From a virus: a stretch of 53,711 nt of DNA. The DNA is taken from positions 1-53,711 of IMG/VR virus record IMGVR_UViG_3300017734_000008. The stretch is one strand, 5' to 3'. Positions 1 to 53,711 of this stretch are shown here, piece after piece. How positions within the stretch are numbered: position 1 is the stretch's first letter; every line of letters begins with the position of its first letter. Under the pieces are notes generated by a model. That model was not told the DNA's origin. It made no database searches and saw nothing but the letters and a program-made list of their open reading frames with translations. Both the position numbers and the translations under genes were made by a program.

Positions 1-1
1 A

Positions 2-355
2 GAACTTCGACAGCATGAATATAAATCAGGCACAAGTAATGAGTATCAAGACCAAACGTTAGGTTTTAGATTTAGAATGCCTTTGGGTGCTGTGTGTAGT
101 GATGAGTATATTGCAGAAATGCAGAAGAAAAGTAAAATAAAAACCCAACTTGAACTTATAAAAGAGTGTAAAAGAATACCTAATATTAGTCCTCCACCAG
201 TAGAATTTGCAGAGTTATTTAATATGTGTAATAAATTAGGAGTTGTTAAGTTTATTGACAAGAAACCAGAGGGTAGTCATTGGGAAAATTTAAAGATACA
301 ATATTTAAAAGATAATCCTGATGTTGTAATAATGGAACAGGCAATGCCAAAATGA
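2..355 (+). CDS. Hypothetical protein, 5' end cut by window edge
   Basis: The frame is open from base 2 without a start, so the gene begins left of the window; the first in-frame ATG (77) is internal because the preceding 25 codons read as ordinary protein (ending GFRFR). The visible part ends in a charged stretch (PEGSHWENLKIQYLKD) and shows no domain I recognise. Its stop overlaps the next start (ATGA), so it belongs to the same transcript. By position it should lie just downstream of the capsid gene on a circular map; function unknown. Confidence 0.75.
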   Translation, partial: ELRQHEYKSGTSNEYQDQTLGFRFRMPLGAVCSDEYIAEMQKKSKIKTQLELIKECKRIPNISPPPVEFAELFNMCNKLGVVKFIDKKPEGSHWENLKIQYLKDNPDVVIMEQAMPK

Positions 356-714
356 AATTAAATGAAGGAACAAAAGTAAGCACAGATCTTAAGACGATTT
401 TAGGGATTGTTGCAGGTGTAGCATTAGGTGTGTTAGGTTATACAGAACTCACTGGGAGATTAGTATCGTTGGAGACTTCACGTGAACTGATGCAAGCTGA
501 TTTACTCAAGGCTTCAGATCAAAAGCCAGTGGATCAAGAACAGCTGATGTTGTTGGAGGATCTTTATAAGACCACCGAGAAGATAGAAAAAAGAATTGAA
601 GATATGATGCATAATAAAGTCAACATACAATTCTTACAAAAACAGATGGAAAAAGCTTTAACAGATATAGAAGTATTAAAAGATAAGGTAAGAGCAAATG
701 GAAAGAGTCACTAA
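352..714 (+). CDS. Small membrane-anchored coiled-coil protein
   Basis: A 120-aa protein with one predicted membrane segment near residues 15-31 (ILGIVAGVALGVLGY) followed by a long charged helix rich in heptad-like Leu/Ile spacing (about 40-115), so probably a membrane-anchored coiled coil. Such proteins beside an endolysin are often holin or spanin candidates in marine phages, but no diagnostic motif is visible. It starts by ATGA overlap with the previous stop and its 3' end overlaps the next small gene by 17 bases, indicating translational coupling. Confidence 0.8.
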   Translation: MKLNEGTKVSTDLKTILGIVAGVALGVLGYTELTGRLVSLETSRELMQADLLKASDQKPVDQEQLMLLEDLYKTTEKIEKRIEDMMHNKVNIQFLQKQMEKALTDIEVLKDKVRANGKSH

Positions 715-865
715 AAAAATTTTAGATTATATCTCTGATCAAGAGAAAAAAGCAAAGCAAATGAGCTATGTAAAAGATCTCAAAAAAGAAGTAGAGATCA
801 ATGGCACAGGCACACATAAGTATAGAATTAAATACGGACCAAACAGAGGTAAAGTAGTAAGATGA
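698..865 (+). CDS. Small basic hypothetical protein (55 aa)
   Basis: A 55-aa ORF starting inside the end of the upstream gene and ending in an ATGA overlap with the next one. The sequence is charged (MERVTKKILDYISDQEKK at the start; YRIKYGPNRGKVVR at the end) and fills what would otherwise be a 147-base gap, which with the overlaps at both ends supports it as a real gene. No known domain recognised; the basic C-terminus could bind nucleic acid, which is a guess. Confidence 0.7.
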   Translation: MERVTKKILDYISDQEKKAKQMSYVKDLKKEVEINGTGTHKYRIKYGPNRGKVVR

Positions 866-1074
866 TAGAGCACATTGTAGCCCTTTTAATGTTTGTAGGA
901 CCTGATATCAAAGAGCATCGTATTCAGGAGTCTATGTCCGTTTGTTTGAAGCACCGTAGAGAAGCTACTCGACTACCAAAAGAAAACATACAATATAAAT
1001 GTATTAAATCTAAAGCAGAACTTGAAAAAAATATTGATGGATCTTACTCCATAAAATCGTTAATATTAGAGTAA
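862..1074 (+). CDS. Conserved small protein with hydrophobic N-terminus
   Basis: A 70-aa protein starting MIEHIVALLMFVGPDIKEHR, a short hydrophobic start followed by a soluble domain with two cysteines (C28 and C47) in the pattern SMSVCLKHRREA ... NIQYKCIKSKAELEKNID. I know similar short proteins from marine phage contigs, where they look exported or membrane-anchored and disulphide-capable; their function is unknown. Start chosen at the ATGA overlap; its stop also overlaps the next ATG (TAATG). Confidence 0.75.
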   Translation: MIEHIVALLMFVGPDIKEHRIQESMSVCLKHRREATRLPKENIQYKCIKSKAELEKNIDGSYSIKSLILE

Positions 1075-1130
1075 TGGAAATAATTTGTTACGTGTTTATT
1101 ATATTGTGGATAATGGGAGTATCTGAATAA
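1074..1130 (+). CDS. Putative 18-aa membrane peptide
   Basis: A tiny ORF (MEIICYVFIILWIMGVSE) whose ATG shares a base with the preceding stop and whose stop shares a base with the next ATG. Nearly all residues are hydrophobic, so the product would be a single short membrane helix. The perfect TAATG junctions on both sides are the only support; it may equally be a translational-coupling spacer rather than a functional peptide. Confidence 0.35.
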   Translation: MEIICYVFIILWIMGVSE

Positions 1131-1213
1131 TGGAGCCATTTATACCCATCAATACTATTATAGCTTTTATTTTACTTTGTGTGGTAATATGGTATGGATT
1201 AAATGATAAATGA
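1130..1213 (+). CDS. Putative 27-aa single-pass membrane peptide
   Basis: A short ORF with a hydrophobic core (INTIIAFILLCVVIWYGL) flanked by a polar N-terminus and a charged end (NDK), as in minimal membrane proteins. It begins at a TAATG junction and ends by ATGA overlap with the 215-aa gene at 1210. Location two genes before the endolysin makes a lysis-accessory role conceivable, but nothing in the sequence proves it. Confidence 0.45.
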   Translation: MEPFIPINTIIAFILLCVVIWYGLNDK

Positions 1214-1857
1214 GCTACTTAAACGCAAACATACCTGTGGAATATGCACAGATAAGAAGGGAGTATCTTTATGATCTTAAAAAACATCATGGAGAAGTTG
1301 AAGACTGCATTATCTTCGGTATATCAGCTATTACGGGGCGTAGTCCTCTTTTTCATTGTATTATGGAAAATGGAGCTGTCTTCTACCGTTTACCAATATC
1401 TGCATTCATTCAAAGAGGCTTTAAACCGAATGATGTTCCTAAACGTAGGCTTGATGAGTTGGTTCTATGGAACTGTTTTAGTTATTATCCTGCTGTTCAT
1501 TCTTGGGACATTTTAGAATCACAAGCTGGTAAATACATCGGTAAAGATAAAAAATGGCATCATGGTAAATATTTATTTACAATTGATTTTGCTCATCCTG
1601 ATCCAAACATTCTAGATACTGATCATTCTGAAATACCACACGAACATAAGTGTGCACATGTATTGGCATTAGATGACGGTAACTATGCAGCACAACCTAA
1701 CAATAGATTAATTTGGGATATTCCATCTTTTACTGTAAAAGATAATATTCCAGATTGGAAAGTACAAACAAATGAATGGAATGTTGAGGATACGAGTAAA
1801 TGGAGAACTGAAGACACAGATAAATTCTTTTATGAAATAGAAGAAAAGAAAAAATGA
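1210..1857 (+). CDS. Conserved phage hypothetical protein (215 aa)
   Basis: A 215-aa soluble protein starting MSYLNANIPVEYAQIRREYL, with conserved-looking blocks HHGEVEDCIIFGISAITGR, GAVFYRLPISAF and a Trp/Tyr-rich centre (LWNCFSYYPAVHSWD). I recognise this as a conserved protein of uncultured marine phages without an assigned function. It sits between the membrane peptides and the oxygenase/endolysin genes, with ATGA overlaps at both ends, so it is co-translated with them. No signal peptide or membrane helix is visible. Confidence 0.9.
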   Translation: MSYLNANIPVEYAQIRREYLYDLKKHHGEVEDCIIFGISAITGRSPLFHCIMENGAVFYRLPISAFIQRGFKPNDVPKRRLDELVLWNCFSYYPAVHSWDILESQAGKYIGKDKKWHHGKYLFTIDFAHPDPNILDTDHSEIPHEHKCAHVLALDDGNYAAQPNNRLIWDIPSFTVKDNIPDWKVQTNEWNVEDTSKWRTEDTDKFFYEIEEKKK

Positions 1858-2375
1858 AAATTAAAACATTAGTAAAGAGTAAAATAGAACAAGACTATCT
1901 CTTTGTAGAATCAATAATTGAAACAGATGTAGACTATTTAAAGAAAAAAATAGATATGTTAGTTTCTAATAGCAACAATCCCATAGGAAGCATAAGAGGA
2001 TTGAGCACTGATTGGAAAGCTTTCTGCGATGATGAAATCTTTCTAAGATCTTTGTTTCCTTTATTTGATTATTTAGAAAATAAAATAAAAGCCAAACCTT
2101 TTATGTTGACAGAAGCATGGGGTCTTAAAGAGGGACTAGGTGGTTTTACTGCTGCACACGATCATTTTCCTGCATATTTATCAGGAGTATTATACTTAAA
2201 CGACCATGAACAATTATTAAATTTTCCTGAAATAGATAGACAAGTTCAACCAGCTGCTGGTAAACTAGTTCTATTCTCAGGATTTTTAAAACATTATTGT
2301 GATAGAATTACTGAAAATAAATTTAAGTACGCTATATCTTTTAATTTTAGCGTTCAAACCGATGGAGGTAAATAA
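1854..2375 (+). CDS. 2OG-Fe(II) oxygenase-like protein 1
   Basis: A 173-aa protein whose C-terminal half matches the double-stranded beta-helix of 2-oxoglutarate/Fe(II) oxygenases of the PF13759 kind: AAHDHFPAYLSGVLYL (iron ligands and the LSGVxYL strand), a second His in FLKHYCDRI, and a final KYAISFNFS strand where a basic residue would bind 2-oxoglutarate (Lys here rather than the commoner Arg). Such enzymes hydroxylate peptides, nucleic acids or small molecules; the substrate here is unknown. First of six related folds in the window. Coupled by ATGA overlap to the upstream gene. Confidence 0.75.
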   Translation: MKIKTLVKSKIEQDYLFVESIIETDVDYLKKKIDMLVSNSNNPIGSIRGLSTDWKAFCDDEIFLRSLFPLFDYLENKIKAKPFMLTEAWGLKEGLGGFTAAHDHFPAYLSGVLYLNDHEQLLNFPEIDRQVQPAAGKLVLFSGFLKHYCDRITENKFKYAISFNFSVQTDGGK

Positions 2376-2378
2376 ATT

Positions 2379-2852
2379 ATGAAGCTAACAGCTAACATAA
2401 CCTTAGACGAGCTTACCAAAAGCCAAATAGCAGAGCGTAAGGGAATAAATAACAATCCTAACCCTGCACAGATAGAAAATTTAAAAGCATTAGCTACAAA
2501 CATATTGCAACCAGTGAGATCTCATTTTGATAAACCATTAATTATATCATCAGGATTCCGTTGTGCCCAGCTGTGCATAGAAATAGGTAGCGTACCCACC
2601 AGTCAGCACGTGGCAGATGACAATGCAGCCGCAGCAGACTTTGAGATACCTGGTGTAGATAATAGAGAGCTAGCTCTTTGGATTAAATCAGAACTAGACT
2701 ATGATCAACTTATATTAGAATTTTACAAAGATAACGAACCTACGTCTGGCTGGATTCACTGTAGTTATTCTACAGATCGCAATAGAAGTCAATCATTACG
2801 AGCTCAAAGAGTTGATGGTAAAGTATCTTATACTCCTTGGTTAGAGGGATAA
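2379..2852 (+). CDS. Endolysin: M15A-type D-Ala-D-Ala carboxypeptidase/L,D-endopeptidase
   Basis: A 157-aa protein with the peptidase M15 zinc signature: SSGFR (about 58-61), SQH followed by AAADFE (zinc ligands H77 and D87) and WIHCSY with H127. The family cuts peptidoglycan stem peptides, and in phages it is the cell-wall lysis enzyme. No signal peptide or membrane helix is visible, so a holin or similar would be needed for release; candidates are the small membrane proteins upstream and at 51088. It starts three bases after the oxygenase stop and ends at a TAATG junction. Confidence 0.85.
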   Translation: MKLTANITLDELTKSQIAERKGINNNPNPAQIENLKALATNILQPVRSHFDKPLIISSGFRCAQLCIEIGSVPTSQHVADDNAAAADFEIPGVDNRELALWIKSELDYDQLILEFYKDNEPTSGWIHCSYSTDRNRSQSLRAQRVDGKVSYTPWLEG

Positions 2853-3394
2853 TGTTTCCTTTAAACAAAGTTGAAGTAATTGATAATATTTTGACTCAAA
2901 GCTCAAATGTTGATTTAATTACTTATCTTATCAAACAAAATAATTGGGGATTCACTGAGGAAAAACCTTACGATGCCTTAGAAGGAGCTAATCATTTATT
3001 TGATTGTTTTACAAAAAATAAATCTTTTGGTTTATCTTGTCCAACTTTATTGAATAATAAACAGGTAACCGAAACACCTTTAAACATTTACGCAAAAATT
3101 ATTTTGGATACTGTAATGGAAAAAATAAATTTAAAATATAAAAGTATTTTTAGATTCTATTGGAACTATTATTTTCCAGGTAATAGTGCAGTTGAACACA
3201 TAGATCACTCAAACTTCGATCATATTTCAATAATATATAACCCACATACAAGTGAGGGCGGTACTAAAATCGATGGGAAATTTTATCCAGACGTAATGGG
3301 ACAAGCAAAAGTTTTTAATAGTGCAACGTTACATCAAGGTATTATTCAAGAAAAAGGGTATAGATTTAATTTGAATATTATAGTAAAATTATAA
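2852..3394 (+). CDS. 2OG-Fe(II) oxygenase-like protein 2
   Basis: A 180-aa protein with the full oxygenase pattern in its C-terminal half: HIDHSNFDHISIIYNP (HxD iron ligands), SATLHQG (second His) and GYRFNLNIIV (Arg for 2-oxoglutarate). I chose the ATG at 2852, which shares a base with the endolysin stop, rather than an upstream alternative codon at 2837 inside the endolysin. Substrate unknown; the closest look-alikes are cyanophage and pelagiphage oxygenases. Confidence 0.75.
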   Translation: MFPLNKVEVIDNILTQSSNVDLITYLIKQNNWGFTEEKPYDALEGANHLFDCFTKNKSFGLSCPTLLNNKQVTETPLNIYAKIILDTVMEKINLKYKSIFRFYWNYYFPGNSAVEHIDHSNFDHISIIYNPHTSEGGTKIDGKFYPDVMGQAKVFNSATLHQGIIQEKGYRFNLNIIVKL

Positions 3395-3395
3395 T

Positions 3396-3767
3396 ATGCC
3401 AATAGGAAGATCACAGATACCAAAACAAATTGAAGGAAAGTTAAGAGGTGCTCGTGACGAAAAAAGAAAAGTCAAATTATATTCAAACGGTGGAAATCCT
3501 AGAGTAGGCACAGGTAAAAAACCTAAGGGTTCGGGTAGAAGACTTTATACAGATGAAAACCCAAGAGATACTGTTCGTATAAAGTTTACCACACCATCTG
3601 ATGCTAGAGCCACGGTAAAAAAAGTTAAAAATATCAATAAACCATTTGCTAGAAAAATACAGATATTAACTGTTATGGAGCAACGTGCTAAAGTAATGGG
3701 AAAAAGACAGGTGGTTAATATTGCAAACCAAGCCAAAAAACAAATTCGCAAAACTCGTAAGGTCTAG
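3396..3767 (+). CDS. Small basic hypothetical protein (MPIGRSQI type)
   Basis: A 123-aa, strongly basic protein starting MPIGRSQIPKQIEGKLRGA, with Lys/Arg-rich segments throughout and a C-terminus QAKKQIRKTRKV. The N-terminal motif recurs in small proteins located near head-tail genes of marine phages. Basic composition suggests DNA or RNA binding or a virion role; no domain is recognised. Near its end is a run of six A (3735-3740), after which the +1 frame stays open (see the next entry). Confidence 0.8.
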   Translation: MPIGRSQIPKQIEGKLRGARDEKRKVKLYSNGGNPRVGTGKKPKGSGRRLYTDENPRDTVRIKFTTPSDARATVKKVKNINKPFARKIQILTVMEQRAKVMGKRQVVNIANQAKKQIRKTRKV

Positions 3768-3867
3768 AACATTTCGACCGAAAGTGATACAATCCAAGAA
3801 GTTGTACAACCGTAAAAAGGAGAAGAATGTCTCTTCCAATGCGGCCGCACAAGAAAATAAGGAGTAA
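3721..3867 (+). CDS. Candidate overlapping basic ORF or +1 frameshift extension
   Basis: The frame one base after that of the 3396 gene is open from about 3697 to the stop at 3865-3867 and has no ATG; a TTG at 3721 preceded by an AGGTGG-like site could start a 48-aa basic protein. It reads RSRTFRPKVIQSKKLYNRKK then a polar tail, which looks like real protein and resembles small Lys-rich phage proteins. It could be a separate gene, the remnant of a longer gene, or a frameshift extension at the A6 run. It would fill the otherwise empty 100 bases before 3870. Confidence 0.3.
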   Translation: MQTKPKNKFAKLVRSRTFRPKVIQSKKLYNRKKEKNVSSNAAAQENKE

Positions 3868-3869
3868 AA

Positions 3870-4253
3870 ATGACAAAACTTTGTCCGAGAGGGAAAGCAG
3901 CAGCAAAGCGAAAATTCGCTGTGTATCCCTCAGCATATGCTAACGCCTACGCATCTAAAATCTGCGCTGGAAAAATTAAAGATCCATCTGGTGTAAAAAG
4001 AAAAGATTTTAAAGGACCTAAACCTGCTATGAAAGGTGGCATGATGAAATATGCTAAGGGGGATCAGGTTAAAGTAAATAAAGTTGCTGGAGCTTTAAGA
4101 AAAGCATCTAAGTTACATGCTGCGCAAGCAAAAGTTTTAAGCACAGTAAAAGCAAGTGAAGGAAAATATATTGGTTCATACATAAAAAGTGAAATAGATG
4201 GTAAAAAAATTTCTAATAAGTCTTATGAGTCTTATTACAAAGGTATGATCTAA
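3870..4253 (+). CDS. DUF5872-like basic protein
   Basis: A 127-aa lysine-rich protein beginning MTKLCPRGKAAAKRKF, followed by VYPSAYANAYASKICAGKI. The CPRGKAAAKRKF ... YPSAYAN ... C pattern is one I associate with the DUF5872 family, common in marine phages and large viruses, usually encoded near structural genes. Function is not established; a DNA-associated virion protein is a reasonable inference. A clear AAGGAG site lies 6 bases before the ATG, and the stop overlaps the next start (TAATG). Confidence 0.75.
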   Translation: MTKLCPRGKAAAKRKFAVYPSAYANAYASKICAGKIKDPSGVKRKDFKGPKPAMKGGMMKYAKGDQVKVNKVAGALRKASKLHAAQAKVLSTVKASEGKYIGSYIKSEIDGKKISNKSYESYYKGMI

Positions 4254-4834
4254 TGGCTAGAGGAACTTGCTGGGTAGGATACGAACAAAAAGGAATGAAG
4301 AAAAAAGGAAATAAAATGGTTCCAAATTGTGTTCCAGCAGGAATGAAAAAAGGTGGTTTAAAAGATTGGTTTGCTCAGAAGTGGGTAGACATAGGATCAA
4401 AGAAAAAAGGTGGGGGATTTAGAGAATGTGGAAGAAAATCTGCGAGTTCATCAAAACGAAAATATCCAAAGTGCGTGCCTGCTGCAAAAGCAGCAAGCAT
4501 GACAGACTCTCAAAGGAGGAGTGCCGTTGTAAGAAAAAGAGCTAAGGCACAAGGTGTAGGTGGTAAACCTACTAATGTAAAAACAATTTTGAAAAGAGAT
4601 GTTGGTGGAACTATAAAAATACCAAGTTATAAAAAAGGAAAATTTGGATTTAATTTATTTGAAGTTTCAAATTTACAAATAGACCCTAATTTAGCAAATT
4701 TAGAAAAAAATATTAGGAAGTCAAAAGCAAAAATTAATCCTGAATTAAATTACGGTACAATTTATAAAAAGGGAGAGTTGAATATAGGTATTAACAAAGA
4801 TAGACTAAGAATAGGATTTAAAAAGAGGTTTTAA
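4253..4834 (+). CDS. Basic Cys-containing protein related to its neighbour
   Basis: A 193-aa basic protein starting MARGTCWVGYEQKGMKKKG and continuing MVPNCVPAGMKKGG, then GGGFRECGRKS ... RKYPKCVPAAKAASM. The two C..CVPA blocks look like repeats of a short Cys-containing module, reminiscent of the CPRGKAAAKRK protein just upstream. The C-terminal 60 residues are polar and less basic. Likely a virion-associated or nucleic-acid-binding protein of marine phages; function unknown. Coupled to the upstream gene by TAATG. Confidence 0.75.
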   Translation: MARGTCWVGYEQKGMKKKGNKMVPNCVPAGMKKGGLKDWFAQKWVDIGSKKKGGGFRECGRKSASSSKRKYPKCVPAAKAASMTDSQRRSAVVRKRAKAQGVGGKPTNVKTILKRDVGGTIKIPSYKKGKFGFNLFEVSNLQIDPNLANLEKNIRKSKAKINPELNYGTIYKKGELNIGINKDRLRIGFKKRF

Positions 4835-4836
4835 TT

Positions 4837-5535
4837 ATGGCAACATCAGGATCAACATCATTTAATTTAAACATTGACGAGGTAATAGACGAAGGATACG
4901 AAAGATGTGGTTTAAGACCAATGGCTGGTTATGATTTGAAAACAGCAAGAAGATCTTTAAATTTATTATTTGCTGATTGGGGTAATAGAGGTATTCATCT
5001 TTGGAAAGTTGAATTAAATGAACAAGCACTTACTGCTGGAACCGCAACATACACAGTTGCTGCAAATGTAAATGATGTCTTAGAAGCTTACATTTCTACT
5101 ACGGCTGCTGCAGGTGATAATGCTAATACGCAAGATGTAGCCCTTACAAAAATAGATAGATCTGCTTATTCAGCTTTGCCAAATAAATTAGCTACAGGTC
5201 AACCCTCACAGTATTATGTAGATAGACAAACAACTCCAAAAATTAGTTTGTATGTGGCACCCGATGCTTCAACTTACACGACATTAAAATTTTACACTAT
5301 TAACAGAATTGAAGATGCTACAGCTTATAATGATCAACAAGCAGACGTAGCATATAGATTTTTACCGTGTATGTGTGCAGGTCTTGCTTATTACTTAGCT
5401 ATGAAAAAAGCACCTGAGAGAATACAACCTATGAAATTAATTTACGAAGATGAATTGAAGAGGGCTTTGGAAGAAGATGGACAGAGAACATCATTGTATG
5501 TATCTCCACAATCGTACTATCCAAATTTATCATAA
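4837..5535 (+). CDS. Head-tail adaptor/connector-like structural protein
   Basis: A 232-aa protein: N-terminal helix with IDEVIDEGYERCGLRP, a beta-rich middle with many Thr/Ala (TATYTVAANVNDVLEAYIS), and a C-terminal helical part (YRFLPCMCAGLAYYLAMKK ... LKRALEEDGQRTS). This arrangement matches phage adaptor proteins (P22 gp4 / T7 gp11 role) that join portal and tail in podoviruses. It is followed immediately by more structural genes (TAATG junction). Assignment is from pattern memory, not from a search. Confidence 0.65.
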   Translation: MATSGSTSFNLNIDEVIDEGYERCGLRPMAGYDLKTARRSLNLLFADWGNRGIHLWKVELNEQALTAGTATYTVAANVNDVLEAYISTTAAAGDNANTQDVALTKIDRSAYSALPNKLATGQPSQYYVDRQTTPKISLYVAPDASTYTTLKFYTINRIEDATAYNDQQADVAYRFLPCMCAGLAYYLAMKKAPERIQPMKLIYEDELKRALEEDGQRTSLYVSPQSYYPNLS

Positions 5536-5975
5536 TGGCTAAATACGCAAACGGCACTAGATCACAAGCAATATCTGATAGAAGTGGACAAGCCTTCCCA
5601 TATCAAGAAATGGTAACTGAGTGGAACGGATCTTTTGTTCATATTTCTGAATTTGAATCAAAACACCCTCAGATAAGAAGGAAAAGGGTTACCGCTGATG
5701 CAATTGCTTTACAAAAAGTTAGACCTATGAGATTTCAACAACCTAAAACTGTAGCTTCTAACGATGTTACATTAGCTGATTCAGGAGGTACTTCAGTTGG
5801 TGTAGCTAACTTAACTTTACCTGGAGACTTTGCTTTTGAAACTTTTGAAACTGAAGTTACAAGTAACGGAATTACAACAAGTTTACAAACAATGACACCA
5901 AGAGATCCATCTTTACAAAACAGAAGAAGAGAAGCTTCTTCTAGAGTAGGGTCTGTAACAGTGAGCATATCATAA
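5535..5975 (+). CDS. Conserved structural protein (146 aa)
   Basis: A 146-aa protein: MAKYANGTRSQAISDRSGQA and FPYQEMVTEWNGSFVHISEF at the N-terminus, ESKHPQIRRKR in the middle and a Ser/Thr/Val-rich beta-type second half. It lies between two adaptor-like genes with one-base start/stop overlaps at both ends. I recognise it as a conserved gene of marine phage head-tail modules without a firm function; a minor head-tail protein is the best guess. Confidence 0.65.
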   Translation: MAKYANGTRSQAISDRSGQAFPYQEMVTEWNGSFVHISEFESKHPQIRRKRVTADAIALQKVRPMRFQQPKTVASNDVTLADSGGTSVGVANLTLPGDFAFETFETEVTSNGITTSLQTMTPRDPSLQNRRREASSRVGSVTVSIS

Positions 5976-6628
5976 TGGCAATCACATATACAAATTTTTT
6001 AACTCAAGTAAGAAACTACACTGAAGTGGATAGTAATGTTCTAAGTGATACATTATTAGATCAGTTCATAAGAAATACAGAGTTAGATATAGCTGGTCAG
6101 GTAGATTACGATGATTTAAGAAAATACGCAACTTCAAATACAACAAACGGTAACAGATATGTTTCTATGCCTAGTGATGCTTTAATATTAAGATCTGTTC
6201 AAGTTATTAATTCTAATGTTAGAGACTTTTTGGAAAAAAGAGATACTAGCTTCATATCTGAGTTTTCCCCAAATGACACGGTAACAGGGACCCCAAAATA
6301 TTATGCTAACTGGGATGAGACTAATATTCTATTGGCTCCTACGCCTAATGCAGCCTTTCAAATACAAATAAACTATATAAAAGATCCTCCGCATTTCGAC
6401 AGTTCAACAAATACTTATTTATCAGAACACCAAGAAGCTATGCTCCTTTATGGAGTTTTACGAGAGTGTTTTGGATTTTTAAAGGGACCTGAAGATCTAT
6501 ACAAACTCTCTTCTGACAGGTATAATCAAAGCATACAAGCTTTTGGTCTACAGCAAATGGGTAGACGAAGAAGAGGAGAGTACGACAGTGGAGTTCCTCG
6601 AATAAAAATACCTTCACCGTCACCATAA
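5975..6628 (+). CDS. Adaptor / tail tubular protein A-like
   Basis: A 217-aa protein with N-terminal LLDQFIRNTELDIAGQVDYD, a beta-rich middle (NGNRYVSMPSDALILRSVQV) and the block TPKYYANWDETNILLAPTPN, then HQEAMLLYGVLRECFGFLKG before an Arg-rich tail. This layout is typical of podovirus adaptor or tail tubular proteins that bridge the portal and tail hub. Genes at 4837 and 5975 may fill two successive ring layers of the tail. Confidence 0.7.
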   Translation: MAITYTNFLTQVRNYTEVDSNVLSDTLLDQFIRNTELDIAGQVDYDDLRKYATSNTTNGNRYVSMPSDALILRSVQVINSNVRDFLEKRDTSFISEFSPNDTVTGTPKYYANWDETNILLAPTPNAAFQIQINYIKDPPHFDSSTNTYLSEHQEAMLLYGVLRECFGFLKGPEDLYKLSSDRYNQSIQAFGLQQMGRRRRGEYDSGVPRIKIPSPSP

Positions 6629-6647
6629 ATTTAATTAAGGAGAAAAA

Positions 6648-7085
6648 ATGGCAATAACAACTAACGCAATTTGTAATTCTTTTAAAAAAGAATTATTAGA
6701 AGCAACTCACAATTTTAGTAACCCAGGTGGTAACTCATTTAAACTATCAATGTACACTAACTCGGCTACTTTAGGAAAATCGACAACATCTTTTACAACG
6801 GGTAACGAAGTATCTTCACCATCAGGTGGATACTCTTCAGGTGGTAAAGCACTTGTAAACACAGGAACGTCTTTAGCTACTAACACAGCTATTACAGACT
6901 TTGCTGATTTATCTTTTGTGGGAGTAACTTTGACAGCAAGAGGAGCTTTAATTTACAACGACACTAACGCTGATAAAGCTGTGGCTGTTTTGGATTTTGG
7001 CGGTGACAAAACTGCAACTGCAGGAACTTTTACTATTCAGTTTCCAGCATTTACAACGAGTGCAGCAATATTGAGAATCGCATAA
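6648..7085 (+). CDS. Minor structural protein (145 aa)
   Basis: A 145-aa Thr/Ser/Ala-rich protein beginning MAITTNAICNSFKKELLEA; beta-strand prone throughout (LSMYTNSATLGKSTTSFTTG, TFTIQFPAFTTSAAILRIA). A good AAGGAG site precedes the ATG. Its position between the tail adaptor and the fibre-like genes suggests a tail or decoration protein. I recognise the type from marine phage contigs but cannot assign a precise role. Confidence 0.65.
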   Translation: MAITTNAICNSFKKELLEATHNFSNPGGNSFKLSMYTNSATLGKSTTSFTTGNEVSSPSGGYSSGGKALVNTGTSLATNTAITDFADLSFVGVTLTARGALIYNDTNADKAVAVLDFGGDKTATAGTFTIQFPAFTTSAAILRIA

Positions 7086-7104
7086 TTTAAAGGAGGTACC
7101 TGCT

Positions 7105-7167
7105 ATGGTTAACATTACTAATTTGTTTTCTATAGCGGGTATTCCGTTTGGAGTTCTTCATGGCTAA
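7105..7167 (+). CDS. Candidate 20-aa leader peptide
   Basis: A short ORF, MVNITNLFSIAGIPFGVLHG, with one of the strongest ribosome binding sites in the window (AAAGGAGG ending 8 bases before its ATG). It ends by an 8-base overlap with the following gene (ATGGCTAA), in a different frame. The strong site and overlap suggest that its translation feeds ribosomes to the next gene; the peptide itself is hydrophobic and may or may not be functional. Confidence 0.45.
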   Translation: MVNITNLFSIAGIPFGVLHG

Positions 7168-8053
7168 TACATGGGGAGCACTGACATGGGGACAAGGTAA
7201 CTGGGGCGATGCATCAAGCACCACAGTTCAACTTACAGGACTTTCAGTAACATCATCGGTAGGAGAAGAAGCATTTGCTGGAGCAGGTGAAGGTTGGGGT
7301 AGACCTGCTTGGGGATCTGGATCATGGGGAATAACAGGTGATGTACTTGCACAAGGTCAAGGGTTAACTTCTGCAATTGGCTCAGTAACCGCTGAAGGTT
7401 TAGTAGAAATTGGTTGGGGCCGAGGCGGTTGGGGTAACCGAGCTTGGGGTGATACATTCTCAGCACAAGCTACTGGTCAGACATTGACATCATCTATTAA
7501 TGCTGTAAGTCCTAAAACAGACGTATCTGTTTCTGTTTCGGGATTAGATTTATTAACTATAACTCAAGGTTTAAATTCAATACAAATAGATTCAAGTATT
7601 TTTGTCTTTGTTGGTGAAGATGCAATGACTCTTTCACAAGGTTCACAAAGTTTAGTACAGTCTACTGTTGAATCACCAGCTACCGCTGGTTTATTACAAA
7701 CTGGAATTGGTAACACTGTTGCAGGATTAAAGATAGGTGTAGATGTAACAGGAATACAAGCAACCTTAACATTAGGATCTATAAGTTTACAGCAAAGCAC
7801 ATTTGAACCAGTTTCTGGTCAGGCAGCTGCCTTAAGCTTAGGTACGCCTGCTGAGATACCTGGACAATTAGTGGGAATTACTGGATTTAATTTAACAAGT
7901 GCTATTGGTTCTACAACATCCACAGGAACTGCAAACATACCGTTAACTGGTATAGGGTTGACAGCAAATATTGGTTCAGCTAATGTAACTGCATGGGCAG
8001 AAATTGATCCTGGTGTAAATAATGTTTGGACCGAGGTTGATCGAGCCGCTTAA
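7160..8053 (+). CDS. Repetitive beta-rich structural protein
   Basis: A 297-aa protein built from repeats. The first third alternates WGxxxWGxGxWG blocks (TWGALTWGQGNWGD, GWGRPAWGSGSWG, GWGRGGWGNRAWGD) with GxxLTSxIG units (GQGLTSAIGSV, GQTLTSSINAV, GFNLTSAIGST, GIGLTANIGSA), the latter recurring to the C-terminus. Such periodic Gly/Ser/Thr sequences form beta-solenoid or fibre-like structures in tail proteins. I start at ATG 7160, which has a GGAG site 6 bases upstream, not at the in-frame TTG at 7148. Confidence 0.75.
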   Translation: MANTWGALTWGQGNWGDASSTTVQLTGLSVTSSVGEEAFAGAGEGWGRPAWGSGSWGITGDVLAQGQGLTSAIGSVTAEGLVEIGWGRGGWGNRAWGDTFSAQATGQTLTSSINAVSPKTDVSVSVSGLDLLTITQGLNSIQIDSSIFVFVGEDAMTLSQGSQSLVQSTVESPATAGLLQTGIGNTVAGLKIGVDVTGIQATLTLGSISLQQSTFEPVSGQAAALSLGTPAEIPGQLVGITGFNLTSAIGSTTSTGTANIPLTGIGLTANIGSANVTAWAEIDPGVNNVWTEVDRAA

Positions 8054-8074
8054 TTTTGTTAAAATAAGGATATT

Positions 8075-9499
8075 ATGTCAGCTTATTCTACAGATCTAAA
8101 ACTCGAATTAATGGTAACTGGCCAAAACGCTGGTACTTGGGGTGATAAAACAAACACAAATTTAAATTTAGTTCAACAAGCTATTGCAGGTTTTGAACAA
8201 GTTACATTATCAAGCGGTGGAACTTTAGCATTGGTAATGAGTAATGCTACTTTATCGAACGCAAGAAATATGGTAATTAAATTTGCTACTGCATCTATTG
8301 CATCTAGCACAGTTTGTACGATACCTGATGGCATAGAAAAATATTATATTTTTGATTGCACAGGTTTAACTAATCCAACTAACTTAACAATTAAAACTGC
8401 TTCAGGAACAGGTTTTTCTCCTGACAGAGCAGCGATATTTGGTGCTTACGCAGACGGCACAAATTTAAAAGAAATTTCTTTAGACACTATGGGCGGAACT
8501 ATAGCTGCAGCTCAAATTGCATCTGATGCTGTAACAACTGCAAAAATTTTACAATCAAACGTTACACAAAATAAAATGGCAACAAACTCTGTAGGAACTG
8601 CACAAATTCTACAGTCAAACGTAACTACAGCTAAACTTGCAGCAAACTCTGTAACATCAAATCAAATTACACAATCAAACGTAACCTTAACAAAAATGGC
8701 AGCCAACTCCGTTGGACCAAGCCAATTACAATCTACAGCAGTAACAGCAGGATCATATACACTTGCTTCAATTACAGTTGATGAGGACGGAAGATTAACC
8801 GCAGCGTCAACAGGAACTGCAGGTGGAGGAAATATGAGACTTACTACAATGATTACTAGTAACGATCAAATAACACCCTCACCACTTTTAGTAGACACTA
8901 CGAACGGAAAGTCGGGCACATTTACTGCAAATCCAAACAGTTCTAAAATTCATTTATACGCAAGAGGCGGTGGAGGAGGCCGAGGACCGAATCAATCTAA
9001 CCCTGGTCCAGCAAACACAAGAGGAGGACACGGTGGATTTGGTTTATTTGTAATTCCAATTTCACAACCGTACTCTGTGCCTTTTTCTATTGGTGCCATC
9101 CCAGTACAACCTATGGGACCTACACAACCATTTACAAACGGTAACCCAGTTGTTTGGAACACAAACATCATTTGCACAGGTGGTCAATCAGGAAGATCGG
9201 GTGGTTCACCAGGACCAGGTGCTCCAGGCAGAGCAAACACTGGACCCGTAGATCCAGATTATGATTTTTCTACAAAACCTGATGGCAATACAGCTGCAAA
9301 TAGTGACGGAGTTGGATATTTTATGATGAAATTTCCAATGACAAATTCTCCTGATAACAGCTATGCGTACTTTCCTACAGTTAATAACGCATCAGCAGCT
9401 TTGATACCTGGTGAAGCACAAGAAATTGGAGGTGGTGCAGGGCAAACGCAAAATACTGGTTCACTTGGCGGTTTTATGATATTTGAGGATATAGGATAA
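8075..9499 (+). CDS. Tail fibre / receptor-binding protein candidate
   Basis: A 474-aa protein. The N-terminus (STDLKLELMVTGQNAGTWGD) is a conserved phage-side domain in marine tail fibres. Residues about 150-215 contain tandem units such as NSVGTAQILQSNVTTAKLAA and NSVTSNQITQSNVTLTKMAA, a fibre shaft pattern. The C-terminal 200 residues are Gly/Pro-rich (ARGGGGGRGPNQSNPGP, SGRSGGSPGPGAPGR), like adhesin tips such as phage S16 gp38 where polyglycine helices display variable loops. Likely the host-recognition protein; specificity cannot be read from sequence. Confidence 0.7.
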   Translation: MSAYSTDLKLELMVTGQNAGTWGDKTNTNLNLVQQAIAGFEQVTLSSGGTLALVMSNATLSNARNMVIKFATASIASSTVCTIPDGIEKYYIFDCTGLTNPTNLTIKTASGTGFSPDRAAIFGAYADGTNLKEISLDTMGGTIAAAQIASDAVTTAKILQSNVTQNKMATNSVGTAQILQSNVTTAKLAANSVTSNQITQSNVTLTKMAANSVGPSQLQSTAVTAGSYTLASITVDEDGRLTAASTGTAGGGNMRLTTMITSNDQITPSPLLVDTTNGKSGTFTANPNSSKIHLYARGGGGGRGPNQSNPGPANTRGGHGGFGLFVIPISQPYSVPFSIGAIPVQPMGPTQPFTNGNPVVWNTNIICTGGQSGRSGGSPGPGAPGRANTGPVDPDYDFSTKPDGNTAANSDGVGYFMMKFPMTNSPDNSYAYFPTVNNASAALIPGEAQEIGGGAGQTQNTGSLGGFMIFEDIG

Positions 9500-9933
9500 T
9501 GGCAAAATTATTTTTTTCTAGCCCTGATTTAGAACCCTGTGGTTGCGTACACGCAACTAAAACAGAGGCGGATGAAAGTTACATCAATAACAAAGAAGGT
9601 TTAACTGTAATTGAAGTAAGTGATTCAGATTATGACAACTTTTTCGATGGTACAAGTGCAATAGAATGCAATGGAAACAATGTTTCATTTGTGACAAACA
9701 CCATTGACGAAACACAAGAAGTTGAAGATGAATACAAAAATGATTTTTCTGTATTCAAAGCTACGCTTGAAGGAAAAGTGGCATACAAAACAAATCACTC
9801 AAAAATAGCAGAAGCACAGGCTTGTTTAAATTACTTAAACTCAGTAGATGTAGATAATCAGACTTATCCAAGAACACCATTAAGAAAAGAACTTAAAGAT
9901 AATGGAGTTTTTGTTGCATTACACTGTTTTTAA
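9499..9933 (+). CDS. Hypothetical protein downstream of fibre
   Basis: A 144-aa acidic protein starting MAKLFFSSPDLEPCGCVHAT, with no domain I recognise; the second half is helical and charged (VFKATLEGKVAYKTNHSKIA). Its start shares a base with the fibre stop. Genes in this position are often fibre assembly chaperones or additional adhesins, but that is positional inference only. Confidence 0.6.
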   Translation: MAKLFFSSPDLEPCGCVHATKTEADESYINNKEGLTVIEVSDSDYDNFFDGTSAIECNGNNVSFVTNTIDETQEVEDEYKNDFSVFKATLEGKVAYKTNHSKIAEAQACLNYLNSVDVDNQTYPRTPLRKELKDNGVFVALHCF

Positions 9934-9945
9934 TATTATAAGTGG

Positions 9946-10707
9946 ATGATGTTTTCATCATCAAAACACATAAAATTCATATATCCAAATTCAACACATG
10001 AAATATTTAAAGATATAGATCCTGTTCCTATTTCTGAAAACATACCTGATTGGTATAAAAAATTAAAACATAAAATTAATAGTAAAACTTTGAAAGGATG
10101 CATGCCTTTTTTAGATTCTTTAACAGCAGGATATCTTTTAAAAATGCCACAAGATATGATTTTGCGTTTTAATGTAAAAAAAGAAGATGGTAAAAGAGAC
10201 ACTTTTACAGGTTTTTCATATTCTGACGTAGAAACACTTTGCAGAGGATTTATGCTAAATGTTAATGATTCTATAATTCAAGCTCACCCCGTGCATCAAT
10301 TAGGAACTGAGTGTCCATATGTCAAACAAAATAAATCTCAACCAATTATTAAAATTTTAAATCCTATTATGATACAAACTCCACCAGGTTACTCATGTTT
10401 ATTTTTACCACCTTTACACAGTGATGAAGATAGGTTTCAAATAATACCTGGCATTGTAGATACGGACCTATATCCTTCAACTATTAATTTTCCAATAGTT
10501 GTAAATGGATCAAAGTATGATGAATTAGATACGATTATTAAAAGGGGAACACCTTATGCACAAGTAATACCTTTTAAAAGAGACAATTGGACATCTTCTG
10601 TAGAGGAAAGACCAAGGTTGAATTTTATGAGTGGACTTGTTAAATTAAAAGGACATTTATACAAAAACTATCAAAAACTATTTTGGCGTAAAAAAAAATG
10701 GAATTAA
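9946..10707 (+). CDS. Conserved hypothetical protein (DUF6065-like)
   Basis: A 253-aa protein with PISENIPDWYKKLKH near the N-terminus, followed by CMPFLDSLTAGYLLKMPQDM and a Pro-rich middle (IQTPPGYSCLFLPPLH). The IPxWYK plus PF-D-xxxxGY pattern resembles the DUF6065 family of cyanophage and marine phage proteins, which are usually encoded beside 2OG-Fe(II) oxygenases, as here. No iron-binding HxD motif is clear. Function unknown. It overlaps the next gene by ten bases. Confidence 0.65.
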   Translation: MMFSSSKHIKFIYPNSTHEIFKDIDPVPISENIPDWYKKLKHKINSKTLKGCMPFLDSLTAGYLLKMPQDMILRFNVKKEDGKRDTFTGFSYSDVETLCRGFMLNVNDSIIQAHPVHQLGTECPYVKQNKSQPIIKILNPIMIQTPPGYSCLFLPPLHSDEDRFQIIPGIVDTDLYPSTINFPIVVNGSKYDELDTIIKRGTPYAQVIPFKRDNWTSSVEERPRLNFMSGLVKLKGHLYKNYQKLFWRKKKWN

Positions 10708-11282
10708 AAGATTTTATAAAAGTGTATGACAATACATTATCCCCTAAAATAATTGGATCATTAATAAAATATTTAAATGATAAAGGTGATTTCTACGATG
10801 CCTCAATTGTTGGTTCTGATGTAAAAAAACGTGAAGTTCATAAAAAAGTTAGAGACACAAAAACACATGATTTTGGAAACAAAAACACTATGACAGATAC
10901 TCACTGGACACATTTTTTGACAAATGTATTCAGACAATGTGCGCATAAGTATGAAAAAGATGTAGGTAGCGCAACAGGAACGTTAGCACAAAGAATTACT
11001 AATGTTACTGCCTTGAAATATGGTGAAGGAGGACATTACGTTCCTCACGTTGATCATGGTCACGATGTGCCTAGGACACTAAGTATAATTTATTTTTTAA
11101 ATAATGATTATGAGGGTGGGGATTTAAGATTTCATAATCCTGATAAAAATTCAGAGGTTTATAAAACAGTAACAAGTGCACCTGGCAGAGTAATTATTTG
11201 GCCTTCAAATTTTTTATATCCACACTCAGTAACTCCAGTCACAAAAGGAAAGAGGTTTGTATTAGTATCATGGTTGCTTTAA
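10698..11282 (+). CDS. 2OG-Fe(II) oxygenase 3, prolyl 4-hydroxylase-like
   Basis: A 194-aa protein with the clearest oxygenase signature in the window: LKYGEGGHYVPHVDHGHD (HxD iron ligands), LSIIYFLNNDYEGGDLRF (the conserved L.Y.N..[FY]xGG strand), LYPHSVTPV (second His) and KGKRFVLVSWL (basic 2-oxoglutarate ligand). This layout is that of prolyl 4-hydroxylase-type enzymes common in cyanophages. Substrate unknown; a tail or capsid protein, or a host factor, would be plausible. Confidence 0.85.
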   Translation: MELKDFIKVYDNTLSPKIIGSLIKYLNDKGDFYDASIVGSDVKKREVHKKVRDTKTHDFGNKNTMTDTHWTHFLTNVFRQCAHKYEKDVGSATGTLAQRITNVTALKYGEGGHYVPHVDHGHDVPRTLSIIYFLNNDYEGGDLRFHNPDKNSEVYKTVTSAPGRVIIWPSNFLYPHSVTPVTKGKRFVLVSWLL

Positions 11283-11815
11283 ATAAATTATCATATAAAT
11301 TTGTTCCAGGTTTACTAAGCCAAGATGAGATAGCTCTGATTAGATCATACTGCAAAAAAAGACATTATGAAAATTTTGATAGCTTTGACGTAATGCAAAA
11401 TAATAACGGTGATACTTACTTTTATAAAGATCTTTTAATGCAAACAATCCTAGAATTAAAAAAACCTATTTTTGAAAAAGCAACTGGTATTGATCTGCTA
11501 GAAACTTATACTTTTTGGAGATGTTATACATACAATGCTATTTTAGAAAAACACAAAGATCGTCCTTCATGTGAAATTAGTGCAACAGTTTGTATTGATT
11601 CTGATCATTACGATTGGCCAATATACATGGATGGTAAACCTTTAGTTCTACAAGCTGGTGATGCCGTAATATATAATGGTTGTGATGTCGAGCATTGGAG
11701 AGAGGCTTTTCCTGGGGATTATCATATGCAAGTATTTCTACATTATGTAGATGCTAAAGGACCTTATAAAGACCATAAAGGAGACCAAATAAATGAAAAT
11801 AGTCCAAGATCCTGA
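11270..11815 (+). CDS. 2OG-Fe(II) oxygenase-like protein 4
   Basis: A 181-aa protein: TFWRCYTYNAILEKHKDRPS (HxD ligands), a strand ISATVCIDSD, DAVIYNGCDVEHWREAF (second His) and DYHMQVFLHYVDA at the end. The EHWRE ... QVFLHY ending is a variant seen in marine phage oxygenases; there is no clear Arg in the usual 2-oxoglutarate position. The frame extends upstream to 11198, but ATG 11270, overlapping the previous stop by 13 bases, gives the natural N-terminus (MVALNKLSYKFVPGLLS). Confidence 0.7.
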   Translation: MVALNKLSYKFVPGLLSQDEIALIRSYCKKRHYENFDSFDVMQNNNGDTYFYKDLLMQTILELKKPIFEKATGIDLLETYTFWRCYTYNAILEKHKDRPSCEISATVCIDSDHYDWPIYMDGKPLVLQAGDAVIYNGCDVEHWREAFPGDYHMQVFLHYVDAKGPYKDHKGDQINENSPRS

Positions 11816-12005
11816 TACTGGCGCAGCAAAATTTACTTTTAGTGCCAAAGAAATAAAAACAATAAAGAAGAAAAAAGAGTTAACTTTTAGTGTTGATGCT
11901 ACCTCTAAACTTTCCCAAATATTAGTTCATGTGGGTATTAAAATGCAAGAAGGATTACCGCCAGAAAAGCAAAATATTGTGGATGATGCAAACAACATAC
12001 TTTAG
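11793..12005 (+). CDS. Small hypothetical protein (70 aa)
   Basis: A 70-aa protein starting MKIVQDPDTGAAKFTFSA, with a Lys-rich middle (IKTIKKKKELTFSVDATS) and an acidic end. It overlaps the preceding oxygenase by 23 bases and has a GGAG site before the ATG. No domain recognised; small proteins of this kind sit next to the large tail protein in related marine phages. Confidence 0.7.
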   Translation: MKIVQDPDTGAAKFTFSAKEIKTIKKKKELTFSVDATSKLSQILVHVGIKMQEGLPPEKQNIVDDANNIL

Positions 12006-12019
12006 TGGTATAATTCCGT

Positions 12020-14200
12020 ATGCCTTTAGCAAAAGTAAATATAGCACCAGGATTCGACAAACAATCCACACCTGCGGATGCAGAGGGTAGGTTTGTTGAT
12101 GGTGACAATATTAGGTTTAGATATGGCGAACCTGAAAAAATAGGTGGGTGGCAAGCTCTTGTAAACGAAAAATTAGTTGGAGCAGCAAGAGCACAGCACG
12201 TTTGGGCTAATACTGAAGGAAAAAAATATGCTGCTATTGGAACTGATAAGGTATTAATAATATATTTTGGTGGTGCCTTTTATGACATTACTCCTTTAGA
12301 TACTGACAATTTTTCTACAGGTGCAGATATTACAACGACCAACGGATCAGCAACAATTACAATTACTACAACAGCAGCACATAATTTAGCTGTGGGTGAT
12401 TTAATTACTTTTGCAAACGCTGGGTCTTTTACGGGTGCAAATACAGATTTCACAGCTTCTGACTTTGACGACAAACTTTTTGAAGTAAAGTCTGTACCAA
12501 CAATTACAACCTTAACAATTACTATGCCATCATCAGAAAGCAAATCAGGTGTAACTAATGACGGAACACTTGATGTAAGACCTTATGTAACCGTTGGACC
12601 GTTAACACAAAGTGCAGGATATGGATGGGGAACTTATCTTTGGGGTGGACGTACAGTGGCACAAGTTACTACAACCGTAAATAATGGAGGAGTAATGTTG
12701 ATAGGTGCTACTTCGGTAGTTTTAACCAGCACCGCTAGTTTTCCAAGCTCAGGGAAAATAAGAATTGGTTCAGAAGATATGAGCTATACTTCTAACAATA
12801 CGGGAACAAACACAATTAGCGGAATTTCTAGAGGAATAAATTCAACAACAGCTGTAGAGCACGCCAATGGTTCTACTGTAACAGATATTTCAGAATACAT
12901 AGGATGGGGTGATGCCTCTACCTCTAGCACAGTGACTATTGATCCAGCAAATTGGTCTTTAGATAACTTTGGAAATTTTTTAATTGCTACAGTGCATAAT
13001 GGTGAAACATTTACTTGGGATGCTGCAGCAAGTAACGCTTTACAAACTAGAGCTGTTATTGGCACAGGGATGCCAACTAAATCTGTAATGACTATTGTTT
13101 CTGATAGAGATAGACATCTTTTTCATTTAGGTACAGAAACAACAATTGGAACACCTTCATCTCAAGATAAGATGTTTATAAGATTTTCTGATCAAGAAAA
13201 CAAAAGTGATTATGCACCTACTTCAACGAACACCGCAGGAACATTTAAACTAGACGATGGAACACAAATTGTAGGAGCTTTCAAAGGTAAAGATTATATT
13301 TTAGTTTTAACAGATACTGCTGCGTATGAAATGCAATTTGTAGGACCGCCTTTTACTTTTTCTATAAGAAAGGTTGGATCTAATGCTGGTTTGTTAGGAC
13401 AACATGCAGGGGTATTTGCAAATGGTGCAGTCTTTTGGATGGGAAAAACAGGGGGATTTTTTGTATATGATGGTACAGTAAAATCACTACCATGTCTTGT
13501 AGAAGATTTTGTATTTACCACATCAGGAAACAACCCAGGTATAAATTTTGATTCAGGGCAAATAGTTTATGGTGGAATAAATGAATTGTATTCTGAAATA
13601 AATTGGTTTTATCCTTCATCAGGTTCTACAAACATAGATAAAGTTGTTACCTATAATTATGCTGAAAACGTTTGGACCACTGGTACTTTAGACAGGACCA
13701 CTTGGATGGGATCTACTGTATTTGAGGTACCTTATGCAACAGATTTTGAAGCCAATGATACTCCTACCTTTCCTGTTGTAAGTGGGGTATCTAATGGTGC
13801 AACAATTTATTACGCACATGAAATAGGTGTAAACCAACTCAATGGAGATGGCACAACTACAGCTATTCCAGCGTTTATAAAATCAGGTGAGTTTGATTTG
13901 AATGGTAGGCAGGGAGTTCCAGGAGATGGAGAGTTTTTAATGAGTGTAAAAAGATTTATGCCTGACTTTAAAAGAATTAGCGGTAATGCAAAAGTAACAA
14001 TATTTTTAAATGCTTTTCCTCAAGGAAGCACTGCAGCCTCTAGTCCACTTGGTCCATTCACTGTTACATCGAGTACAACAAAAATTGACACTAGAGCTAG
14101 AGCTAGATTAGCTGCTGTACAAATAGAATGTGATAGCGTTGATGAAACTTGGAGATATGGCACTTTTAGATTTGATGTAAGAGTAGATGGAAGAAGGTAA
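12020..14200 (+). CDS. Large tail/stabilisation protein (P22 gp10-like role)
   Basis: A 726-aa beta-rich protein. The N-terminus MPLAKVNIAPGFDKQST leads into FVDGDNIRFRYGEPEKIGGW, a block I recognise from a conserved tail protein of marine podovirus-like phages, often annotated as a packaged-DNA stabilisation or tail hub protein. Residues about 95-230 look like an inserted Ig-like Thr-rich domain; the centre has Trp/Gly blocks (YGWGTYLWGGRT) and NVWTTGTLDRTTWM typical of propeller-like strands. It probably forms the distal tail hub between adaptors and fibres. Ends at a TAATG junction. Confidence 0.7.
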   Translation: MPLAKVNIAPGFDKQSTPADAEGRFVDGDNIRFRYGEPEKIGGWQALVNEKLVGAARAQHVWANTEGKKYAAIGTDKVLIIYFGGAFYDITPLDTDNFSTGADITTTNGSATITITTTAAHNLAVGDLITFANAGSFTGANTDFTASDFDDKLFEVKSVPTITTLTITMPSSESKSGVTNDGTLDVRPYVTVGPLTQSAGYGWGTYLWGGRTVAQVTTTVNNGGVMLIGATSVVLTSTASFPSSGKIRIGSEDMSYTSNNTGTNTISGISRGINSTTAVEHANGSTVTDISEYIGWGDASTSSTVTIDPANWSLDNFGNFLIATVHNGETFTWDAAASNALQTRAVIGTGMPTKSVMTIVSDRDRHLFHLGTETTIGTPSSQDKMFIRFSDQENKSDYAPTSTNTAGTFKLDDGTQIVGAFKGKDYILVLTDTAAYEMQFVGPPFTFSIRKVGSNAGLLGQHAGVFANGAVFWMGKTGGFFVYDGTVKSLPCLVEDFVFTTSGNNPGINFDSGQIVYGGINELYSEINWFYPSSGSTNIDKVVTYNYAENVWTTGTLDRTTWMGSTVFEVPYATDFEANDTPTFPVVSGVSNGATIYYAHEIGVNQLNGDGTTTAIPAFIKSGEFDLNGRQGVPGDGEFLMSVKRFMPDFKRISGNAKVTIFLNAFPQGSTAASSPLGPFTVTSSTTKIDTRARARLAAVQIECDSVDETWRYGTFRFDVRVDGRR

Positions 14201-14364
14201 TGGCTAAAATAACAATACAAATACCTGAACCCAAATCTCAATATTCTCAAGAAGATCAAAGACAAATTCTACAAGCATTCAGAACTTTGCAGTCTCAGTT
14301 GAACTTCTCATATGAGAATGATATAAAAAATAAACAGGATGCATTTACTTACTTTTTATCATGA
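14200..14364 (+). CDS. Small hypothetical protein (54 aa)
   Basis: A 54-aa ORF, MAKITIQIPEPKSQYSQED at the start, helix-prone QILQAFRTLQSQLNFSYEN in the middle. It starts in the stop of the 726-aa gene and ends in an ATGA overlap with the next gene, so it is tightly packed in the tail operon. Probably a small virion or assembly protein; no family recognised. Confidence 0.75.
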   Translation: MAKITIQIPEPKSQYSQEDQRQILQAFRTLQSQLNFSYENDIKNKQDAFTYFLS

Positions 14365-14702
14365 CAATACAATACAAAAATCAAGGAATTAATTTAACTA
14401 CAACAGACACAACATCTATTTTGTCTTGTCCAACAAGTGCTACTTTTTTATTAAAACAAATTCAGATAGATAATTCTAGTAGTAATCCAGTAAGCTTGTC
14501 AGTGCAAGTTACAGACACTTCAGCTTCAGCTACTTTTTCTATATCTAGAAAAGAAATAGCAGCAAATACTGTTTCAAATATAATTACTCAAACCTTAGTT
14601 CTTGAGGGAGGTGATATACTTAAAATGACAGCGGGCACGGCAAATGAAATACAGGGTATAATATCTTACGCACAAATAGATAGATCGCAGGAAAATGGCT
14701 AA
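14361..14702 (+). CDS. Small beta-rich structural protein (113 aa)
   Basis: A 113-aa protein with Ser/Thr-rich strands: MTIQYKNQGINLTTTDTTS, FLLKQIQIDNSSSNPVSLSV, EGGDILKMTAGTANEIQGI. The pattern (a response to local strand-turn-strand repeats ending in a T-A-N-G/E-I-G segment) resembles small tail or decoration proteins found next to the tail hub gene of marine phages. Coupled by ATGA overlap upstream and an 8-base overlap downstream. Confidence 0.7.
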   Translation: MTIQYKNQGINLTTTDTTSILSCPTSATFLLKQIQIDNSSSNPVSLSVQVTDTSASATFSISRKEIAANTVSNIITQTLVLEGGDILKMTAGTANEIQGIISYAQIDRSQENG

Positions 14703-14829
14703 GAAGAAACCTATGTTTGGGGTAAATAATTATCACAAACGAACACCAAAGAAACGGCCTGGTCAGCATGCCAAAAGTTATAGTAAAAGAATTTCCTCGC
14801 GTAAGAAATATATTGGACAAGGACGTTAG
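14695..14829 (+). CDS. Conserved 44-aa Lys/Arg-rich protein
   Basis: A 44-aa protein, MAKKKPMFGVNNYHKRTPKK then RPGQHAKSYSKRISSRKK, ending YIGQGR. I recognise this as a very conserved tiny basic protein of pelagiphages and cyanophages (the HKK..KRPG.H.KS..K ... GQGR pattern), of unknown role, possibly DNA- or RNA-binding or packaged in virions. It overlaps the previous stop by 8 bases. Confidence 0.8.
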   Translation: MAKKKPMFGVNNYHKRTPKKRPGQHAKSYSKRISSRKKYIGQGR

Positions 14830-14848
14830 TATAGTATAAATAAATTTT

Positions 14849-15025
14849 ATGACAGTTTACCACAAAATTAAATGCGAAACAAAAACGATTTATAGAAGTA
14901 TGAAAACAGGGGAGAGGTACGAAACAAAAGAGGCTTTTTTGAAAGAACACCCCCAAGAAGATTTAGCCACTGATGTTGAAGTACAGGTTCCTGACCTTCC
15001 CATGTTTAGTAAAACTCAAAAATGA
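14849..15025 (+). CDS. Small hypothetical protein (58 aa)
   Basis: A 58-aa ORF, MTVYHKIKCETKTIYRSMK at the start and DVEVQVPDLPMFSKTQK at the end, ending in an ATGA overlap with the next oxygenase gene. The SMKTGERYETKEAFLKEHP segment looks like a folded alpha/beta protein with charged surface. The stop-start coupling is the main evidence; function unknown. Confidence 0.7.
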   Translation: MTVYHKIKCETKTIYRSMKTGERYETKEAFLKEHPQEDLATDVEVQVPDLPMFSKTQK

Positions 15026-15474
15026 GTCCTTATATAGATATTCGTTACGATATCTTTTCTAATAATGAAATAAACAAAATGTTAATGGGATTTCATTCTA
15101 ATCAAAACAATTTAAAAAAATATAGAGATACGTTTGTTCTGTCACTTGAAGGTCAAGATCTGCCTTGGCTCAATAAAAAATATGAACCTTATGTGTATGA
15201 TAATACAATTTCATGGACGCAAATGGTTTTATGGCCAAACGGGTCTTCACAAAAATTACACGTTGATGATCGTGAGAAAGATATAACAATTGCATCTATT
15301 ACGTTTTTGAATGATAATTTTGATGGAGGCGAGACTTATTTTGGAGAGGGAACTATAGTAAGACCCTTTAAAAATAAAACAATCTTTTTTACAGGTAAGG
15401 AATTAATTCATGGAGTAAAGAAAGTTACCAACGGTGAAAGATACACTATTGCAACTTGGTATAAAAAAAAGTAA
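15022..15474 (+). CDS. 2OG-Fe(II) oxygenase 5
   Basis: A 150-aa protein with a canonical motif set: SSQKLHVDDREKDI (HxD), TIASITFLNDNFDGGETYFG (the LND.F.GGE.Y strand), ELIHGVKKV (second His) and GERYTIATWY (Arg for 2-oxoglutarate). One of the smallest yet most complete oxygenases in the window. It follows a coupled small gene and precedes another oxygenase by nine bases. Confidence 0.85.
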   Translation: MSPYIDIRYDIFSNNEINKMLMGFHSNQNNLKKYRDTFVLSLEGQDLPWLNKKYEPYVYDNTISWTQMVLWPNGSSQKLHVDDREKDITIASITFLNDNFDGGETYFGEGTIVRPFKNKTIFFTGKELIHGVKKVTNGERYTIATWYKKK

Positions 15475-15483
15475 AACTTAAAG

Positions 15484-15990
15484 ATGATTTGCACACAAAT
15501 AGATAATTTTTTTGAATTACCTGAAGTAATCTATGCAGAAGCTAAAAAAACAAAATTATATTCTTTGAACGAACACCCTGACCGCATAGGTAAAAAAGAT
15601 TTAACAAGTTGGCCTGGAAAGAGAAGTGAAGAATTAGGTGATGTTAATCCATTATTTAAATATCACATTATGAAATATCTTACTATTTCGAATATAAATG
15701 TGCGAGGTAGAGATGTAAGTTTATATATTCACGCTAGAAATGCAAGTGATATGGCAGATGATTTTATTCATTCAGATGAGTGCTTGTACTCAATGTTAAT
15801 TTATTTAAGTAATACAAACCTAAACAGCGGTACGAAATTTTTTGATACCGAAGATCAAATGGTAAACGATTTTAAGTTTGTAAAAAATAGGTTAGTATGG
15901 TTTGATGCAAGATATAGACATACAGCTTACGGTCATCACGGAGATAATATTGACAACTGTAGATTAACTATAAATGGATTTATAAGATGA
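15484..15990 (+). CDS. 2OG-Fe(II) oxygenase-like protein 6 (DUF6445-like)
   Basis: A 168-aa protein with DDFIHSDECLYSMLIYLSN (HxD followed by the Y-L strand), NSGTKFFDTED, LVWFDARYRHTAYGHHG (second His) and CRLTINGFI (Arg). The IHSDE ... YLS ... GT.F pattern fits the DUF6445-type branch of the 2OG-Fe(II) fold. Start chosen at ATG 15484. Its stop overlaps the glycosyltransferase start (ATGA), linking the oxygenases to the glycosyltransferases in one transcript. Confidence 0.75.
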   Translation: MICTQIDNFFELPEVIYAEAKKTKLYSLNEHPDRIGKKDLTSWPGKRSEELGDVNPLFKYHIMKYLTISNINVRGRDVSLYIHARNASDMADDFIHSDECLYSMLIYLSNTNLNSGTKFFDTEDQMVNDFKFVKNRLVWFDARYRHTAYGHHGDNIDNCRLTINGFIR

Positions 15991-16925
15991 AACCATCAGG
16001 CGGAACTGAACTACAATATAAATTTTTAAAACAGTATGTTTCAGAAGATATTTTAGATCAATGTCAAATTTGTTTATCTGTACCAGGACAAGTTCCTCTT
16101 TCTGCAAATAAGATAAATATACTTTGGCAAAAGATGGCTCTCGATCAACCACACTTTCAACAATTTTTTAAAGATAAAGAACAAATAAATCAATATGATT
16201 ATTATGTATTTAATTCACATTGGAATTACGAACAATTTAGAAAGACCTTTGATATACCAGCTGAAAAAAGCACAGTAATAAAAAATGGTATACCTGAAAT
16301 AAAATTAAGAGATCCAAAACCAAAAAGAGAAAAAATTAAATTAATTTATCATCCAACTCCTTGGAGGGGATTATCTGTTTTATTAGGGGCTATGCAATTA
16401 GTAAAAAATCCTAACATTTCACTAGATGTTTACAGTAGCACAAAAGTTTATGGCAGTGATTTTGAAAAAGATAATGATGATGGATATAAAAAATTATATG
16501 AACAAGCGGAAAATTTACCTAATGTAAATTATATAGGATACAAACCTAATGAATATATATTAGATAATCTGCATACTTATGATGCTTTTGTTTATCCTAA
16601 TATTTGGGAAGAGTCTTTCTGTATATCTGCTCTTGAATCTTTGGCTTGTGGTCTCTATGTAGCAACAACGGACAACGGAGCACTTTATGAGACTTGTTCT
16701 GAGTTTCCAGTTTACATACCCACGGATAAAAATTATAGAAATTTAGCTATGCAATTTGCATCTGTAATTGATGGAATACCTGAACAAATTAATGATGAAC
16801 AATTACACATACATCTTAAGTTTCAACAAAACTTTTTTAATCATTTTTATAGCTGGAAGTCTATAGGTGACCAATGGAAAAGATTTTTAGAAGGAGCAAT
16901 CAATGCAAAACGAACAAGACCCTAG
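15987..16925 (+). CDS. Glycosyltransferase, GT4-like (GT-B fold)
   Basis: A 312-aa protein resembling the GT4 family. An N-terminal part holds NSHWNYEQFRKTFDI and VIKNGIPEI; the C-terminal domain starts with KLIYHPTPWRGLSVLL and has NVNYIGYKPN and the nucleotide-sugar-binding region FVYPNIWEESFCISALESLA (the E-x7-E pattern of retaining GT-B enzymes). It would transfer a sugar from an activated donor to an unknown acceptor: host surface glycan, virion protein or a hydroxylated residue made by the neighbouring oxygenases. The N-terminal domain looks shortened relative to usual GT4 enzymes. Confidence 0.75.
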   Translation: MKPSGGTELQYKFLKQYVSEDILDQCQICLSVPGQVPLSANKINILWQKMALDQPHFQQFFKDKEQINQYDYYVFNSHWNYEQFRKTFDIPAEKSTVIKNGIPEIKLRDPKPKREKIKLIYHPTPWRGLSVLLGAMQLVKNPNISLDVYSSTKVYGSDFEKDNDDGYKKLYEQAENLPNVNYIGYKPNEYILDNLHTYDAFVYPNIWEESFCISALESLACGLYVATTDNGALYETCSEFPVYIPTDKNYRNLAMQFASVIDGIPEQINDEQLHIHLKFQQNFFNHFYSWKSIGDQWKRFLEGAINAKRTRP

Positions 16926-17739
16926 TAAGCCAATTTGGTTTAATGAACCAAAAAAAGAAATAAAAACTGAAAAACTTAAACCTAAAAAGTTTTCTATTTT
17001 TGTAGCCACACCTGTACATAGTGATGTTTCTATACATTACTTTCAAGCTTGTTTGGAGTTTCAAAAACATTGTGTAACTAACGATATCCAAGCATCATTT
17101 CAAGTTATGAAATCGTCTTTGATTACTCAAGGTAGAAATTTATGTGTATCAAGTTTTATGCAGAGCAACCATACTCATTTATTGTTTATAGACTCAGACA
17201 TTGAGTTTCAAACACAATCTATTTTTAAAATGATAGCATCAGATAAAGAAGTCATTTCTGTGCCTTATCCATTAAAGCAACTTTTTTGGGACAAAGCTTG
17301 GGAAAGAATATCAAAAGGTAATATTAAGAATGCTAAAGATTTAAAGTTTAAGGGATTATATTCGTATCCAATGAAGGTTGAAGATGATAAAAATATAAAA
17401 ATAAAAGATGGTGTCATTGAGGTTACACACTCACCCACGGGATGTATGCTTATTAAAAGAGAAGCACTAGAGAAAATGATCAAAGCTTATCCTGAAAAAG
17501 AAATAGTTCAAAAGTCTGTTATTAATGGTGAGTTAATAAAAGTACCGTTTTTATATAATCTTTTTGATACAGAATTTGACCCCAAAACAAAAAACTACCT
17601 TGGTGAAGACTTTGCGTTTTGTAAAAGATGGAAACAAATTGGTGGTAAATGTTATGCCTTAATAACCGACCGAATAACACATGCTGGCGAACATCAGTAT
17701 AGGGGCTGTTTTGCTGATGAGTTGATAAAGACTGAGTAA
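16903..17739 (+). CDS. Glycosyltransferase, GT2-like (GT-A fold)
   Basis: A 278-aa protein with KFSIFVATPVHSDVSIHYFQ, ITQGRNLCVSSFMQS, the DxD-type motif THLLFIDSDIEF, and a C-terminal TGCMLIKREALEKM, FDTEFDPKTKNYLGEDFAFC and HAGEHQYRG. These are the landmarks of a compact GT-A glycosyltransferase: DSD binds metal and nucleotide sugar, GEDFAFC supplies the catalytic acid. It overlaps the upstream GT by 23 bases. The Lys-rich N-terminal 30 residues are linker-like. Confidence 0.75.
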   Translation: MQNEQDPSKPIWFNEPKKEIKTEKLKPKKFSIFVATPVHSDVSIHYFQACLEFQKHCVTNDIQASFQVMKSSLITQGRNLCVSSFMQSNHTHLLFIDSDIEFQTQSIFKMIASDKEVISVPYPLKQLFWDKAWERISKGNIKNAKDLKFKGLYSYPMKVEDDKNIKIKDGVIEVTHSPTGCMLIKREALEKMIKAYPEKEIVQKSVINGELIKVPFLYNLFDTEFDPKTKNYLGEDFAFCKRWKQIGGKCYALITDRITHAGEHQYRGCFADELIKTE

Positions 17740-17750
17740 AATGGTAATAT
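17722..17750 (+). promoter_or_regulatory. Candidate sigma70-type promoter for internal virion genes
   Basis: TTGATA (17722-17727), a 17-base spacer and TAATAT (17745-17750) precede the internal virion protein operon, with the predicted start of transcription about 30 bases before ATG 17786. It lies at the end of the glycosyltransferase gene, in one of the few gaps of this part of the window. AT-rich DNA gives chance matches, so this is tentative. Confidence 0.35.
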
Positions 17751-17785
17751 TTCTAACTTAGCTAATTTAAGGAATATATAATATT

Positions 17786-18847
17786 ATGGCAGGACCACTC
17801 GCATTTTTACCCTACGCACTAGCAGCCTACGGAGGATACAAAGGTTATAAAGGATCTAAAGACGCTGGTGGATCAGGAATTCAAAGATTATTAGGCGGAC
17901 TTACAGGAGCTGCAGCTGGATACTATGGGGGTAAAGGAATTTTAGGTGGCGGATCAGCTTTAGGCATTCCAGGTTTTGCAGGAGCACAACAATCATTTAC
18001 TCCTATCACAAGTATGTTCCCTCAGTTTGCTTCAATACCTGGAGTTGGACAAACACAACCTGAATTTTTAGGAACAGATAAATTTGGTAATTTAATTCCA
18101 AATAGAACAGCATCAGATTACTTAGCTGCAGCTACTCAAACTAATGCACCAACTGTTGACAATAGAAACGTGTTACAAAAATTATTTATGAGATCAAGAA
18201 AAGGTGTGCCTGGTGAAATGGAAATAGATCCACTAAAGGCGGCTTTTGGTGTTGGAGCACTAAGTTATTTCTCAGGTGCTTTTGAACCTCAACCACAAGA
18301 CGTGTTTACACCAACATATAATTTAGCTGTAGCCGAACTACAAAAACAAAGAGGTGGATTTAAATATATTGACCCAGTAGACGGTACAGAAAAAACTTTT
18401 GAACAACCATACATACCTGAAGCCGATCCTAAAAATCAAGGTGACTTTAGAATGGGCTCTTATGCAATAGAAAGAAACAGACTAAAAGAAGGTGGGCTAG
18501 CAGAAATTAAAAACTTTAATGAAGGTGGTATAAATTACTTACCAAGTAAAAGAACCCATAGTGAAGATGATTCGAACAACTATGTTAGAGCATCAGGATA
18601 TGTCGAAGATGGGTCTGGCACAGGAGATAAAGACGAGGATACAATGTTAGCTCAACTAGCGGACGGAGAGTTTGTAACAAGAGCAGATGGAGTATTAGGC
18701 GCAGGAATCATAGCTGGTGCAAATCCAAGTAGCATGAAAGATATGAGAGAAAAAGGTGCACAATACTTCTACGAACAACAGAAACGATATAAAAGAGTTT
18801 TTGATTTATTAGAAGGAAGTAGAAATGCAAAAGCCCAAGCCAATTAA
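17786..18847 (+). CDS. Internal virion protein A with Gly-rich membrane-like N-terminus
   Basis: A 353-aa protein. The first 70 residues are Gly/Ala-rich (GGLTGAAAGYYGGKGILGGG), like a glycine-zipper membrane segment of ejection proteins. The C-terminal part has the conserved marine phage block GTGDKDEDTMLAQLADGEFV followed by TRADGVLGAGI and EKGAQYFYEQQKRY. Position at the head of the ejection-protein block supports a virion-internal role in DNA delivery. Overlaps the next gene by 23 bases. Confidence 0.7.
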   Translation: MAGPLAFLPYALAAYGGYKGYKGSKDAGGSGIQRLLGGLTGAAAGYYGGKGILGGGSALGIPGFAGAQQSFTPITSMFPQFASIPGVGQTQPEFLGTDKFGNLIPNRTASDYLAAATQTNAPTVDNRNVLQKLFMRSRKGVPGEMEIDPLKAAFGVGALSYFSGAFEPQPQDVFTPTYNLAVAELQKQRGGFKYIDPVDGTEKTFEQPYIPEADPKNQGDFRMGSYAIERNRLKEGGLAEIKNFNEGGINYLPSKRTHSEDDSNNYVRASGYVEDGSGTGDKDEDTMLAQLADGEFVTRADGVLGAGIIAGANPSSMKDMREKGAQYFYEQQKRYKRVFDLLEGSRNAKAQAN

Positions 18848-19280
18848 ACCTGATATATCTGTTTTATCAGTAGAGCCAAAATACATAGATAAGTTTTGGC
18901 CATTATGTGATTTTATGATTGCAGAGGCATTGAAATACTCAGGGGGTTTTGCAGAACCCAAAGATATTAAAGACTTACTTAAAAAAGACGAAGCTCAATT
19001 GTTTCTTGTCTTCGGTAGCGATGAAGAAGAACTAAATCAAGTTTTTGCTCTATTTGTAACTCGTATTGCTGCTTTACCAAGTTATTCTCAACTTGAATCG
19101 ATTATATGTACTGGGAGAAAAAGACATTTATGGGAGGACAAGATAGTGAATACAGTCACAAAGTTTGCTAAACTAAACGGATGCAAAAAGCTTAGCTTTT
19201 GGGTAAGACCAGGTTGGTCTAAGGTATCAAAAAAATGGGGATGGAAAGCTAAACATATACAAATGGAGAAAGATTTATAA
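18825..19280 (+). CDS. Internal virion protein, GNAT-acetyltransferase-like (T7 gp13 position)
   Basis: A 151-aa protein with a fold pattern like GNAT acetyltransferases: ISVLSVEPKYIDKFWPLC, AQLFLVFGSDEEELNQVFAL, LESIICTGRKRHLWEDKIV and a terminal KKLSFWVRPGWSKVSKKWGW. T7 gp13 and relatives, encoded among internal virion proteins, show the same arrangement, usually without a proven enzymatic role. The acetyl-CoA loop is only loosely kept (TGRKRHLWED). Confidence 0.6.
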   Translation: MQKPKPIKPDISVLSVEPKYIDKFWPLCDFMIAEALKYSGGFAEPKDIKDLLKKDEAQLFLVFGSDEEELNQVFALFVTRIAALPSYSQLESIICTGRKRHLWEDKIVNTVTKFAKLNGCKKLSFWVRPGWSKVSKKWGWKAKHIQMEKDL

Positions 19281-20143
19281 TGGGATCTATAGTATCAAGT
19301 ATATTTGGTGGAGGCGGTAGTAATGCACCTGCCCCAGCTTCAAGTGGAAATCAATTTACTCAATCTGTAATTAGAGAAGCTCCAGGTATCGAAGAACGAA
19401 AAATAGAATTAATGGATTTAGCTCGTGGTGTTGCGGGAAAACCAGTAGCAATACCTGCTATGCAGGTTGCACCTTTTAGTGCTTTAGAGCAACAAGGATT
19501 CACAGCAGCAGGAACAACAGGAGTAGGTCAACCAACAGTAACATCGGGCATCGGACAACTACTTGCTGCACAAACACCAAACATAAATCAATTTTTAAAT
19601 CCTTATCAATCATATGTAGTAGATGAAATTAATAGACAAGCAGCACAAGCTCAAAATAGATTATCAGCAAGTGCAGTATCGTCAGGAGCTTTTGGTGGAG
19701 GTAGAGAGGGAGTTGCACAAGCAGAATTAGAAAGAGCTAGATTAGGTCAAGTTGGTTTAGCTCAACAAAGAGGTTTTGGTCAAGCGTTAACTGCTGCTCA
19801 ACAACAGCAACAAATGCAAGGCAATATAGGAACTCAACTGGCAAACATTGGTCAAGGTCAGCAACAAATGGCACAAGCTGATTTAAATCAATTGTTACAA
19901 GCAGGTGGTTTACAAAGACAACTAGCTCAAACTACGTTAGATGCTGCTAGACAATCACAACTACAACAATCTTTTGAACCTTTTCAAAGAGCTGAATTTT
20001 TATCTAATGTTTATGCTGCTGGACCTAAATCACAATCTTCATTAACAGCTGCAACTACACCTCAGACTAGCCCATTAGCTCAATCTATAGGAACTGGTAT
20101 CGGAGCATTCCAAGCATTCCAAGGTATGCAGGGAGGGAAGTAA
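19280..20143 (+). CDS. Internal virion protein B, Gln/Ala-rich
   Basis: A 287-aa protein starting MGSIVSSIFGGGGSNAP, with a conserved stretch NQFLNPYQSYVVDEINRQAA, then SAVSSGAFGGGREGVAQAE and a long Gln-rich helix (about 155-225, including QQQQQMQG and GQGQQQMAQADLNQ). The pattern is a hallmark of DNA-ejection proteins in marine phages, comparable in role to P22 gp7 or T7 gp14. One-base overlaps link it to both neighbours. Confidence 0.7.
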   Translation: MGSIVSSIFGGGGSNAPAPASSGNQFTQSVIREAPGIEERKIELMDLARGVAGKPVAIPAMQVAPFSALEQQGFTAAGTTGVGQPTVTSGIGQLLAAQTPNINQFLNPYQSYVVDEINRQAAQAQNRLSASAVSSGAFGGGREGVAQAELERARLGQVGLAQQRGFGQALTAAQQQQQMQGNIGTQLANIGQGQQQMAQADLNQLLQAGGLQRQLAQTTLDAARQSQLQQSFEPFQRAEFLSNVYAAGPKSQSSLTAATTPQTSPLAQSIGTGIGAFQAFQGMQGGK

Positions 20144-22440
20144 TGTCCCTAAATAAAGTTTTAAATAGACCATTATTTAGAAAACAAGCTTTAAAAAAAG
20201 GTGCATTAAAACCTATTAAAGCAGCAAATGGAGAAATGATCGGTCCTATGCCTCCTAATTTAAGACAAAGATTTACTAACACAATGTCTTCAGGTATAGG
20301 CGCATTAAAAAATTTTGGTAAAGATGCATTAAGAACTGGACCAGGTGGCGTTGCTGTTTATGGTGGATTAGAAGCTATTGATCCGAGACTAGCAGCTGGA
20401 GTTGGTGCAGGAGAATTAAGTTTATTAGGTGCTCGTTTTATTCCTGGTGCTAAACAAGCAGTAAATAGAATTTCAAGATTCACTCCTTTTGGTATGCTAA
20501 GTAACATGCCATTTAAAAGAGCTACTGGAATAGGTTTAGCTACATTAGCTGGCGGTAAAATGATTCAAGGTTTTAAGAATCGTAATAGAGAAAGAGAGTT
20601 TGTTAAAGAATATGCAAAAAGAAATAATTTAGATGTTGATGAAACGTTATCATTATACGAAAGAGATCTACCAGGACTTACTAGAGGTTTTAGTGGATTA
20701 AGAACATCTGATTTAGCAAAAGCTACTACTATAGCATCACAAGATTTTAAAACTGCTGCTACTCCATTGACTGAAGAGCAGAAAGAAAAAATAGGAAACA
20801 TAAATAAATTTATTGAAAAAAGATATAACTACCAAGATTTAGATTCTTTAGCGCAAGACACAAAAAAAGCTAAAACTGTTTTGGATGAAGGTGTGAGAGT
20901 AGACGAGACATTAACCTCTGATCCTGACTCTGAAATGGCAATATTAGATGAGGCACAAAGAAAAGAACAAACTAATTTAGAGGACACAAGAAATAAAGCA
21001 GCAATACTTACGGGACAATTGATGAGTAAATTTAATATTACTGATCAACTCAAAGCTTTGAATATAGCCTCTGCTATGACAGATGGTTTAATCTCAGAAG
21101 GTCAAGTGCAAACAGTGTTAGATAATCCAGATGAATATGGAAAGATACCAAACAAATCTAATGATCCTAACCATCCAACAGCTGTGGCTGATAAACCTGA
21201 GACTATACAAGACGCTAAAGAAGACCCTAATGTTACATTATCAAAAACTTTGGGCGTAGAAACTGAACAAAGCACACCATCAGGCGATAAAGAAATTGAT
21301 TTAGGTAAAAAGTTTTTAGTAGATTTACAAAATCCGAGAGAGACTGAAGTTAATCCTAAAAGTTATTTTTTAACAAAATTAGCTCTAGGTTTGATTTCAG
21401 GAAAAACAAATAAAAGAGGATTGGCAGGAGCTGTAGAAATAGCTGCAACAGTTATGGGACCTGCGTTTGATGGAGCTATTGCTTTAAAAATGAAAAACGA
21501 TGAAAATTATAGAGATTTTGTAACTGCAGCTACAGATAGAAACATAAAATTGTATGAAATGTTTAATAAAGATAGAAAACAAGGTAAGTTTGATAACGGA
21601 TCTATCTTAATAAATGGAATATATTATGAAGCTAAACAAGATAGAGACACAGGTAATTATTTTGTTGTTGATGAACAAAATAATTTGAGACCTGTAAATC
21701 AAAATGCAGGTACATTCTACAAAAGAACGATAGATAAAAATTATTTTGATCAAGTAAAACTTTTATCTGATGGATATATTTCTCAAGATATCTTAGAAGA
21801 TTCAATAAAATTATTCAAAGACCCACAAATCGGAAGCAAAGTAAAAGGTCCTGCTGCTATAATTTTAAGTGCTGCTGATACATTGAAAGCTTTACCTAGT
21901 GCCGTAATTGAAGGAATCAAAGGAGCAGGTGGTGACTTTACAATGACAAATGTTGAAGATCCATTATCAGAAAAAGAATTTAGTAATTTACAAAAGAGAA
22001 CAGATAATGCTTTAAAAAAATTAGAAAAAGAGTTTCAAGCAGGTTTGGATGAGGGTAATGAAGCTGCAAAAGTATTAGGACAATTAGAAGTTAATGCAAG
22101 ATTCTTAACTTATTCATTAGCTAATGCTTTGAAAGAAAAAGACAGGTTAACAAACAGAGACTTACAACTTTTAGAAGAGCTTACAGAGTTCAGATTAATT
22201 AAAAACCCTGCTCGTATTCAAGAAAAATATGAAGAACTATTAAGAAGAGTTAAACAGAAGAATGCTGTTAGAAGAACTAGATTTGGAACTCTTGGTAATT
22301 CAGACATAGCAATTCAAAATATTATAGGACAAATATATAAAGCAACAAAAGCTGCGCCTAGAAAAAATGAGAAAACTGTAAAACCAAAATCAACTGAGGA
22401 TGCCTTTGATATTTTAATTCAAAAGGCAATACCAAACTAA
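20143..22440 (+). CDS. Internal virion protein C (765 aa)
   Basis: A 765-aa protein, starting MSLNKVLNRPLFRKQALKKG. The N-terminal 150 residues contain Gly/Ala-rich amphipathic stretches (GVAVYGGLEAIDPRLAAGVG), the middle is acidic and polar, and the C-terminal 250 residues are long charged helices. No enzyme motif is visible. Size, helical content and place between the Gln-rich protein and the 1032-aa protein indicate an ejection protein that leaves the capsid with the DNA (T7 gp15-like role). Confidence 0.7.
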   Translation: MSLNKVLNRPLFRKQALKKGALKPIKAANGEMIGPMPPNLRQRFTNTMSSGIGALKNFGKDALRTGPGGVAVYGGLEAIDPRLAAGVGAGELSLLGARFIPGAKQAVNRISRFTPFGMLSNMPFKRATGIGLATLAGGKMIQGFKNRNREREFVKEYAKRNNLDVDETLSLYERDLPGLTRGFSGLRTSDLAKATTIASQDFKTAATPLTEEQKEKIGNINKFIEKRYNYQDLDSLAQDTKKAKTVLDEGVRVDETLTSDPDSEMAILDEAQRKEQTNLEDTRNKAAILTGQLMSKFNITDQLKALNIASAMTDGLISEGQVQTVLDNPDEYGKIPNKSNDPNHPTAVADKPETIQDAKEDPNVTLSKTLGVETEQSTPSGDKEIDLGKKFLVDLQNPRETEVNPKSYFLTKLALGLISGKTNKRGLAGAVEIAATVMGPAFDGAIALKMKNDENYRDFVTAATDRNIKLYEMFNKDRKQGKFDNGSILINGIYYEAKQDRDTGNYFVVDEQNNLRPVNQNAGTFYKRTIDKNYFDQVKLLSDGYISQDILEDSIKLFKDPQIGSKVKGPAAIILSAADTLKALPSAVIEGIKGAGGDFTMTNVEDPLSEKEFSNLQKRTDNALKKLEKEFQAGLDEGNEAAKVLGQLEVNARFLTYSLANALKEKDRLTNRDLQLLEELTEFRLIKNPARIQEKYEELLRRVKQKNAVRRTRFGTLGNSDIAIQNIIGQIYKATKAAPRKNEKTVKPKSTEDAFDILIQKAIPN

Positions 22441-25400
22441 TGGCTACTTTAAAACAACAACAATTCGCTGATAAAATTACTCAAGCGATTAAAGATAACA
22501 AATTTGCACCAGAAAATTTAAATGCAAATGAAAGAGAAGCTGTAGATGTTTTAATTAAAAATGGTGTAATTAAATCTGAGAAAAATGTTAATCAGATATT
22601 AGATGAAAGAAACAAAGCTAGAATAGATATTTCACAAGCCCAAACTGTTGCAAGAGATCCTCTTTCAGCTGCATTTGAATTAGACGATTCTAAAATACCT
22701 TTAGCTGATTCTATATTCACGGGTAGAACTACATCAGTTTTAGCTGGTGATGTGGGTGGAGCTGTAGCCTATCAATATTTTAATAAAGATAAAGTTCTTC
22801 AACAATACAAAGACCGAGGAAAATTAAAAACAAAAGGCATAAGATTTTTTGAAAATTTAGCAAATAAATTACCAGCAAGATTTAAATTTACAAAAGCTGC
22901 TGCCACAGCTGCAGCTAAATTAGGTGATACGTTTGCAGCAAGACCCATCACAAGAATAGCAAAAAGTCCTTTAGGTAGATTTGAAGTAGGAACAGCAGTA
23001 GCGGGTACAGCAGGCGCAGGTGTCGGAGATTTAGCTTATTCAGCTGCCGATGCTATTTTAGGAGAAGACATTTATAACGGTATCATGGAAGATTTATCAG
23101 AAATACCTTACAAACCACCTGAAAAATTAAATGCTGTAGAATCAGCTTTAGTCTCAGTGAAAAACGCTGCTTTATTTAATGCGGCAGCCACAGGTATTAC
23201 CCCTTTATTTATGGCATTAGGTAAAGGCTTAAATAAAATTTTTGGTACAACAGGTGCTGCGCAAAAAAAGTATGCAGAATTTGCTAGAGATAAAGGATTG
23301 GATGCTCCCTTACTTGGATTTTTAAGAGATGGTAGTTTGTCAGAACCAGCAAGAAATTTTTTTAAAACTATTGGTGTTTTCCCAGGTATCTCTCCGATAG
23401 CTGATAAAGCTTTACTTAAAACAGAACAAGCGACCTCTAAAGTATTTTTTGATAATGTAGAATCTATTGCTCCTGTTTATCACCAAGCTTTTTTAGGTCA
23501 AGAAGTAATAGATCAAATGAGAAAAGTGTACGCACAAAACGTAGCTGCGTATGATAAATTATACGATAACTTTTATAAAGCTGCAGATCTTGCTTTAGAT
23601 CCTGCTATTATGAGCACTGACAATATAGTCAAAGAGGCAGAATTATTTTTATCAAGAAGAAGTGCTGAAATACCAGATGCTTTCAAAGCGTTTCAGGAAG
23701 GTAATTCAGCAGCAGCACAAAAGTTATTAGAGGAGGGTGATCCATTAAATACATTCATGGCAATGACTGGCGCATTGAAAGGTAAAAACATTACTTTTAA
23801 ACAATTTAAATTCATGAATAAACTTTTAAACGATGTAGGAAACCAAACAAAATATTACGCTATGAACCAAGAATTTGGTGCTTTAAAAAACGCGTTAGAA
23901 TTAGATGTAGCTAGTTTTGGAAAAAATTTAAATGCTAATGCATTAATGAAAGATGAAAAATTTGCTCAGGCTGTTGCTGGAGCTGGTGGTCTTCGAAGTG
24001 CTGGTGGTAAACAACTTATAGATACGACAGTAAAAGCAGGAAATTCTTTGCTTACAAAAATGAAAAATGCAAATGAGGCTTTTTCTAGAACGATGAAACT
24101 TTATGATAATGAAGGTTATTTTTTAAAAAAAAAATTACAAAAAATAGATTCCAACGCTTTAACAGGTAAAGGTTTGATAAACTTTTTAGGTAGAACTAAT
24201 ATGCCGAAAGAAGATTTATTTAAAACATTTGAAGACGCTGTATTCACATCAAGATCTCCATCAGCATTACAAACTTATAAAAAAATGATTGGAGCACAAA
24301 AAGGTTTTGAGGGTTTTAGTGAAAAAGGTGTTAAATTATTTAAATCATCTTTTTCTAAATTTTTACATGACGCGTACATAGGATCTTTTGTTGGTAAACC
24401 ATTGCAAGGTGCGGTAGGTCAAGGACAAATTTCATTAGGTGTAATGGGTAAAATATTCAGAGGTGGTGATTTGTCTGTAAAACCTTTCACATCTGTAATG
24501 GATGATGCTAATCGTTTAGCAGAATTAACACAAGCAGGTGGATCTTACAGTACAAAAACAAGTGCAGATAATTTAGTAAACACAAAAAATTACAAATTTG
24601 GTCCTGATGATTTTAAAGAATTTGATGCCAATACGTTTATTGATACTCTAGGTATTGGAGCAACGAGACAAGCTCAATCTGCATCTCAGATGTTAGAAGA
24701 TGCATATTTCACAATTACAGGAAGCAGACAAGCAGCTAAAAGATCTGTACAAGATTTAAGAGATTTTGCTCAACATTTACAACTGATTTCAGATGTGCCA
24801 GTAACAAACTCATCTACTTTCATTCAAAGAAGATTACAATTATCTGGTATCGGAGGTTTGACAGGAGTAGCAATTGGTGCGGGAGCTGGAGCTGCTACTG
24901 ACAGCCCTTTAATAACATTTTTATCTCTTTTACTTGTAGGTAGATATGCTGGTAGAGTTTTAACTGATCCTCAATTACTAAGAGTTGTTAATGATACGTT
25001 GAGACCTCAAGAGATAGCCCAAATTGTTGGCACGAAGGTAACTCCAAAAGCAAAAATTTTACCTGCACAAAAAAGAGAAACATTTTTTAAAGCATTAAAT
25101 AAATTCTTTAATGATGACGATGATTTTATAAAAATTGATCCAAAACAAGTAGACTTTGAACAAATAACAAATTACTTGGACAGCAAAGCTGTATCCATAG
25201 ATACTCCTAATTATGGTCCTAATTTAGAAAATGTTCCTGAATCTACTGTTCTAGCTATGTATGATGAAGAGCTTACACAATTACCAAGTGAGAAACAAAA
25301 AGAAGAAGAGGTAGCTTTATATAACGGTATGGCTACGAGTATTGACCAAGCAAGAGATGCATTTGAAGATCCAAGAGATGACAGATCTCAAACAGAGGTT

Positions 25401-25538
25401 CCAAATTTACCATTACCACAAGTACCACAAATGACCACACAACCCACAGGACAGGTTAGTGCACAACAAGTTCAACAGTTATTCCCATTTGACACAACTG
25501 CTGCAGCTATAGCTCAAAGGAGACAGAATCGTGGCTAA
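22440..25538 (+). CDS. Internal virion protein D (1032 aa)
   Basis: The largest ORF, 1032 aa, helical, with Ala/Gly-rich segments that could cross membranes (EVGTAVAGTAGAGVGDLAY, GIGGLTGVAIGAGAGAATD) and a Gln/Pro-rich tail ending in VQQLFPFDTTAAAIAQRRQ. No lytic transglycosylase motif is evident. By size and position it corresponds to the giant internal protein (T7 gp16 role) that forms the trans-envelope DNA conduit. Starts in the stop of the upstream gene and overlaps the small membrane gene by 8 bases. Confidence 0.7.
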   Translation: MATLKQQQFADKITQAIKDNKFAPENLNANEREAVDVLIKNGVIKSEKNVNQILDERNKARIDISQAQTVARDPLSAAFELDDSKIPLADSIFTGRTTSVLAGDVGGAVAYQYFNKDKVLQQYKDRGKLKTKGIRFFENLANKLPARFKFTKAAATAAAKLGDTFAARPITRIAKSPLGRFEVGTAVAGTAGAGVGDLAYSAADAILGEDIYNGIMEDLSEIPYKPPEKLNAVESALVSVKNAALFNAAATGITPLFMALGKGLNKIFGTTGAAQKKYAEFARDKGLDAPLLGFLRDGSLSEPARNFFKTIGVFPGISPIADKALLKTEQATSKVFFDNVESIAPVYHQAFLGQEVIDQMRKVYAQNVAAYDKLYDNFYKAADLALDPAIMSTDNIVKEAELFLSRRSAEIPDAFKAFQEGNSAAAQKLLEEGDPLNTFMAMTGALKGKNITFKQFKFMNKLLNDVGNQTKYYAMNQEFGALKNALELDVASFGKNLNANALMKDEKFAQAVAGAGGLRSAGGKQLIDTTVKAGNSLLTKMKNANEAFSRTMKLYDNEGYFLKKKLQKIDSNALTGKGLINFLGRTNMPKEDLFKTFEDAVFTSRSPSALQTYKKMIGAQKGFEGFSEKGVKLFKSSFSKFLHDAYIGSFVGKPLQGAVGQGQISLGVMGKIFRGGDLSVKPFTSVMDDANRLAELTQAGGSYSTKTSADNLVNTKNYKFGPDDFKEFDANTFIDTLGIGATRQAQSASQMLEDAYFTITGSRQAAKRSVQDLRDFAQHLQLISDVPVTNSSTFIQRRLQLSGIGGLTGVAIGAGAGAATDSPLITFLSLLLVGRYAGRVLTDPQLLRVVNDTLRPQEIAQIVGTKVTPKAKILPAQKRETFFKALNKFFNDDDDFIKIDPKQVDFEQITNYLDSKAVSIDTPNYGPNLENVPESTVLAMYDEELTQLPSEKQKEEEVALYNGMATSIDQARDAFEDPRDDRSQTEVPNLPLPQVPQMTTQPTGQVSAQQVQQLFPFDTTAAAIAQRRQNRG

Positions 25539-25731
25539 CGGAAAAACTCCTAAAACAACTGGTGAGCATATTATTGCTTTATACGGACACATATCTGGTC
25601 TAAAAAAACAACAAGACCATATGCATAAAGGACTGGATGATGTAAGACAGAAAGTAAACTGGTTCTTTGTTGCATTAGTTGGTGGTATGGGTGCAATTAT
25701 TTTGACTTTGGTAAATTTATTAGCTAATTAG
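25531..25731 (+). CDS. XhlA/holin-like small coiled-coil membrane protein
   Basis: A 66-aa protein: a polar helix (GHISGLKKQQDHMHKGLDD) followed by a C-terminal membrane helix (WFFVALVGGMGAIILTLVNL). This short helix plus C-terminal anchor layout matches XhlA-type haemolysin/holin accessory proteins. A lysis or ejection role is likely; it overlaps the giant internal virion gene, so it is expressed late. Confidence 0.6.
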   Translation: MANGKTPKTTGEHIIALYGHISGLKKQQDHMHKGLDDVRQKVNWFFVALVGGMGAIILTLVNLLAN

Positions 25732-25735
25732 TGTA

Positions 25736-26410
25736 ATGTCACTAATTAAAATAAACAAAAAATATTCTTATAAAAAACATAACAGATTTCAATCAGAGAC
25801 AGGAAGAAAGTATTTGGTTGATGAAGCTCCTGTACCAAGTGTAACAACAATTTTATCTGCTACAAAAGACAGAAAGTTTTTAGATGATTGGAGAAGAAGA
25901 GTTGGTCATCAAGAAGCTGACAGAATTATGAATAATGCATCTACAGTAGGTACTGAAATGCATCGAGTCCTTGAGTATTATTATAATGGTGAAAAATACT
26001 TTAATGAAACTCAAGAAGGAATTAAACCTAGAAAAATGGCTGAAGTCATAAAGGATTCTTTAAGAATAGACGAGGTATGGGGTAATGAGGTTTCATTAGC
26101 TTATAAAAAAGAATACGCAGGAACTACAGATCTAGTAGCTATGGCATATGGAAAACCATCAATAGTTGATTTTAAACAATCCAATAAACCAAAAAGGGAA
26201 GAATGGGTAGAAGACTATAAATGTCAGCTAGGTGCCTATTATTTAGCCCATAAAACGCATTACGGGCCCATAGAGCAGGGTGTAGTGGCTATTGCGACCC
26301 GAGACCTGCAATACCAAGAATTCAAGCTCTCAGAGCCTGTATTACACGAATACGCTGATAAATTCCTTGAGAGATTAGAGCAGTATAAAAAAGCAATGGT
26401 AAAAGGTTAA
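25736..26410 (+). CDS. PD-(D/E)XK exonuclease (RecB/Cas4-like)
   Basis: A 224-aa nuclease with the RecB-type landmarks: VPSVTTILSATKDRKFLDDW, the helix VGTEMHRVLE (71-80, catalytic His), EYAGTTDLVAMAYG (D132) and SIVDFKQSNKP (D145 and K147 of the D-x-K pair; Gln follows in motif QxxxY: YKCQLGAYYLAH). Likely degrades host or phage DNA ends for recombination and nucleotide recycling. Its stop overlaps the stop of the convergent helicase gene at GGTTAAAG. Confidence 0.8.
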   Translation: MSLIKINKKYSYKKHNRFQSETGRKYLVDEAPVPSVTTILSATKDRKFLDDWRRRVGHQEADRIMNNASTVGTEMHRVLEYYYNGEKYFNETQEGIKPRKMAEVIKDSLRIDEVWGNEVSLAYKKEYAGTTDLVAMAYGKPSIVDFKQSNKPKREEWVEDYKCQLGAYYLAHKTHYGPIEQGVVAIATRDLQYQEFKLSEPVLHEYADKFLERLEQYKKAMVKG

Positions 26411-27840
26411 AGTAGCCAATCTTTGGCTTTGTCACCTAAAGTTTTAGCAGATAGTTGAATCTTCTTCTTAAGAGCTTGGACGATTCGCTCGTCAATTGTG
26501 TCTTTTGCTATAATATCTATATAGACTACATTTTTAGTTTGTCCGATTCTATGAGCACGATCTTCAGATTGTAAACGAACTTCTAAATTATAATTGTTAG
26601 AATAATAAATTACATACTTTGCAGCAGTCAAAGTTAATCCATAACCACCTGTAGTAGGATTACCAACAAAGAATCTACATTTAGAATCTTTTTGAAAACG
26701 GTCAACGGCAACCATTCTATCTTGTTGTGATACTTCACCAAAAATAGATACTACAGATTCGCTTCCATATTTTTCACTTAGCTTTCCTATTATTTCATGT
26801 ATGTTATGAACATATGTTGCCCATATAATAACCTTCTGATCTGTTTCTTCTAATATCTCAAGCAGGGCTTTTAGTTTTTCATTATCAAATTGTATTATTT
26901 CACCATCATCACTTTTACAATACCCATTTGCAACTTGATGTAGTCTAAGTATTTCTGTCAATTGATTATGAACTGATATTGTTTCATTCTCAAATTTAGC
27001 TAATGCCTCTATCTTAAGTCTTTGATAAACTCTTCTTTGCTCGCCTGAAATCTCTATCTCTCTTTTTTGATAAATCTTTTCAGGAATATCTAGACACTCA
27101 TCTTTAGTCAATCTTAATGAAAAATCTTTAAGCTTTTGTTCTAACTCATCCAAATTAGTAAATCCGTCAGGCACCATAATAGCTTCACCTCTTGCTACAT
27201 AGACCTCATCAAAGGTGCAGTATCTATTCCTAAAAGCATAAAAGCTTTTAAATCCTAATAATGCTGGATCAAGGAAAGCACATTGTGTATAAAGATCTAA
27301 TGGAGATTTTGTTACTGGTGATCCTGTTAATATACGCCTCATACGCGCTCGCCATCTTAATGCTAAAATGTTTTTTGTTCGTTTTGCTTTTGGGTTTTTT
27401 ATGGTCGTGGATTCATCAATTACCATTATATTATTTGGCTGGTTAATTAAAAATCTATTACATTCATCCAATCCTTTTTTTGTAGACAACGCTTCTACAT
27501 TGATTAAAAAAAACTTTAATTTATTTTTTTCAGTTAAAAATTTTTTATATTGTTTTGGTTTATCAACTTTCCACGCAAACACAGATCTATCAATCTCTGT
27601 GGGTAAATGTGTGTCTATCTCATTTCGCCAAACTGTATAAACAGATTTTGGGGCAACAATAAGCGCAGCATCTATACGTTTTTTTAAAAATAGGTAACCA
27701 ATGTTGTCTATTGTAGTTTTAGTTTTACCCGTTCCCATCTCCATAAACAATGCATAAGTAGTTCTATCAGCTGATTCGGCTAATGCTTGTCTTTGATGTT
27801 CATAGGGTTTCGTCTTATAGGGGTATTTCCATTCAGCCAT
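26407..27840 (-). CDS. SNF2-type superfamily 2 DNA helicase
   Basis: A 477-aa helicase with Walker A MEMGTGKTKTTID (about 33-45), the Walker B MVIDESTTIKN, motif III ILTGSPVTKSPLDLY, and C-terminal VIIWATYVHN, STTGG-like FFVGNPTTGGYGLTL and motif VI LQSEDRAHRIGQ. These are SNF2/RapA hallmarks; phage versions act in replication or recombination. It is the only large gene on the reverse strand. The frame extends to a TTG at 27879, but ATG 27840 gives a typical helicase N-terminus (MAEWKYPYKTKPYEHQRQAL), so I prefer it. Confidence 0.85.
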   Translation of the reverse strand: MAEWKYPYKTKPYEHQRQALAESADRTTYALFMEMGTGKTKTTIDNIGYLFLKKRIDAALIVAPKSVYTVWRNEIDTHLPTEIDRSVFAWKVDKPKQYKKFLTEKNKLKFFLINVEALSTKKGLDECNRFLINQPNNIMVIDESTTIKNPKAKRTKNILALRWRARMRRILTGSPVTKSPLDLYTQCAFLDPALLGFKSFYAFRNRYCTFDEVYVARGEAIMVPDGFTNLDELEQKLKDFSLRLTKDECLDIPEKIYQKREIEISGEQRRVYQRLKIEALAKFENETISVHNQLTEILRLHQVANGYCKSDDGEIIQFDNEKLKALLEILEETDQKVIIWATYVHNIHEIIGKLSEKYGSESVVSIFGEVSQQDRMVAVDRFQKDSKCRFFVGNPTTGGYGLTLTAAKYVIYYSNNYNLEVRLQSEDRAHRIGQTKNVVYIDIIAKDTIDERIVQALKKKIQLSAKTLGDKAKDWLL

Positions 27841-27867
27841 ATCCAAATAACTTGTATATTTTTCTAT

Positions 27868-27895
27868 TTGACTTTGCAAGAGGAAAGTCTATAAA
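27868..27895 (+). promoter_or_regulatory. Sigma70-like promoter before the replication operon
   Basis: TTGACT (27868-27873), 16 bases, TATAAA (27890-27895), placed in the divergent gap between the reverse-strand helicase and ATG 27907. Transcription would begin about 5 bases before that ATG, giving an essentially leaderless message; the only purine-rich Shine-Dalgarno-like stretch (GAGGAAAG) lies within the spacer and would not be transcribed. Confidence 0.5.
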
Positions 27896-27906
27896 CCGAA
27901 TTAGAT

Positions 27907-28449
27907 ATGGATATCGAAAAGTTTTCAAATTTAGAAGTTGATACTGCAAGCACGAAATCAATCTCAGATGCTTGTAATGAAATGAAAAAACTTGAAAATG
28001 AAATAGACCAAGCTGAGGAAGTTCTTTCTCTCAAAAAAGCTAAATACAAAGATTATCAGGAACGAAAAATACCAGAGCTTATGCAAGAAGCTGGTGTGAA
28101 CGCAATCAAACTTGCTGATGGTACGCAAGTTGAAGTTAAACCATTTTATGGTGCAAGAATACCTGAAAGTCGTACCGATGAAGCTTTTAGTTGGCTTCGA
28201 GATAAGGGTTTTGGAGATTTAATAAAGAATACAGTCACTACAACTTTTAACAGAGGACAAGACAATCAAGTTGCAGAATTAGTAAAGGTTTGCGAAAACT
28301 TTGGTTTTAAATATTTGCAAAAGCAAAAGGTAGAACCAATGACTTTAAAAGCATTTGCTAAAGAACAAGTTGAAAAAGGAAAGGAACTCCCGTTTGATTT
28401 ATTTGGTATCTATATTGCAAATAAAGCAAAACTAAAAACGAAGGAGTAA
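27907..28449 (+). CDS. Conserved hypothetical protein, start of replication operon
   Basis: A 180-aa protein: an N-terminal coiled coil (CNEMKKLENEIDQAEEVL ... KYKDYQERKIPELMQEAG), then VNAIKLADGTQVEVKPFYGA and a C-terminal FGFKYLQKQKVEPMTLKAFA. Proteins of this type stand just before the SSB-like gene in several marine phages and resemble small Gp33-like proteins; role unknown, possibly a partner of the single-strand binding protein. Likely translated from a leaderless transcript. Separated from the next ATG by two bases. Confidence 0.75.
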   Translation: MDIEKFSNLEVDTASTKSISDACNEMKKLENEIDQAEEVLSLKKAKYKDYQERKIPELMQEAGVNAIKLADGTQVEVKPFYGARIPESRTDEAFSWLRDKGFGDLIKNTVTTTFNRGQDNQVAELVKVCENFGFKYLQKQKVEPMTLKAFAKEQVEKGKELPFDLFGIYIANKAKLKTKE

Positions 28450-28451
28450 AC

Positions 28452-29231
28452 ATGTCTAACGCGAAAGACGTAGCTACAAAAAAGAAAAACGAAGTAGCAA
28501 CAATCGACATCGAAAAATTTGCAGATCAAGGTTTTGAAAACATTGATAGCAAATCATTGCAGTTACCATTTCTTAAAATCTTAGGACAGTTATCACCGCA
28601 AGTGACAGCTGGGGATTCTAAATATATTGATGCTGCTAAACCAGGAATGATCTATAATACTGTTACAGATAAACTCTATGATGGTAATGAAGGCATGCTG
28701 GTAATACCTGCTTATTACAAATTTGAATACATTGAATGGGCAGACAGAGGACAAGAAGGTAGTAATGCACCTAGAAATATCTATCCAGCTGACAGCGATA
28801 TCATGTCTAAAACAAATAGAGGTGATGACGGCAAAGATAGATTGGAATCTGGTAACTACATTGAGGAGACAGCTTCTCATTTTGTAGTCGTAGTCGAAGA
28901 AAGTATGGCCAGCGAAGCATTAATCACAATGAAATCTACTCAAAGGAAAAAATCTAAAAAGTGGAATTCAATGATGAATATGATGCAAGTGCCTAAAAAA
29001 GACGGCAAAGGTTTCTTTAGACCTGCACCATTTACTCAACAATATAGACTAAAAACTGTGTTGGAGAAAAACCAATTAGGTTCTTGGTATGGTTGGGAAA
29101 TCACATCTGAAGGATTGGTTCAAGACGAAAGCTTAGTAAATAGAGCTTATAAGTTTAGACAATCTTTAATGAGTGGAAGTGTTAAAGTAAAACACGGCCA
29201 AGAAGAAGCATCAGAAAAAACTCCATTTTAA
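28452..29231 (+). CDS. Candidate single-stranded DNA-binding protein
   Basis: A 259-aa protein with conserved blocks LQLPFLKILGQLSPQVT, MLVIPAYYKFEYIEWADRG and ENQ-type LGSWYGWEITSEGLV. The last residues are charged then hydrophobic (EEASEKTPF); a C-terminal acidic tail ending in Phe is how phage and bacterial SSBs contact replication partners. It is encoded right before primase, helicase and polymerase. The SSB call is an inference from context and tail, since no OB-fold signature can be read by eye. Confidence 0.5.
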   Translation: MSNAKDVATKKKNEVATIDIEKFADQGFENIDSKSLQLPFLKILGQLSPQVTAGDSKYIDAAKPGMIYNTVTDKLYDGNEGMLVIPAYYKFEYIEWADRGQEGSNAPRNIYPADSDIMSKTNRGDDGKDRLESGNYIEETASHFVVVVEESMASEALITMKSTQRKKSKKWNSMMNMMQVPKKDGKGFFRPAPFTQQYRLKTVLEKNQLGSWYGWEITSEGLVQDESLVNRAYKFRQSLMSGSVKVKHGQEEASEKTPF

Positions 29232-29233
29232 AT

Positions 29234-30805
29234 ATGGACTTAAGTAAATCCTTGGAGCAGTTTAAAAAGCTGTTCCAAGGGTCTGATACATATCACGGTC
29301 AATCTAAAAAGTTGGGTAAGCAAAGATCTGACGGAAAAGACGAATGGCGTAGTTGGATAAACCCTATCCCTATGACAGATCAAAATTGGTTAGATCATTT
29401 AGAAGGTAAAGATAGTTTTGGAACTGTGCCAATACGAGATGACTCAACAACAAGTTGGGGTGTTATAGATGTTGATAGATATAATATTGACCATAAAAAA
29501 TTTATTAAAACAATTAGAGAAAGAAAATATCCATTTGTACCTTATAGATCAAAATCAAATGGCTTACATTTAATATTACATTTATCAGAACCTGTAGCTG
29601 CAGCTGACATGAGAAAAAAGATGATAGCAATTGCATCTGATCTTGGTGTCAACGATACAAAGACTGATATTTTTCCTGCACAAGATACAGTAGATTTGAC
29701 TCCTGAAAAATGGGACGACAAACAAAAAGGACAATTTGTTAATTTACCTTATCACAATGCAAAGTTTCCTACACGATGTGCAATGGATGATGAGGCACAA
29801 AGTTTATCTTTTGATAAGTACATAGAATATGTTAAAAAATTTATAATTACAAAAGAACAATTCACCAAACTTAAAACAGCAACGGACAACGAAGACAAGC
29901 AATGGCCAAATTGTGTAAATAAATTTGTAAGAAACCAAATAAGAGAGGGTGAAGGTCGTAATGATGCTATGTTTAACGTTGGTGTTTTATGTAAAAAAAT
30001 AAATGAAGATAAAGATTATTGGGAAGCTGAAATTAGAGAGATGAATAAAACTATTTGTGTACCGCCACTTACACCAAAAGAAATAGCAAAAGTAATAGAT
30101 CAAGTAGATAAGAAAGATTATTCATACAAGTGCGGAACATCAGTAGCTAGGATGTATTGTAATGGGTCTACACAATGTGCCAAAAGAAAATATGGTATAG
30201 GATTAAATGAAGCTATACCTGAGGTTGGTAAATTAGTTAAAGTTAATTCGTATCCCGATCCTTATTGGTTGTTACCCATACAAGGTAAAGTGGTAAAGCT
30301 AGATACAAAACAACTCTACCAACAACAATTACTTGGAGAGAGATTGTTAAATTATGATATTGTTTGGAGACCATTAAAACCAAGTAAAAGAGATCCCGAT
30401 CCTTATAGAGATTGGCTTGAAGAATTAATAACAAATAAGCAAGATATGGAAGGCTTTGACGGAGAGGAAGAGAAAAAAGAAGTATTTAATACAAGAATAA
30501 TAAAATTCTTTGAAGATACAGACACCATTACAGAGTTTGATCAAATAGAACATGATAATATTTTTCAAGATGGTAAAGAAATTAGATTTAAACTTGAGAC
30601 TTTTAGACAGTTTATGAAAAAACAAGGCTACAATTGGTCGGAAAAAGATTGTACAATATTCTTGCAAGGAGCAGGTTGTGAGAAAAAAGCAAAATTCCAA
30701 GGTATACAAGCGAGACATTGGGTTGCAACATTACCAAAACAAACAGAACACAGAAACAAAGATGTCAAATTTACTAAAGCAAAAGCTCCATGGGAAAACA
30801 ATTAA
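29234..30805 (+). CDS. DNA primase, archaeo-eukaryotic (AEP/TOTE) type
   Basis: A 523-aa protein. Residues about 75-117 carry the AEP primase signature: WGVIDVDRYN (D79 and D81 metal ligands) and YRSKSNGLHLILHLSEP (the sGxHh motif), as in TOTE/PrimPol-type primases. Residues about 235-300 look like PriCT (NAMF-like GRNDAMFNVGVLCKKINE), then a Cys cluster YKCGTSVARMYCNGSTQC likely binding metal. The C-terminus (RFKLETFRQFMKKQGYNWSE) looks like a winged-helix DNA-binding part. No Walker A motif, so it is not fused to a helicase. Confidence 0.7.
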   Translation: MDLSKSLEQFKKLFQGSDTYHGQSKKLGKQRSDGKDEWRSWINPIPMTDQNWLDHLEGKDSFGTVPIRDDSTTSWGVIDVDRYNIDHKKFIKTIRERKYPFVPYRSKSNGLHLILHLSEPVAAADMRKKMIAIASDLGVNDTKTDIFPAQDTVDLTPEKWDDKQKGQFVNLPYHNAKFPTRCAMDDEAQSLSFDKYIEYVKKFIITKEQFTKLKTATDNEDKQWPNCVNKFVRNQIREGEGRNDAMFNVGVLCKKINEDKDYWEAEIREMNKTICVPPLTPKEIAKVIDQVDKKDYSYKCGTSVARMYCNGSTQCAKRKYGIGLNEAIPEVGKLVKVNSYPDPYWLLPIQGKVVKLDTKQLYQQQLLGERLLNYDIVWRPLKPSKRDPDPYRDWLEELITNKQDMEGFDGEEEKKEVFNTRIIKFFEDTDTITEFDQIEHDNIFQDGKEIRFKLETFRQFMKKQGYNWSEKDCTIFLQGAGCEKKAKFQGIQARHWVATLPKQTEHRNKDVKFTKAKAPWENN

Positions 30806-32372
30806 GTTTTTTGGTCCACCAGGAACAGGTAAAACCCACAGACTTTTAAAAAGAGTAGCAAGATTTTTAAAAAGAGGTATCTCTCCTGATGAGATTTGTT
30901 ATATCTCATTTACAAACAAAGCTGTTGAAGAATGTAGAGACAGAGTGCGAAAACAATTTAAAGGTTATGATGAAGATGATTTTAAATATTTTAGAACTCT
31001 ACATAGTTTAGCTAGACAACAATTCTCTGACATACCTGTGTTAGATCCAAAAGTAGATATGCTGCAATTTCACACTCAATATGGCACAGTCAAAATAAAC
31101 TATAAACCTACTTGGGATGACCAAAGAGTTTACAACAACTGGTCCTTACAAATTTATGATAGAGCAAGAAATATGAAAATGAATCCAATAGATTTGTATA
31201 AGAAAGAACCTAGAAAGAAAGTTAGACTACAACAATTTAAATCAATAATTGCAGGATACGAACAATATAAAACTTACGAAGCTAACCCAGGTGAATTTAA
31301 AAACGATAGATTAGATTTTACAGACATGGTGCAAAAATATATTGAGTCGGGTTTAGCATTACCTTTTAAAATATTAATGGTAGATGAAGCTCAAGATCTT
31401 ACTCCTCTGCAATGGGACATGGTTGTTAAGTTAGCTATGAATGCAGATAAAGTTTATATAGCAGGTGATGATGATCAAGCTATTTACGAATGGAATGGTG
31501 CTGATGTTATCTTTTTTCAAACCTTTCCTGGCAAAGTAAAAATACTTAAACAATCTAGAAGACTAAACAAAAAAGTACATTTCTTTTCTAAATGTCTTTT
31601 AAACGGTATGGAAGGTCATCGAATAAAAAAAGAATTTACATCTAACGGTAGTGATGGAGAGATCTATAAATGGAGTACATTAAAAAAGATACCTTGGGAG
31701 ATACAAGGATCTTGGATGGTGCTTGCACGAATCAATGATGTAAAGAAAGAGATGCAAGACGAAGCCAGAAAGCTAGGTTTATATTTTCAAGATATGCGTG
31801 GGAACAAATCATTTGATATTAATCAATGGAAAGCTATTGGTGATTGGCAAACTATATGCGATGGTGGTGCAATAACGAGAGAAGATGCCTGTAACATGTA
31901 TAACTACTTGCTAAACATAGATCACGGCTACCGATCAGCGGACAGCAAGAAGTGGAGCTTTGCCCACCCAAATCAAGTATTTAATTTTGAGCAATTACAT
32001 TTACAAGGTGGAATGGTAGAGGAACGTAAACCTTGGATAGACGCTTTTCAGAGAAAGTTTAAAGATAAAGAGAAATACTACTTTAGAAAGCTTCTAAACA
32101 GCGAAGTAAATTTAGATGATAAAGCAAGAATCATCATAGATACTATACATCAAGTTAAGGGAGGTGAAGCTGACAATGTTGTAATCTCGGCCAAGTGTAA
32201 TTTTCCATCGCATTTTGATAGAAAAAATTTAGAAGACAGAGTAAAAGAGTTACGTGTTTGGTATACAGGAGTTACTAGAACTATAAATACTTTACACTTA
32301 TTAGGTACATATCATAAGTATCATTTTCCCTTGTCTAAATATTATAAATTGTATAAAAGTAATTATGCCTAA
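30762..32372 (+). CDS. UvrD/PcrA-like superfamily 1 helicase
   Basis: A 536-aa helicase: Walker A FFGPPGTGKTHR (about 16-27), motif Ia ISFTNKAVEECRDRV, Walker B ILMVDEAQDLTPLQW (204-218), motif III AGDDDQAIYEWNGA (234-247), motif V IDTIHQVKGGEADNVVI and motif VI VWYTGVTRTI. It unwinds DNA 3'-5' in repair or replication and is probably the fork or recombination helicase here. I use ATG 30762 (MSNLLKQKLHGKTIKF), 44 bases inside the primase gene; an upstream ATG-less extension to 30678 would overlap more. Confidence 0.85.
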   Translation: MSNLLKQKLHGKTIKFFGPPGTGKTHRLLKRVARFLKRGISPDEICYISFTNKAVEECRDRVRKQFKGYDEDDFKYFRTLHSLARQQFSDIPVLDPKVDMLQFHTQYGTVKINYKPTWDDQRVYNNWSLQIYDRARNMKMNPIDLYKKEPRKKVRLQQFKSIIAGYEQYKTYEANPGEFKNDRLDFTDMVQKYIESGLALPFKILMVDEAQDLTPLQWDMVVKLAMNADKVYIAGDDDQAIYEWNGADVIFFQTFPGKVKILKQSRRLNKKVHFFSKCLLNGMEGHRIKKEFTSNGSDGEIYKWSTLKKIPWEIQGSWMVLARINDVKKEMQDEARKLGLYFQDMRGNKSFDINQWKAIGDWQTICDGGAITREDACNMYNYLLNIDHGYRSADSKKWSFAHPNQVFNFEQLHLQGGMVEERKPWIDAFQRKFKDKEKYYFRKLLNSEVNLDDKARIIIDTIHQVKGGEADNVVISAKCNFPSHFDRKNLEDRVKELRVWYTGVTRTINTLHLLGTYHKYHFPLSKYYKLYKSNYA

Positions 32373-32634
32373 GAAACAAATTGGTGGATCTCACTATAAA
32401 TCTTTTGTCATAGAACCTTGGACATTTATCCAAGAAAATAGCCTAAATCCCTTTCAAGCCAATGTAATTAGATATACGTGCAGATATAAAAACAAAGGTG
32501 GAATTCAAGATTTAGAAAAAATAATTCATTATTGTGAAATGGAGATAGACTTTATGAAAAAGAAAATTCCTGATGATACACCTGAAAAAGAGGAGGAGTG
32601 GGCACAAATGATAGCTCAAATGCAAGACTCATGA
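32365..32634 (+). CDS. DUF3310 protein
   Basis: An 89-aa protein with the DUF3310 pattern: IGGSHYKSFVIEPWTFIQEN, LNPFQANVIRYTCRYKNKGG and IQDLEKIIHYCEMEI. DUF3310 is widespread in phage replication regions and forms the C-terminal part of T7 gp1.7 (nucleotide kinase), although stand-alone versions have no demonstrated function. It overlaps the helicase by 8 bases and ends in ATGA overlap with the polymerase. Confidence 0.85.
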   Translation: MPKKQIGGSHYKSFVIEPWTFIQENSLNPFQANVIRYTCRYKNKGGIQDLEKIIHYCEMEIDFMKKKIPDDTPEKEEEWAQMIAQMQDS

Positions 32635-34502
32635 GTCATCAATTAAATTTCATTTACAATGATAGTGATTGGGTCGCGCCATCAGAGTACCCTGATCTTA
32701 GAGCTGCCGATGAGGTTGCGATAGATTTAGAAACAAAAGATCCTAACTTAAAAACGAAAGGATCTGGATGGGCAACTTTTGATGGAGGTATTGTAGGTTT
32801 TGCTGTAGCTGCACTAGGTCAGCAATGGTATTTTCCAATACAACACGATGCTGGTGGTAATATGGATCTAGCTGTAACAACTGCGTTCATGGTTGATTTA
32901 CTTAAGAGACCTAGCACAAAAATATTCCACAACGCTTCTTATGATGTGGGTTGGTTATTAGCAAACGGTTTTGAAATAAACGGTAAGATTGTAGATACCA
33001 TGGTAGCTGCAGCTTTGATTGATGAAAATAGATGGAGCTTTTCACTTAACGCATGTGCTAAAGATTATTTAGGTGAGATAAAAAATGAAACTTTTTTAAA
33101 AGAGAAAGCAAAAGAATGGGGTATAGATCCTAAACAAGATCTTTGGAAAATGCCTGCAGGGTACGTTGGTTTTTATGCAGAGCAAGACGCTGCACTTACT
33201 TTAAAACTATGGCAGAGATTTAAAGGTGAGATACAAAAACAATCAATCAATGATGTATGGGAGATGGAAATGGAACTTTTACCTATATTAATTGAAATGA
33301 GACGTACAGGGATAAGAGTTGATGAAAGAAAAGCAGCATTACTCAAAAAAGAATTTAGATTAAAAGAAAAAGAAGTTTTACATAAAATTAAAAAAGAGAC
33401 TACCTTAGATGTAGATATTTGGGCTGCAAGAAGTGTAGCACAAGTGTTTGACAGACTAGGTGTAGAGTATCCAAGAACTGCAAAATCTGATGAACCATCT
33501 TTCACTACTAACTGGTTACAGAACTGTGAGCATCCTATAGCTGGCCTTGTAAGAGAAGCAAGAGAAATAAATAAATTTCATTCGACATTTATAGATTCAA
33601 TTCAAAGATATGTACATAAAGGCAGAATACACGCAGAGATAAACCAATTGAGATCAGATCAAGGTGGAACTGTATCGGGCAGATTATCTTACGCGAATCC
33701 TAATCTTCAACAAATACCAGCTAGGAATAAAGAATACGGTAACAAAATAAGGTCTCTATTTCTTCCTGAGGAAGGCAGACAGTGGGGTTCATTTGATTAT
33801 TCACAGCAGGAGCCACGATTGGTAGCACACTACTCAGCGTCTATCGGAGAGCGTCTTGATGGATCTGATGAGTTTATTCAAGCTTATGCAGACGAATCAG
33901 CAGACTTTCATCAAATTGTAGCTGATATGGCTGGAATATCTAGAACTCAAGCGAAGACGATCAATTTGGGTCTTTTCTATGGCATGGGTAAAGCAAAGTT
34001 ATCAAAGGAGTTAGGTATTGATAAGGATAGAGCAGAGATACTTTTAAATAAATATAATTCAAGAGTGCCTTTTGTAAAAAAATTAGCTAGTGCAGTTACA
34101 CAATCAGCAAGTAAGTTTGGTTTTATAAGAACTATAAAAGGTCGTAAATGTAGATTTGATAAATGGGAGCCAGCAACTTTTGGTATGAATCAAGTTATGG
34201 ATTATAATGAAGCTAAAGCTAATTATGGAAACAATATCAGAAGAGCATTTACATACAAGGCCTTAAATAGATTGATACAAGGATCTGCTGCAGACCAAGC
34301 CAAACAAGCTATGATTGATTGTCATAAAGCTGGTCATCTACCATTGTTACAGATACATGATGAATTATGTTTTAGTATTGGATCCGATAAAGAGACCACA
34401 ACCATAAGAGATAAAATGGAAAATGCAGTGGAGAATTTAAAAGTGCCTTTCAAGTGTGATGTAGCTTTAGGTAAATCTTGGGGCGAAGCTAAAGATGAAT
34501 GA
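32631..34502 (+). CDS. DNA polymerase, family A (Pol I/T7-like)
   Basis: A 623-aa replicative polymerase. 3'-5' exonuclease motif I is VAIDLETKDP (D32, E34), with IFHNASYDVGWLL (motif II) and YAEQDAALTLKLW (motif III). Polymerase motif A is SFDYSQQEPRLVAHYS, motif B RTQAKTINLGLFYGMG, motif C LLQIHDELCF; TVSGRLSYANPNLQQIP precedes motif A. The residue equal to E. coli Pol I Phe762 is Leu446. No 5'-3' exonuclease domain. Start at ATG 32631 overlaps the DUF3310 stop; an in-frame GTG at 32598 sits too close to its GGAGG. Confidence 0.95.
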   Translation: MSHQLNFIYNDSDWVAPSEYPDLRAADEVAIDLETKDPNLKTKGSGWATFDGGIVGFAVAALGQQWYFPIQHDAGGNMDLAVTTAFMVDLLKRPSTKIFHNASYDVGWLLANGFEINGKIVDTMVAAALIDENRWSFSLNACAKDYLGEIKNETFLKEKAKEWGIDPKQDLWKMPAGYVGFYAEQDAALTLKLWQRFKGEIQKQSINDVWEMEMELLPILIEMRRTGIRVDERKAALLKKEFRLKEKEVLHKIKKETTLDVDIWAARSVAQVFDRLGVEYPRTAKSDEPSFTTNWLQNCEHPIAGLVREAREINKFHSTFIDSIQRYVHKGRIHAEINQLRSDQGGTVSGRLSYANPNLQQIPARNKEYGNKIRSLFLPEEGRQWGSFDYSQQEPRLVAHYSASIGERLDGSDEFIQAYADESADFHQIVADMAGISRTQAKTINLGLFYGMGKAKLSKELGIDKDRAEILLNKYNSRVPFVKKLASAVTQSASKFGFIRTIKGRKCRFDKWEPATFGMNQVMDYNEAKANYGNNIRRAFTYKALNRLIQGSAADQAKQAMIDCHKAGHLPLLQIHDELCFSIGSDKETTTIRDKMENAVENLKVPFKCDVALGKSWGEAKDE

Positions 34503-34728
34503 TAATTATAATGGTGGCACTGCGTATAGGGCCATGTTAAAATTATTTAGAGAAGCTAAATTAGATATGGAAAATAAAAATAAAAATACACCTTGCCTAA
34601 GATGTAAAGACACGCGTGAGGTTTGGGTATGGAAAGATACTGCTGAATCTGAAAAGATTAAAGTAGACTGCCCACTGTGTAGCAAACAACGGCCACCGCA
34701 AGAACTAAGAGATCTAGGAATTATTTAA
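34495..34728 (+). CDS. Small zinc-ribbon protein
   Basis: A 77-aa protein with two CxxC pairs, TPCLRCKDTREVWVW and VDCPLCSKQRPP, spaced 23 residues apart as in a zinc ribbon. It overlaps the polymerase stop by 8 bases (GATGAATGA) and ends the rightward replication operon. Likely a nucleic-acid- or protein-binding accessory; specific role unknown. Confidence 0.75.
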   Translation: MNDNYNGGTAYRAMLKLFREAKLDMENKNKNTPCLRCKDTREVWVWKDTAESEKIKVDCPLCSKQRPPQELRDLGII

Positions 34729-34730
34729 GT

Positions 34731-34901
34731 TTATTTTTTTTTAACAGAACCTGATCTTTTATAGTCTTTCCATTTACAATTGAATGTTTTGAGTCCTGTT
34801 TCAGTAAGAATTTTAATAATGTGGCCTCGTTCGGTTGATTCAACATAGTGCCTAATATAGTTAGGAATATCAGCATACGAGTCTCCTTTGTTTGATGGCA
34901 T
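34731..34901 (-). CDS. Small basic hypothetical protein (56 aa)
   Basis: A reverse-strand ORF two bases past the stop of the convergent zinc-ribbon gene: MPSNKGDSYADIPNYIRHYV at the start, then ESTERGHIIKILTETGLKTF, ending GSVKKK. It reads like a folded protein. Another reverse frame (ATG at 34876) has a better Shine-Dalgarno site but a less protein-like sequence, so the choice is uncertain. It would be the last gene of the reverse cluster 34731-35569. Confidence 0.5.
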   Translation of the reverse strand: MPSNKGDSYADIPNYIRHYVESTERGHIIKILTETGLKTFNCKWKDYKRSGSVKKK

Positions 34902-34937
34902 AGATAGCCTGTCTTATAAATGATTTTTTGATAGGTT

Positions 34938-34957
34938 GCTAGTATTTTTTTACTAGC
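34938..34957 (-). terminator. Perfect hairpin at the end of a reverse-strand gene
   Basis: GCTAGTA (34938-34944), loop of six T, TACTAGC (34951-34957): a 7-bp perfect stem overlapping the stop codon region of the reverse-strand gene ending at 34953. It could be a weak terminator or a processing site between reverse-strand genes; no clear U-run follows on the reverse strand. Confidence 0.35.
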
Positions 34958-35135
34958 TATTTAGAAGACTTTCAGATGCATCAATAACGCTTTGTTCATT
35001 GATTCTTTTCTTTAAGTCTTTAATCTTTATATCAATCCACTTCATATCAGTAGTTACTCTACCCTGTTGTAACGCCTGACTGGCCCACTTGGACTCCAAC
35101 TGAAGCTTCTCCGATATTAGCATTTGTAGTGCCAT
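34953..35135 (-). CDS. Small helical protein (60 aa)
   Basis: A 60-aa, mostly helical protein: MALQMLISEKLQLESKWASQ, then VTTDMKWIDIKIKDLKKRIN. I recognise the pattern (E.LQLE.KWASQAL..G.VT.DMKWID..I) from small marine phage genes. It overlaps the upstream reverse gene by 77 bases in another frame, an unusually long overlap. Function unknown. Confidence 0.6.
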   Translation of the reverse strand: MALQMLISEKLQLESKWASQALQQGRVTTDMKWIDIKIKDLKKRINEQSVIDASESLLNS

Positions 35136-35319
35136 TTTTTAGCTCCTCATATGTGATGAACACAAATTTTTTTGTATAAAGAGGTTCATCGTTTGCTTTG
35201 ATTTCACCATTGTGCAGTTTTTTACCGAACTGTTGTAAAGCCAAAACATCGTTGTCAGCCTTAATTATCCCATCATAATGCTTACCTTCGTATCTCATCT
35301 GAACGCGATAACTTTTCAT
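35059..35319 (-). CDS. Small conserved hypothetical protein (86 aa)
   Basis: An 86-aa protein starting MKSYRVQMRYEGKHYDGIIK, followed by NDVLALQQFGKKLHNGEIKA and FVFITYEELKNGTTNANIGE, ending in a Gly/Val-rich tail. The YRVQ ... GIIKA.ND..AL..F layout looks like a small conserved beta-alpha protein of marine phages. It overlaps the downstream reverse gene by 77 bases. Role unknown. Confidence 0.65.
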   Translation of the reverse strand: MKSYRVQMRYEGKHYDGIIKADNDVLALQQFGKKLHNGEIKANDEPLYTKKFVFITYEELKNGTTNANIGEASVGVQVGQSGVTTG

Positions 35320-35356
35320 AAGATAGTATATAACAAAATATGGTAGGAATACAACC

Positions 35357-35569
35357 CTATGTGCCTACAGCTGGTGTACAAGTATATTTAGTGGCTAGTC
35401 TATTAGATTCTACTATATCTTGTGGCACTGAAGTAATTAAGGCTTTAGATTCATCGAAAGCTTTAACTGTACATTCTGCCCAAGAATTAAAAGTATCGGG
35501 ATGGGTAACACCTGGAGCGCAAGTGAAGTCCATGAAAGAACAAACATAAATAGTCAAAATAAATTTCAT
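35357..35569 (-). CDS. Small exported Cys-containing protein
   Basis: A 70-aa protein with a short signal-like start MKFILTIYVCSFMDFTCAPG and a small Cys-containing domain (SWAECTVKAFDESKALI ... ATKYTCTPAVGT). I recognise this type from marine phages: a hydrophobic leader with TIYVCS followed by conserved W, C and final FxC/YTC residues; likely exported or membrane-attached, function unknown. The reverse frame stays open upstream to 35773, but ATG 35569 gives this clear N-terminus. The forward-strand ORF over the same bases is a shadow. Confidence 0.65.
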   Translation of the reverse strand: MKFILTIYVCSFMDFTCAPGVTHPDTFNSWAECTVKAFDESKALITSVPQDIVESNRLATKYTCTPAVGT

Positions 35570-35586
35570 AATATCCCATTTAGTCC

Positions 35587-35614
35587 TTGCATTTAATATT
35601 GAAATAAGTATAAA
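35587..35614 (+). promoter_or_regulatory. Sigma70-like promoter in divergent region
   Basis: TTGCAT (35587-35592), 16 bases, TATAAA (35609-35614), with an AGGAG site and ATG at 35640 downstream. On the reverse strand a second candidate overlaps it: TTGAAT (complement of 35614-35619), 17 bases, TTAAAT (complement of 35591-35596), facing the reverse gene at 35569. Overlapping divergent promoters could make the two small operons mutually exclusive. Confidence 0.45.
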
Positions 35615-35639
35615 TTCAAGGAAACAATAGGAGTATATC

Positions 35640-35951
35640 ATGGAAGACAATGACAACAAACCAAGTACACTTGAAAAGGTGGTAGAAAACTTAACGCACC
35701 CTACTACTAACATCAGAGAAGTTAATTTTAAGAATAAACCTGATGACATTGTACAAACACTAGGTGCAGACACCGATGCTATATTGATTACTTTTGAAAG
35801 AGATAAAGGTGAACTAAAACTTTATCACAATGGAGTCGAAATAGATAAAGCTGTATTTGCTAGAGTATTAAAAGCAGAGACAAGCTACTATGCTGTTTTT
35901 GATTTTATACAAGATAAGTTTAAATCATGGAGGGACGCATGGGTGAATTAA
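35640..35951 (+). CDS. Hypothetical protein (103 aa)
   Basis: A 103-aa acidic protein starting MEDNDNKPSTLEKVVENLTH, with ADTDAILITFERDKGELKLY and a Trp-containing end (FKSWRDAWVN). The DAILI.FE..KGELKLYHNG core looks like a small beta sheet. It is the first gene of a rightward small-gene operon behind a plausible promoter and AGGAG site. No family recognised. Confidence 0.7.
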   Translation: MEDNDNKPSTLEKVVENLTHPTTNIREVNFKNKPDDIVQTLGADTDAILITFERDKGELKLYHNGVEIDKAVFARVLKAETSYYAVFDFIQDKFKSWRDAWVN

Positions 35952-36217
35952 GACTTAAAAGTAGCTCTAAAGCCTTTGCTAAATTTGTAAAGGACGTAGA
36001 TGATATTTTATCAAAAGTACATACACATGACAAAGAAGGTAACAAATGTGAATGCACATCTGAAAGCTTTGTGGATAGCCGAGATAGGTTAGTTAATGTA
36101 GAACTTGACTTTAAAGATGGACATCCAGCAAAGATACTTAATATGTGGGTTGCAGCAGATTTTGTTGATGATGAAATAGAAAGTCTTGAAGCAATCAATG
36201 AAAAGAGGGATCAATGA
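35939..36217 (+). CDS. Hypothetical protein (92 aa)
   Basis: A 92-aa charged protein: MGELRLKSSSKAFAKFVKDV, a Cys/His segment VHTHDKEGNKCECTSE, then VNVELDFKDGHPAKILNMWV. ATG 35939 has GGAGGG six bases upstream; the in-frame ATG at 35927 contains that site, so I prefer the former. Overlaps the previous stop by 13 bases and the next start by ATGA. Function unknown. Confidence 0.65.
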   Translation: MGELRLKSSSKAFAKFVKDVDDILSKVHTHDKEGNKCECTSESFVDSRDRLVNVELDFKDGHPAKILNMWVAADFVDDEIESLEAINEKRDQ

Positions 36218-36321
36218 AATATTTAGGAAGATTATTACTTTTATTAGCAATATTAATAATACCTCCTAAAATTTTATTTATTATTATAGGAGTATTAGCC
36301 TATACAATTTATAACTCATAA
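36214..36321 (+). CDS. 35-aa membrane protein
   Basis: A 35-aa, almost wholly hydrophobic peptide: MKYLGRLLLLLAILIIPPKI then LFIIIGVLAYTIYNS, i.e. two short membrane segments separated by IPPK. Coupled upstream by ATGA and followed by an AAGGAG site for the lipoprotein gene. A holin-like or inhibitor peptide is conceivable; nothing specific is seen. Confidence 0.55.
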   Translation: MKYLGRLLLLLAILIIPPKILFIIIGVLAYTIYNS

Positions 36322-36330
36322 GGAGAACCA

Positions 36331-36492
36331 ATGAGAATAGTAACAATTCTAGCATTATTTTTATTTCTAACGGGTTGTGGTTACACAATGAAGTTAGGTA
36401 AAAAATGTACACCAGGACATGACGAGTGGTCATATGTTTGGTTTGTAGAGAAGGATGGTAACAATGTCAGCAGAAAAAATTGTACCAAGTAA
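36331..36492 (+). CDS. Small lipoprotein
   Basis: A 53-aa protein with a type II signal peptide and lipobox: MRIVTILALFLFLTGCGYTM, cleaved before Cys15-16 region (LTGC). The mature part has two more cysteines (KKCTPGHDEWSYVWFVEKDG and NCTK) and could form a disulphide loop. Probably anchored in the host outer membrane periplasmic face; phage lipoproteins of this size act in superinfection exclusion or lysis (o-spanin), both unproven here. AAGGAG lies nine bases before the ATG. Confidence 0.65.
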   Translation: MRIVTILALFLFLTGCGYTMKLGKKCTPGHDEWSYVWFVEKDGNNVSRKNCTK

Positions 36493-36661
36493 AGATTGGC
36501 GCGAAAGAAGAATCGCTGCCATTAATAGACAAACAAACAAATTTAATGGTATGAGATCTGTGGCCGAATACTATGCAGATGAACACCTACAAATTTGTCA
36601 AAGTAAATGCAAAACTAAAGCGGAGTATAAAATATGGACACGAGAAAATGGAAAAGTGTAG
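36464..36661 (+). CDS. Small basic hypothetical protein (65 aa)
   Basis: A 65-aa protein beginning MSAEKIVPSKDWRERRIAAI, then NRQTNKFNGMRSVAEYYADE and two Cys in LQICQSKCKTKAEYK. ATG 36464 has AAGGA eight bases upstream; the in-frame ATG 36455 has none at the proper distance. Overlaps both neighbours. Function unknown. Confidence 0.6.
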   Translation: MSAEKIVPSKDWRERRIAAINRQTNKFNGMRSVAEYYADEHLQICQSKCKTKAEYKIWTRENGKV

Positions 36662-36849
36662 CTGTAGATATAGAAAACTATAAAATTATTACAGCTATGG
36701 GTGAGAAAGGTTTTAGAAGACCAGGGGCAATGATAGCAAAACTTGTTGACTCTGAACTTAAAACCATTGCTAAGAAAACAGGTAAATCAATTGATAAATT
36801 GAGAGCTGATCTACTTGTACAAGGAGGCCGTAAATTAAATGGACGATAG
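36634..36849 (+). CDS. Ribbon-helix-helix-like small DNA-binding candidate
   Basis: A 71-aa basic protein: RKWKSVAVDIENYKIITAMG (a strand with alternating residues followed by helix), GFRRPGAMIAKLVDSELKTI and a last helix SIDKLRADLL. The strand-helix-helix order resembles Arc/MetJ-type transcription factors, which would fit a regulator in an early operon. This is pattern reading only; the family match needs a search. Confidence 0.55.
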   Translation: MDTRKWKSVAVDIENYKIITAMGEKGFRRPGAMIAKLVDSELKTIAKKTGKSIDKLRADLLVQGGRKLNGR

Positions 36850-37033
36850 TAGTAATAGAACAACTAAGAACGAAAAGATAATAATTGAGATAAATGAGTC
36901 TACTAAAGGTAAGACCCACGCCATGGCAATAGAACTAGCGCTTACATTAAGCAAACAGTTAGAACCGTGGAAGAGGCATGTAAAGGGGCTCACAATAAAG
37001 AAAAACAATAAGATTTTCAAAAAAGTATCTTAA
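36839..37033 (+). CDS. Small hypothetical protein (64 aa)
   Basis: A 64-aa charged protein, MDDSSNRTTKNEKIIIEINE then GKTHAMAIELALTLSKQLEP and a Lys-rich tail (VKGLTIKKNNKIFKK). It overlaps the preceding gene by 11 bases. No family recognised; last gene before a structured intergenic stretch. Confidence 0.6.
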   Translation: MDDSSNRTTKNEKIIIEINESTKGKTHAMAIELALTLSKQLEPWKRHVKGLTIKKNNKIFKKVS

Positions 37034-37196
37034 TCAAGATATTGTGTGGCAGGTGTAAGAAAACACTTGATCTTGTGCCTGCCATTTGTTACAGATCATC
37101 TGTATTCCTCATAACCTAATGAAAAGTAGAGGTTTCAATCTACTTAGATTACCGAACAGCGAACAACCTTTTTTATTAACTTAAAAGGAGATTGTT
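37034..37196 (+). ncRNA. Candidate structured leader or small RNA
   Basis: This 163-base gap holds three successive dyads: TGGCAGG (37047-37053) with CCTGCCA (37078-37084) plus an inner AAG/CTT; a perfect ACAGATCATCTGT palindrome (37091-37103); and AAGTAGA/TCTACTT (37124-37130 and 37139-37145). It ends directly at a strong AAAAGGAG site for the TTG-start gene at 37197. It may be a structured 5' leader, a small RNA or a terminator followed by a new promoter. Confidence 0.35.
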
Positions 37197-37445
37197 TTGG
37201 CAGAAACGAAGCGAAAGCCATTAGAAGAAGTTTTAGATCAGGGTTTAAATAAGTTAGTGATGTCATGTCCTAATAAAAAAACCTATGATGAAATTACTTC
37301 AATAATGTTTCAGCTTTATAATGGTAATGATTACGGTATGGGGAACTTTAGCTTACAGTTTTTAAGTAAAATTGACCAAGCTTGGCGAAAAGGACGAAAA
37401 CAAACTGCAAAAAAGTTGGGATTGTCTTTAGTTAAGAATGTGTAG
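37197..37445 (+). CDS. Hypothetical protein (82 aa) with TTG start
   Basis: An 82-aa helical protein beginning MAETKRKPLEEVLDQGLNKL, with a single Cys (VMSCPNKKTYDEIT) and a basic tail (KGRKQTAKKLGLSLVKNV). The start is TTG at 37197: a full AAAAGGAG ends seven bases upstream and no ATG lies nearby. It is bracketed by RNA-structure candidates on both sides. Function unknown. Confidence 0.65.
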   Translation: MAETKRKPLEEVLDQGLNKLVMSCPNKKTYDEITSIMFQLYNGNDYGMGNFSLQFLSKIDQAWRKGRKQTAKKLGLSLVKNV

Positions 37446-37490
37446 CCACCAGTTTCCATATCCATATCATTGTCTTTCCAAAACTGGTGG
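37446..37490 (+). promoter_or_regulatory. Hairpin that could sequester the next ribosome binding site
   Basis: CCACCAGTTT (37446-37455) pairs perfectly with AAACTGGTGG (37481-37490) across a 25-base loop. The 5' arm starts directly after a stop codon and the 3' arm contains the GGTGG that would serve as ribosome binding site for ATG 37499. There is no U-run, so translational control or mRNA stability is likelier than termination. Confidence 0.45.
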
Positions 37491-37498
37491 TTATGCAG

Positions 37499-37675
37499 AT
37501 GAGTTTATTTGATCATAGTCTAAGTGACGTAAATGAAATGAGTGGTATTGATCGAACTCATTTTATGAATGATATTTATTTAGATTGGCAAGCCTCCAAG
37601 AGTCTCCGACAAAAGAAAATGGAGACTTTTTATCTTGAGTTACTCAAACAACTTATTAAAGATTATGGGCACTAA
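37499..37675 (+). CDS. Small hypothetical protein (58 aa)
   Basis: A 58-aa protein: MSLFDHSLSDVNEMSGIDRT then HFMNDIYLDWQASKSLRQKK, helical and charged. Three starts are possible (GTG 37487, ATG 37493, ATG 37499); spacing from GGTGG favours the last. It overlaps the next gene by 11 bases. No family recognised. Confidence 0.55.
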   Translation: MSLFDHSLSDVNEMSGIDRTHFMNDIYLDWQASKSLRQKKMETFYLELLKQLIKDYGH

Positions 37676-38072
37676 TATTGCGACAGAAATATTAAAAACT
37701 CATTTGAGATCTGAACATAGACTTTATCAAGCTATAGTTGTTCAAGCGTTTGAAGATTGTTTATATACTTTAGGTGGTAAGAATGAAGCTTATAATAAAA
37801 AAGAAGCTCATGAATGGTTTATGGCTAATGGTAAAGATTTTAGACAGATCTGTGATCTAGCTAATTTAGATCCCGATCATGTACACGGTAGGTACAAGTG
37901 GTGTTTAAACAATAAAGTGATTGTTTTTACAGAAATTCAATGTTATTGGATTGAGTATAAAAATGAATATAAGAAATATAGGGCCGTGGGCACTAAAGAA
38001 GAAAGAAAAACCATCAAAGAAAGAATTGACCAAATAAGGTTTAAACTTAAATTGAAGGATAAAAGAAAATGA
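37665..38072 (+). CDS. Conserved hypothetical protein (135 aa)
   Basis: A 135-aa protein: LRSEHRLYQAIVVQAFEDCL, NKKEAHEWFMANGKDFRQIC, LANLDPDHVHGRYKWCLNNK and a Lys/Arg-rich C-terminus. The AxxDA/E-A-x-W ... F..IC..A.LDPD.VR..Y block is one I know from many marine phage proteins and it looks helical, possibly DNA-binding. ATG 37665 chosen over an upstream non-ATG codon at 37635. Confidence 0.7.
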   Translation: MGTNIATEILKTHLRSEHRLYQAIVVQAFEDCLYTLGGKNEAYNKKEAHEWFMANGKDFRQICDLANLDPDHVHGRYKWCLNNKVIVFTEIQCYWIEYKNEYKKYRAVGTKEERKTIKERIDQIRFKLKLKDKRK

Positions 38073-38269
38073 AAATTAAAATTTTAAAAGCATTAGAAGA
38101 TAAATACCATGCTAAAATTAGTGAGGCCGAGGCTACTTTAGAAATATACCTTACTAAATCTGTAGGAATTGGAGAGCACCCGCAACATATAGATGAAGCT
38201 GATAAACTTGTTGATACGATAGCGCAGAATGAAGAGAAGTTAGGTGTTATACATAGACTAAAACAATGA
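38069..38269 (+). CDS. Small helical protein (66 aa)
   Basis: A 66-aa protein, MKIKILKALEDKYHAKISEA then EATLEIYLTKSVGIGEHPQH and a helical end. The A...L.IYL..SVGIGEHP.. pattern is recurrent in phage genomes as a short coiled-coil protein with a conserved GIGEHP turn. Coupled to both neighbours by ATGA overlaps. Function unknown. Confidence 0.7.
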   Translation: MKIKILKALEDKYHAKISEAEATLEIYLTKSVGIGEHPQHIDEADKLVDTIAQNEEKLGVIHRLKQ

Positions 38270-38484
38270 AAGAATTAGTCATAGGTCTACTTATTTTAGT
38301 GAGTGGAGAAAAAATTGAGACAAGACATATTACTATTTACGAATCATGTTATACGTGGTATCAGAAGAACGTAGAAATGAAAGAGATAAAGACTACCTTT
38401 TTAGCCGAAGATCTTATCATTTGTATGAAGGCCAACGAGTCGTTGGTTTTATTTGTAGTGATAAAGAACCTAAATGAGTATTAG
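38266..38484 (+). CDS. Small exported-type protein (72 aa)
   Basis: A 72-aa protein with a mildly hydrophobic start (MKELVIGLLILVSGEKIETR) and two Cys (ITIYESCYTWYQKNVEM; AEDLIICMKANESLVL). It resembles, in length and Cys layout, the other short exported proteins at 862 and 35357. Starts in ATGA overlap. Function unknown. Confidence 0.6.
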   Translation: MKELVIGLLILVSGEKIETRHITIYESCYTWYQKNVEMKEIKTTFLAEDLIICMKANESLVLFVVIKNLNEY

Positions 38485-38584
38485 AAAAAAAATTTGTGCT
38501 AAATTAAGATTAAACTGGATGAGAACCCTCTACATCGGTTTGGCCTGTTTGTGGTCTTTTTTAATTTATGTCCCCTTTAAATAA
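38474..38584 (+). CDS. 36-aa membrane peptide
   Basis: A 36-aa ORF: a basic N-terminus (MSIRKKICAKLRLNW) and one membrane helix (LYIGLACLWSFLIYVPF). The positive-inside layout suggests a single-pass inner-membrane protein with the N-terminus inside. It overlaps both neighbours in different frames, by 11 and 17 bases. Confidence 0.5.
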   Translation: MSIRKKICAKLRLNWMRTLYIGLACLWSFLIYVPFK

Positions 38585-38729
38585 AATTAACATTGCAGCT
38601 GTAAATTGGGAAAGAACGAAAGATCCGAAATATAAGAAAGAGTGGTATATTTTAATTAAAAGGTGGTCTGAGTCTATCCGAAAAAAACCCAAGCAAATAT
38701 TAGAGTACAAGTGGCCGCTGTTAAAATAA
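38568..38729 (+). CDS. Small basic hypothetical protein (53 aa)
   Basis: A 53-aa Lys/Trp-rich protein: MSPLNKINIAAVNWERTKDP, KYKKEWYILIKRWSESIRKK, PKQILEYKWPLLK. It starts inside the membrane-peptide gene and is the last gene before the long non-coding stretch. The basic, aromatic composition suggests nucleic acid or protein binding; no family recognised. Confidence 0.6.
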   Translation: MSPLNKINIAAVNWERTKDPKYKKEWYILIKRWSESIRKKPKQILEYKWPLLK

Positions 38730-38766
38730 AAAAAGTAAAATCATCGAAATTCATAAGGTTAACTAA

Positions 38767-38830
38767 GATAGGGTAACATGTAATAACCTTTTCTAGGGGA
38801 AAAGATGTCGAGAGAGCATGCTACCCTATC
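38767..38830. other. Structured inverted-repeat element
   Basis: GATAGGGTAACATG (38767-38780) pairs with CATGCTACCCTATC (38817-38830) at 13 of 14 positions, enclosing a hairpin CTTTTC/GAAAAG (38788-38793, 38799-38804). As RNA it would form a long stem with an inner hairpin; as DNA it is a large dyad. No U-run follows on either strand. Confidence 0.45.
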
Positions 38831-38904
38831 GACCATAGTTATGTCATTGTTCCTCCGATCTGTCTACAGTATATATGGAAAACGGATAACGGACAACGAA
38901 AAAA

Positions 38905-38930
38905 GGGCGCTTCAGTCTCCCTCCACGCCC
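38905..38930. terminator. Weak GC hairpin
   Basis: GGGCG (38905-38909) and CGCCC (38926-38930), with flanking A-T pair, enclose a 16-base loop. It is preceded by an A-run and so could end transcripts reading leftward; on the forward strand no U-run follows. Low stability makes this tentative. Confidence 0.25.
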
Positions 38931-39064
38931 TAAAGATAACAAGAAATGATGTTATATAACGCTATAATTGTATAGTATTCGTTAATCTAAATCAACGAAG
39001 TAAAAAATCTACTATATAGATTATCTAGACCCCTATGCACTTTTTTTAGTCAGAGGTCAAAAGT

Positions 39065-39169
39065 GGTGTATCTGGTGTATCTGATGATTATAATTGTTGT
39101 ATATCAACACTTATAATCGATTTTAAGGTGTATCCGTAGGTGTATCCGTGGTGTATCTGGATACACCAC
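39065..39169. repeat. GGTGTATC(T/C)G iteron-like repeats
   Basis: Five direct copies of GGTGTATC followed by TG or CG start at 39065, 39074, 39127, 39139 and 39150, and one inverted copy (39159-39167) makes the last one a perfect 10-bp dyad GTGGTGTATC-TG-GATACACCAC (39148-39169). The two groups flank the palindrome at 39086-39118. Such arrays bind initiator or regulator proteins. Confidence 0.7.
39086..39118. repeat. Palindrome between the two repeat groups
   Basis: GATTATAA (39086-39093) pairs with TTATAATC (39111-39118); inside, one mismatch and then TGTTG/CAACA around a TATAT loop extend it to 13 of 14 pairs. The very AT-rich arms would melt or extrude easily, as at many origins and operators. 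Confidence 0.6.
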
Positions 39170-39318
39170 AATATCAATATTTCCTTGCGTAGTGCAAAAA
39201 TGTTAGTTTGGGTAACCTAGTCGGGGGTTAAAATAATCTATATAATAGAATTTGCGGTGGGCGGCAAATCTCAAGACATTGCTGAAGATGATCTTGATAA
39301 CGCCCGCCCCGTAAAATT

Positions 39319-39666
39319 ATGGTAATAGCTAAAACAATTATAAAAGCAGCAATCAAGAGAGCTAAGAAAAAGGCCGCTGCAACTAAAGGCAGGAAGCTTA
39401 CTAAAAGCTTGGATAAATACAATATTCATGCTGGTGGAGGTAAAGGCCCTGTACCTATTAAGAAACAATCATTACAAAAAAGCACATTAAGTGGTAGAAC
39501 TTATTCTATAAGTACCAATAAACTAAGCGCTAAAACAATGCTTGATATAGGTGGTGGTTATGGAACTACATCTACAGCAAGGTTTCAAGATGCAGTTAAG
39601 GACTTGATTGGTTTAGATAAGCTAAGTATAAGAAAAGCATTCAAAAGAGGGAAAGGAAAAAAATAA
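39319..39666 (+). CDS. Basic hypothetical protein (115 aa)
   Basis: A 115-aa Lys-rich protein: MVIAKTIIKAAIKRAKKKAA, then KLTKSLDKYNIHAGGGKGPV, a Ser/Thr middle and a basic end (RKAFKRGKGKK). It opens the terminase operon. The ATG has no clear Shine-Dalgarno site. The alternate Ala/Lys helix followed by Gly-rich turn recalls small virion proteins; function unknown. Its stop overlaps the next ATG (TAATGA). Confidence 0.65.
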   Translation: MVIAKTIIKAAIKRAKKKAAATKGRKLTKSLDKYNIHAGGGKGPVPIKKQSLQKSTLSGRTYSISTNKLSAKTMLDIGGGYGTTSTARFQDAVKDLIGLDKLSIRKAFKRGKGKK

Positions 39667-39938
39667 TGAAACAAAAAAAGTTATTACTAGGTGGACTTCT
39701 ATCTGCAGGTATAAAATATGCTGCTAAAAAGTATATGAAACGAAGCGGCAGAAATATATCTAAATTAACTAAAATGCAGCCAAAACTCTCAAAAAACAAA
39801 AGAGCTGGTGCTAAACATGATATGGCAACCGCTATACAAATGCAAGGAACCAAAAGTTTTCTGAACCCTAAGGGCATGACAATGAAAGATGTAAATAAAT
39901 TACAATCTTATAAAAATAGACTACCAAAGAATTACTAA
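39666..39938 (+). CDS. Basic hypothetical protein (90 aa)
   Basis: A 90-aa basic protein: a short hydrophobic start MKQKKLLLGGLLSAGIKYAA followed by KKYMKRSGRNISKLTKMQPK and a basic remainder ending NRLPKNY. The start could be a weak membrane anchor or simple amphipathic helix. One-base overlaps with the neighbours place it in the terminase operon. Function unknown. Confidence 0.65.
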   Translation: MKQKKLLLGGLLSAGIKYAAKKYMKRSGRNISKLTKMQPKLSKNKRAGAKHDMATAIQMQGTKSFLNPKGMTMKDVNKLQSYKNRLPKNY

Positions 39939-40462
39939 TGGCATTAAAAGCAAAAGCACTTAGAACTATAGATGATTTGACTCCCAAACAAAGAAAGTTT
40001 GTAGATATACTTGTAGCGAACTGGGGTGAAATCACAAAAGCCGAGGCCTGTAAAAGAGCTGGTTATGAAGCAAAGAATGATAAGAATTTTTCCGATATTG
40101 GAAGTAGACTAACTTTAAGACGACACAATCCACACGTAGTAAAATATATGGATCAACAGCTTGAAAAAGCTAAGGCCAAATATGAAAAGGATAGACTGCG
40201 TAGATACAAAAGATTAGAAAAATATGCTGACAATGCATTTGAAGATAAACAATATGCGTCAGCTATAAATGCTGAGTATAGATCAGGACAATTAGCTGGT
40301 TTATATGTAGATAAAAAAGAAGTAAAAGTATCAGGATTGGAGGGTATGTCACGTGCAGAGCTTGAGAAGAAACTCACAGAGCTTTCAAACAAGATCGATG
40401 GTTTCAACGCCAAAACGATCGAAGTTGAGCCAGAGACAAAAAAATTATCTAGTAAGTCATAA
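39938..40462 (+). CDS. terS: Terminase small subunit
   Basis: A 174-aa protein with the small terminase layout: DLTPKQRKFVDILVANWGEI then TKAEACKRAGY (helix-turn-helix), NPHVVKYMDQQLEKAKAKYE and LRRYKRLEKYADNAFEDKQY before a coiled coil (MSRAELEKKLTELSNK). Small subunits recognise the packaging site and hand DNA to the large subunit, which lies at 43628. The CTCGTT repeat island between the two genes is a candidate recognition site. The HTH assignment is by eye. Confidence 0.75.
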   Translation: MALKAKALRTIDDLTPKQRKFVDILVANWGEITKAEACKRAGYEAKNDKNFSDIGSRLTLRRHNPHVVKYMDQQLEKAKAKYEKDRLRRYKRLEKYADNAFEDKQYASAINAEYRSGQLAGLYVDKKEVKVSGLEGMSRAELEKKLTELSNKIDGFNAKTIEVEPETKKLSSKS

Positions 40463-40556
40463 TTGGACTTCCTTCATTACTGTTTTTAACGAGGTGCATA
40501 ACGCTGATCTCAACGTAAACTTAGGCAAAATTAATGTTAAGACGGAAGAAAAGTAA
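40398..40556 (+). CDS. Candidate overlapping small protein (52 aa)
   Basis: A 52-aa ORF in the +1 frame of the terminase small gene, running 94 bases past its stop: MVSTPKRSKLSQRQKNYLVS then HNWTSFITVFNEVHNADLNV, ending INVKTEEK. The second half (NWTSFITVFNEVHNADLNVN) reads like a true protein and covers an otherwise empty gap. It could alternatively be a frameshifted extension of the terminase small subunit. Confidence 0.5.
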   Translation: MVSTPKRSKLSQRQKNYLVSHNWTSFITVFNEVHNADLNVNLGKINVKTEEK

Positions 40557-40830
40557 ATACAAACAAGCTCTCGTAGGTAATAAAAAATATTATTACTACA
40601 GAATTTATTGGTTAGATCCCTGCGGAGATGCTGGGCATGCGGAGGCTAGTGAGGTAAAAAAACTAAAGCCAGCCAAGATGATAACTCATGCATTTATTTT
40701 TGAGAAAAACCATAAATATGTTTGGACATTTGCTTCTTATGACGAAGAAGCTGCTGTATTTTCCGACAGGAATTGTCTACTTAGATCTAGTGTTTATAAG
40801 TTTGAAAGAGTATTAAACCGATCTGAATAA
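40534..40830 (+). CDS. Conserved hypothetical protein (98 aa)
   Basis: A 98-aa protein with a basic start (MLRRKKSKYKQALVGNKKYY) and a conserved-looking core YRIYWLDPCGDAGHAEASEV, AKMITHAFIFEKNHKYVWTF, ASYDEEAAVFSDRNCLLRSS. I know this type from marine phage contigs between the terminase genes. Conserved D, C, H and N residues hint at a metal or catalytic site but no family is named with confidence. Confidence 0.7.
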   Translation: MLRRKKSKYKQALVGNKKYYYYRIYWLDPCGDAGHAEASEVKKLKPAKMITHAFIFEKNHKYVWTFASYDEEAAVFSDRNCLLRSSVYKFERVLNRSE

Positions 40831-40833
40831 TTT

Positions 40834-41322
40834 ATGAAGAAGCGTGAGTCTAAACTCTGGCAAAGAATAAAAAAACACATAACAAAACCACATTTAATTC
40901 GTGTAGAATCTAATACTATCAATGGTATTCCTGACATAAATGGTTGTTGGAGTGGCAAAGAATTTTGGATTGAACTTAAATCGGACAAGGTAGGATATCC
41001 TAAGCTATCTAAATGGCAAATTAGTTGGATCAATAAACGAATCAAACACGGTGGTATAGTAATTATCTGCAATGAGACCCTCTCGCAGAGAGTTTTCCAA
41101 CTGTACAGACCGTTGTCCGCGATTACTGATGCTCGTTTACTGAAACCTCGGTGCTCGTTCTCATTTCCCGTACAATGGCCATCGGTGCAGGATGCCCTCT
41201 GGGATCTCCTGCAGCTGGATCCTGAAGCTCGTTCTCGTTCTCGTGACAAAGATCAACGAATCGGGGAAGAAATAATAAGGAACTCAGGCAGCATCACAAG
41301 TGAGGACTTGTCTGGTATCTGA
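40834..41322 (+). CDS. VRR-NUC-like nuclease (PD-(D/E)XK)
   Basis: A 162-aa protein whose N-terminal 95 residues match VRR-NUC nucleases: LIRVESNTINGIPDINGCWS (catalytic Asp in GIPD), KEFWIELKSDKVGYPKLSKW (ELK) and QISWINKRIKHGGIVIICNE. The family cuts branched DNA (resolvase-like), fitting DNA processing before packaging. The C-terminal part (about 105-150) differs in base composition and carries an ARSRSRD repeat produced by the CTCGTT repeats that continue into the non-coding DNA downstream. Confidence 0.75.
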   Translation: MKKRESKLWQRIKKHITKPHLIRVESNTINGIPDINGCWSGKEFWIELKSDKVGYPKLSKWQISWINKRIKHGGIVIICNETLSQRVFQLYRPLSAITDARLLKPRCSFSFPVQWPSVQDALWDLLQLDPEARSRSRDKDQRIGEEIIRNSGSITSEDLSGI

Positions 41323-41589
41323 TTCTCGTTTATTCTCGTTGTCGGGGGCCAACTTTTCTATCATTGTTTTCCGTTGAGCCCCCTTCAGGAGCTGGTGCAG
41401 CACACTCCGTGTTCTCGTTTATAGAAGCTCGTTCTCGTTTTAAGAAAGGTATATCAATGTGTACCTGCAGCTACAGCCTCAGGACACAGGTACGGAAGCT
41501 GGGTGGACAAAAAGTTCCTGAACTTCCTACTTGACTTATCTCCCATCTGGTCTTATGTACACATCTGGATTAACAACGAAAGGATAACA
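41323..41589. other. 267-base non-coding segment, candidate packaging (pac/cos) site
   Basis: This gap between terminase subunit genes holds five CTCGTT copies, a GC-rich hairpin (41344-41383) and a GTACCTG/CAGGTAC dyad (41461-41467, 41487-41493). It is visibly richer in G and C than the rest of the window. The reverse-strand and upstream forward ORFs crossing it are not protein-like. Position and repeats suit a terminase recognition site, but no cohesive end can be defined from sequence alone. Confidence 0.4.
41344..41383. other. GC-rich hairpin
   Basis: GGGGGC plus CAAC (41344-41353) pairs with GTTG plus GCCCCC (41373-41383, one bulged A), leaving a 19-base loop: about ten pairs with six G-C at the base, exceptional for this AT-rich sequence. 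No T-run follows, so it is not a standard terminator. Confidence 0.5.
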
Positions 41590-41907
41590 ATGAAAACACA
41601 TGTAATTAAGGATGACGGTACGGTGACCGTGGTAGAAGGAAAGATAGAAGATCTAGATGCGATGCAGAAGCTCGTAAAGGGATCTATTGAAATAGTAAAC
41701 GCAGCAATGCCTGCAGCATCTCCTGAGCTGCCAGGAGGAAAAGATCTTAAAGAGATGATAGTGAATGAAGAAGGTCTCTTCAACACTGCGTTCAAAACGA
41801 ATCACAAAGCTAGGAAGCTTATAGCTCAAGGACTGGACGTGCAGCTGGAGAACATTCAGGACATCCGTGGTGATGTCTTCGTGACTGACGGATGGCGGAT
41901 CGCGTGA
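41590..41907 (+). CDS. DUF3846 protein
   Basis: A 105-aa protein matching DUF3846: DGTVTVVEGKIEDLDAMQKL, VKGSIEIVNAA, MIVNEEGLFNTAFKTNHKAR and DIRGDVFVTDGWRIA. The LVxGxIEIV ... VNEEG ... N..A ... I.GDVFV pattern is characteristic of this phage/plasmid family of unknown function. Codons are visibly richer in G and C than neighbouring genes. AAAGGA precedes ATG 41590; the frame extends upstream to 41503 without a good site. Stop overlaps the next ATG (TGATG). Confidence 0.85.
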   Translation: MKTHVIKDDGTVTVVEGKIEDLDAMQKLVKGSIEIVNAAMPAASPELPGGKDLKEMIVNEEGLFNTAFKTNHKARKLIAQGLDVQLENIQDIRGDVFVTDGWRIA

Positions 41908-41999
41908 TGTCGTTCATTTTAATTCTCGCCCTGCTCTGGCCGAAGATTACCATGCCAGCACTGGGGCTCCTGGTGGTTACGCTGGTGGCAGTCTTGTGA
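41907..41999 (+). CDS. 30-aa membrane peptide
   Basis: A 30-aa hydrophobic ORF (MSFILILALLWPKITMPALG then LLVVTLVAVL) starting at a TGATG junction with the DUF3846 gene. One or two membrane helices. GC-rich like its neighbour. Translational coupling and composition are the only support. Confidence 0.4.
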   Translation: MSFILILALLWPKITMPALGLLVVTLVAVL

Positions 42000-42032
42000 A
42001 GCTCTCGCTCGTTCTCGTTGGAGTGCGCCTTG

Positions 42033-42049
42033 TTTAGAACTATTCTAAA
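42033..42049. promoter_or_regulatory. Perfect operator-like palindrome
   Basis: TTTAGAA (42033-42039), CTA, TTCTAAA (42043-42049) form a 7-bp perfect dyad upstream of the 42173 gene and of the 18-base repeated motif at 42126. It resembles a dimeric-repressor operator. Confidence 0.4.
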
Positions 42050-42125
42050 GTGGATAGCATCACACGGGGGGCGGGCGTGGCAGTTTTTAGGTAAGACTTG
42101 TGGAATTTTTTTATTTGACTTATAG

Positions 42126-42143
42126 GTGGGATATGATAAGACA
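42126..42143 (+). promoter_or_regulatory. 18-base upstream motif, copy 1
   Basis: GTGGGATATGATAAGACA lies about 30 bases before the ATG at 42173 and recurs exactly at 42805 before the gene at 42853. In both places a TTGA(C/A)(T/G) lies 11 bases before TATGAT, too close for a usual sigma70 promoter, so a phage-specific promoter or regulator site is possible. Confidence 0.5.
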
Positions 42144-42172
42144 ATGGAGAAAGATAACAAAAGGAGAAAAAT

Positions 42173-42589
42173 ATGGGACTAGATCAATTCGCACACATAA
42201 GAGACAAACAAAGTGGGCAGATGAAGCGACCAGACTTTGAAAAAGTCTATTCAGATAAATACGAGCCAACAATAGATGGTTTCGTTTGGAGAAAGCACTC
42301 ACGACTTCAACAGTTTATGCAAAATATTTGGGCAGAACAAAATCCAAATAGTGAAGAGGCAATGAATGGAGAAGATGAACTGACGCTGAATAAAGATATT
42401 ATAACCAACTTACGTAAAGAGATAGATGGCAACTATCATAATTCGTTTTGTAGTGGTGGCTTTTTTTGGGGACATCAGTTTCAAGAAGAAGCCGTCAAAG
42501 AATACTCCAAGCAAGATGTTCAGTTCTGTGATTGGGCTTTGGCACAAATCGAAAAGGGCGAAACTGTCGTCTATAATTGCTCGTGGTAA
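42173..42589 (+). CDS. Conserved phage hypothetical protein (MGLDQ type)
   Basis: A 138-aa protein starting MGLDQFAHIRDKQSGQMKRP, with FVWRKHSRLQQFMQNIWAEQ, DIITNLRKEIDGN, SGGFFWGHQFQ and a terminal EKGETVVYNCSW. The MGLDQ(Y/F) ... WRKH.RLQ.FM ... GE.V.Y..SW arrangement is a conserved family of phages and bacteria without known function. AAAGGAG lies seven bases before the ATG. Confidence 0.75.
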   Translation: MGLDQFAHIRDKQSGQMKRPDFEKVYSDKYEPTIDGFVWRKHSRLQQFMQNIWAEQNPNSEEAMNGEDELTLNKDIITNLRKEIDGNYHNSFCSGGFFWGHQFQEEAVKEYSKQDVQFCDWALAQIEKGETVVYNCSW

Positions 42590-42638
42590 ATCTCTCGTTG
42601 TTGCTTATCTCGTTGTTTAAAAAGAAAAGGGGGTACAA

Positions 42639-42737
42639 ATGATGGGGGGACTAATTTGGTTTTCGCCATTAATATTTATCTACATATTATTAGTGATGGA
42701 TATTATTAGTTTAGGTTCTGTTTTTAGTTTGTTCTAG
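42639..42737 (+). CDS. 32-aa membrane peptide
   Basis: A 32-aa hydrophobic ORF (MMGGLIWFSPLIFIYILLVM then DIISLGSVFSLF) with a purine-rich AAAAGGGGG site before the ATG. It would span the membrane once. Small size leaves some doubt, but the strong binding site in an otherwise empty gap supports expression. Confidence 0.5.
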   Translation: MMGGLIWFSPLIFIYILLVMDIISLGSVFSLF

Positions 42738-42804
42738 CTTTGTCTGTGGAAAACCCATTATGAACAGGCAGACCCATAATGGACACAAAGTTGTTGAAGT
42801 TAAT

Positions 42805-42822
42805 GTGGGATATGATAAGACA
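42805..42822 (+). promoter_or_regulatory. 18-base upstream motif, copy 2
   Basis: Second exact copy of GTGGGATATGATAAGACA, about 30 bases before ATG 42853, like copy 1 at 42126. Equal distance to the downstream gene in both cases points to a promoter or a translation/transcription control site rather than a chance repeat. Confidence 0.5.
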
Positions 42823-42852
42823 GGCTATTACTAACACTAACAAAGGAAAACA

Positions 42853-43179
42853 ATGAGTAATGCAATAAGAAAGCTAAAGGCAGATGAGAAAAAAATCATC
42901 TTGGCTTATGCTACAATTAAACTGCAAGCAAATCGTTTATCTAAAGAGTTAGATACAATGAAACAAAACTTGGTTGATGTGTTTGAGAGAACCAAACAAA
43001 ATCTAGTTATTGTTCAAGATGAGAATGGTTGTAGTTTTGGAGTGCAGAAAATCAAACGTAAAAGAAAGAAGTTTGAAACTGCTAACTTTAAAATAAAACA
43101 TAATGATTTATTCAATCAGTTCTGTACTGAAATTGAATATAATGAGTTTAAAGCTATTGGGGATAGTAATGACAAATAG
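42853..43179 (+). CDS. Hypothetical coiled-coil protein (108 aa)
   Basis: A 108-aa protein: LKADEKKIILAYATIKLQAN and RLSKELDTMKQNLVDVFERT form a long helix, followed by LVIVQDENGCSFGVQKIKRK, a strand-turn-strand, and a basic end. No family recognised. AAAGGA before the ATG; it follows the second copy of the 18-base motif. Confidence 0.65.
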   Translation: MSNAIRKLKADEKKIILAYATIKLQANRLSKELDTMKQNLVDVFERTKQNLVIVQDENGCSFGVQKIKRKRKKFETANFKIKHNDLFNQFCTEIEYNEFKAIGDSNDK

Positions 43180-43414
43180 TTTGATGAACATATCTAAAGT
43201 ATTAGCCGAGCAATCGGCTAATGCTCAACTTACTGACAACGTAAAGTTAGAACCTGACGCAGTTAGTAAATTAAATTATGAAGTTATGTATAAAATGTTA
43301 GAGGGCGAAGTAGAAAAGCTAATACTAGAAAATAATGGCAACCCTTTAATCGATAACTTTAAAACTAGGATTGTAAGAAAATTTAGTTACTTAATAGAAA
43401 AGTTAAGTAGCTAA
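43169..43414 (+). CDS. Hypothetical protein (81 aa)
   Basis: An 81-aa helical protein: MTNSLMNISKVLAEQSANAQ, KLNYEVMYKMLEGEVEKLIL and KTRIVRKFSYLIEKLSS. Start at ATG 43169 overlaps the previous stop by 11 bases; the longer frame from 43103 is less likely. It is the last gene before the strong terminator. Function unknown. Confidence 0.6.
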   Translation: MTNSLMNISKVLAEQSANAQLTDNVKLEPDAVSKLNYEVMYKMLEGEVEKLILENNGNPLIDNFKTRIVRKFSYLIEKLSS

Positions 43415-43422
43415 CTACAACC

Positions 43423-43454
43423 AACACCAATAGCCCGTAAGGGCTATTGGTGTT
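43423..43454 (+). terminator. Strong intrinsic-type terminator hairpin
   Basis: AACACCAATAGCCC (43423-43436), loop GTAA, GGGCTATTGGTGTT (43441-43454): a perfect 14-bp stem with a tetraloop, then CTCTTA. It closes the small-gene operon ending at 43414, just before the terminase/portal operon. The stem is symmetric and could act in both directions. Confidence 0.85.
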
Positions 43455-43520
43455 CTCTTATAGAAGGCTCAGCAAAACCAACAACCTGCTTTTCTTAATT
43501 TTTTTACGCTGGTCGCGTTG

Positions 43521-43541
43521 ATATACAAGGTACTTGTATAT
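43521..43541. promoter_or_regulatory. Operator-like palindrome before terminase large gene
   Basis: ATATACAAG (43521-43529), GTA, CTTGTATAT (43533-43541) form a perfect 9-bp dyad between the terminator and the terminase large gene, inside the likely promoter region of the late operon. A repressor or activator dimer site is the simplest reading. Confidence 0.45.
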
Positions 43542-43627
43542 TGTAAGAGTTTATAGCAAGTCGAATAGAAGTAGTGTATGCTGAAACGGTATGGTATAAA
43601 GGGACCCAAGAAAACAGAATTTTTAAG

Positions 43628-45112
43628 ATGAGTACATTAGATCAATTAACAGATGATGAATTAAGAACCTTAATTCTTAAGAAGCAGATCGAATATATAA
43701 AATTATGTCAGGATGACTTTTTATTATTCGTGAAAGCTATGTGGCCTGATTTTATTTATAGGAACACAGAGGACCCTGAGAAATGGGGGCACCATCAAAT
43801 AATAGCAAATGAGTTTCAAGACATAGCTTCAAAAGAATCTAAACGTCTTATTGTGAATATGCCACCAAGGCATACTAAATCAGAGTTCGCTTCATATTTA
43901 TTTCCTGCTTGGATGATTGGTAAGAATCCTAAGATGAAACTTATGCAAGTATCACACAATGCTGAACTTGCTTCGCGGTTCGGTAGCAAAGTTAGAAACT
44001 TAATGGAAACCGAAGACTACAAAAGTATCTTCGGAGATGTTAGTCTAAGAGAAGATAGTAAGGCTAAAGGACGTTGGGAGACCAATCATGGTGGAGAATA
44101 TTTTGCAGCGGGGGTAGGCGGTTCAATCACAGGACGAGGGGCGGACTTACTTATTATTGATGACCCACATACTGAACAAGACTCAATGTCTGACTCTGCT
44201 ATGGAAAGAGCTTTTGAATGGTATTCATCAGGACCCCGACAACGTTTACAACCAGGAGGCTCAATCGTAGTTGTAATGACAAGATGGGCAACGGATGATT
44301 TAACAGGGAGGCTCATCAAATCACAATCTGAACCTAAATCAGATTCGTGGCGCGTTATTAATTTTCCAGCAATACTTCCCTCAGGTAATCCTGTATGGCC
44401 TGAATACTGGCCACTCGATGAATTAGAAAAAGTTAAAGCATCGGTGACAACGAAAAACTGGAATGCACAATACATGCAGGACCCAACGTCAGAGGAAGGT
44501 GCAATTATTAAAAGAGATTGGTGGCAACCGTGGAACGAAGAACGGATACCGACACTTAAACATGTGATGCAAAGTTATGATACTGCGTATTCTAAAAAAG
44601 AATCTGCAGATTACTCAGCTATTACAACGTGGGGAATATTTCAACCTGCAGAAGGTTATGAAGATTGTTTAATTTTATTAGATGCAATAAAAGGAAGGTT
44701 CGACTTTCCTGATCTTAAGAATTTAGCACTAGAGCAATATCAATACTGGCAACCTGAAACAACTATTGTTGAAGCTAAAGCTACAGGACAACCTTTGATT
44801 CATGAATTAAGACGAGCAGGTATACCTGTAATAGATTATGTTCCTGCAAGAGGTAGAGATAAGCATACTAGAATTAACTCAGTAGCCCCTATATTTGAGT
44901 CTGGTATGGTTTTTGCCCCAACAGATGAGAAATTTGCACAAGATGTTATTGAAGAAGTAGCTGCTTTTCCTCACGGTCAATACGATGACTATGTTGACTC
45001 TATGACCCAAGCAGTGATAAGATTCAGGGAAGGTGGATTTGTTACAACTTATTCTGATGCAATAGACGAACCTAATTTTAAGATTGAAAAAGATTATAGA
45101 TACTATGGATAG
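43628..45112 (+). CDS. terL: Terminase large subunit
   Basis: A 494-aa packaging ATPase/nuclease. Walker A region is LIVNMPPRHTKSEFAS (about 74-89), Walker B ADLLIIDDPHTEQDS (172-186) with VVVMTRW as coupling motif; the RNase H-like nuclease has VMQSYDTAYSKKESADYSA (D318), TIVEAKATGQPLIHEL and DDYVDSMTQAV (third acidic residue). This is the variant Walker type of many T4/P22-like large subunits. I use ATG 43628 (MSTLDQLTDDELRTL); the frame is open to a GTG at 43574. Confidence 0.95.
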   Translation: MSTLDQLTDDELRTLILKKQIEYIKLCQDDFLLFVKAMWPDFIYRNTEDPEKWGHHQIIANEFQDIASKESKRLIVNMPPRHTKSEFASYLFPAWMIGKNPKMKLMQVSHNAELASRFGSKVRNLMETEDYKSIFGDVSLREDSKAKGRWETNHGGEYFAAGVGGSITGRGADLLIIDDPHTEQDSMSDSAMERAFEWYSSGPRQRLQPGGSIVVVMTRWATDDLTGRLIKSQSEPKSDSWRVINFPAILPSGNPVWPEYWPLDELEKVKASVTTKNWNAQYMQDPTSEEGAIIKRDWWQPWNEERIPTLKHVMQSYDTAYSKKESADYSAITTWGIFQPAEGYEDCLILLDAIKGRFDFPDLKNLALEQYQYWQPETTIVEAKATGQPLIHELRRAGIPVIDYVPARGRDKHTRINSVAPIFESGMVFAPTDEKFAQDVIEEVAAFPHGQYDDYVDSMTQAVIRFREGGFVTTYSDAIDEPNFKIEKDYRYYG

Positions 45113-45122
45113 GATTTAAATT

Positions 45123-45344
45123 ATGCCAATAAAAGTAACACCAATCAAAGGTGGAAAATATGATAAAGCTGATGCTCAAGATAAAATGGAAAAAATTGGT
45201 AAAGCTAAGGAAAAAACTAAATTAAAACCAATAGGCGCACAGCCCGCAAACAAAGTTGAAAAAGTTGAAGGTATGATGACTGGTGGTATGTGCAGAGGTA
45301 TGGGCGCAGCTATCAAAGGTGGAAAGTTTGGAGGAGTTAAGTAA
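45123..45344 (+). CDS. Small Lys/Gly-rich protein (73 aa)
   Basis: A 73-aa basic protein: MPIKVTPIKGGKYDKADAQD, KMEKIGKAKEKTKLKPIGAQ and a Gly/Met-rich end GMMTGGMCRGMGAAIKGGKF. Such Met-Gly-Gly-Lys-rich tails recur in the next gene and in DUF5872-like proteins at 3870, suggesting a common DNA- or capsid-binding element. Function unknown. Confidence 0.65.
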   Translation: MPIKVTPIKGGKYDKADAQDKMEKIGKAKEKTKLKPIGAQPANKVEKVEGMMTGGMCRGMGAAIKGGKFGGVK

Positions 45345-46393
45345 TGGGTGATGTGAGGACAGAAAGAAGAAAGCTTCTATTAATGAAAGAAGCTGAAATG
45401 AGATCTAAAAGAAAAAAAATGGGTAGAATGGGGCCTCTTAAACCAACTAGGATGGGAAAAATAGAAGAAAGACCTTTAATGACTAGAGGCATGATTGAGA
45501 GAAGAAAAGAAATGGAAAAAAGAAATTCAAGAGCATTACCACCAGCAGCAGGTATGTTATCAGGTGGCCAAGCTAAGATTGCAGCTAAAGCTCCACCACG
45601 AAATAAAATCAATGCAAAAGATTTTGAAGTGCTTAGAGCTGAAAAAGCTAAAGGCAGAGGACAAGGTTTACAAGACGAGAAATTAAAACCAGGTAAAGTT
45701 ACTAAAGCAGCACTTGGTGTATTAGCTGCAGGTTTAAGCGCAAAAAAAAGAATGGATGAGAAAAAAATGGCACCCGTTGGAATAGGTGGTATAGGAGCTA
45801 GTATGGCTAGACTCGATGCTATAAAAAAAATTTTAGGAAAAAATAAAGGTGGTGTTATGAAAGCTAACGAAGGCGGTATGGGTGAAGCTAAAGGTTACAA
45901 AAAATATTTAAAAGGATTAAAGAAAGCTGAGGGAGCACAATTTAGAGCTAAATTCAAAGCAAAAGAAATAGCTAAAGCTGGTGGTAAAGCAGCTTTGAGA
46001 GCAGCTAAAGCTTCTAGAATAGGTAAGATCGCAGCTGGTGTAGCAGCAGTAGGATTGGGAGCAAAAGAATTTTTAAAAAGAAAAATGGAAAAGAATAAAA
46101 ACAAGCCACAGAAAAAAATGGGCGGTGGCATGATGATGCAAAGACCTATTAAAGCTGTAGGAGGTGCTGCCATATCAGCAATAGCTGCTGGGGCAGGAAC
46201 AATAGGTGCTGCTGCTTTAAGAGCAAACAAAAAACTTGCTGAAAAAAAAGCCAAAGAGAAAAAAAAGAAAATGGAAAAGCCTAAAAAGAAAATGGGCGGT
46301 GGCATGATGCAAAGACCTATGGGATATTCAAAAGGTACGTCTGTAAAAGTTAAATGTAAACTTGGTAGAAACAAACCTACTAAAATGTACTAG
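45344..46393 (+). CDS. Lys/Ala-rich repetitive protein
   Basis: A 349-aa very basic protein of low complexity. It has alternating Lys/Arg-rich helices (KAEGAQFRAKFKAKEIAKAG), Ala-rich hydrophobic segments (ISAIAAGAGTIGAAALRANK) and a motif KKKMGGGMM(M)QRP occurring twice, from a DNA repeat near 46117-46149 and 46288-46319. Histone-like composition suggests binding to packaged DNA or membranes; it sits between terminase and portal. No named family. Confidence 0.65.
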   Translation: MGDVRTERRKLLLMKEAEMRSKRKKMGRMGPLKPTRMGKIEERPLMTRGMIERRKEMEKRNSRALPPAAGMLSGGQAKIAAKAPPRNKINAKDFEVLRAEKAKGRGQGLQDEKLKPGKVTKAALGVLAAGLSAKKRMDEKKMAPVGIGGIGASMARLDAIKKILGKNKGGVMKANEGGMGEAKGYKKYLKGLKKAEGAQFRAKFKAKEIAKAGGKAALRAAKASRIGKIAAGVAAVGLGAKEFLKRKMEKNKNKPQKKMGGGMMMQRPIKAVGGAAISAIAAGAGTIGAAALRANKKLAEKKAKEKKKKMEKPKKKMGGGMMQRPMGYSKGTSVKVKCKLGRNKPTKMY

Positions 46394-46401
46394 GAGGGTC
46401 A

Positions 46402-48282
46402 ATGGCCCTCAAAGATCTTTTCAAACGAGGTATATCTTCACTTTTAAAAAAACAAAAAAAGGATGTTGTTGATCCTAGCGCAGTTCAACGTGTTCAAAAT
46501 CAACCACAACAAGTTCTACCACAAGAAACTAAAGGTACTGCCTTACAGACTGTAAGAAAAGATTTAGCCATTCAACAATACCCAACTCCACCAAGAACAG
46601 GTGCCTTACAAATGGGTACACCTCCAACTCAAAATTTAATGTTTGGTAGTGCGTTGTACGACCGTATAGCACAAAAAGGCCCAGGCACATTCACAGCTGA
46701 TGAATGGATGAAATTCTTAACAGATGTGAGAGAAAGAAATTTAAAAATATTTGGACAAAACTATAAAGAAAAAGTTTTGAATCCTGTCAAATTTAATTAT
46801 GATAACACATCGGGGTATCTAGCTGGTAAACAAACTTCGGTTCCATTAGAAGAATTATTTGATTCTAATATAGCAGCTTTTTCACCTACAGGTGAATTAA
46901 CAGGTGGTGTCTTGCATGCAGCTAAATTAGCAGGTGTCAAAGTGCCAGGTAAAGTTTTGACTGACTTAGTAAGACTTAACCCAGTAAATAGATTACAAGC
47001 TACAGAGTTTTCAAACTCGTTAACTGAACCAGTCAAAAAAAGATTATATCAAAAATTTAAAAACACTTTCGATAAAATAAATAATCAAGTAAACGATCCT
47101 GAGTTTTCGCAAGTTTTAAACCGTTACACAGATGCATTAGAGAGGGGAATACCTGCTAAACCAAACATTCCTATGTTAATGGGTAGATACCCACAGTTTA
47201 AAAAAGAGCTTCAACAATTAGACTTTGAATTTGATGATTTATCAAGAGTTAGAAAAAATTTAAAACCTCCAAGATATGAAAACGAAAGCGGTTATACTTT
47301 TGAAGGTGGTCAAAACTATAGAGAAACAGTTATATCTTTACCTGAAGAAATAGTTGGTAACAGACCAACAAAATATTTTGGACACTATAAAGATAAAGGT
47401 TTAGAAAATCCTATCATGCATATTAGATACGATACAAGATTTGCACCTAACGGTGATAAAATATTAATGATACACGAAATTCAATCAGACACTCAACAAC
47501 AAATTGCTAAAGCATTAAGACAAAACAAAATATCAGGTTATGACGCATCCCTTAGAGTAAACCCATACCAAAAAGATACAGAAATTGCTTTCTTATTACA
47601 AGCTAGACAAAAACTCGGAGACAAAATTTTAGCAGGTAACATGGGTAGATTAGAAAGTGATCAAGCAGCAAGGGGTATAAAATCAATTGATAAAGTTTTA
47701 ATCAACAAAGGTGCTGGGCAACCAGCAAGGATTGGATCGAATTATGGCGGTGCTGATGCAAACTTTTACCCTTTGTTAGATAGAAGTAGTTATAATAACT
47801 ATGCTTTAAAATATTTATTAAATAAGGCAGCAAAAGAAAAATTTGATTATGTGGCTGTTATACCTACAAATTATGTAAGTAGAGGCGGTGGCAGTGGTAA
47901 AGCTTTAGGGACAATAGAAAATTATGGTTTTGCTAATGGTGGTAAAACTCCTACGGGAAAATCATTAGCAGTCATTCCAGCTGAAATGAAAAAACAAGCA
48001 AAGTTATTTGATACAAAGTCAGGAAAGATTAAATTTAGCTTATCTGATCCTAACAAACCATACAAAAAGGTGTCCACAAAAGATGTTGATATGGGAGGTA
48101 AAACATACAAAATAAAATACCATGAAGATGCTCAAGAATTTCAGCAACCAGACACAAGGTTTATTGGCAAATTTGATTTAAACTTGTATGGTGAGGCGTA
48201 TGGTGTTAAAGTATCTCCATTAATGCTGCAAACCCAAAAATTATATAAAAAAGAAGGTGGCTTAGTACAATATGGCGGTTGA
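46402..48282 (+). CDS. Large virion-associated protein with EIQSD domain
   Basis: A 626-aa protein. Residues about 290-390 match a domain found in large phage polyvalent and virion proteins: EGGQNYRETVISLPEEIVG, HIRYDTRFAPNGDKILMIHE and EIQSDTQQQIAKAL; it returns near 450-500 with LLNKAAKEKFDYVAVIPTNY and GTIENYGF-type conserved residues. The N-terminus is helical with Pro/Gln-rich linkers. The biochemical activity of this domain is unclear; injected effector or head-morphogenesis roles are possible. AGGAGGG before ATG; overlaps portal by 11 bases. Confidence 0.65.
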   Translation: MALKDLFKRGISSLLKKQKKDVVDPSAVQRVQNQPQQVLPQETKGTALQTVRKDLAIQQYPTPPRTGALQMGTPPTQNLMFGSALYDRIAQKGPGTFTADEWMKFLTDVRERNLKIFGQNYKEKVLNPVKFNYDNTSGYLAGKQTSVPLEELFDSNIAAFSPTGELTGGVLHAAKLAGVKVPGKVLTDLVRLNPVNRLQATEFSNSLTEPVKKRLYQKFKNTFDKINNQVNDPEFSQVLNRYTDALERGIPAKPNIPMLMGRYPQFKKELQQLDFEFDDLSRVRKNLKPPRYENESGYTFEGGQNYRETVISLPEEIVGNRPTKYFGHYKDKGLENPIMHIRYDTRFAPNGDKILMIHEIQSDTQQQIAKALRQNKISGYDASLRVNPYQKDTEIAFLLQARQKLGDKILAGNMGRLESDQAARGIKSIDKVLINKGAGQPARIGSNYGGADANFYPLLDRSSYNNYALKYLLNKAAKEKFDYVAVIPTNYVSRGGGSGKALGTIENYGFANGGKTPTGKSLAVIPAEMKKQAKLFDTKSGKIKFSLSDPNKPYKKVSTKDVDMGGKTYKIKYHEDAQEFQQPDTRFIGKFDLNLYGEAYGVKVSPLMLQTQKLYKKEGGLVQYGG

Positions 48283-50599
48283 AAAAAATAACGAAATTAC
48301 TGAGAAGGTAGAGGAAATAGTAGATGAAGTTTCTCCTGGCGTAGAAGACGTTAATGTTAGTGTAGAGGGAGAAGAACAAGTCGAAGAACAAGTTAATGAT
48401 GACTTCAATGCTAATTTAGCTGAGGACATGGATGAAAGAACTCTCAAGCGTTTAGGCATGGAGTTAATCACTGAATACAGAAAAGATAAAGAATCTAGAA
48501 AAGAATGGGAAGAAGGTTACACAAAAGGTTTAGATCTTTTAGGTGTTAAATACAATGAGCAAACAAGACCTTTCAAAGGTGCATCAGGTGTCACCCATCC
48601 GTTGTTAAGTGAAAGTGCTACGACTTTCCAAGCTTCAGCATACAAAGAATTATTACCAAGTGACGGCCCAGTAAGAACACAAGTTCTAGGTATACGTACA
48701 CCGAACACCGAACAACAAGCTGATCGTGTTCAAGAATATATGAATTATCTTCTTATGGAAAAGATGGAGGACTACACGACTGACATGGATCAGATGTTAT
48801 ATTACTTACCACTATCAGGATCTACATTTAAAAAAGTTTACTATGATGAATTCTTACAAAGACCTGTATCTAAATTTATACCTGCTGAAGATTTAGTTGT
48901 GCCTTACTATGCATCAGATTTAAAAGACGCAGGTAGAATTACACATGTCATAAAAATGACAGAGAATGAAGTAAATAAAAAAATGGCCGCTGAATTCTAT
49001 AGAGATATAGATTTACCTAAACCTAATGTATCAGATACAGATCTTCAACAAAAAATTGATGAACTTGATGGAGTTAAACCAGGTTTTACAGATTATATTC
49101 ACACAATACTTGAGATGCATGTTGATTTAAATTTAGATGATTATGAAAACTTTGATAATAGAACTAAAAAAGCAATAAAGATTCCATACATCGTAACTAT
49201 AGACGAAAGCTCAGGAGAAGTTTTATCTATTTATAGAAATTACAGATTAGATGATACTAATTACACAAGAGTAGAAAACTTTGTGCATTATAAGTTTTTA
49301 CCAGGATTAGGTTTTTATGGTTTTGGTTTAATACATACAATAGGTGGTCTATCAAGAGCAGCTACTGTTGCCCTAAGACAATTAATTGATGCAGGAACTT
49401 TGAAAAACTTACCTGCTGGATTTAAGTCTAGAGGTATTAGAGTGAGAGATGACGACCAACCAATACAACCTGGAGAGTTCAGAGATGTAGATGCACCAGG
49501 CGGAAACATACGAGATCAATTTTTTAATTTACCTTTTTCTGAACCAAGCACAACTTTATTCAATCTTTTAGGTTTTGTAGTGCAAGCGGGTCAAAAATTT
49601 GCTGCGATAACCGATACTGCAGTAGGTAATGACACGCAAAACAGAGCTGTGGGCACAACTATCGCCATGATGGAACGTGGTTCTAGGGTGATGAGTGGTG
49701 TTCATAAGCGATGTTACTACGCAATGAGATTAGAATTTAAAATTTTGGCAAGAATTTGTTCTGAATATTTACCACCAGAGTACCCATACGATGTTTATGG
49801 TGGTCCAAGACAAATTAAAGCTGCAGATTTTGATAAAAGAATAGATGTTTTACCTGTTGCTGACCCAAATATTATGTCTATGGCACAAAGAGTTACGTTA
49901 GCACAAACACAATTACAAATTGCTAGTTCAAATCCACAATTACACAACATTCACGAAGCATATAGAAGAGTTTATGAAGCTTTAGGAACAAAACAAATCG
50001 AAACTTTACTTAAACCACCGAAAAGACAACCTGAACCAATGGATCCTGCTAAAGAAAACGCAAGAGCATTACAAATGCAGCTACTTACTGCCTTTGAATT
50101 TCAAGATCATGATGCTCACATAGCTGCACACACAGCTTTTATGGAATCTAGAATGGTGCAAATTAATCCTTCTGTCTATGCGCTATTACAATCACATGTT
50201 TCAGACCATATTTCTTTCAAAGCAAGAAAAGAAGTTGGTGAACAGATGATGCAAGATCCAAATCTAGTCAGATTACAACAGGAAGACCCAAGATCTTTCC
50301 AAATTGCATTTGATAATGCGGTTGCAACTGCTGTTGCAGAGATAACATCTGAATTAGTTAAGGGAGAGATGCAGGCAAACATGGCTAAAAATGATCCACT
50401 TGTAAGAATTAAACAACAAGAAGTTGATTTGAGAGCTATGGACCTACAAAGAAAATCAGATGAAACAAGATTTAAGCAAGATCAAGAAAATCAAAGACAA
50501 ACAAACAAATTAAATCTTGAATATGATAGATTAGCTCAACAGGATGAGCAATCTGATAAAAGATTAGATATTGCAGAGAGAAAATTAGAAAAAAAATAA
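48272..50599 (+). CDS. Portal protein (P22-type)
   Basis: A 775-aa portal. After an acidic N-terminal 50 residues come RLGMELITEYRKDKESRKEW, RPFKGASGVTHPLLSESATT, the wing/stem region KFIPAEDLVVPYYASDL, the clip-adjacent VHYKFLPGLGFYGFGLIHTI and the crown helices RAVGTTIAMMERGSRVMSGV; the last 110 residues are charged coiled coil. These blocks are familiar from podovirus portals of marine phages. It forms the dodecameric DNA channel at one capsid vertex and docks terminase and adaptors. Confidence 0.9.
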   Translation: MAVEKNNEITEKVEEIVDEVSPGVEDVNVSVEGEEQVEEQVNDDFNANLAEDMDERTLKRLGMELITEYRKDKESRKEWEEGYTKGLDLLGVKYNEQTRPFKGASGVTHPLLSESATTFQASAYKELLPSDGPVRTQVLGIRTPNTEQQADRVQEYMNYLLMEKMEDYTTDMDQMLYYLPLSGSTFKKVYYDEFLQRPVSKFIPAEDLVVPYYASDLKDAGRITHVIKMTENEVNKKMAAEFYRDIDLPKPNVSDTDLQQKIDELDGVKPGFTDYIHTILEMHVDLNLDDYENFDNRTKKAIKIPYIVTIDESSGEVLSIYRNYRLDDTNYTRVENFVHYKFLPGLGFYGFGLIHTIGGLSRAATVALRQLIDAGTLKNLPAGFKSRGIRVRDDDQPIQPGEFRDVDAPGGNIRDQFFNLPFSEPSTTLFNLLGFVVQAGQKFAAITDTAVGNDTQNRAVGTTIAMMERGSRVMSGVHKRCYYAMRLEFKILARICSEYLPPEYPYDVYGGPRQIKAADFDKRIDVLPVADPNIMSMAQRVTLAQTQLQIASSNPQLHNIHEAYRRVYEALGTKQIETLLKPPKRQPEPMDPAKENARALQMQLLTAFEFQDHDAHIAAHTAFMESRMVQINPSVYALLQSHVSDHISFKARKEVGEQMMQDPNLVRLQQEDPRSFQIAFDNAVATAVAEITSELVKGEMQANMAKNDPLVRIKQQEVDLRAMDLQRKSDETRFKQDQENQRQTNKLNLEYDRLAQQDEQSDKRLDIAERKLEKK

Positions 50600-50608
50600 T
50601 GTATTCTT

Positions 50609-50734
50609 ATGGCAAGAACAGCAAGAGAGAAAAGAAAAGGTCTTAGTGGCGGAAAAAAATTTGGACCACCACCAAAAAGAGGACCAAACCCGCAAGGTAT
50701 TACAATTCCCAGTAAAAGAAAAAAGAGAATCTAA
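50609..50734 (+). CDS. Conserved 41-aa basic protein
   Basis: A 41-aa protein, MARTAREKRKGLSGGKKFGP then PPKRGPNPQGITIPSKRKKR. The GKK(F/Y)GPPPKRGPNPQ motif marks a tiny basic protein common in marine phages right after the portal gene. It starts ten bases after the portal stop. Its last two-thirds overlap the LAGLIDADG-like ORF in another frame. Role unknown. Confidence 0.75.
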   Translation: MARTAREKRKGLSGGKKFGPPPKRGPNPQGITIPSKRKKRI

Positions 50735-51101
50735 TCAAGAAGCATATTTCGCAGGTATTATTGATGGCGAAGGGTATATTTCATACGAAAAAACTAAAAA
50801 AAATTACTCAATACCTTCTGTTTCTGTTGAAATGACAGACAAAGATGTAATTGATGGAATATATAAATTTTTCAATACTGGATCTGTTGTTTATATCAAA
50901 CCAAGGCAAAAACATCATTTAGATAGCTGGAGATGGAGAGCTAGAGGTAAATCTGCAGTGAATATTTACTTCAAAATATATAATTATTTAAGTGCGAGAA
51001 GAAAAGGTAAGATAGATGAGGTATTGAAAAAATACTGTGAAGATGCTAACGGTAGAGAGAAGTATAAAAAATTAGAAAGGGTATTAAATGGCGTGGTTTA
51101 G
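50646..51101 (+). CDS. LAGLIDADG-type homing endonuclease-like protein
   Basis: Up to 151 aa with the single LAGLIDADG-like motif AYFAGIIDGEGYISYEKTKK, then SVEMTDKDVIDGIYKFFNTG, SWRWRARGKSAVNIYFKIYN and a helical end, as in half-size endonucleases that act as dimers. There is no ATG before the motif; GTG 50646 inside the 41-aa gene is the first possible start, so expression may need that GTG or a frameshift from the small gene. Free-standing homing endonuclease between portal and holin-like genes. Confidence 0.7.
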   Translation: MAEKNLDHHQKEDQTRKVLQFPVKEKRESNQEAYFAGIIDGEGYISYEKTKKNYSIPSVSVEMTDKDVIDGIYKFFNTGSVVYIKPRQKHHLDSWRWRARGKSAVNIYFKIYNYLSARRKGKIDEVLKKYCEDANGREKYKKLERVLNGVV

Positions 51102-51474
51102 TTTAGCAAAAATAGCTTTACAAGCAGGAAGTAAGATTTACGCGAATAAACAAAAAACTAAGATGGCTATGTCTGATGCACAATTAATGCATGCAGAAAA
51201 AATGGCTCGAGGTGAGGAAGCTTACCAAGGAAAATTACTTGAAGCGAGACAAAACGATTATAAAGATGAATTTGTACTCGTAATCATCTCAGCGCCCATC
51301 ATTGTGTTAATGTGGGCAGTTATGTCTGACGATCCAACTGCGATGGAGAAGGTGAAATTGTTTTTCGAGTATTTCCAGTCGCTTCCGAAATGGTTCACAA
51401 ATTTATGGATTCTTGTCGTGGCTAGTATTTTTGGTATAAAGGGTACACAAATATTCCGTGGCGGTAAGAAATAA
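51088..51474 (+). CDS. Conserved membrane protein, putative holin
   Basis: A 128-aa protein I recognise from pelagiphages: LAKIALQAGSKIYANKQKTK then DAQLMHAEKMARGEEAYQGK (amphipathic helix), a membrane segment FVLVIISAPIIVLMWAVMSD, VKLFFEYFQSLPKWFTN and a second membrane segment LWILVVASIFGIKG with a basic tail. Two membrane helices and basic C-terminus are holin-like; it is usually annotated as holin or unknown. Overlaps the endonuclease by 14 bases. Confidence 0.7.
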   Translation: MAWFSLAKIALQAGSKIYANKQKTKMAMSDAQLMHAEKMARGEEAYQGKLLEARQNDYKDEFVLVIISAPIIVLMWAVMSDDPTAMEKVKLFFEYFQSLPKWFTNLWILVVASIFGIKGTQIFRGGKK

Positions 51475-51476
51475 TT

Positions 51477-52064
51477 ATGATTCAAGGCGATAGTGATGAT
51501 TATGCACTATTAAAAAAGTGGTCAAAAGATTTTGATTGTGCTGGATATTATTCCGTTGAGATTGGTGTTCGACAAGGTCAAGGTTCTAAAACCATAATGG
51601 ATAATGTAAAAAATAATTATTTACACATTGGTGTGGATCCTTATGGTGATTTAGATTATCAACATTTTGATAATCAAGAAGACTTTTCTTGGGAAGGGTG
51701 TGAAAAAGGTAAAGCACCAACTTATTCAGATAAAATGAAAGATCAAATGATTGAAGATTTTTCTGAGTATAGGAAAAAAGGTAAGTTTCATTTTGCTAAC
51801 ATGAAAGATAATGATTTTATGCAACACCCTGTTTACTCGGGATTGAAGTATTCATTTGTCTTTTTAGACGGGCCACATACGACTAAAGATGTGTTGGCAG
51901 AAGCAGTATGGTTTGCTAGTAGATCAGCTAAAAATACCCGTATGGTATTTGATGATTATTTGTATTATAAGATGGATCTAATTGAAGAGTGTTTATCTCA
52001 CTTTGGCTTTAAACAGCTTGAACGAGGTAAAAATAAATTTTGTATGGAGAAAAATGGCGATTGA
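51477..52064 (+). CDS. Class I SAM-dependent methyltransferase-like protein
   Basis: A 195-aa protein with a Rossmann pattern: AGYYSVEIGVRQGQGSKTIM (glycine-rich SAM loop, motif I), YLHIGVDPYGDLDY (motif II acidic residue), YSFVFLDGPHTTKDVLAEAV (motif IV) and MVFDDYLYYKMDLIE. This resembles the Methyltransf_24/class I group that uses small molecules or sugars. No DNA-methylase DPPY motif. Placed between holin-like and GroES-like genes; substrate unknown. Confidence 0.65.
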   Translation: MIQGDSDDYALLKKWSKDFDCAGYYSVEIGVRQGQGSKTIMDNVKNNYLHIGVDPYGDLDYQHFDNQEDFSWEGCEKGKAPTYSDKMKDQMIEDFSEYRKKGKFHFANMKDNDFMQHPVYSGLKYSFVFLDGPHTTKDVLAEAVWFASRSAKNTRMVFDDYLYYKMDLIEECLSHFGFKQLERGKNKFCMEKNGD

Positions 52065-52242
52065 TACAACTTCTAACGACATAATCAAAAAATTAATTAA
52101 TAGACGAAAAGACAGACTTACAGAAACTTTAGTAAGAGATGTTGACAATGTTAATGACCTTCACTATATTAGAGGACAGATCAAGTCACTTGATGACTTG
52201 CAGCAAGACATAATTGACTTGCTTAAAAAACAGGAGCGATAA
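52054..52242 (+). CDS. Small charged helical protein (62 aa)
   Basis: A 62-aa protein: MAIDTTSNDIIKKLINRRKD, RLTETLVRDVDNVNDLHYIR and GQIKSLDDLQQDIIDLLKKQ. A short coiled coil conserved upstream of the GroES/scaffold genes in marine phages, probably a head assembly accessory. ATG 52054 has a GGAGA site; the frame upstream to 51982 is shadow. Overlaps the previous stop by 11 bases. Confidence 0.7.
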   Translation: MAIDTTSNDIIKKLINRRKDRLTETLVRDVDNVNDLHYIRGQIKSLDDLQQDIIDLLKKQER

Positions 52243-52244
52243 AA

Positions 52245-52691
52245 ATGACAGAGTCCACGGAGCAACCGAAACGGACTGAGACATTAAAAAAAGCTTACAA
52301 AGATGAAGCTAAAGTTAAAAAAGTCTTAGACCAAAAAGCAATAGATAAAAAACTTTTAGATAGATTACCTACGCCTACGGGTTACAGAATGTTAATTCTT
52401 CCCTACGCGGGTCCAGAAAAGACAAAAGGTGGTTTGTATTTAAGTGAAAACACTCAAGAAACAATTCAGTTAACAACAGTAGTTGGCCTTGTATTAAAAC
52501 AAGGTAACCTTTGTTATAGGGATAAAGAAAAGTTTCCCTTAGGCAAATGGTGCGCTGAACAAGATTGGGTTATCTTCGGAAGATACGCAGGCTCTCGATT
52601 CAAAATAGAAGGCGGAGAAGTGCGGATCTTAAATGATGATGAAATCATTGCGACCATATCTAATCCTGCCGATATTTTGCACCATTACTAG
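52245..52691 (+). CDS. GroES-like co-chaperonin (Cpn10)
   Basis: A 148-aa protein whose residues about 42-145 follow GroES: PTGYRMLILPYAGPEKTKGG (strand 1 into mobile loop), LYLSENTQE (loop end, equal to the GroES IVL segment), TVVGLVLKQGNLCYRDKEKF, WVIFGRYAGSRFKIEGGEVR and ILNDDEIIATI. An N-terminal extension of about 40 charged residues is phage-specific. It likely replaces host GroES, like T4 gp31, in folding the capsid protein, whose gene should follow the scaffold gene. No GroEL is present. Confidence 0.85.
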   Translation: MTESTEQPKRTETLKKAYKDEAKVKKVLDQKAIDKKLLDRLPTPTGYRMLILPYAGPEKTKGGLYLSENTQETIQLTTVVGLVLKQGNLCYRDKEKFPLGKWCAEQDWVIFGRYAGSRFKIEGGEVRILNDDEIIATISNPADILHHY

Positions 52692-52700
52692 GAGGGTAAA

Positions 52701-53711
52701 ATGGCAGAAGAAAACAAACCTCAAAATGAGGTTGATATCGACACTGATGGTGTTAATGAGGAGATCATCAATGTTGATAAACCAGTAGAACCTAATGAAG
52801 CTTTTTCTAAAAAAGAAGATGTAGATTTAGGATACACAAATCCAATACAGGAAACTAAAGTTGAAGATGAACCTGAAGAAAAAAAGGAAGAGCCTACAAC
52901 AGAAGTTGAAGTGGAGGATAAAAAAGTTGAAACTAAACCTGATAATTTAAAAGATAAACAATCTAATTATCAAAAAAGAATCAACGAATTAGTTTTCCAA
53001 GCTAAAGAAGCAGAGAGAAGAGAAAAAGCTGCTTTAAATTATGCGAAGGGACTAAAAAAGAAGTATCAGACCGTTGAAACAAAACTTAGCGAGACTGATA
53101 ATAATTACCTTAAAGAAATACAGGCACGAGTATCTTCTGAACAAGATAAGTTAAAAACTTCTCTTAAAGAAGCTATGGATTCACAGGATTCTGAAAAGGT
53201 AGCTGAGATAAACTCTCAAATGACGAAGTTAGCTGTTGAAAATGAAAAAGTTAATTTAACGTTGCAAGAGAGAGAAGCTCAGAAAAAACAAGCTGAGGAA
53301 AACAAAGACTCATCAAAAGAAGAACAAATACCTGGTGAACAACCAGTTCAAATAAGTCAAAAAGCTCAGGAATGGGCTTCAAAAAATGAATGGTTTGGCT
53401 CAGACAGAGTTATGACTGGAGCTGCTATGTCTATTCATGAAGACCTTATGGGGCAGGGTATTGTATCAGAGAGTGATGAGTATTATAATAACATTAACAA
53501 ACGAATGAAGGAGTATTTCCCTCAAAAGTTTGCCCAGGATTCGACTGATAAAGAACCTGTAGCTACAAAGCAACCCGTCCAAAATGTAGCTGGGGTAAGT
53601 CGAAGACAAGGAGGACGCAAGTCTGTGAAACTCACCAAATCACAGGTAGTAATCGCTAAGAAATTAGGGGTGCCACTAGAGGAATACGCAAAATTCGTGA
53701 AGGGAGGAAAC
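52701..53711 (+). CDS. Scaffolding-like protein, 3' end cut by window edge
   Basis: 337 codons with no stop, running off the right edge. The N-terminal 100 residues are very acidic (PEEKKEEPTTEVEVEDKKVE), the middle a long coiled coil (RREKAALNYAKGLKKKYQTV) and the end basic (GVSRRQGGRKSVKLTKSQVV then AKKLGVPLEEYAKFVKGGN). Acidic-coiled-basic order is that of podovirus scaffolds, whose basic end binds the capsid. AGGAGGG precedes the ATG. Nearly complete; the capsid protein gene is expected next. Confidence 0.8.
   Translation, partial: MAEENKPQNEVDIDTDGVNEEIINVDKPVEPNEAFSKKEDVDLGYTNPIQETKVEDEPEEKKEEPTTEVEVEDKKVETKPDNLKDKQSNYQKRINELVFQAKEAERREKAALNYAKGLKKKYQTVETKLSETDNNYLKEIQARVSSEQDKLKTSLKEAMDSQDSEKVAEINSQMTKLAVENEKVNLTLQEREAQKKQAEENKDSSKEEQIPGEQPVQISQKAQEWASKNEWFGSDRVMTGAAMSIHEDLMGQGIVSESDEYYNNINKRMKEYFPQKFAQDSTDKEPVATKQPVQNVAGVSRRQGGRKSVKLTKSQVVIAKKLGVPLEEYAKFVKGGN

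What the first reader, a model, noticed from the sequence alone, without database searches (positions are those of the whole stretch)
1854..17739. Six 2OG-Fe(II) oxygenase-like genes with two glycosyltransferases inside the virion gene block
Genes at 1854, 2852, 10698, 11270, 15022 and 15484 each show an HxD/HxH ... H ... R/K beta-helix pattern, and two glycosyltransferases (15987, 16903) follow by ATGA overlap. The six differ in subtype, so this is not simple tandem duplication. Hydroxylation followed by glycosylation (as on hydroxyproline, hydroxylysine or modified bases) would be a plausible two-step virion or DNA decoration system. Family assignments come from motif reading; the pathway is inference.
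Basis: partly seen in the sequence, partly recalled or inferred. Interest (0 to 1): 0.72.

Follow-up and report, generated by a model that had tools for sequence, protein, structure and literature searches.

The report
Tail-fibre-tip hydroxylase cassette in pelagiphage
This ocean bacteriophage carries six small iron-dependent hydroxylase-type genes and two sugar-transferase genes among its virion genes; such sets were already known in its group, but two of the hydroxylases turn out to be swapped between phages together with the variable tip of the tail fibre, which makes the tip their most likely target, and one of them has been mislabelled 'ferrochelatase' in marine phage records.

Summary
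All six genes are 2OG-Fe(II) oxygenase-like: three by Pfam, two by profile comparison, one (11270) by predicted structure. Both glycosyltransferases (GTs) are real. The motif alone would not have shown it: about 15% of shuffled ORFs carry it.

The window is an HTVC023P-type pelagiphage. Multiple non-orthologous 2OG oxygenases plus GTs are already published for this group (PMC9599517).

New here: (1) The gene at 11270 belongs to the family labelled 'ferrochelatase' in marine phages (156 phage records carry a relative). Its model (pLDDT 93) is a prolyl-hydroxylase-type fold; there is no ferrochelatase signal. (2) Genes 10698 and 11270 follow every Gly/Pro-rich fibre tip tested (27/27), and are fused into one protein in a cyanophage. 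(3) They vary with the fibre tip (Mantel r 0.47-0.62; other cassette genes 0.65-0.83), not with the flanking core. The GTs follow the core instead (r about 0.9).

This splits the proposed hydroxylase-then-GT pathway into two modules. Best reading, inferred: ox3/ox4 hydroxylate the phage's own receptor-binding tip; the GTs and their variable neighbours form a separate decoration system of unknown target. DNA modification is not supported. No chemistry has been shown.

The parts
1854..2375 (+). ox1: PF13759-type 2OG-Fe(II) oxygenase (HxH...H...K)
   Evidence: Pfam 29.7 bits over cut-off, phrog_81 2.7e-19; invariant H102, H104, H147 in 16 aligned sequences
2379..2852 (+). M15-type peptidase gene lying between ox1 and ox2 (context; not part of the oxygenase set)
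   Evidence: homologue in HTVC023P is annotated peptidase M15; conserved in synteny
2852..3394 (+). ox2: divergent 2OG-Fe(II) oxygenase (H116, D118, H161, R171)
   Evidence: no Pfam hit; phrog_274 6.8e-12; hhalign to ox3 profile 98.1%, E 1.3e-13; invariant residues
8075..9499 (+). tail fibre: conserved N-terminal ~240 aa and hypervariable Gly/Pro-rich tip; proposed substrate of ox3/ox4
   Evidence: phrog tail-fibre hits; conservation drop along the protein; pooled class A tips 22.5% G, 8.6% P versus 7.5% G, 1.4% P in the N-terminal part; PF21722 found in equivalent fibres of some relatives
9499..9933 (+). 144-aa partner gene directly after the fibre; co-varies with the tip
   Evidence: 1-bp overlap with the fibre stop; tip-partner Mantel r=0.65-0.73
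9946..10707 (+). phr7084: unknown protein of the tip cassette; weak dUTPase-like jelly-roll model
   Evidence: phrog_7084 3.9e-40; AF2 pLDDT 83.8; Foldseek best dUTPase E 1.8e-3, not significant; tip-phr7084 r=0.78-0.80
10698..11282 (+). ox3: P4H-like 2OG-Fe(II) oxygenase (H117, D119, H176, R186)
   Evidence: Pfam PF13640 70.1 bits; PDB profile hits to Bacillus P4H E 7e-11, prolyl 3-hydroxylase 1, PHD2
11270..11815 (+). ox4: 'ferrochelatase'-labelled 2OG-Fe(II) oxygenase fold (H95, D97, H142)
   Evidence: phrog_2954 1.4e-47; AF2 pLDDT 92.7; Foldseek PDB top hits P4H 4j25/4iw3 E 2.8e-8; BFVD prolyl-hydroxylase-type hits; no ferrochelatase Pfam match at E<=1
12020..14200 (+). tail tubular/stabilisation protein (TTB): core gene immediately outside the cassette, used as backbone marker
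   Evidence: homologous to annotated phage stabilization proteins; tip-TTB Mantel r=0.15-0.17 in the larger sets
15022..15474 (+). ox5: PF13640 2OG-Fe(II) oxygenase (H80, D82, H130, R140)
   Evidence: Pfam 40.4 bits; phrog_2297 1.6e-24; hhalign to ox3 99.4%
15484..15990 (+). ox6: divergent 2OG-Fe(II) oxygenase (H96, D98, H146, R160)
   Evidence: PF13640 sub-threshold 1.3e-4, DUF6445 0.003; phrog_1644 1e-11, labelled minor coat protein; hhalign 93.6%
15987..16925 (+). GT1: GT-B glycosyltransferase (Glycos_transf_1) with conserved E-x7-E
   Evidence: Pfam 1.7e-15; motif conserved in 51 aligned rows
16903..17739 (+). GT2: GT-A-like glycosyltransferase with DSD and GEDFxFC motifs
   Evidence: phrog_1574 4.3e-37; PF03452 3.9e-5, sub-threshold; motifs invariant in 40-45 rows

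Best explanation
The six oxygenases and two GTs are two functionally separate sets in the virion block of an HTVC023P-type pelagiphage. Set 1, the fibre-tip cassette, comprises the tip end of the fibre, its 144-aa partner, phr7084, ox3 and ox4; some relatives add an ox1-type PF13759 enzyme just before TTB. This cassette is exchanged between phages as a unit. In this reading ox3 (P4H-like) and ox4 (divergent 2OG fold), a pair fused in some cyanophages, hydroxylate the phage's own Gly/Pro-rich receptor-binding tip while it folds, most likely on proline, tuning its stability or binding. Set 2 is GT1+GT2, a vertically inherited core pair, with a variable neighbouring slot: ox5 and ox6 here; carbamoyltransferase, O-methyltransferase or an extra GT in relatives. 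It makes and tailors a glycan, probably on a virion protein. Shown by computation: family membership, ox4 fold, cassette co-inheritance, ox3-ox4 fusion, separation of the two sets. Inferred: that the enzymes are active, that the tip is the substrate, which residue is hydroxylated, and the glycan target. The role of ox2 and of the window's own ox1, which lie upstream, is not resolved.
For: All 27 loci with a Gly/Pro-rich fibre tip carry both ox3 and ox4 between tip and TTB. In the common set of 18 loci, Mantel r of tip with partner is 0.65, ox3 0.62, ox4 0.47, against TTB 0.15, GT1 0.23, GT2 0.20 and the N-terminal part of the same fibre protein 0.31; tip-phr7084 is 0.80 (16 loci) and tip-adjacent ox1 0.83 (10 loci). 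GT1-TTB is 0.90, GT2-TTB 0.87, GT1-GT2 0.83. Pooled tips are 8.6% Pro and 1.2% Lys, versus 1.4% Pro and 4.1% Lys in the fibre N-terminal part. ox3's best PDB relatives are protein prolyl hydroxylases and ox4 has the same fold. ox4 and ox3 are fused in cyanophage ACG-2014f as one 362-aa protein in which both domains keep the HxD...H residues, and both map to one 453-aa S-SCSM1 gene. 2OG genes lie near Gly_rich_2 adhesin genes more often than rotation predicts: 28 of 114 versus 13.6 expected within 10 kb in 11 T4-like marine phages (p=0.006), and 8 of 8 versus 3.4 in four shorter genomes (p=0.02). The variable slots also hold carbamoyl-, sulfo-, O-methyl- and glycosyl-transferases, typical tailoring enzymes.
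Against: Co-inheritance could come simply from recombination at conserved flanks (fibre N-terminus and TTB), carrying whatever lies between. In class B phages such as HTVC027P the fibre lacks the Gly/Pro tip yet oxygenases, some ox3/ox4-like, are still there, on the opposite strand. About three quarters of 2OG genes in the T4-like marine phages tested are not near a Gly_rich_2 gene. ox4 lacks the usual 2OG-binding Arg/Lys (Q154) and ox1 has HxH, so activity is not assured. No experiment on any of these enzymes was found. Pro enrichment may be a property of this adhesin fold rather than of hydroxylation; no oxygenase-free control set was obtained.
Confidence: 0.42

Rival explanations
1. Auxiliary genes acting on the host: the oxygenases hydroxylate host proteins (for example EF-Tu or ribosomal proteins) or shift 2-oxoglutarate and iron metabolism during infection.
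For: ox4's closest structures include Pseudomonas P4H solved in complex with EF-Tu. Published authors read phage 2OG genes as AMGs that modulate 2OG (PMC3037559; PMC9602691), and HTVC027P infection upregulates host iron uptake (PMC12753301). Many 2OG genes in T4-like phages lie away from fibres.
Against: Does not explain why ox3/ox4 alleles follow the fibre tip rather than the backbone, nor their overlap with one another and with cassette cistrons inside the virion block.
Confidence: 0.2
2. Receptor modification and superinfection exclusion: the tip-linked enzymes alter the host receptor that this tip recognises, and the GT set modifies host surface glycan.
For: Also predicts coupling of tip and enzyme alleles; GT, carbamoyl-, methyl- and sulfotransferases could tailor a surface polysaccharide.
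Against: The genes lie in the virion block, where receptor change would come late (inference, no per-gene expression data read); P4H-type enzymes typically act on polypeptides rather than glycans (general knowledge); the GTs do not follow the tip.
Confidence: 0.15
3. Passengers of a hypervariable slot: the region between fibre and TTB is a recombination hotspot, and the enzymes there have unrelated functions.
For: The boundaries fit homologous exchange at conserved flanks; slot contents vary greatly.
Against: ox3 and ox4 are present with every Gly/Pro tip (27 of 27), are fused in cyanophages, and 2OG genes lie near Gly_rich_2 genes in other phage lineages.
Confidence: 0.15
4. DNA hypermodification: 2OG oxygenases hydroxylate bases and the GTs glycosylate them.
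For: GT1/GT2 relatives occur in T4-superfamily phages beside nucleotide-metabolism or clamp genes; some HTVC023P-type phages encode DNA hypermodification enzymes (PMC9599517).
Against: No thymidylate-synthase-family or C5-methyltransferase gene detected; the six resemble protein hydroxylases; carbamoyltransferase next to Glycos_transf_1 was on unmodified-DNA contigs in PMC8670742. The TET search is uninformative and the record may be a fragment.
Confidence: 0.06

Closest known systems
HTVC023P-type pelagiphage 2OG-Fe(II) and 'ferrochelatase' gene sets (PMC9599517, mSystems 2022)
   Same: Same phage group; eight non-orthologous 2OG genes reported, often near each other, with ferrochelatase partners next to them, plus glycosyltransferases
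   Different: That paper treats the partner as a ferrochelatase and makes no link to the fibre tip in the passages read; here it is a 2OG fold and part of a tip-linked cassette
T4-like cyanophage 2OG arrays (Syn9, S-CREM1, S-SCSM1 with 24 genes)
   Same: Runs of PF13640/PF13759 genes that include the ox4 family
   Different: Often outside fibre regions; functions unstudied; no 2OG protein is named among virion proteins of S-SCSM1
Bacterial prolyl 4-hydroxylases (Bacillus P4H 3itq/5hv0; Pseudomonas P4H 4j25/4iw3)
   Same: ox3 by sequence profile; ox4 by fold
   Different: Substrate untested; ox4 lacks the usual Arg/Lys
Mimivirus collagen lysyl hydroxylation and glucosylation (PMC9546862, title and abstract only)
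   Same: A virus encoding its own hydroxylase and glycosyltransferases for a viral collagen (works-like comparison; part from general knowledge)
   Different: Tips here are Lys-poor (1.2%); the oxygenases and GTs are separate modules; no collagen repeat
5-hydroxymethylcytosine carbamoyltransferase phages (PMC8670742)
   Same: Carbamoyltransferase in phage contigs
   Different: There paired with thymidylate synthase; here in relatives (not the window) it sits beside Glycos_transf_1, the arrangement that paper reports for unmodified contigs

Membership tests
2OG-Fe(II) oxygenase superfamily | Double-stranded beta-helix fold or profile membership | tested here: met
   ox1, ox3, ox5 over Pfam cut-off; ox2, ox6 by profile comparison; ox4 by structure
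2OG-Fe(II) oxygenase superfamily | 2-His-1-carboxylate iron triad HxD/E...H in ox2-ox6 | tested here: met
   Conserved in ox2, ox3, ox4, ox5, ox6 families
2OG-Fe(II) oxygenase superfamily | 2-His-1-carboxylate iron triad HxD/E...H in ox1 | tested here: not met
   ox1 has an invariant HxH...H instead; Pfam nonetheless places it in PF13759 above cut-off, so it is filed there as a variant
2OG-Fe(II) oxygenase superfamily | Arg/Lys that binds 2-oxoglutarate | tested here: inconclusive
   Present in ox2, ox3, ox5, ox6 and as K/R in ox1; ox4 has Q154 at that place, with R84 and R144 conserved elsewhere
2OG-Fe(II) oxygenase superfamily | Fe(II)- and 2OG-dependent hydroxylation activity | not testable with these tools
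   No assay possible
Ferrochelatase (label of the ox4 family) | Ferrochelatase Pfam domain PF00762 | tested here: not met
   No match at E<=1 although the control genomes ring; Foldseek top hits are 2OG enzymes
Protein prolyl 4-hydroxylase | Sequence or structural relatedness to P4H/PHD | tested here: met
   ox3 profile E 7e-11 to Bacillus P4H; ox4 fold
Protein prolyl 4-hydroxylase | Peptidyl-proline as substrate | not testable with these tools
   Tip is Pro-rich, but no chemistry was tested
TET/JBP DNA-hydroxymethylation system | Tet_JBP domain | tested here: inconclusive
   No match, but no control genome rang either
TET/JBP or T4-type DNA-hydroxymethylation system | C5-methyltransferase or nucleotide hydroxymethylase to supply the base | tested here: not met
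   No PF00145 or PF00303 match in the 53.7-kb record, which may be incomplete
Glycosyltransferases (GT1 as GT-B, GT2 as GT-A) | Pfam membership and catalytic motif | tested here: met
   GT1 Glycos_transf_1 1.7e-15 with E-x7-E; GT2 DSD motif invariant but Pfam score sub-threshold
Gly-rich phage adhesin (PF21722 Gly_rich_2) | Domain match in the receptor-binding tip | tested here: inconclusive
   Window fibre itself shows no hit; equivalent fibres of some class A relatives (L063, L070, L044, L017) and class C proteins do

The most novel reading that the evidence does not exclude
Marine phages mature their receptor-binding tips by post-translational hydroxylation: each Gly/Pro-rich tip allele travels with its own matched P4H-like enzyme pair (ox3+ox4, fused in cyanophages), so host recognition depends on a phage-encoded protein modification that sequence alone does not show.
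Probability: 0.3. Interest if true: 0.8.

Novelty: new member of a known kind. Interest (0 to 1): 0.45.

Why it matters
[quoted passage not shown] Linking one oxygenase pair to the fibre tip gives a direct, testable role. Correcting 'ferrochelatase' to a 2OG fold removes the basis for a published haem-related reading and bears on 156 phage records that hold the family. If the tip is hydroxylated, host range of these phages would depend in part on a modification invisible in sequence.

Tried and rejected
Motif reading as proof: rejected, too frequent by chance. One hydroxylase-to-GT pathway: weakened by module separation. DNA modification: not supported. 'Ferrochelatase' as haem enzyme: rejected for this family. 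phr7084 fold: only a weak, non-significant dUTPase-like match, so no function claimed. Pro-Gly motif enrichment in tips: XPG is no more common than in shuffled tips; a GxAPGA-type motif is in 10 of 27 tips (0.9 expected) but not in the window's, so not used. Host origin of GT1: genome-contig scan found no relative. Search of a Gly-rich adhesin protein against phages and PDB by sequence: no match, probably low-complexity masking. 2OG domains in long or GT-fused ORFs of the loci: none with a GT domain. GT1/GT2 relatives in T4-superfamily phages sit in both nucleotide-metabolism and structural contexts, so they do not decide the glycan target.


Full report
WHAT THE WINDOW IS. The window is a virus record of 53,711 bases. 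Its nearest isolates are Pelagibacter phages HTVC023P and HTVC027P, so it is an HTVC023P-type pelagiphage. The virion block from 1.8 to 17.8 kb has a layout like that of HTVC023P: tail genes, fibre, oxygenases, 'ferrochelatase', TTB, GT1, GT2, with some differences in order.

OBSERVATION. The six oxygenase calls stand. Pfam places ox1 (1854), ox3 (10698) and ox5 (15022) above cut-off, and ox6 (15484) just below. ox2 (2852) and ox4 (11270) have no Pfam hit. PHROGs links ox2 and ox6 to families also hit by ox3, and ox4 to two 'ferrochelatase' families. Profile comparison with the ox3 family gives 98% for ox2, 94% for ox6, 95% for ox1 and 99% for ox5, but 0.8% for ox4. For ox4 the structure decides: the model has mean pLDDT 92.7 and its best PDB matches are prolyl hydroxylases and other 2OG enzymes (E 2.8e-8); viral models give the same picture. 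No PF00762 match was found while control genomes rang. Relatives of ox4 occur in 156 phage records, many of those listed labelled ferrochelatase. Iron ligands are conserved in all six families, with two departures: ox1 is HxH rather than HxD, and ox4 has Gln where the 2OG-binding Arg/Lys is usual. The motif alone occurs in 15% of shuffled ORFs, so the confirmation rests on profiles and structure. GT1 and GT2 have conserved catalytic-type motifs.

WHAT IS ALREADY KNOWN. PMC9599517 reported, for this phage group, eight non-orthologous 2OG-Fe(II) genes, ferrochelatase genes always next to one, and glycosyltransferases. Cyanophages carry up to 24 2OG genes (PMC9602691). The gene set is therefore a new member of a known kind. 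No functional study was found.

TWO MODULES. Eighty loci around TTB were fetched and labelled. Fibres fall into three classes. Class A has a Gly/Pro-rich tip fused to the fibre. Class C has a separate Gly_rich_2 protein after the fibre. Class B has a short fibre followed by a collar-type protein, with oxygenases on the opposite strand. In all 27 class A loci, ox3 and ox4 follow the tip. Distance comparisons show a block: the tip co-varies with the partner, phr7084, ox3, ox4 and, where present next to TTB, an ox1-type gene. It does so far less with TTB, with the N-terminal part of the same fibre protein, or with the GTs. GT1 and GT2 follow TTB (r 0.90 and 0.87). The window's own ox1 lies upstream, outside this block, and was excluded from the ox1 test. 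Mantel p-values ignore shared ancestry among loci and should be read as indicative.

OX3 AND OX4 WORK TOGETHER (inference from fusion). They overlap by 13 nt in the window and are fused in cyanophage ACG-2014f (362 aa), where both domains keep the HxD...H residues. In S-SCSM1 both matches fall in one 453-aa gene. In HTVC008M, HTVC033P and Mosig, ox4 relatives lie in 2OG arrays beside fibre or Gly_rich_2 genes.

LINK TO GLY-RICH ADHESINS. In 11 long T4-like marine records holding both gene types, 28 of 114 2OG genes lie within 10 kb of a Gly_rich_2 gene, against 13.6 expected by rotation (p=0.006); record-level counts (9 of 11 versus 6.7) are not significant. In four shorter genomes it is 8 of 8 against 3.4 (p=0.02). 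Several of these records were chosen because they hold 2OG genes, and hotspot insertion could add to the effect. It is a tendency, not a rule.

THE GT SIDE. Between TTB and GT1 the relatives carry a changing set: ox5 or ox6 types, other PF13759 enzymes, carbamoyltransferase, O-methyltransferases and an extra sugar transferase; a sulfotransferase and another sugar transferase lie in the fibre-TTB gap. This looks like tailoring of a glycan next to a fixed GT pair. Relatives of GT1 and GT2 elsewhere sit both in nucleotide-metabolism regions and beside capsid or tail genes, so the target is open. DNA is disfavoured.

MECHANISM. My preferred reading: ox3 and ox4 hydroxylate the Gly/Pro-rich tip during folding. 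Tips are 8.6% Pro and 1.2% Lys, against 1.4% and 4.1% in the fibre's own N-terminal part, so Pro is the likelier residue. Shown: families, ox4 fold, cassette, fusion, module split. Inferred: activity, substrate, residue, effect. The strongest caution is that recombination at conserved flanks would also carry the enzymes with the tip.

Noticed in passing
window 11270-11815: The ox4 family is labelled ferrochelatase (PHROGs phrog_2954, phrog_3531, many phage records) but has a 2OG-Fe(II) oxygenase fold; 156 phage records hold a relative.
   Followed up: yes
window 2852-3394; PHROG phrog_274: PHROG phrog_274, named DNA endonuclease V, is matched by ox2, ox3 and ox6 and appears to be a 2OG oxygenase family.
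   Followed up: partly
window 9946-10707: phr7084, a cassette gene of unknown function with a weak dUTPase-like jelly-roll model, strongly tied to the fibre tip.
   Followed up: partly
window 51477-52064: Methyltransf_24-type methyltransferase near the portal gene.
   Followed up: no
L021:3852-5352, L041:8345-9271 and the ORF after it: Carbamoyltransferase split into two neighbouring ORFs (N- and C-terminal domains) between TTB and GT1; both domains were Pfam-matched in L021, only the N-terminal one was scanned in L041.
   Followed up: partly
L048:5125-5994: 290-aa protein combining DUF6817 with a 2OG-FeII_Oxy_3 domain in the GT-side slot.
   Followed up: no
L083 (HTVC027P) and L009, L026, L064, L065, L081: In phages with a short fibre and collar-type protein the oxygenase genes lie on the opposite strand.
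   Followed up: partly
window 1210-1857: Gene assigned to a PHROG named ferredoxin (phrog_3704, 3.7e-72) without a Pfam hit; the label looks doubtful.
   Followed up: no

Follow-up and report, generated by a model that had tools for sequence, protein, structure and literature searches.

The repeat island and its surroundings

The locus described here raises the question of what a dense set of short repeats, all in one orientation, might be doing between the two terminase genes of a virus. An initial annotation had offered two answers, a packaging recognition site or a recently acquired repeat element, and we weighed both against several other explanations.

The window, i.e., the whole stretch of DNA that was analysed, comprises the 53,711 bases of a virus record. 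Its repeat island is flanked by a TerS-like gene (39938-40462; phrog_51, with Pfam Terminase_2 slightly below the cut-off) on one side and the gene for TerL (43574-45112; phrog_38) on the other. The island begins within a VRR-NUC-like nuclease gene (40834..41322, + strand), the C-terminal tail of which is encoded by the initial stretch of the array. This tail reads ...PEARSRSRDKD..., so that the spill of the repeats into the nuclease as ARSRSRD, as annotated initially, is indeed present. The GC-richer DNA noted at the same time is equally apparent from GC along the window: between 41000 and 42100 it is mostly 45-53%, falling to 40-44% at 41400-41800, whereas the DNA to the left and right has 31-37% and the background is about 34%. 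Judged by TerL, the nearest named relatives are the Pelagibacter phages HTVC023P (70%) and HTVC027P (60%).

Between the nuclease gene and TerL lies a cassette of small genes on the + strand. The first gene past the promoter-like element discussed below is DUF3846-like (41590..41907; the Pfam match, PF12957, is to the longer ORF 41503-41907); in the comparisons with relatives it was scored by presence alone. It is followed by (i) a gene starting MGLDQFAHIRDK... (42173..42589), with no function assigned, homologues of which accompany most arrays; (ii) a gene for 108 aa (42853..43179), without assigned function, the start of which is the antisense target considered below; and (iii) a gene for 81 aa (43169..43414), likewise without assigned function, which is present in array-carrying loci and was not found in array-less ones. 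Family searches on the cassette proteins returned weak matches only and established no candidate CTCGTT-binding protein. The cassette also contains short hydrophobic, membrane-peptide-like ORFs (41905-42001 and 42640-42738) and, ahead of two of its genes, two directly repeated stretches of 29 bp that are 83% identical, TTGA..GTGGGATATGATAAGACA, at 42115-42143 and 42794-42822, which look like a second promoter type. Directly upstream of TerL, a perfect 14-bp inverted repeat with a 4-nt loop (43423-43454) is terminator-like on the - strand.

Orientation and conservation of the CTCGTT array

The 13 oriented copies of CTCGTT originally reported between the terminase genes were recovered in full, 13 on the + strand and none on the - strand of 41132-42614. 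The main array (41132..41439, + strand) comprises copies starting at 41132, 41154, 41228, 41234, 41325, 41335, 41414, 41428, and 41434. Within the cassette there are, in addition, a doublet CTCGTTCTCGTT directly 3' of a small ORF (42008..42019, + strand) and a pair of copies starting at 42594 and 42609 (42594..42614, + strand) directly 3' of the stop codon of ORF 42173-42589. Such CTCGTTCTCGTT doublets occur three times in the island and are absent from the rest of the record. Counted over both strands of the entire 53.7 kb window, CTCGTT has 23 matches, compared with 13.9 expected.

Relatives of the locus were gathered by three scans: (i) a search for AGCTCGTTCTCGTT among viral contigs, which returned about twenty with the same island; (ii) a scan with the nuclease protein alone, which is hence blind to the repeats; and (iii) a scan by pattern. 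Combined, these provided 145 loci for which 900 nt or more of downstream sequence was available, and which were reduced to 76 by dereplication; 70 of the 76 carry at least six copies of CTCGTT and are referred to as array loci. The loci are related, not independent, so that p-values overstate independence and serve as guides.

The arrangement of the main array proved to be common to about 70 dereplicated loci. The islands of the array loci (450 bp past the nuclease core, 31.5 kb altogether) contain 707 forward copies and a single reverse copy, i.e., 22.4/kb and 0.03/kb, respectively, while the forward density in the flanks is 0.05/kb, which is background (18 copies seen, 18.2 expected from base composition). 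The repeats are thus far from equally frequent elsewhere, and the motif is conserved in relatives, two points that the initial annotation had put forward for checking. Each long record has one island, in which CTCGTT clusters lie about 75-100 bp apart. When contigs of cellular genomes were scanned for the array, mostly simple tandem or low-complexity repeats were recovered, and nothing island-like. An early impression that CTCGTT is avoided outside the islands, with forward copies rarer than reverse ones, was discarded when the counts equalled the Markov expectation, and the Chi-like GCTGGTGG gave no signal (four forward, three reverse). Other strand-biased words in the islands of array loci are GAGCTGG (56 forward, 1 reverse), CCTGCAGC (51, 0), and GCAGCG (98, 5).

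The hexamer is strict: its single-base variants are mostly not in excess in the islands. In the nuclease tail of array loci it occurs in three reading frames, and another 434 copies are located 3' of the nuclease stop codon. The occurrence of CTCGTT in several frames and after stop codons argues for selection on the nucleotides and not on the ARSRSRD peptide. Conservation is 0.93 in hexamer columns compared with 0.57 in other noncoding columns, a comparison that is partly circular. That the repeat element was acquired recently, the second of the two answers offered initially, fits poorly with an array common to loci with merely 46-60% nuclease identity; the array-containing cassette does, nonetheless, seem to be exchanged as an allele.

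Array-less relatives and the packaging question

An additional scan, for which TerS from an array-less locus served as the query, yielded a natural deletion series. The array-less loci (L178/L325, L179, L181, L334, L335, and L336), in which TerL is 89-92% identical to that of the window, retain TerS, nuclease, hairpin, and TerL, and are without both the promoter and the small genes of 41590-43414. TerL starts 0.5-0.6 kb past the nuclease core in these loci, compared with about 2.5 kb otherwise. In the nuclease of L336, the sequence changes near residue 95 from the allele of the window to the array-less allele, which indicates exchangeable, cassette-like behaviour of the stretch from the nuclease tail to TerL. 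A compensating array was sought in the array-less loci, and none was found.

These relatives bear directly on the proposal of a packaging recognition site, in which TerS would bind the CTCGTT direct repeats as a pac- or cosB-like site and TerL would cut nearby to begin packaging. The proposal draws on the location between terS and terL, on the presence of multiple direct repeats, which in the SPP1 pac region also span promoters (PMC4737164), on different direct repeats at the same place in HTVC023P, and on right contig ends that, in many contigs, cluster in the first 700 bp or so of TerL, chiefly at about 200-660 bp from its start. These contig ends may mark physical genome ends, but they are more probably assembly breaks: they pile up inside the conserved TerL gene, as such breaks would, and some are mere limits of the stored data. 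Moreover, L336, with TerS 93% and TerL 91% identical to those of the window and an almost unchanged TerS HTH region, carries no CTCGTT at all, and the TerS HTH regions of L221 (13 copies) and L178 (none) are near-identical, whereas the full array is retained in loci with TerS just 47-65% identical to that of the window (47% in L041). Array loss accompanies loss of promoter and cassette; array presence, in other words, tracks these and not TerS, and the feature of pac sites that we looked for, repeats retained together with their TerS, was not found. This weakens the packaging reading without closing it, because SPP1 and SF6 have differing pac repeats and yet exchangeable TerS proteins (PMC4737164). 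On these comparisons we consider a packaging site unlikely. Of the initial annotation, the conserved, oriented and functional-looking nature of the repeats stands, while their role as a packaging site bound by TerS is not supported. Array-less relatives with nearly the same terminase also counsel caution in taking terS-adjacent repeats for packaging sites.

The same relatives speak against an origin of replication or partition, with an iteron-like array and the hairpin as a loading site. Clusters about 75-100 bp apart in a single island per genome, along with a stem-loop with a T-rich loop, would suit such an origin, but close relatives with the same backbone genes have neither the array nor a visible substitute, and GC skew is unchanged at the island, so that we regard this explanation as very improbable indeed.

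Coupling of the array to a promoter and cassette

A promoter-like element, TTGAC-N3-TN-TCCCAT-N4-TCTTAT-NT, is present at 41531..41558 (+ strand) and is unique in the window, where a search allowing up to three mismatches gave one match compared with 0.04 expected. Its relaxed form was detected in 66 of the 70 array loci. The last CTCGTT is positioned a median of 95 bp upstream of TTGAC, and in 74% of cases the distance is within 80-112 bp, compared with 8% for random placement; in several loci it is 133-190 bp. CTCGTT density is 9-26/kb at -600 to -100 relative to the promoter and almost zero from about -90 to +200. Further copies occur within the cassettes of relatives, at 2-6/kb from +200 to +900 and 1-3/kb up to +1500, and 24% of these cassette copies lie no more than 45 nt past a stop codon, compared with 9.5% at random. 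The promoter spacing, the density gap and the cassette sites together favour an oriented regulatory array, and we read the CTCGTT array as an oriented array of putative binding sites controlling the cassette.

Two explanations compete with this reading. According to the first, CUCGUU would be recognized in RNA by an RNA-binding protein or termination factor, the repeats serving either as a sponge or to signal 3' ends or termination. Such a role would be in keeping with the uniform orientation of the repeats in the direction of transcription, with the strictness of a hexamer most of whose one-base variants are not in excess, with the position of the main array after the 3' end of the nuclease gene and with the enrichment of cassette sites past stop codons. 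A fixed spacing to a downstream promoter, however, is unexpected for RNA made from upstream. Folding z-scores computed by window on both strands are about 0 outside the hairpin described below, with no further structure, and Rfam gave no match at gathering score, on which grounds a structured noncoding RNA beyond the hairpin was rejected. The complement AACGAG is not enriched in leaders either (6 seen at starts, 4.5 expected), and CTCGTT as an antisense to leaders was likewise rejected. Recognition at the RNA level thus appears rather doubtful to us.

The second explanation is that CTCGTT is a selfish or mutational repeat, spreading itself without function inside a GC-rich exchangeable cassette. 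Consistent with this, the repeats spill into coding regions in several frames, the cassette is exchanged as an allele, with the L336 switch lying within the nuclease gene, and one locus, L326, has few CTCGTT copies and an altered promoter. A functionless repeat would not readily account for positions kept across distant clades, near-perfect orientation, conserved hexamer columns, and a sharp gap around the promoter, and we think it very unlikely.

A hairpin loop complementary to the start of a cassette gene

The ten-pair GC hairpin that had been pointed out initially is found at 41344..41383 (+ strand) as GGGGGC-C-AAC..loop..GTTG-A-GCCCCC, with ten pairs, one bulged A, and a folding energy of -16.9 kcal/mol. 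Its conserved T-rich loop includes an antisense core, TCATTGTTTTCC (41361-41372), that is complementary to GGAAAACAATGA (42845..42856, + strand), a segment with the ribosome-binding site and the ATG at which gene 42853-43179 starts; the match extends to 16 nt if one mismatch is allowed. The hairpin is conserved, array-less loci included, while in some clades no hairpin was found. Each of the first seven stem pairs shows at least three standard pair types, in arms that had been picked for pairing beforehand, a choice that biases the count towards covariation.

When the island was searched with the leader of each gene, with no prior hairpin choice and antisense runs of 10 nt or more scored as matches, the leader of gene 42853 matched in 70% of 61 loci, compared with 0-13% for other genes and 5% for a sense control; in 18 of the 61 loci, including L041, L188, L196, and L246, its match is absent or weak. 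Loop and leader change together in other clades (CCTCTTTGTTA/TAACAAAGAGG, TTTTGTTTGTGTT/AACACAAACAAAA, CCTTTGTTAGTT/AACTAACAAAGG, CCTCTTTGTTTGTT/AACAAACAAAGAGG), and the match of a loop to its own leader comes to 11.4 nt, compared with 7.0 when loops are swapped between loci that differ in loop sequence, none of 2000 permutations being as good. By duplex energy, the leader of gene 42853 is the best of 73 leaders in the window (-18.3 kcal/mol; next -17.1) and takes first place in 18 of the 27 loci compared, where 3.2 would be expected. As the loop is antisense to this ribosome-binding site and start codon and the two change jointly from clade to clade, we regard the hairpin as a probable antisense regulator of translation.

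For the hairpin alone, an operator pair has to be considered, in which a protein would recognize loop and leader as two inversely oriented copies of one double-stranded DNA site. Seen from the other strand, an inverted repeat is an identical double-stranded site, and sequence alone cannot separate the two readings. The match, however, falls precisely within the loop of a stem whose pairs covary, covers the ribosome-binding site and often the start codon, and consistently involves just one gene's leader; an operator pair is accordingly a minority explanation in our estimation. The antisense relation is, on the sequences compared, the part of our interpretation in which we place more confidence than in the complete model presented below.

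In two array-less loci, the loop matches, over 11 nt, the start of a conserved 25-codon ORF (L325 1963 and L336 2545, both on the - strand). This ORF (MDTKFMI..YWYYLTFYVI) is hydrophobic and lies on the opposite strand about 5 kb from the hairpin, beside a paralogue of gene 42853. The match is suggestive only, and could be a retargeted antisense pair.

A putative control region

We propose that in a pelagiphage-like group the island serves as a compact region from which the cassette of small genes between TerS and TerL is controlled. The proposal starts from the conservation and orientation of the repeats, their coupling to the promoter and their loss together with the cassette, and from the complementarity and covariation of loop and leader. 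The CTCGTT array would consist of oriented sites for one sequence-specific factor, encoded by phage or host. We infer that this factor binds as a protein and that the array, located upstream of the promoter at 41531 and more sparsely within the cassette, would raise, block or insulate transcription in a stoperator-like manner. The hairpin loop, if it acts as + strand RNA, in cis or in trans, would pair with the start region of gene 42853, covering both its ribosome-binding site and its start codon, and so repress its translation. Read-through transcripts from TerS and the nuclease gene, which would contain the hairpin, may therefore be translated differently from transcripts initiated at the promoter at 41531, which would not. 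A feature that argues against the model is the uniform orientation, which a dsDNA-binding activator acting over 100-500 bp would not need. Control of the cassette by an oriented array together with an antisense hairpin nevertheless fits best, and we put the chances of the whole model being correct at about even.

Among the papers that were searched, none mentions CTCGTT in connection with a phage or describes a repeat island in HTVC023P-type phages. It is possible, though we would put it slightly short of an even chance, that the combination of a dense oriented hexamer array, one promoter, and an antisense hairpin coevolving with a start signal represents a control island for which we found no description. 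The island is more general than one genome, many relatives carrying the same putative control region with about ten copies of the hexamer, and the predicted elements are directly testable: the set of oriented sites, the one promoter, and the antisense pair, for which covariation provides a ready-made test.

Comparison with known systems

Antisense hairpins with loops directed against ribosome-binding sites are familiar from, e.g., CopA and the C-rich loops of RNAIII. The hairpin described here resembles these in its stable stem and in a loop complementary to the ribosome-binding site and start codon of its target, but it lies on the same strand as the target, about 1.5 kb upstream, with a loop that covaries, rather than overlapping or opposite the target.

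Among named phages, Pelagibacter phage HTVC023P (MN698239; TerL 70% identical) has a nuclease homologue at the same place and a layout similar to that of the window: in place of the CTCGTT array, it has three direct repeats with AACAACGAAA, about 70 bp apart (L124 2400-2700), with a promoter-like TTGAC..GCCAT..TATAA about 100 bp past them. Unlike the window, HTVC023P has no CTCGTT in this region, and an antisense loop to its gp27 was sought and not found. HTVC027P has a GC-rich noncoding stretch (L125 about 2980-3150) with a long hairpin (CTGATCCCAGATCTACT ... AGTAGATCAGGGATCAG), located between divergent genes near the terminase genes.

In the pac regions of SPP1 and SF6, direct repeats and promoters adjoin the small terminase gene (PMC4737164), and the window likewise has direct repeats and a promoter near its small terminase gene. 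The array described here, however, is located past a nuclease gene as well as TerS, has a much higher density, and disappears in relatives with no matching change in TerS.

The stoperators of cluster A mycobacteriophages (L5 type) are many asymmetric sites oriented with transcription, some of which are at a promoter while most are not (PMC6550527, PMC9283540). The sites described here are 6 bp long rather than 13-14 bp, have no known repressor, and are confined to one 1.5 kb island, with background frequencies elsewhere, rather than spread genome-wide. They share with stoperators their asymmetry and an orientation with transcription that is nearly without exception (707 forward, 1 reverse), and mycobacteriophage stoperators appear to us to be the closest functional comparison.
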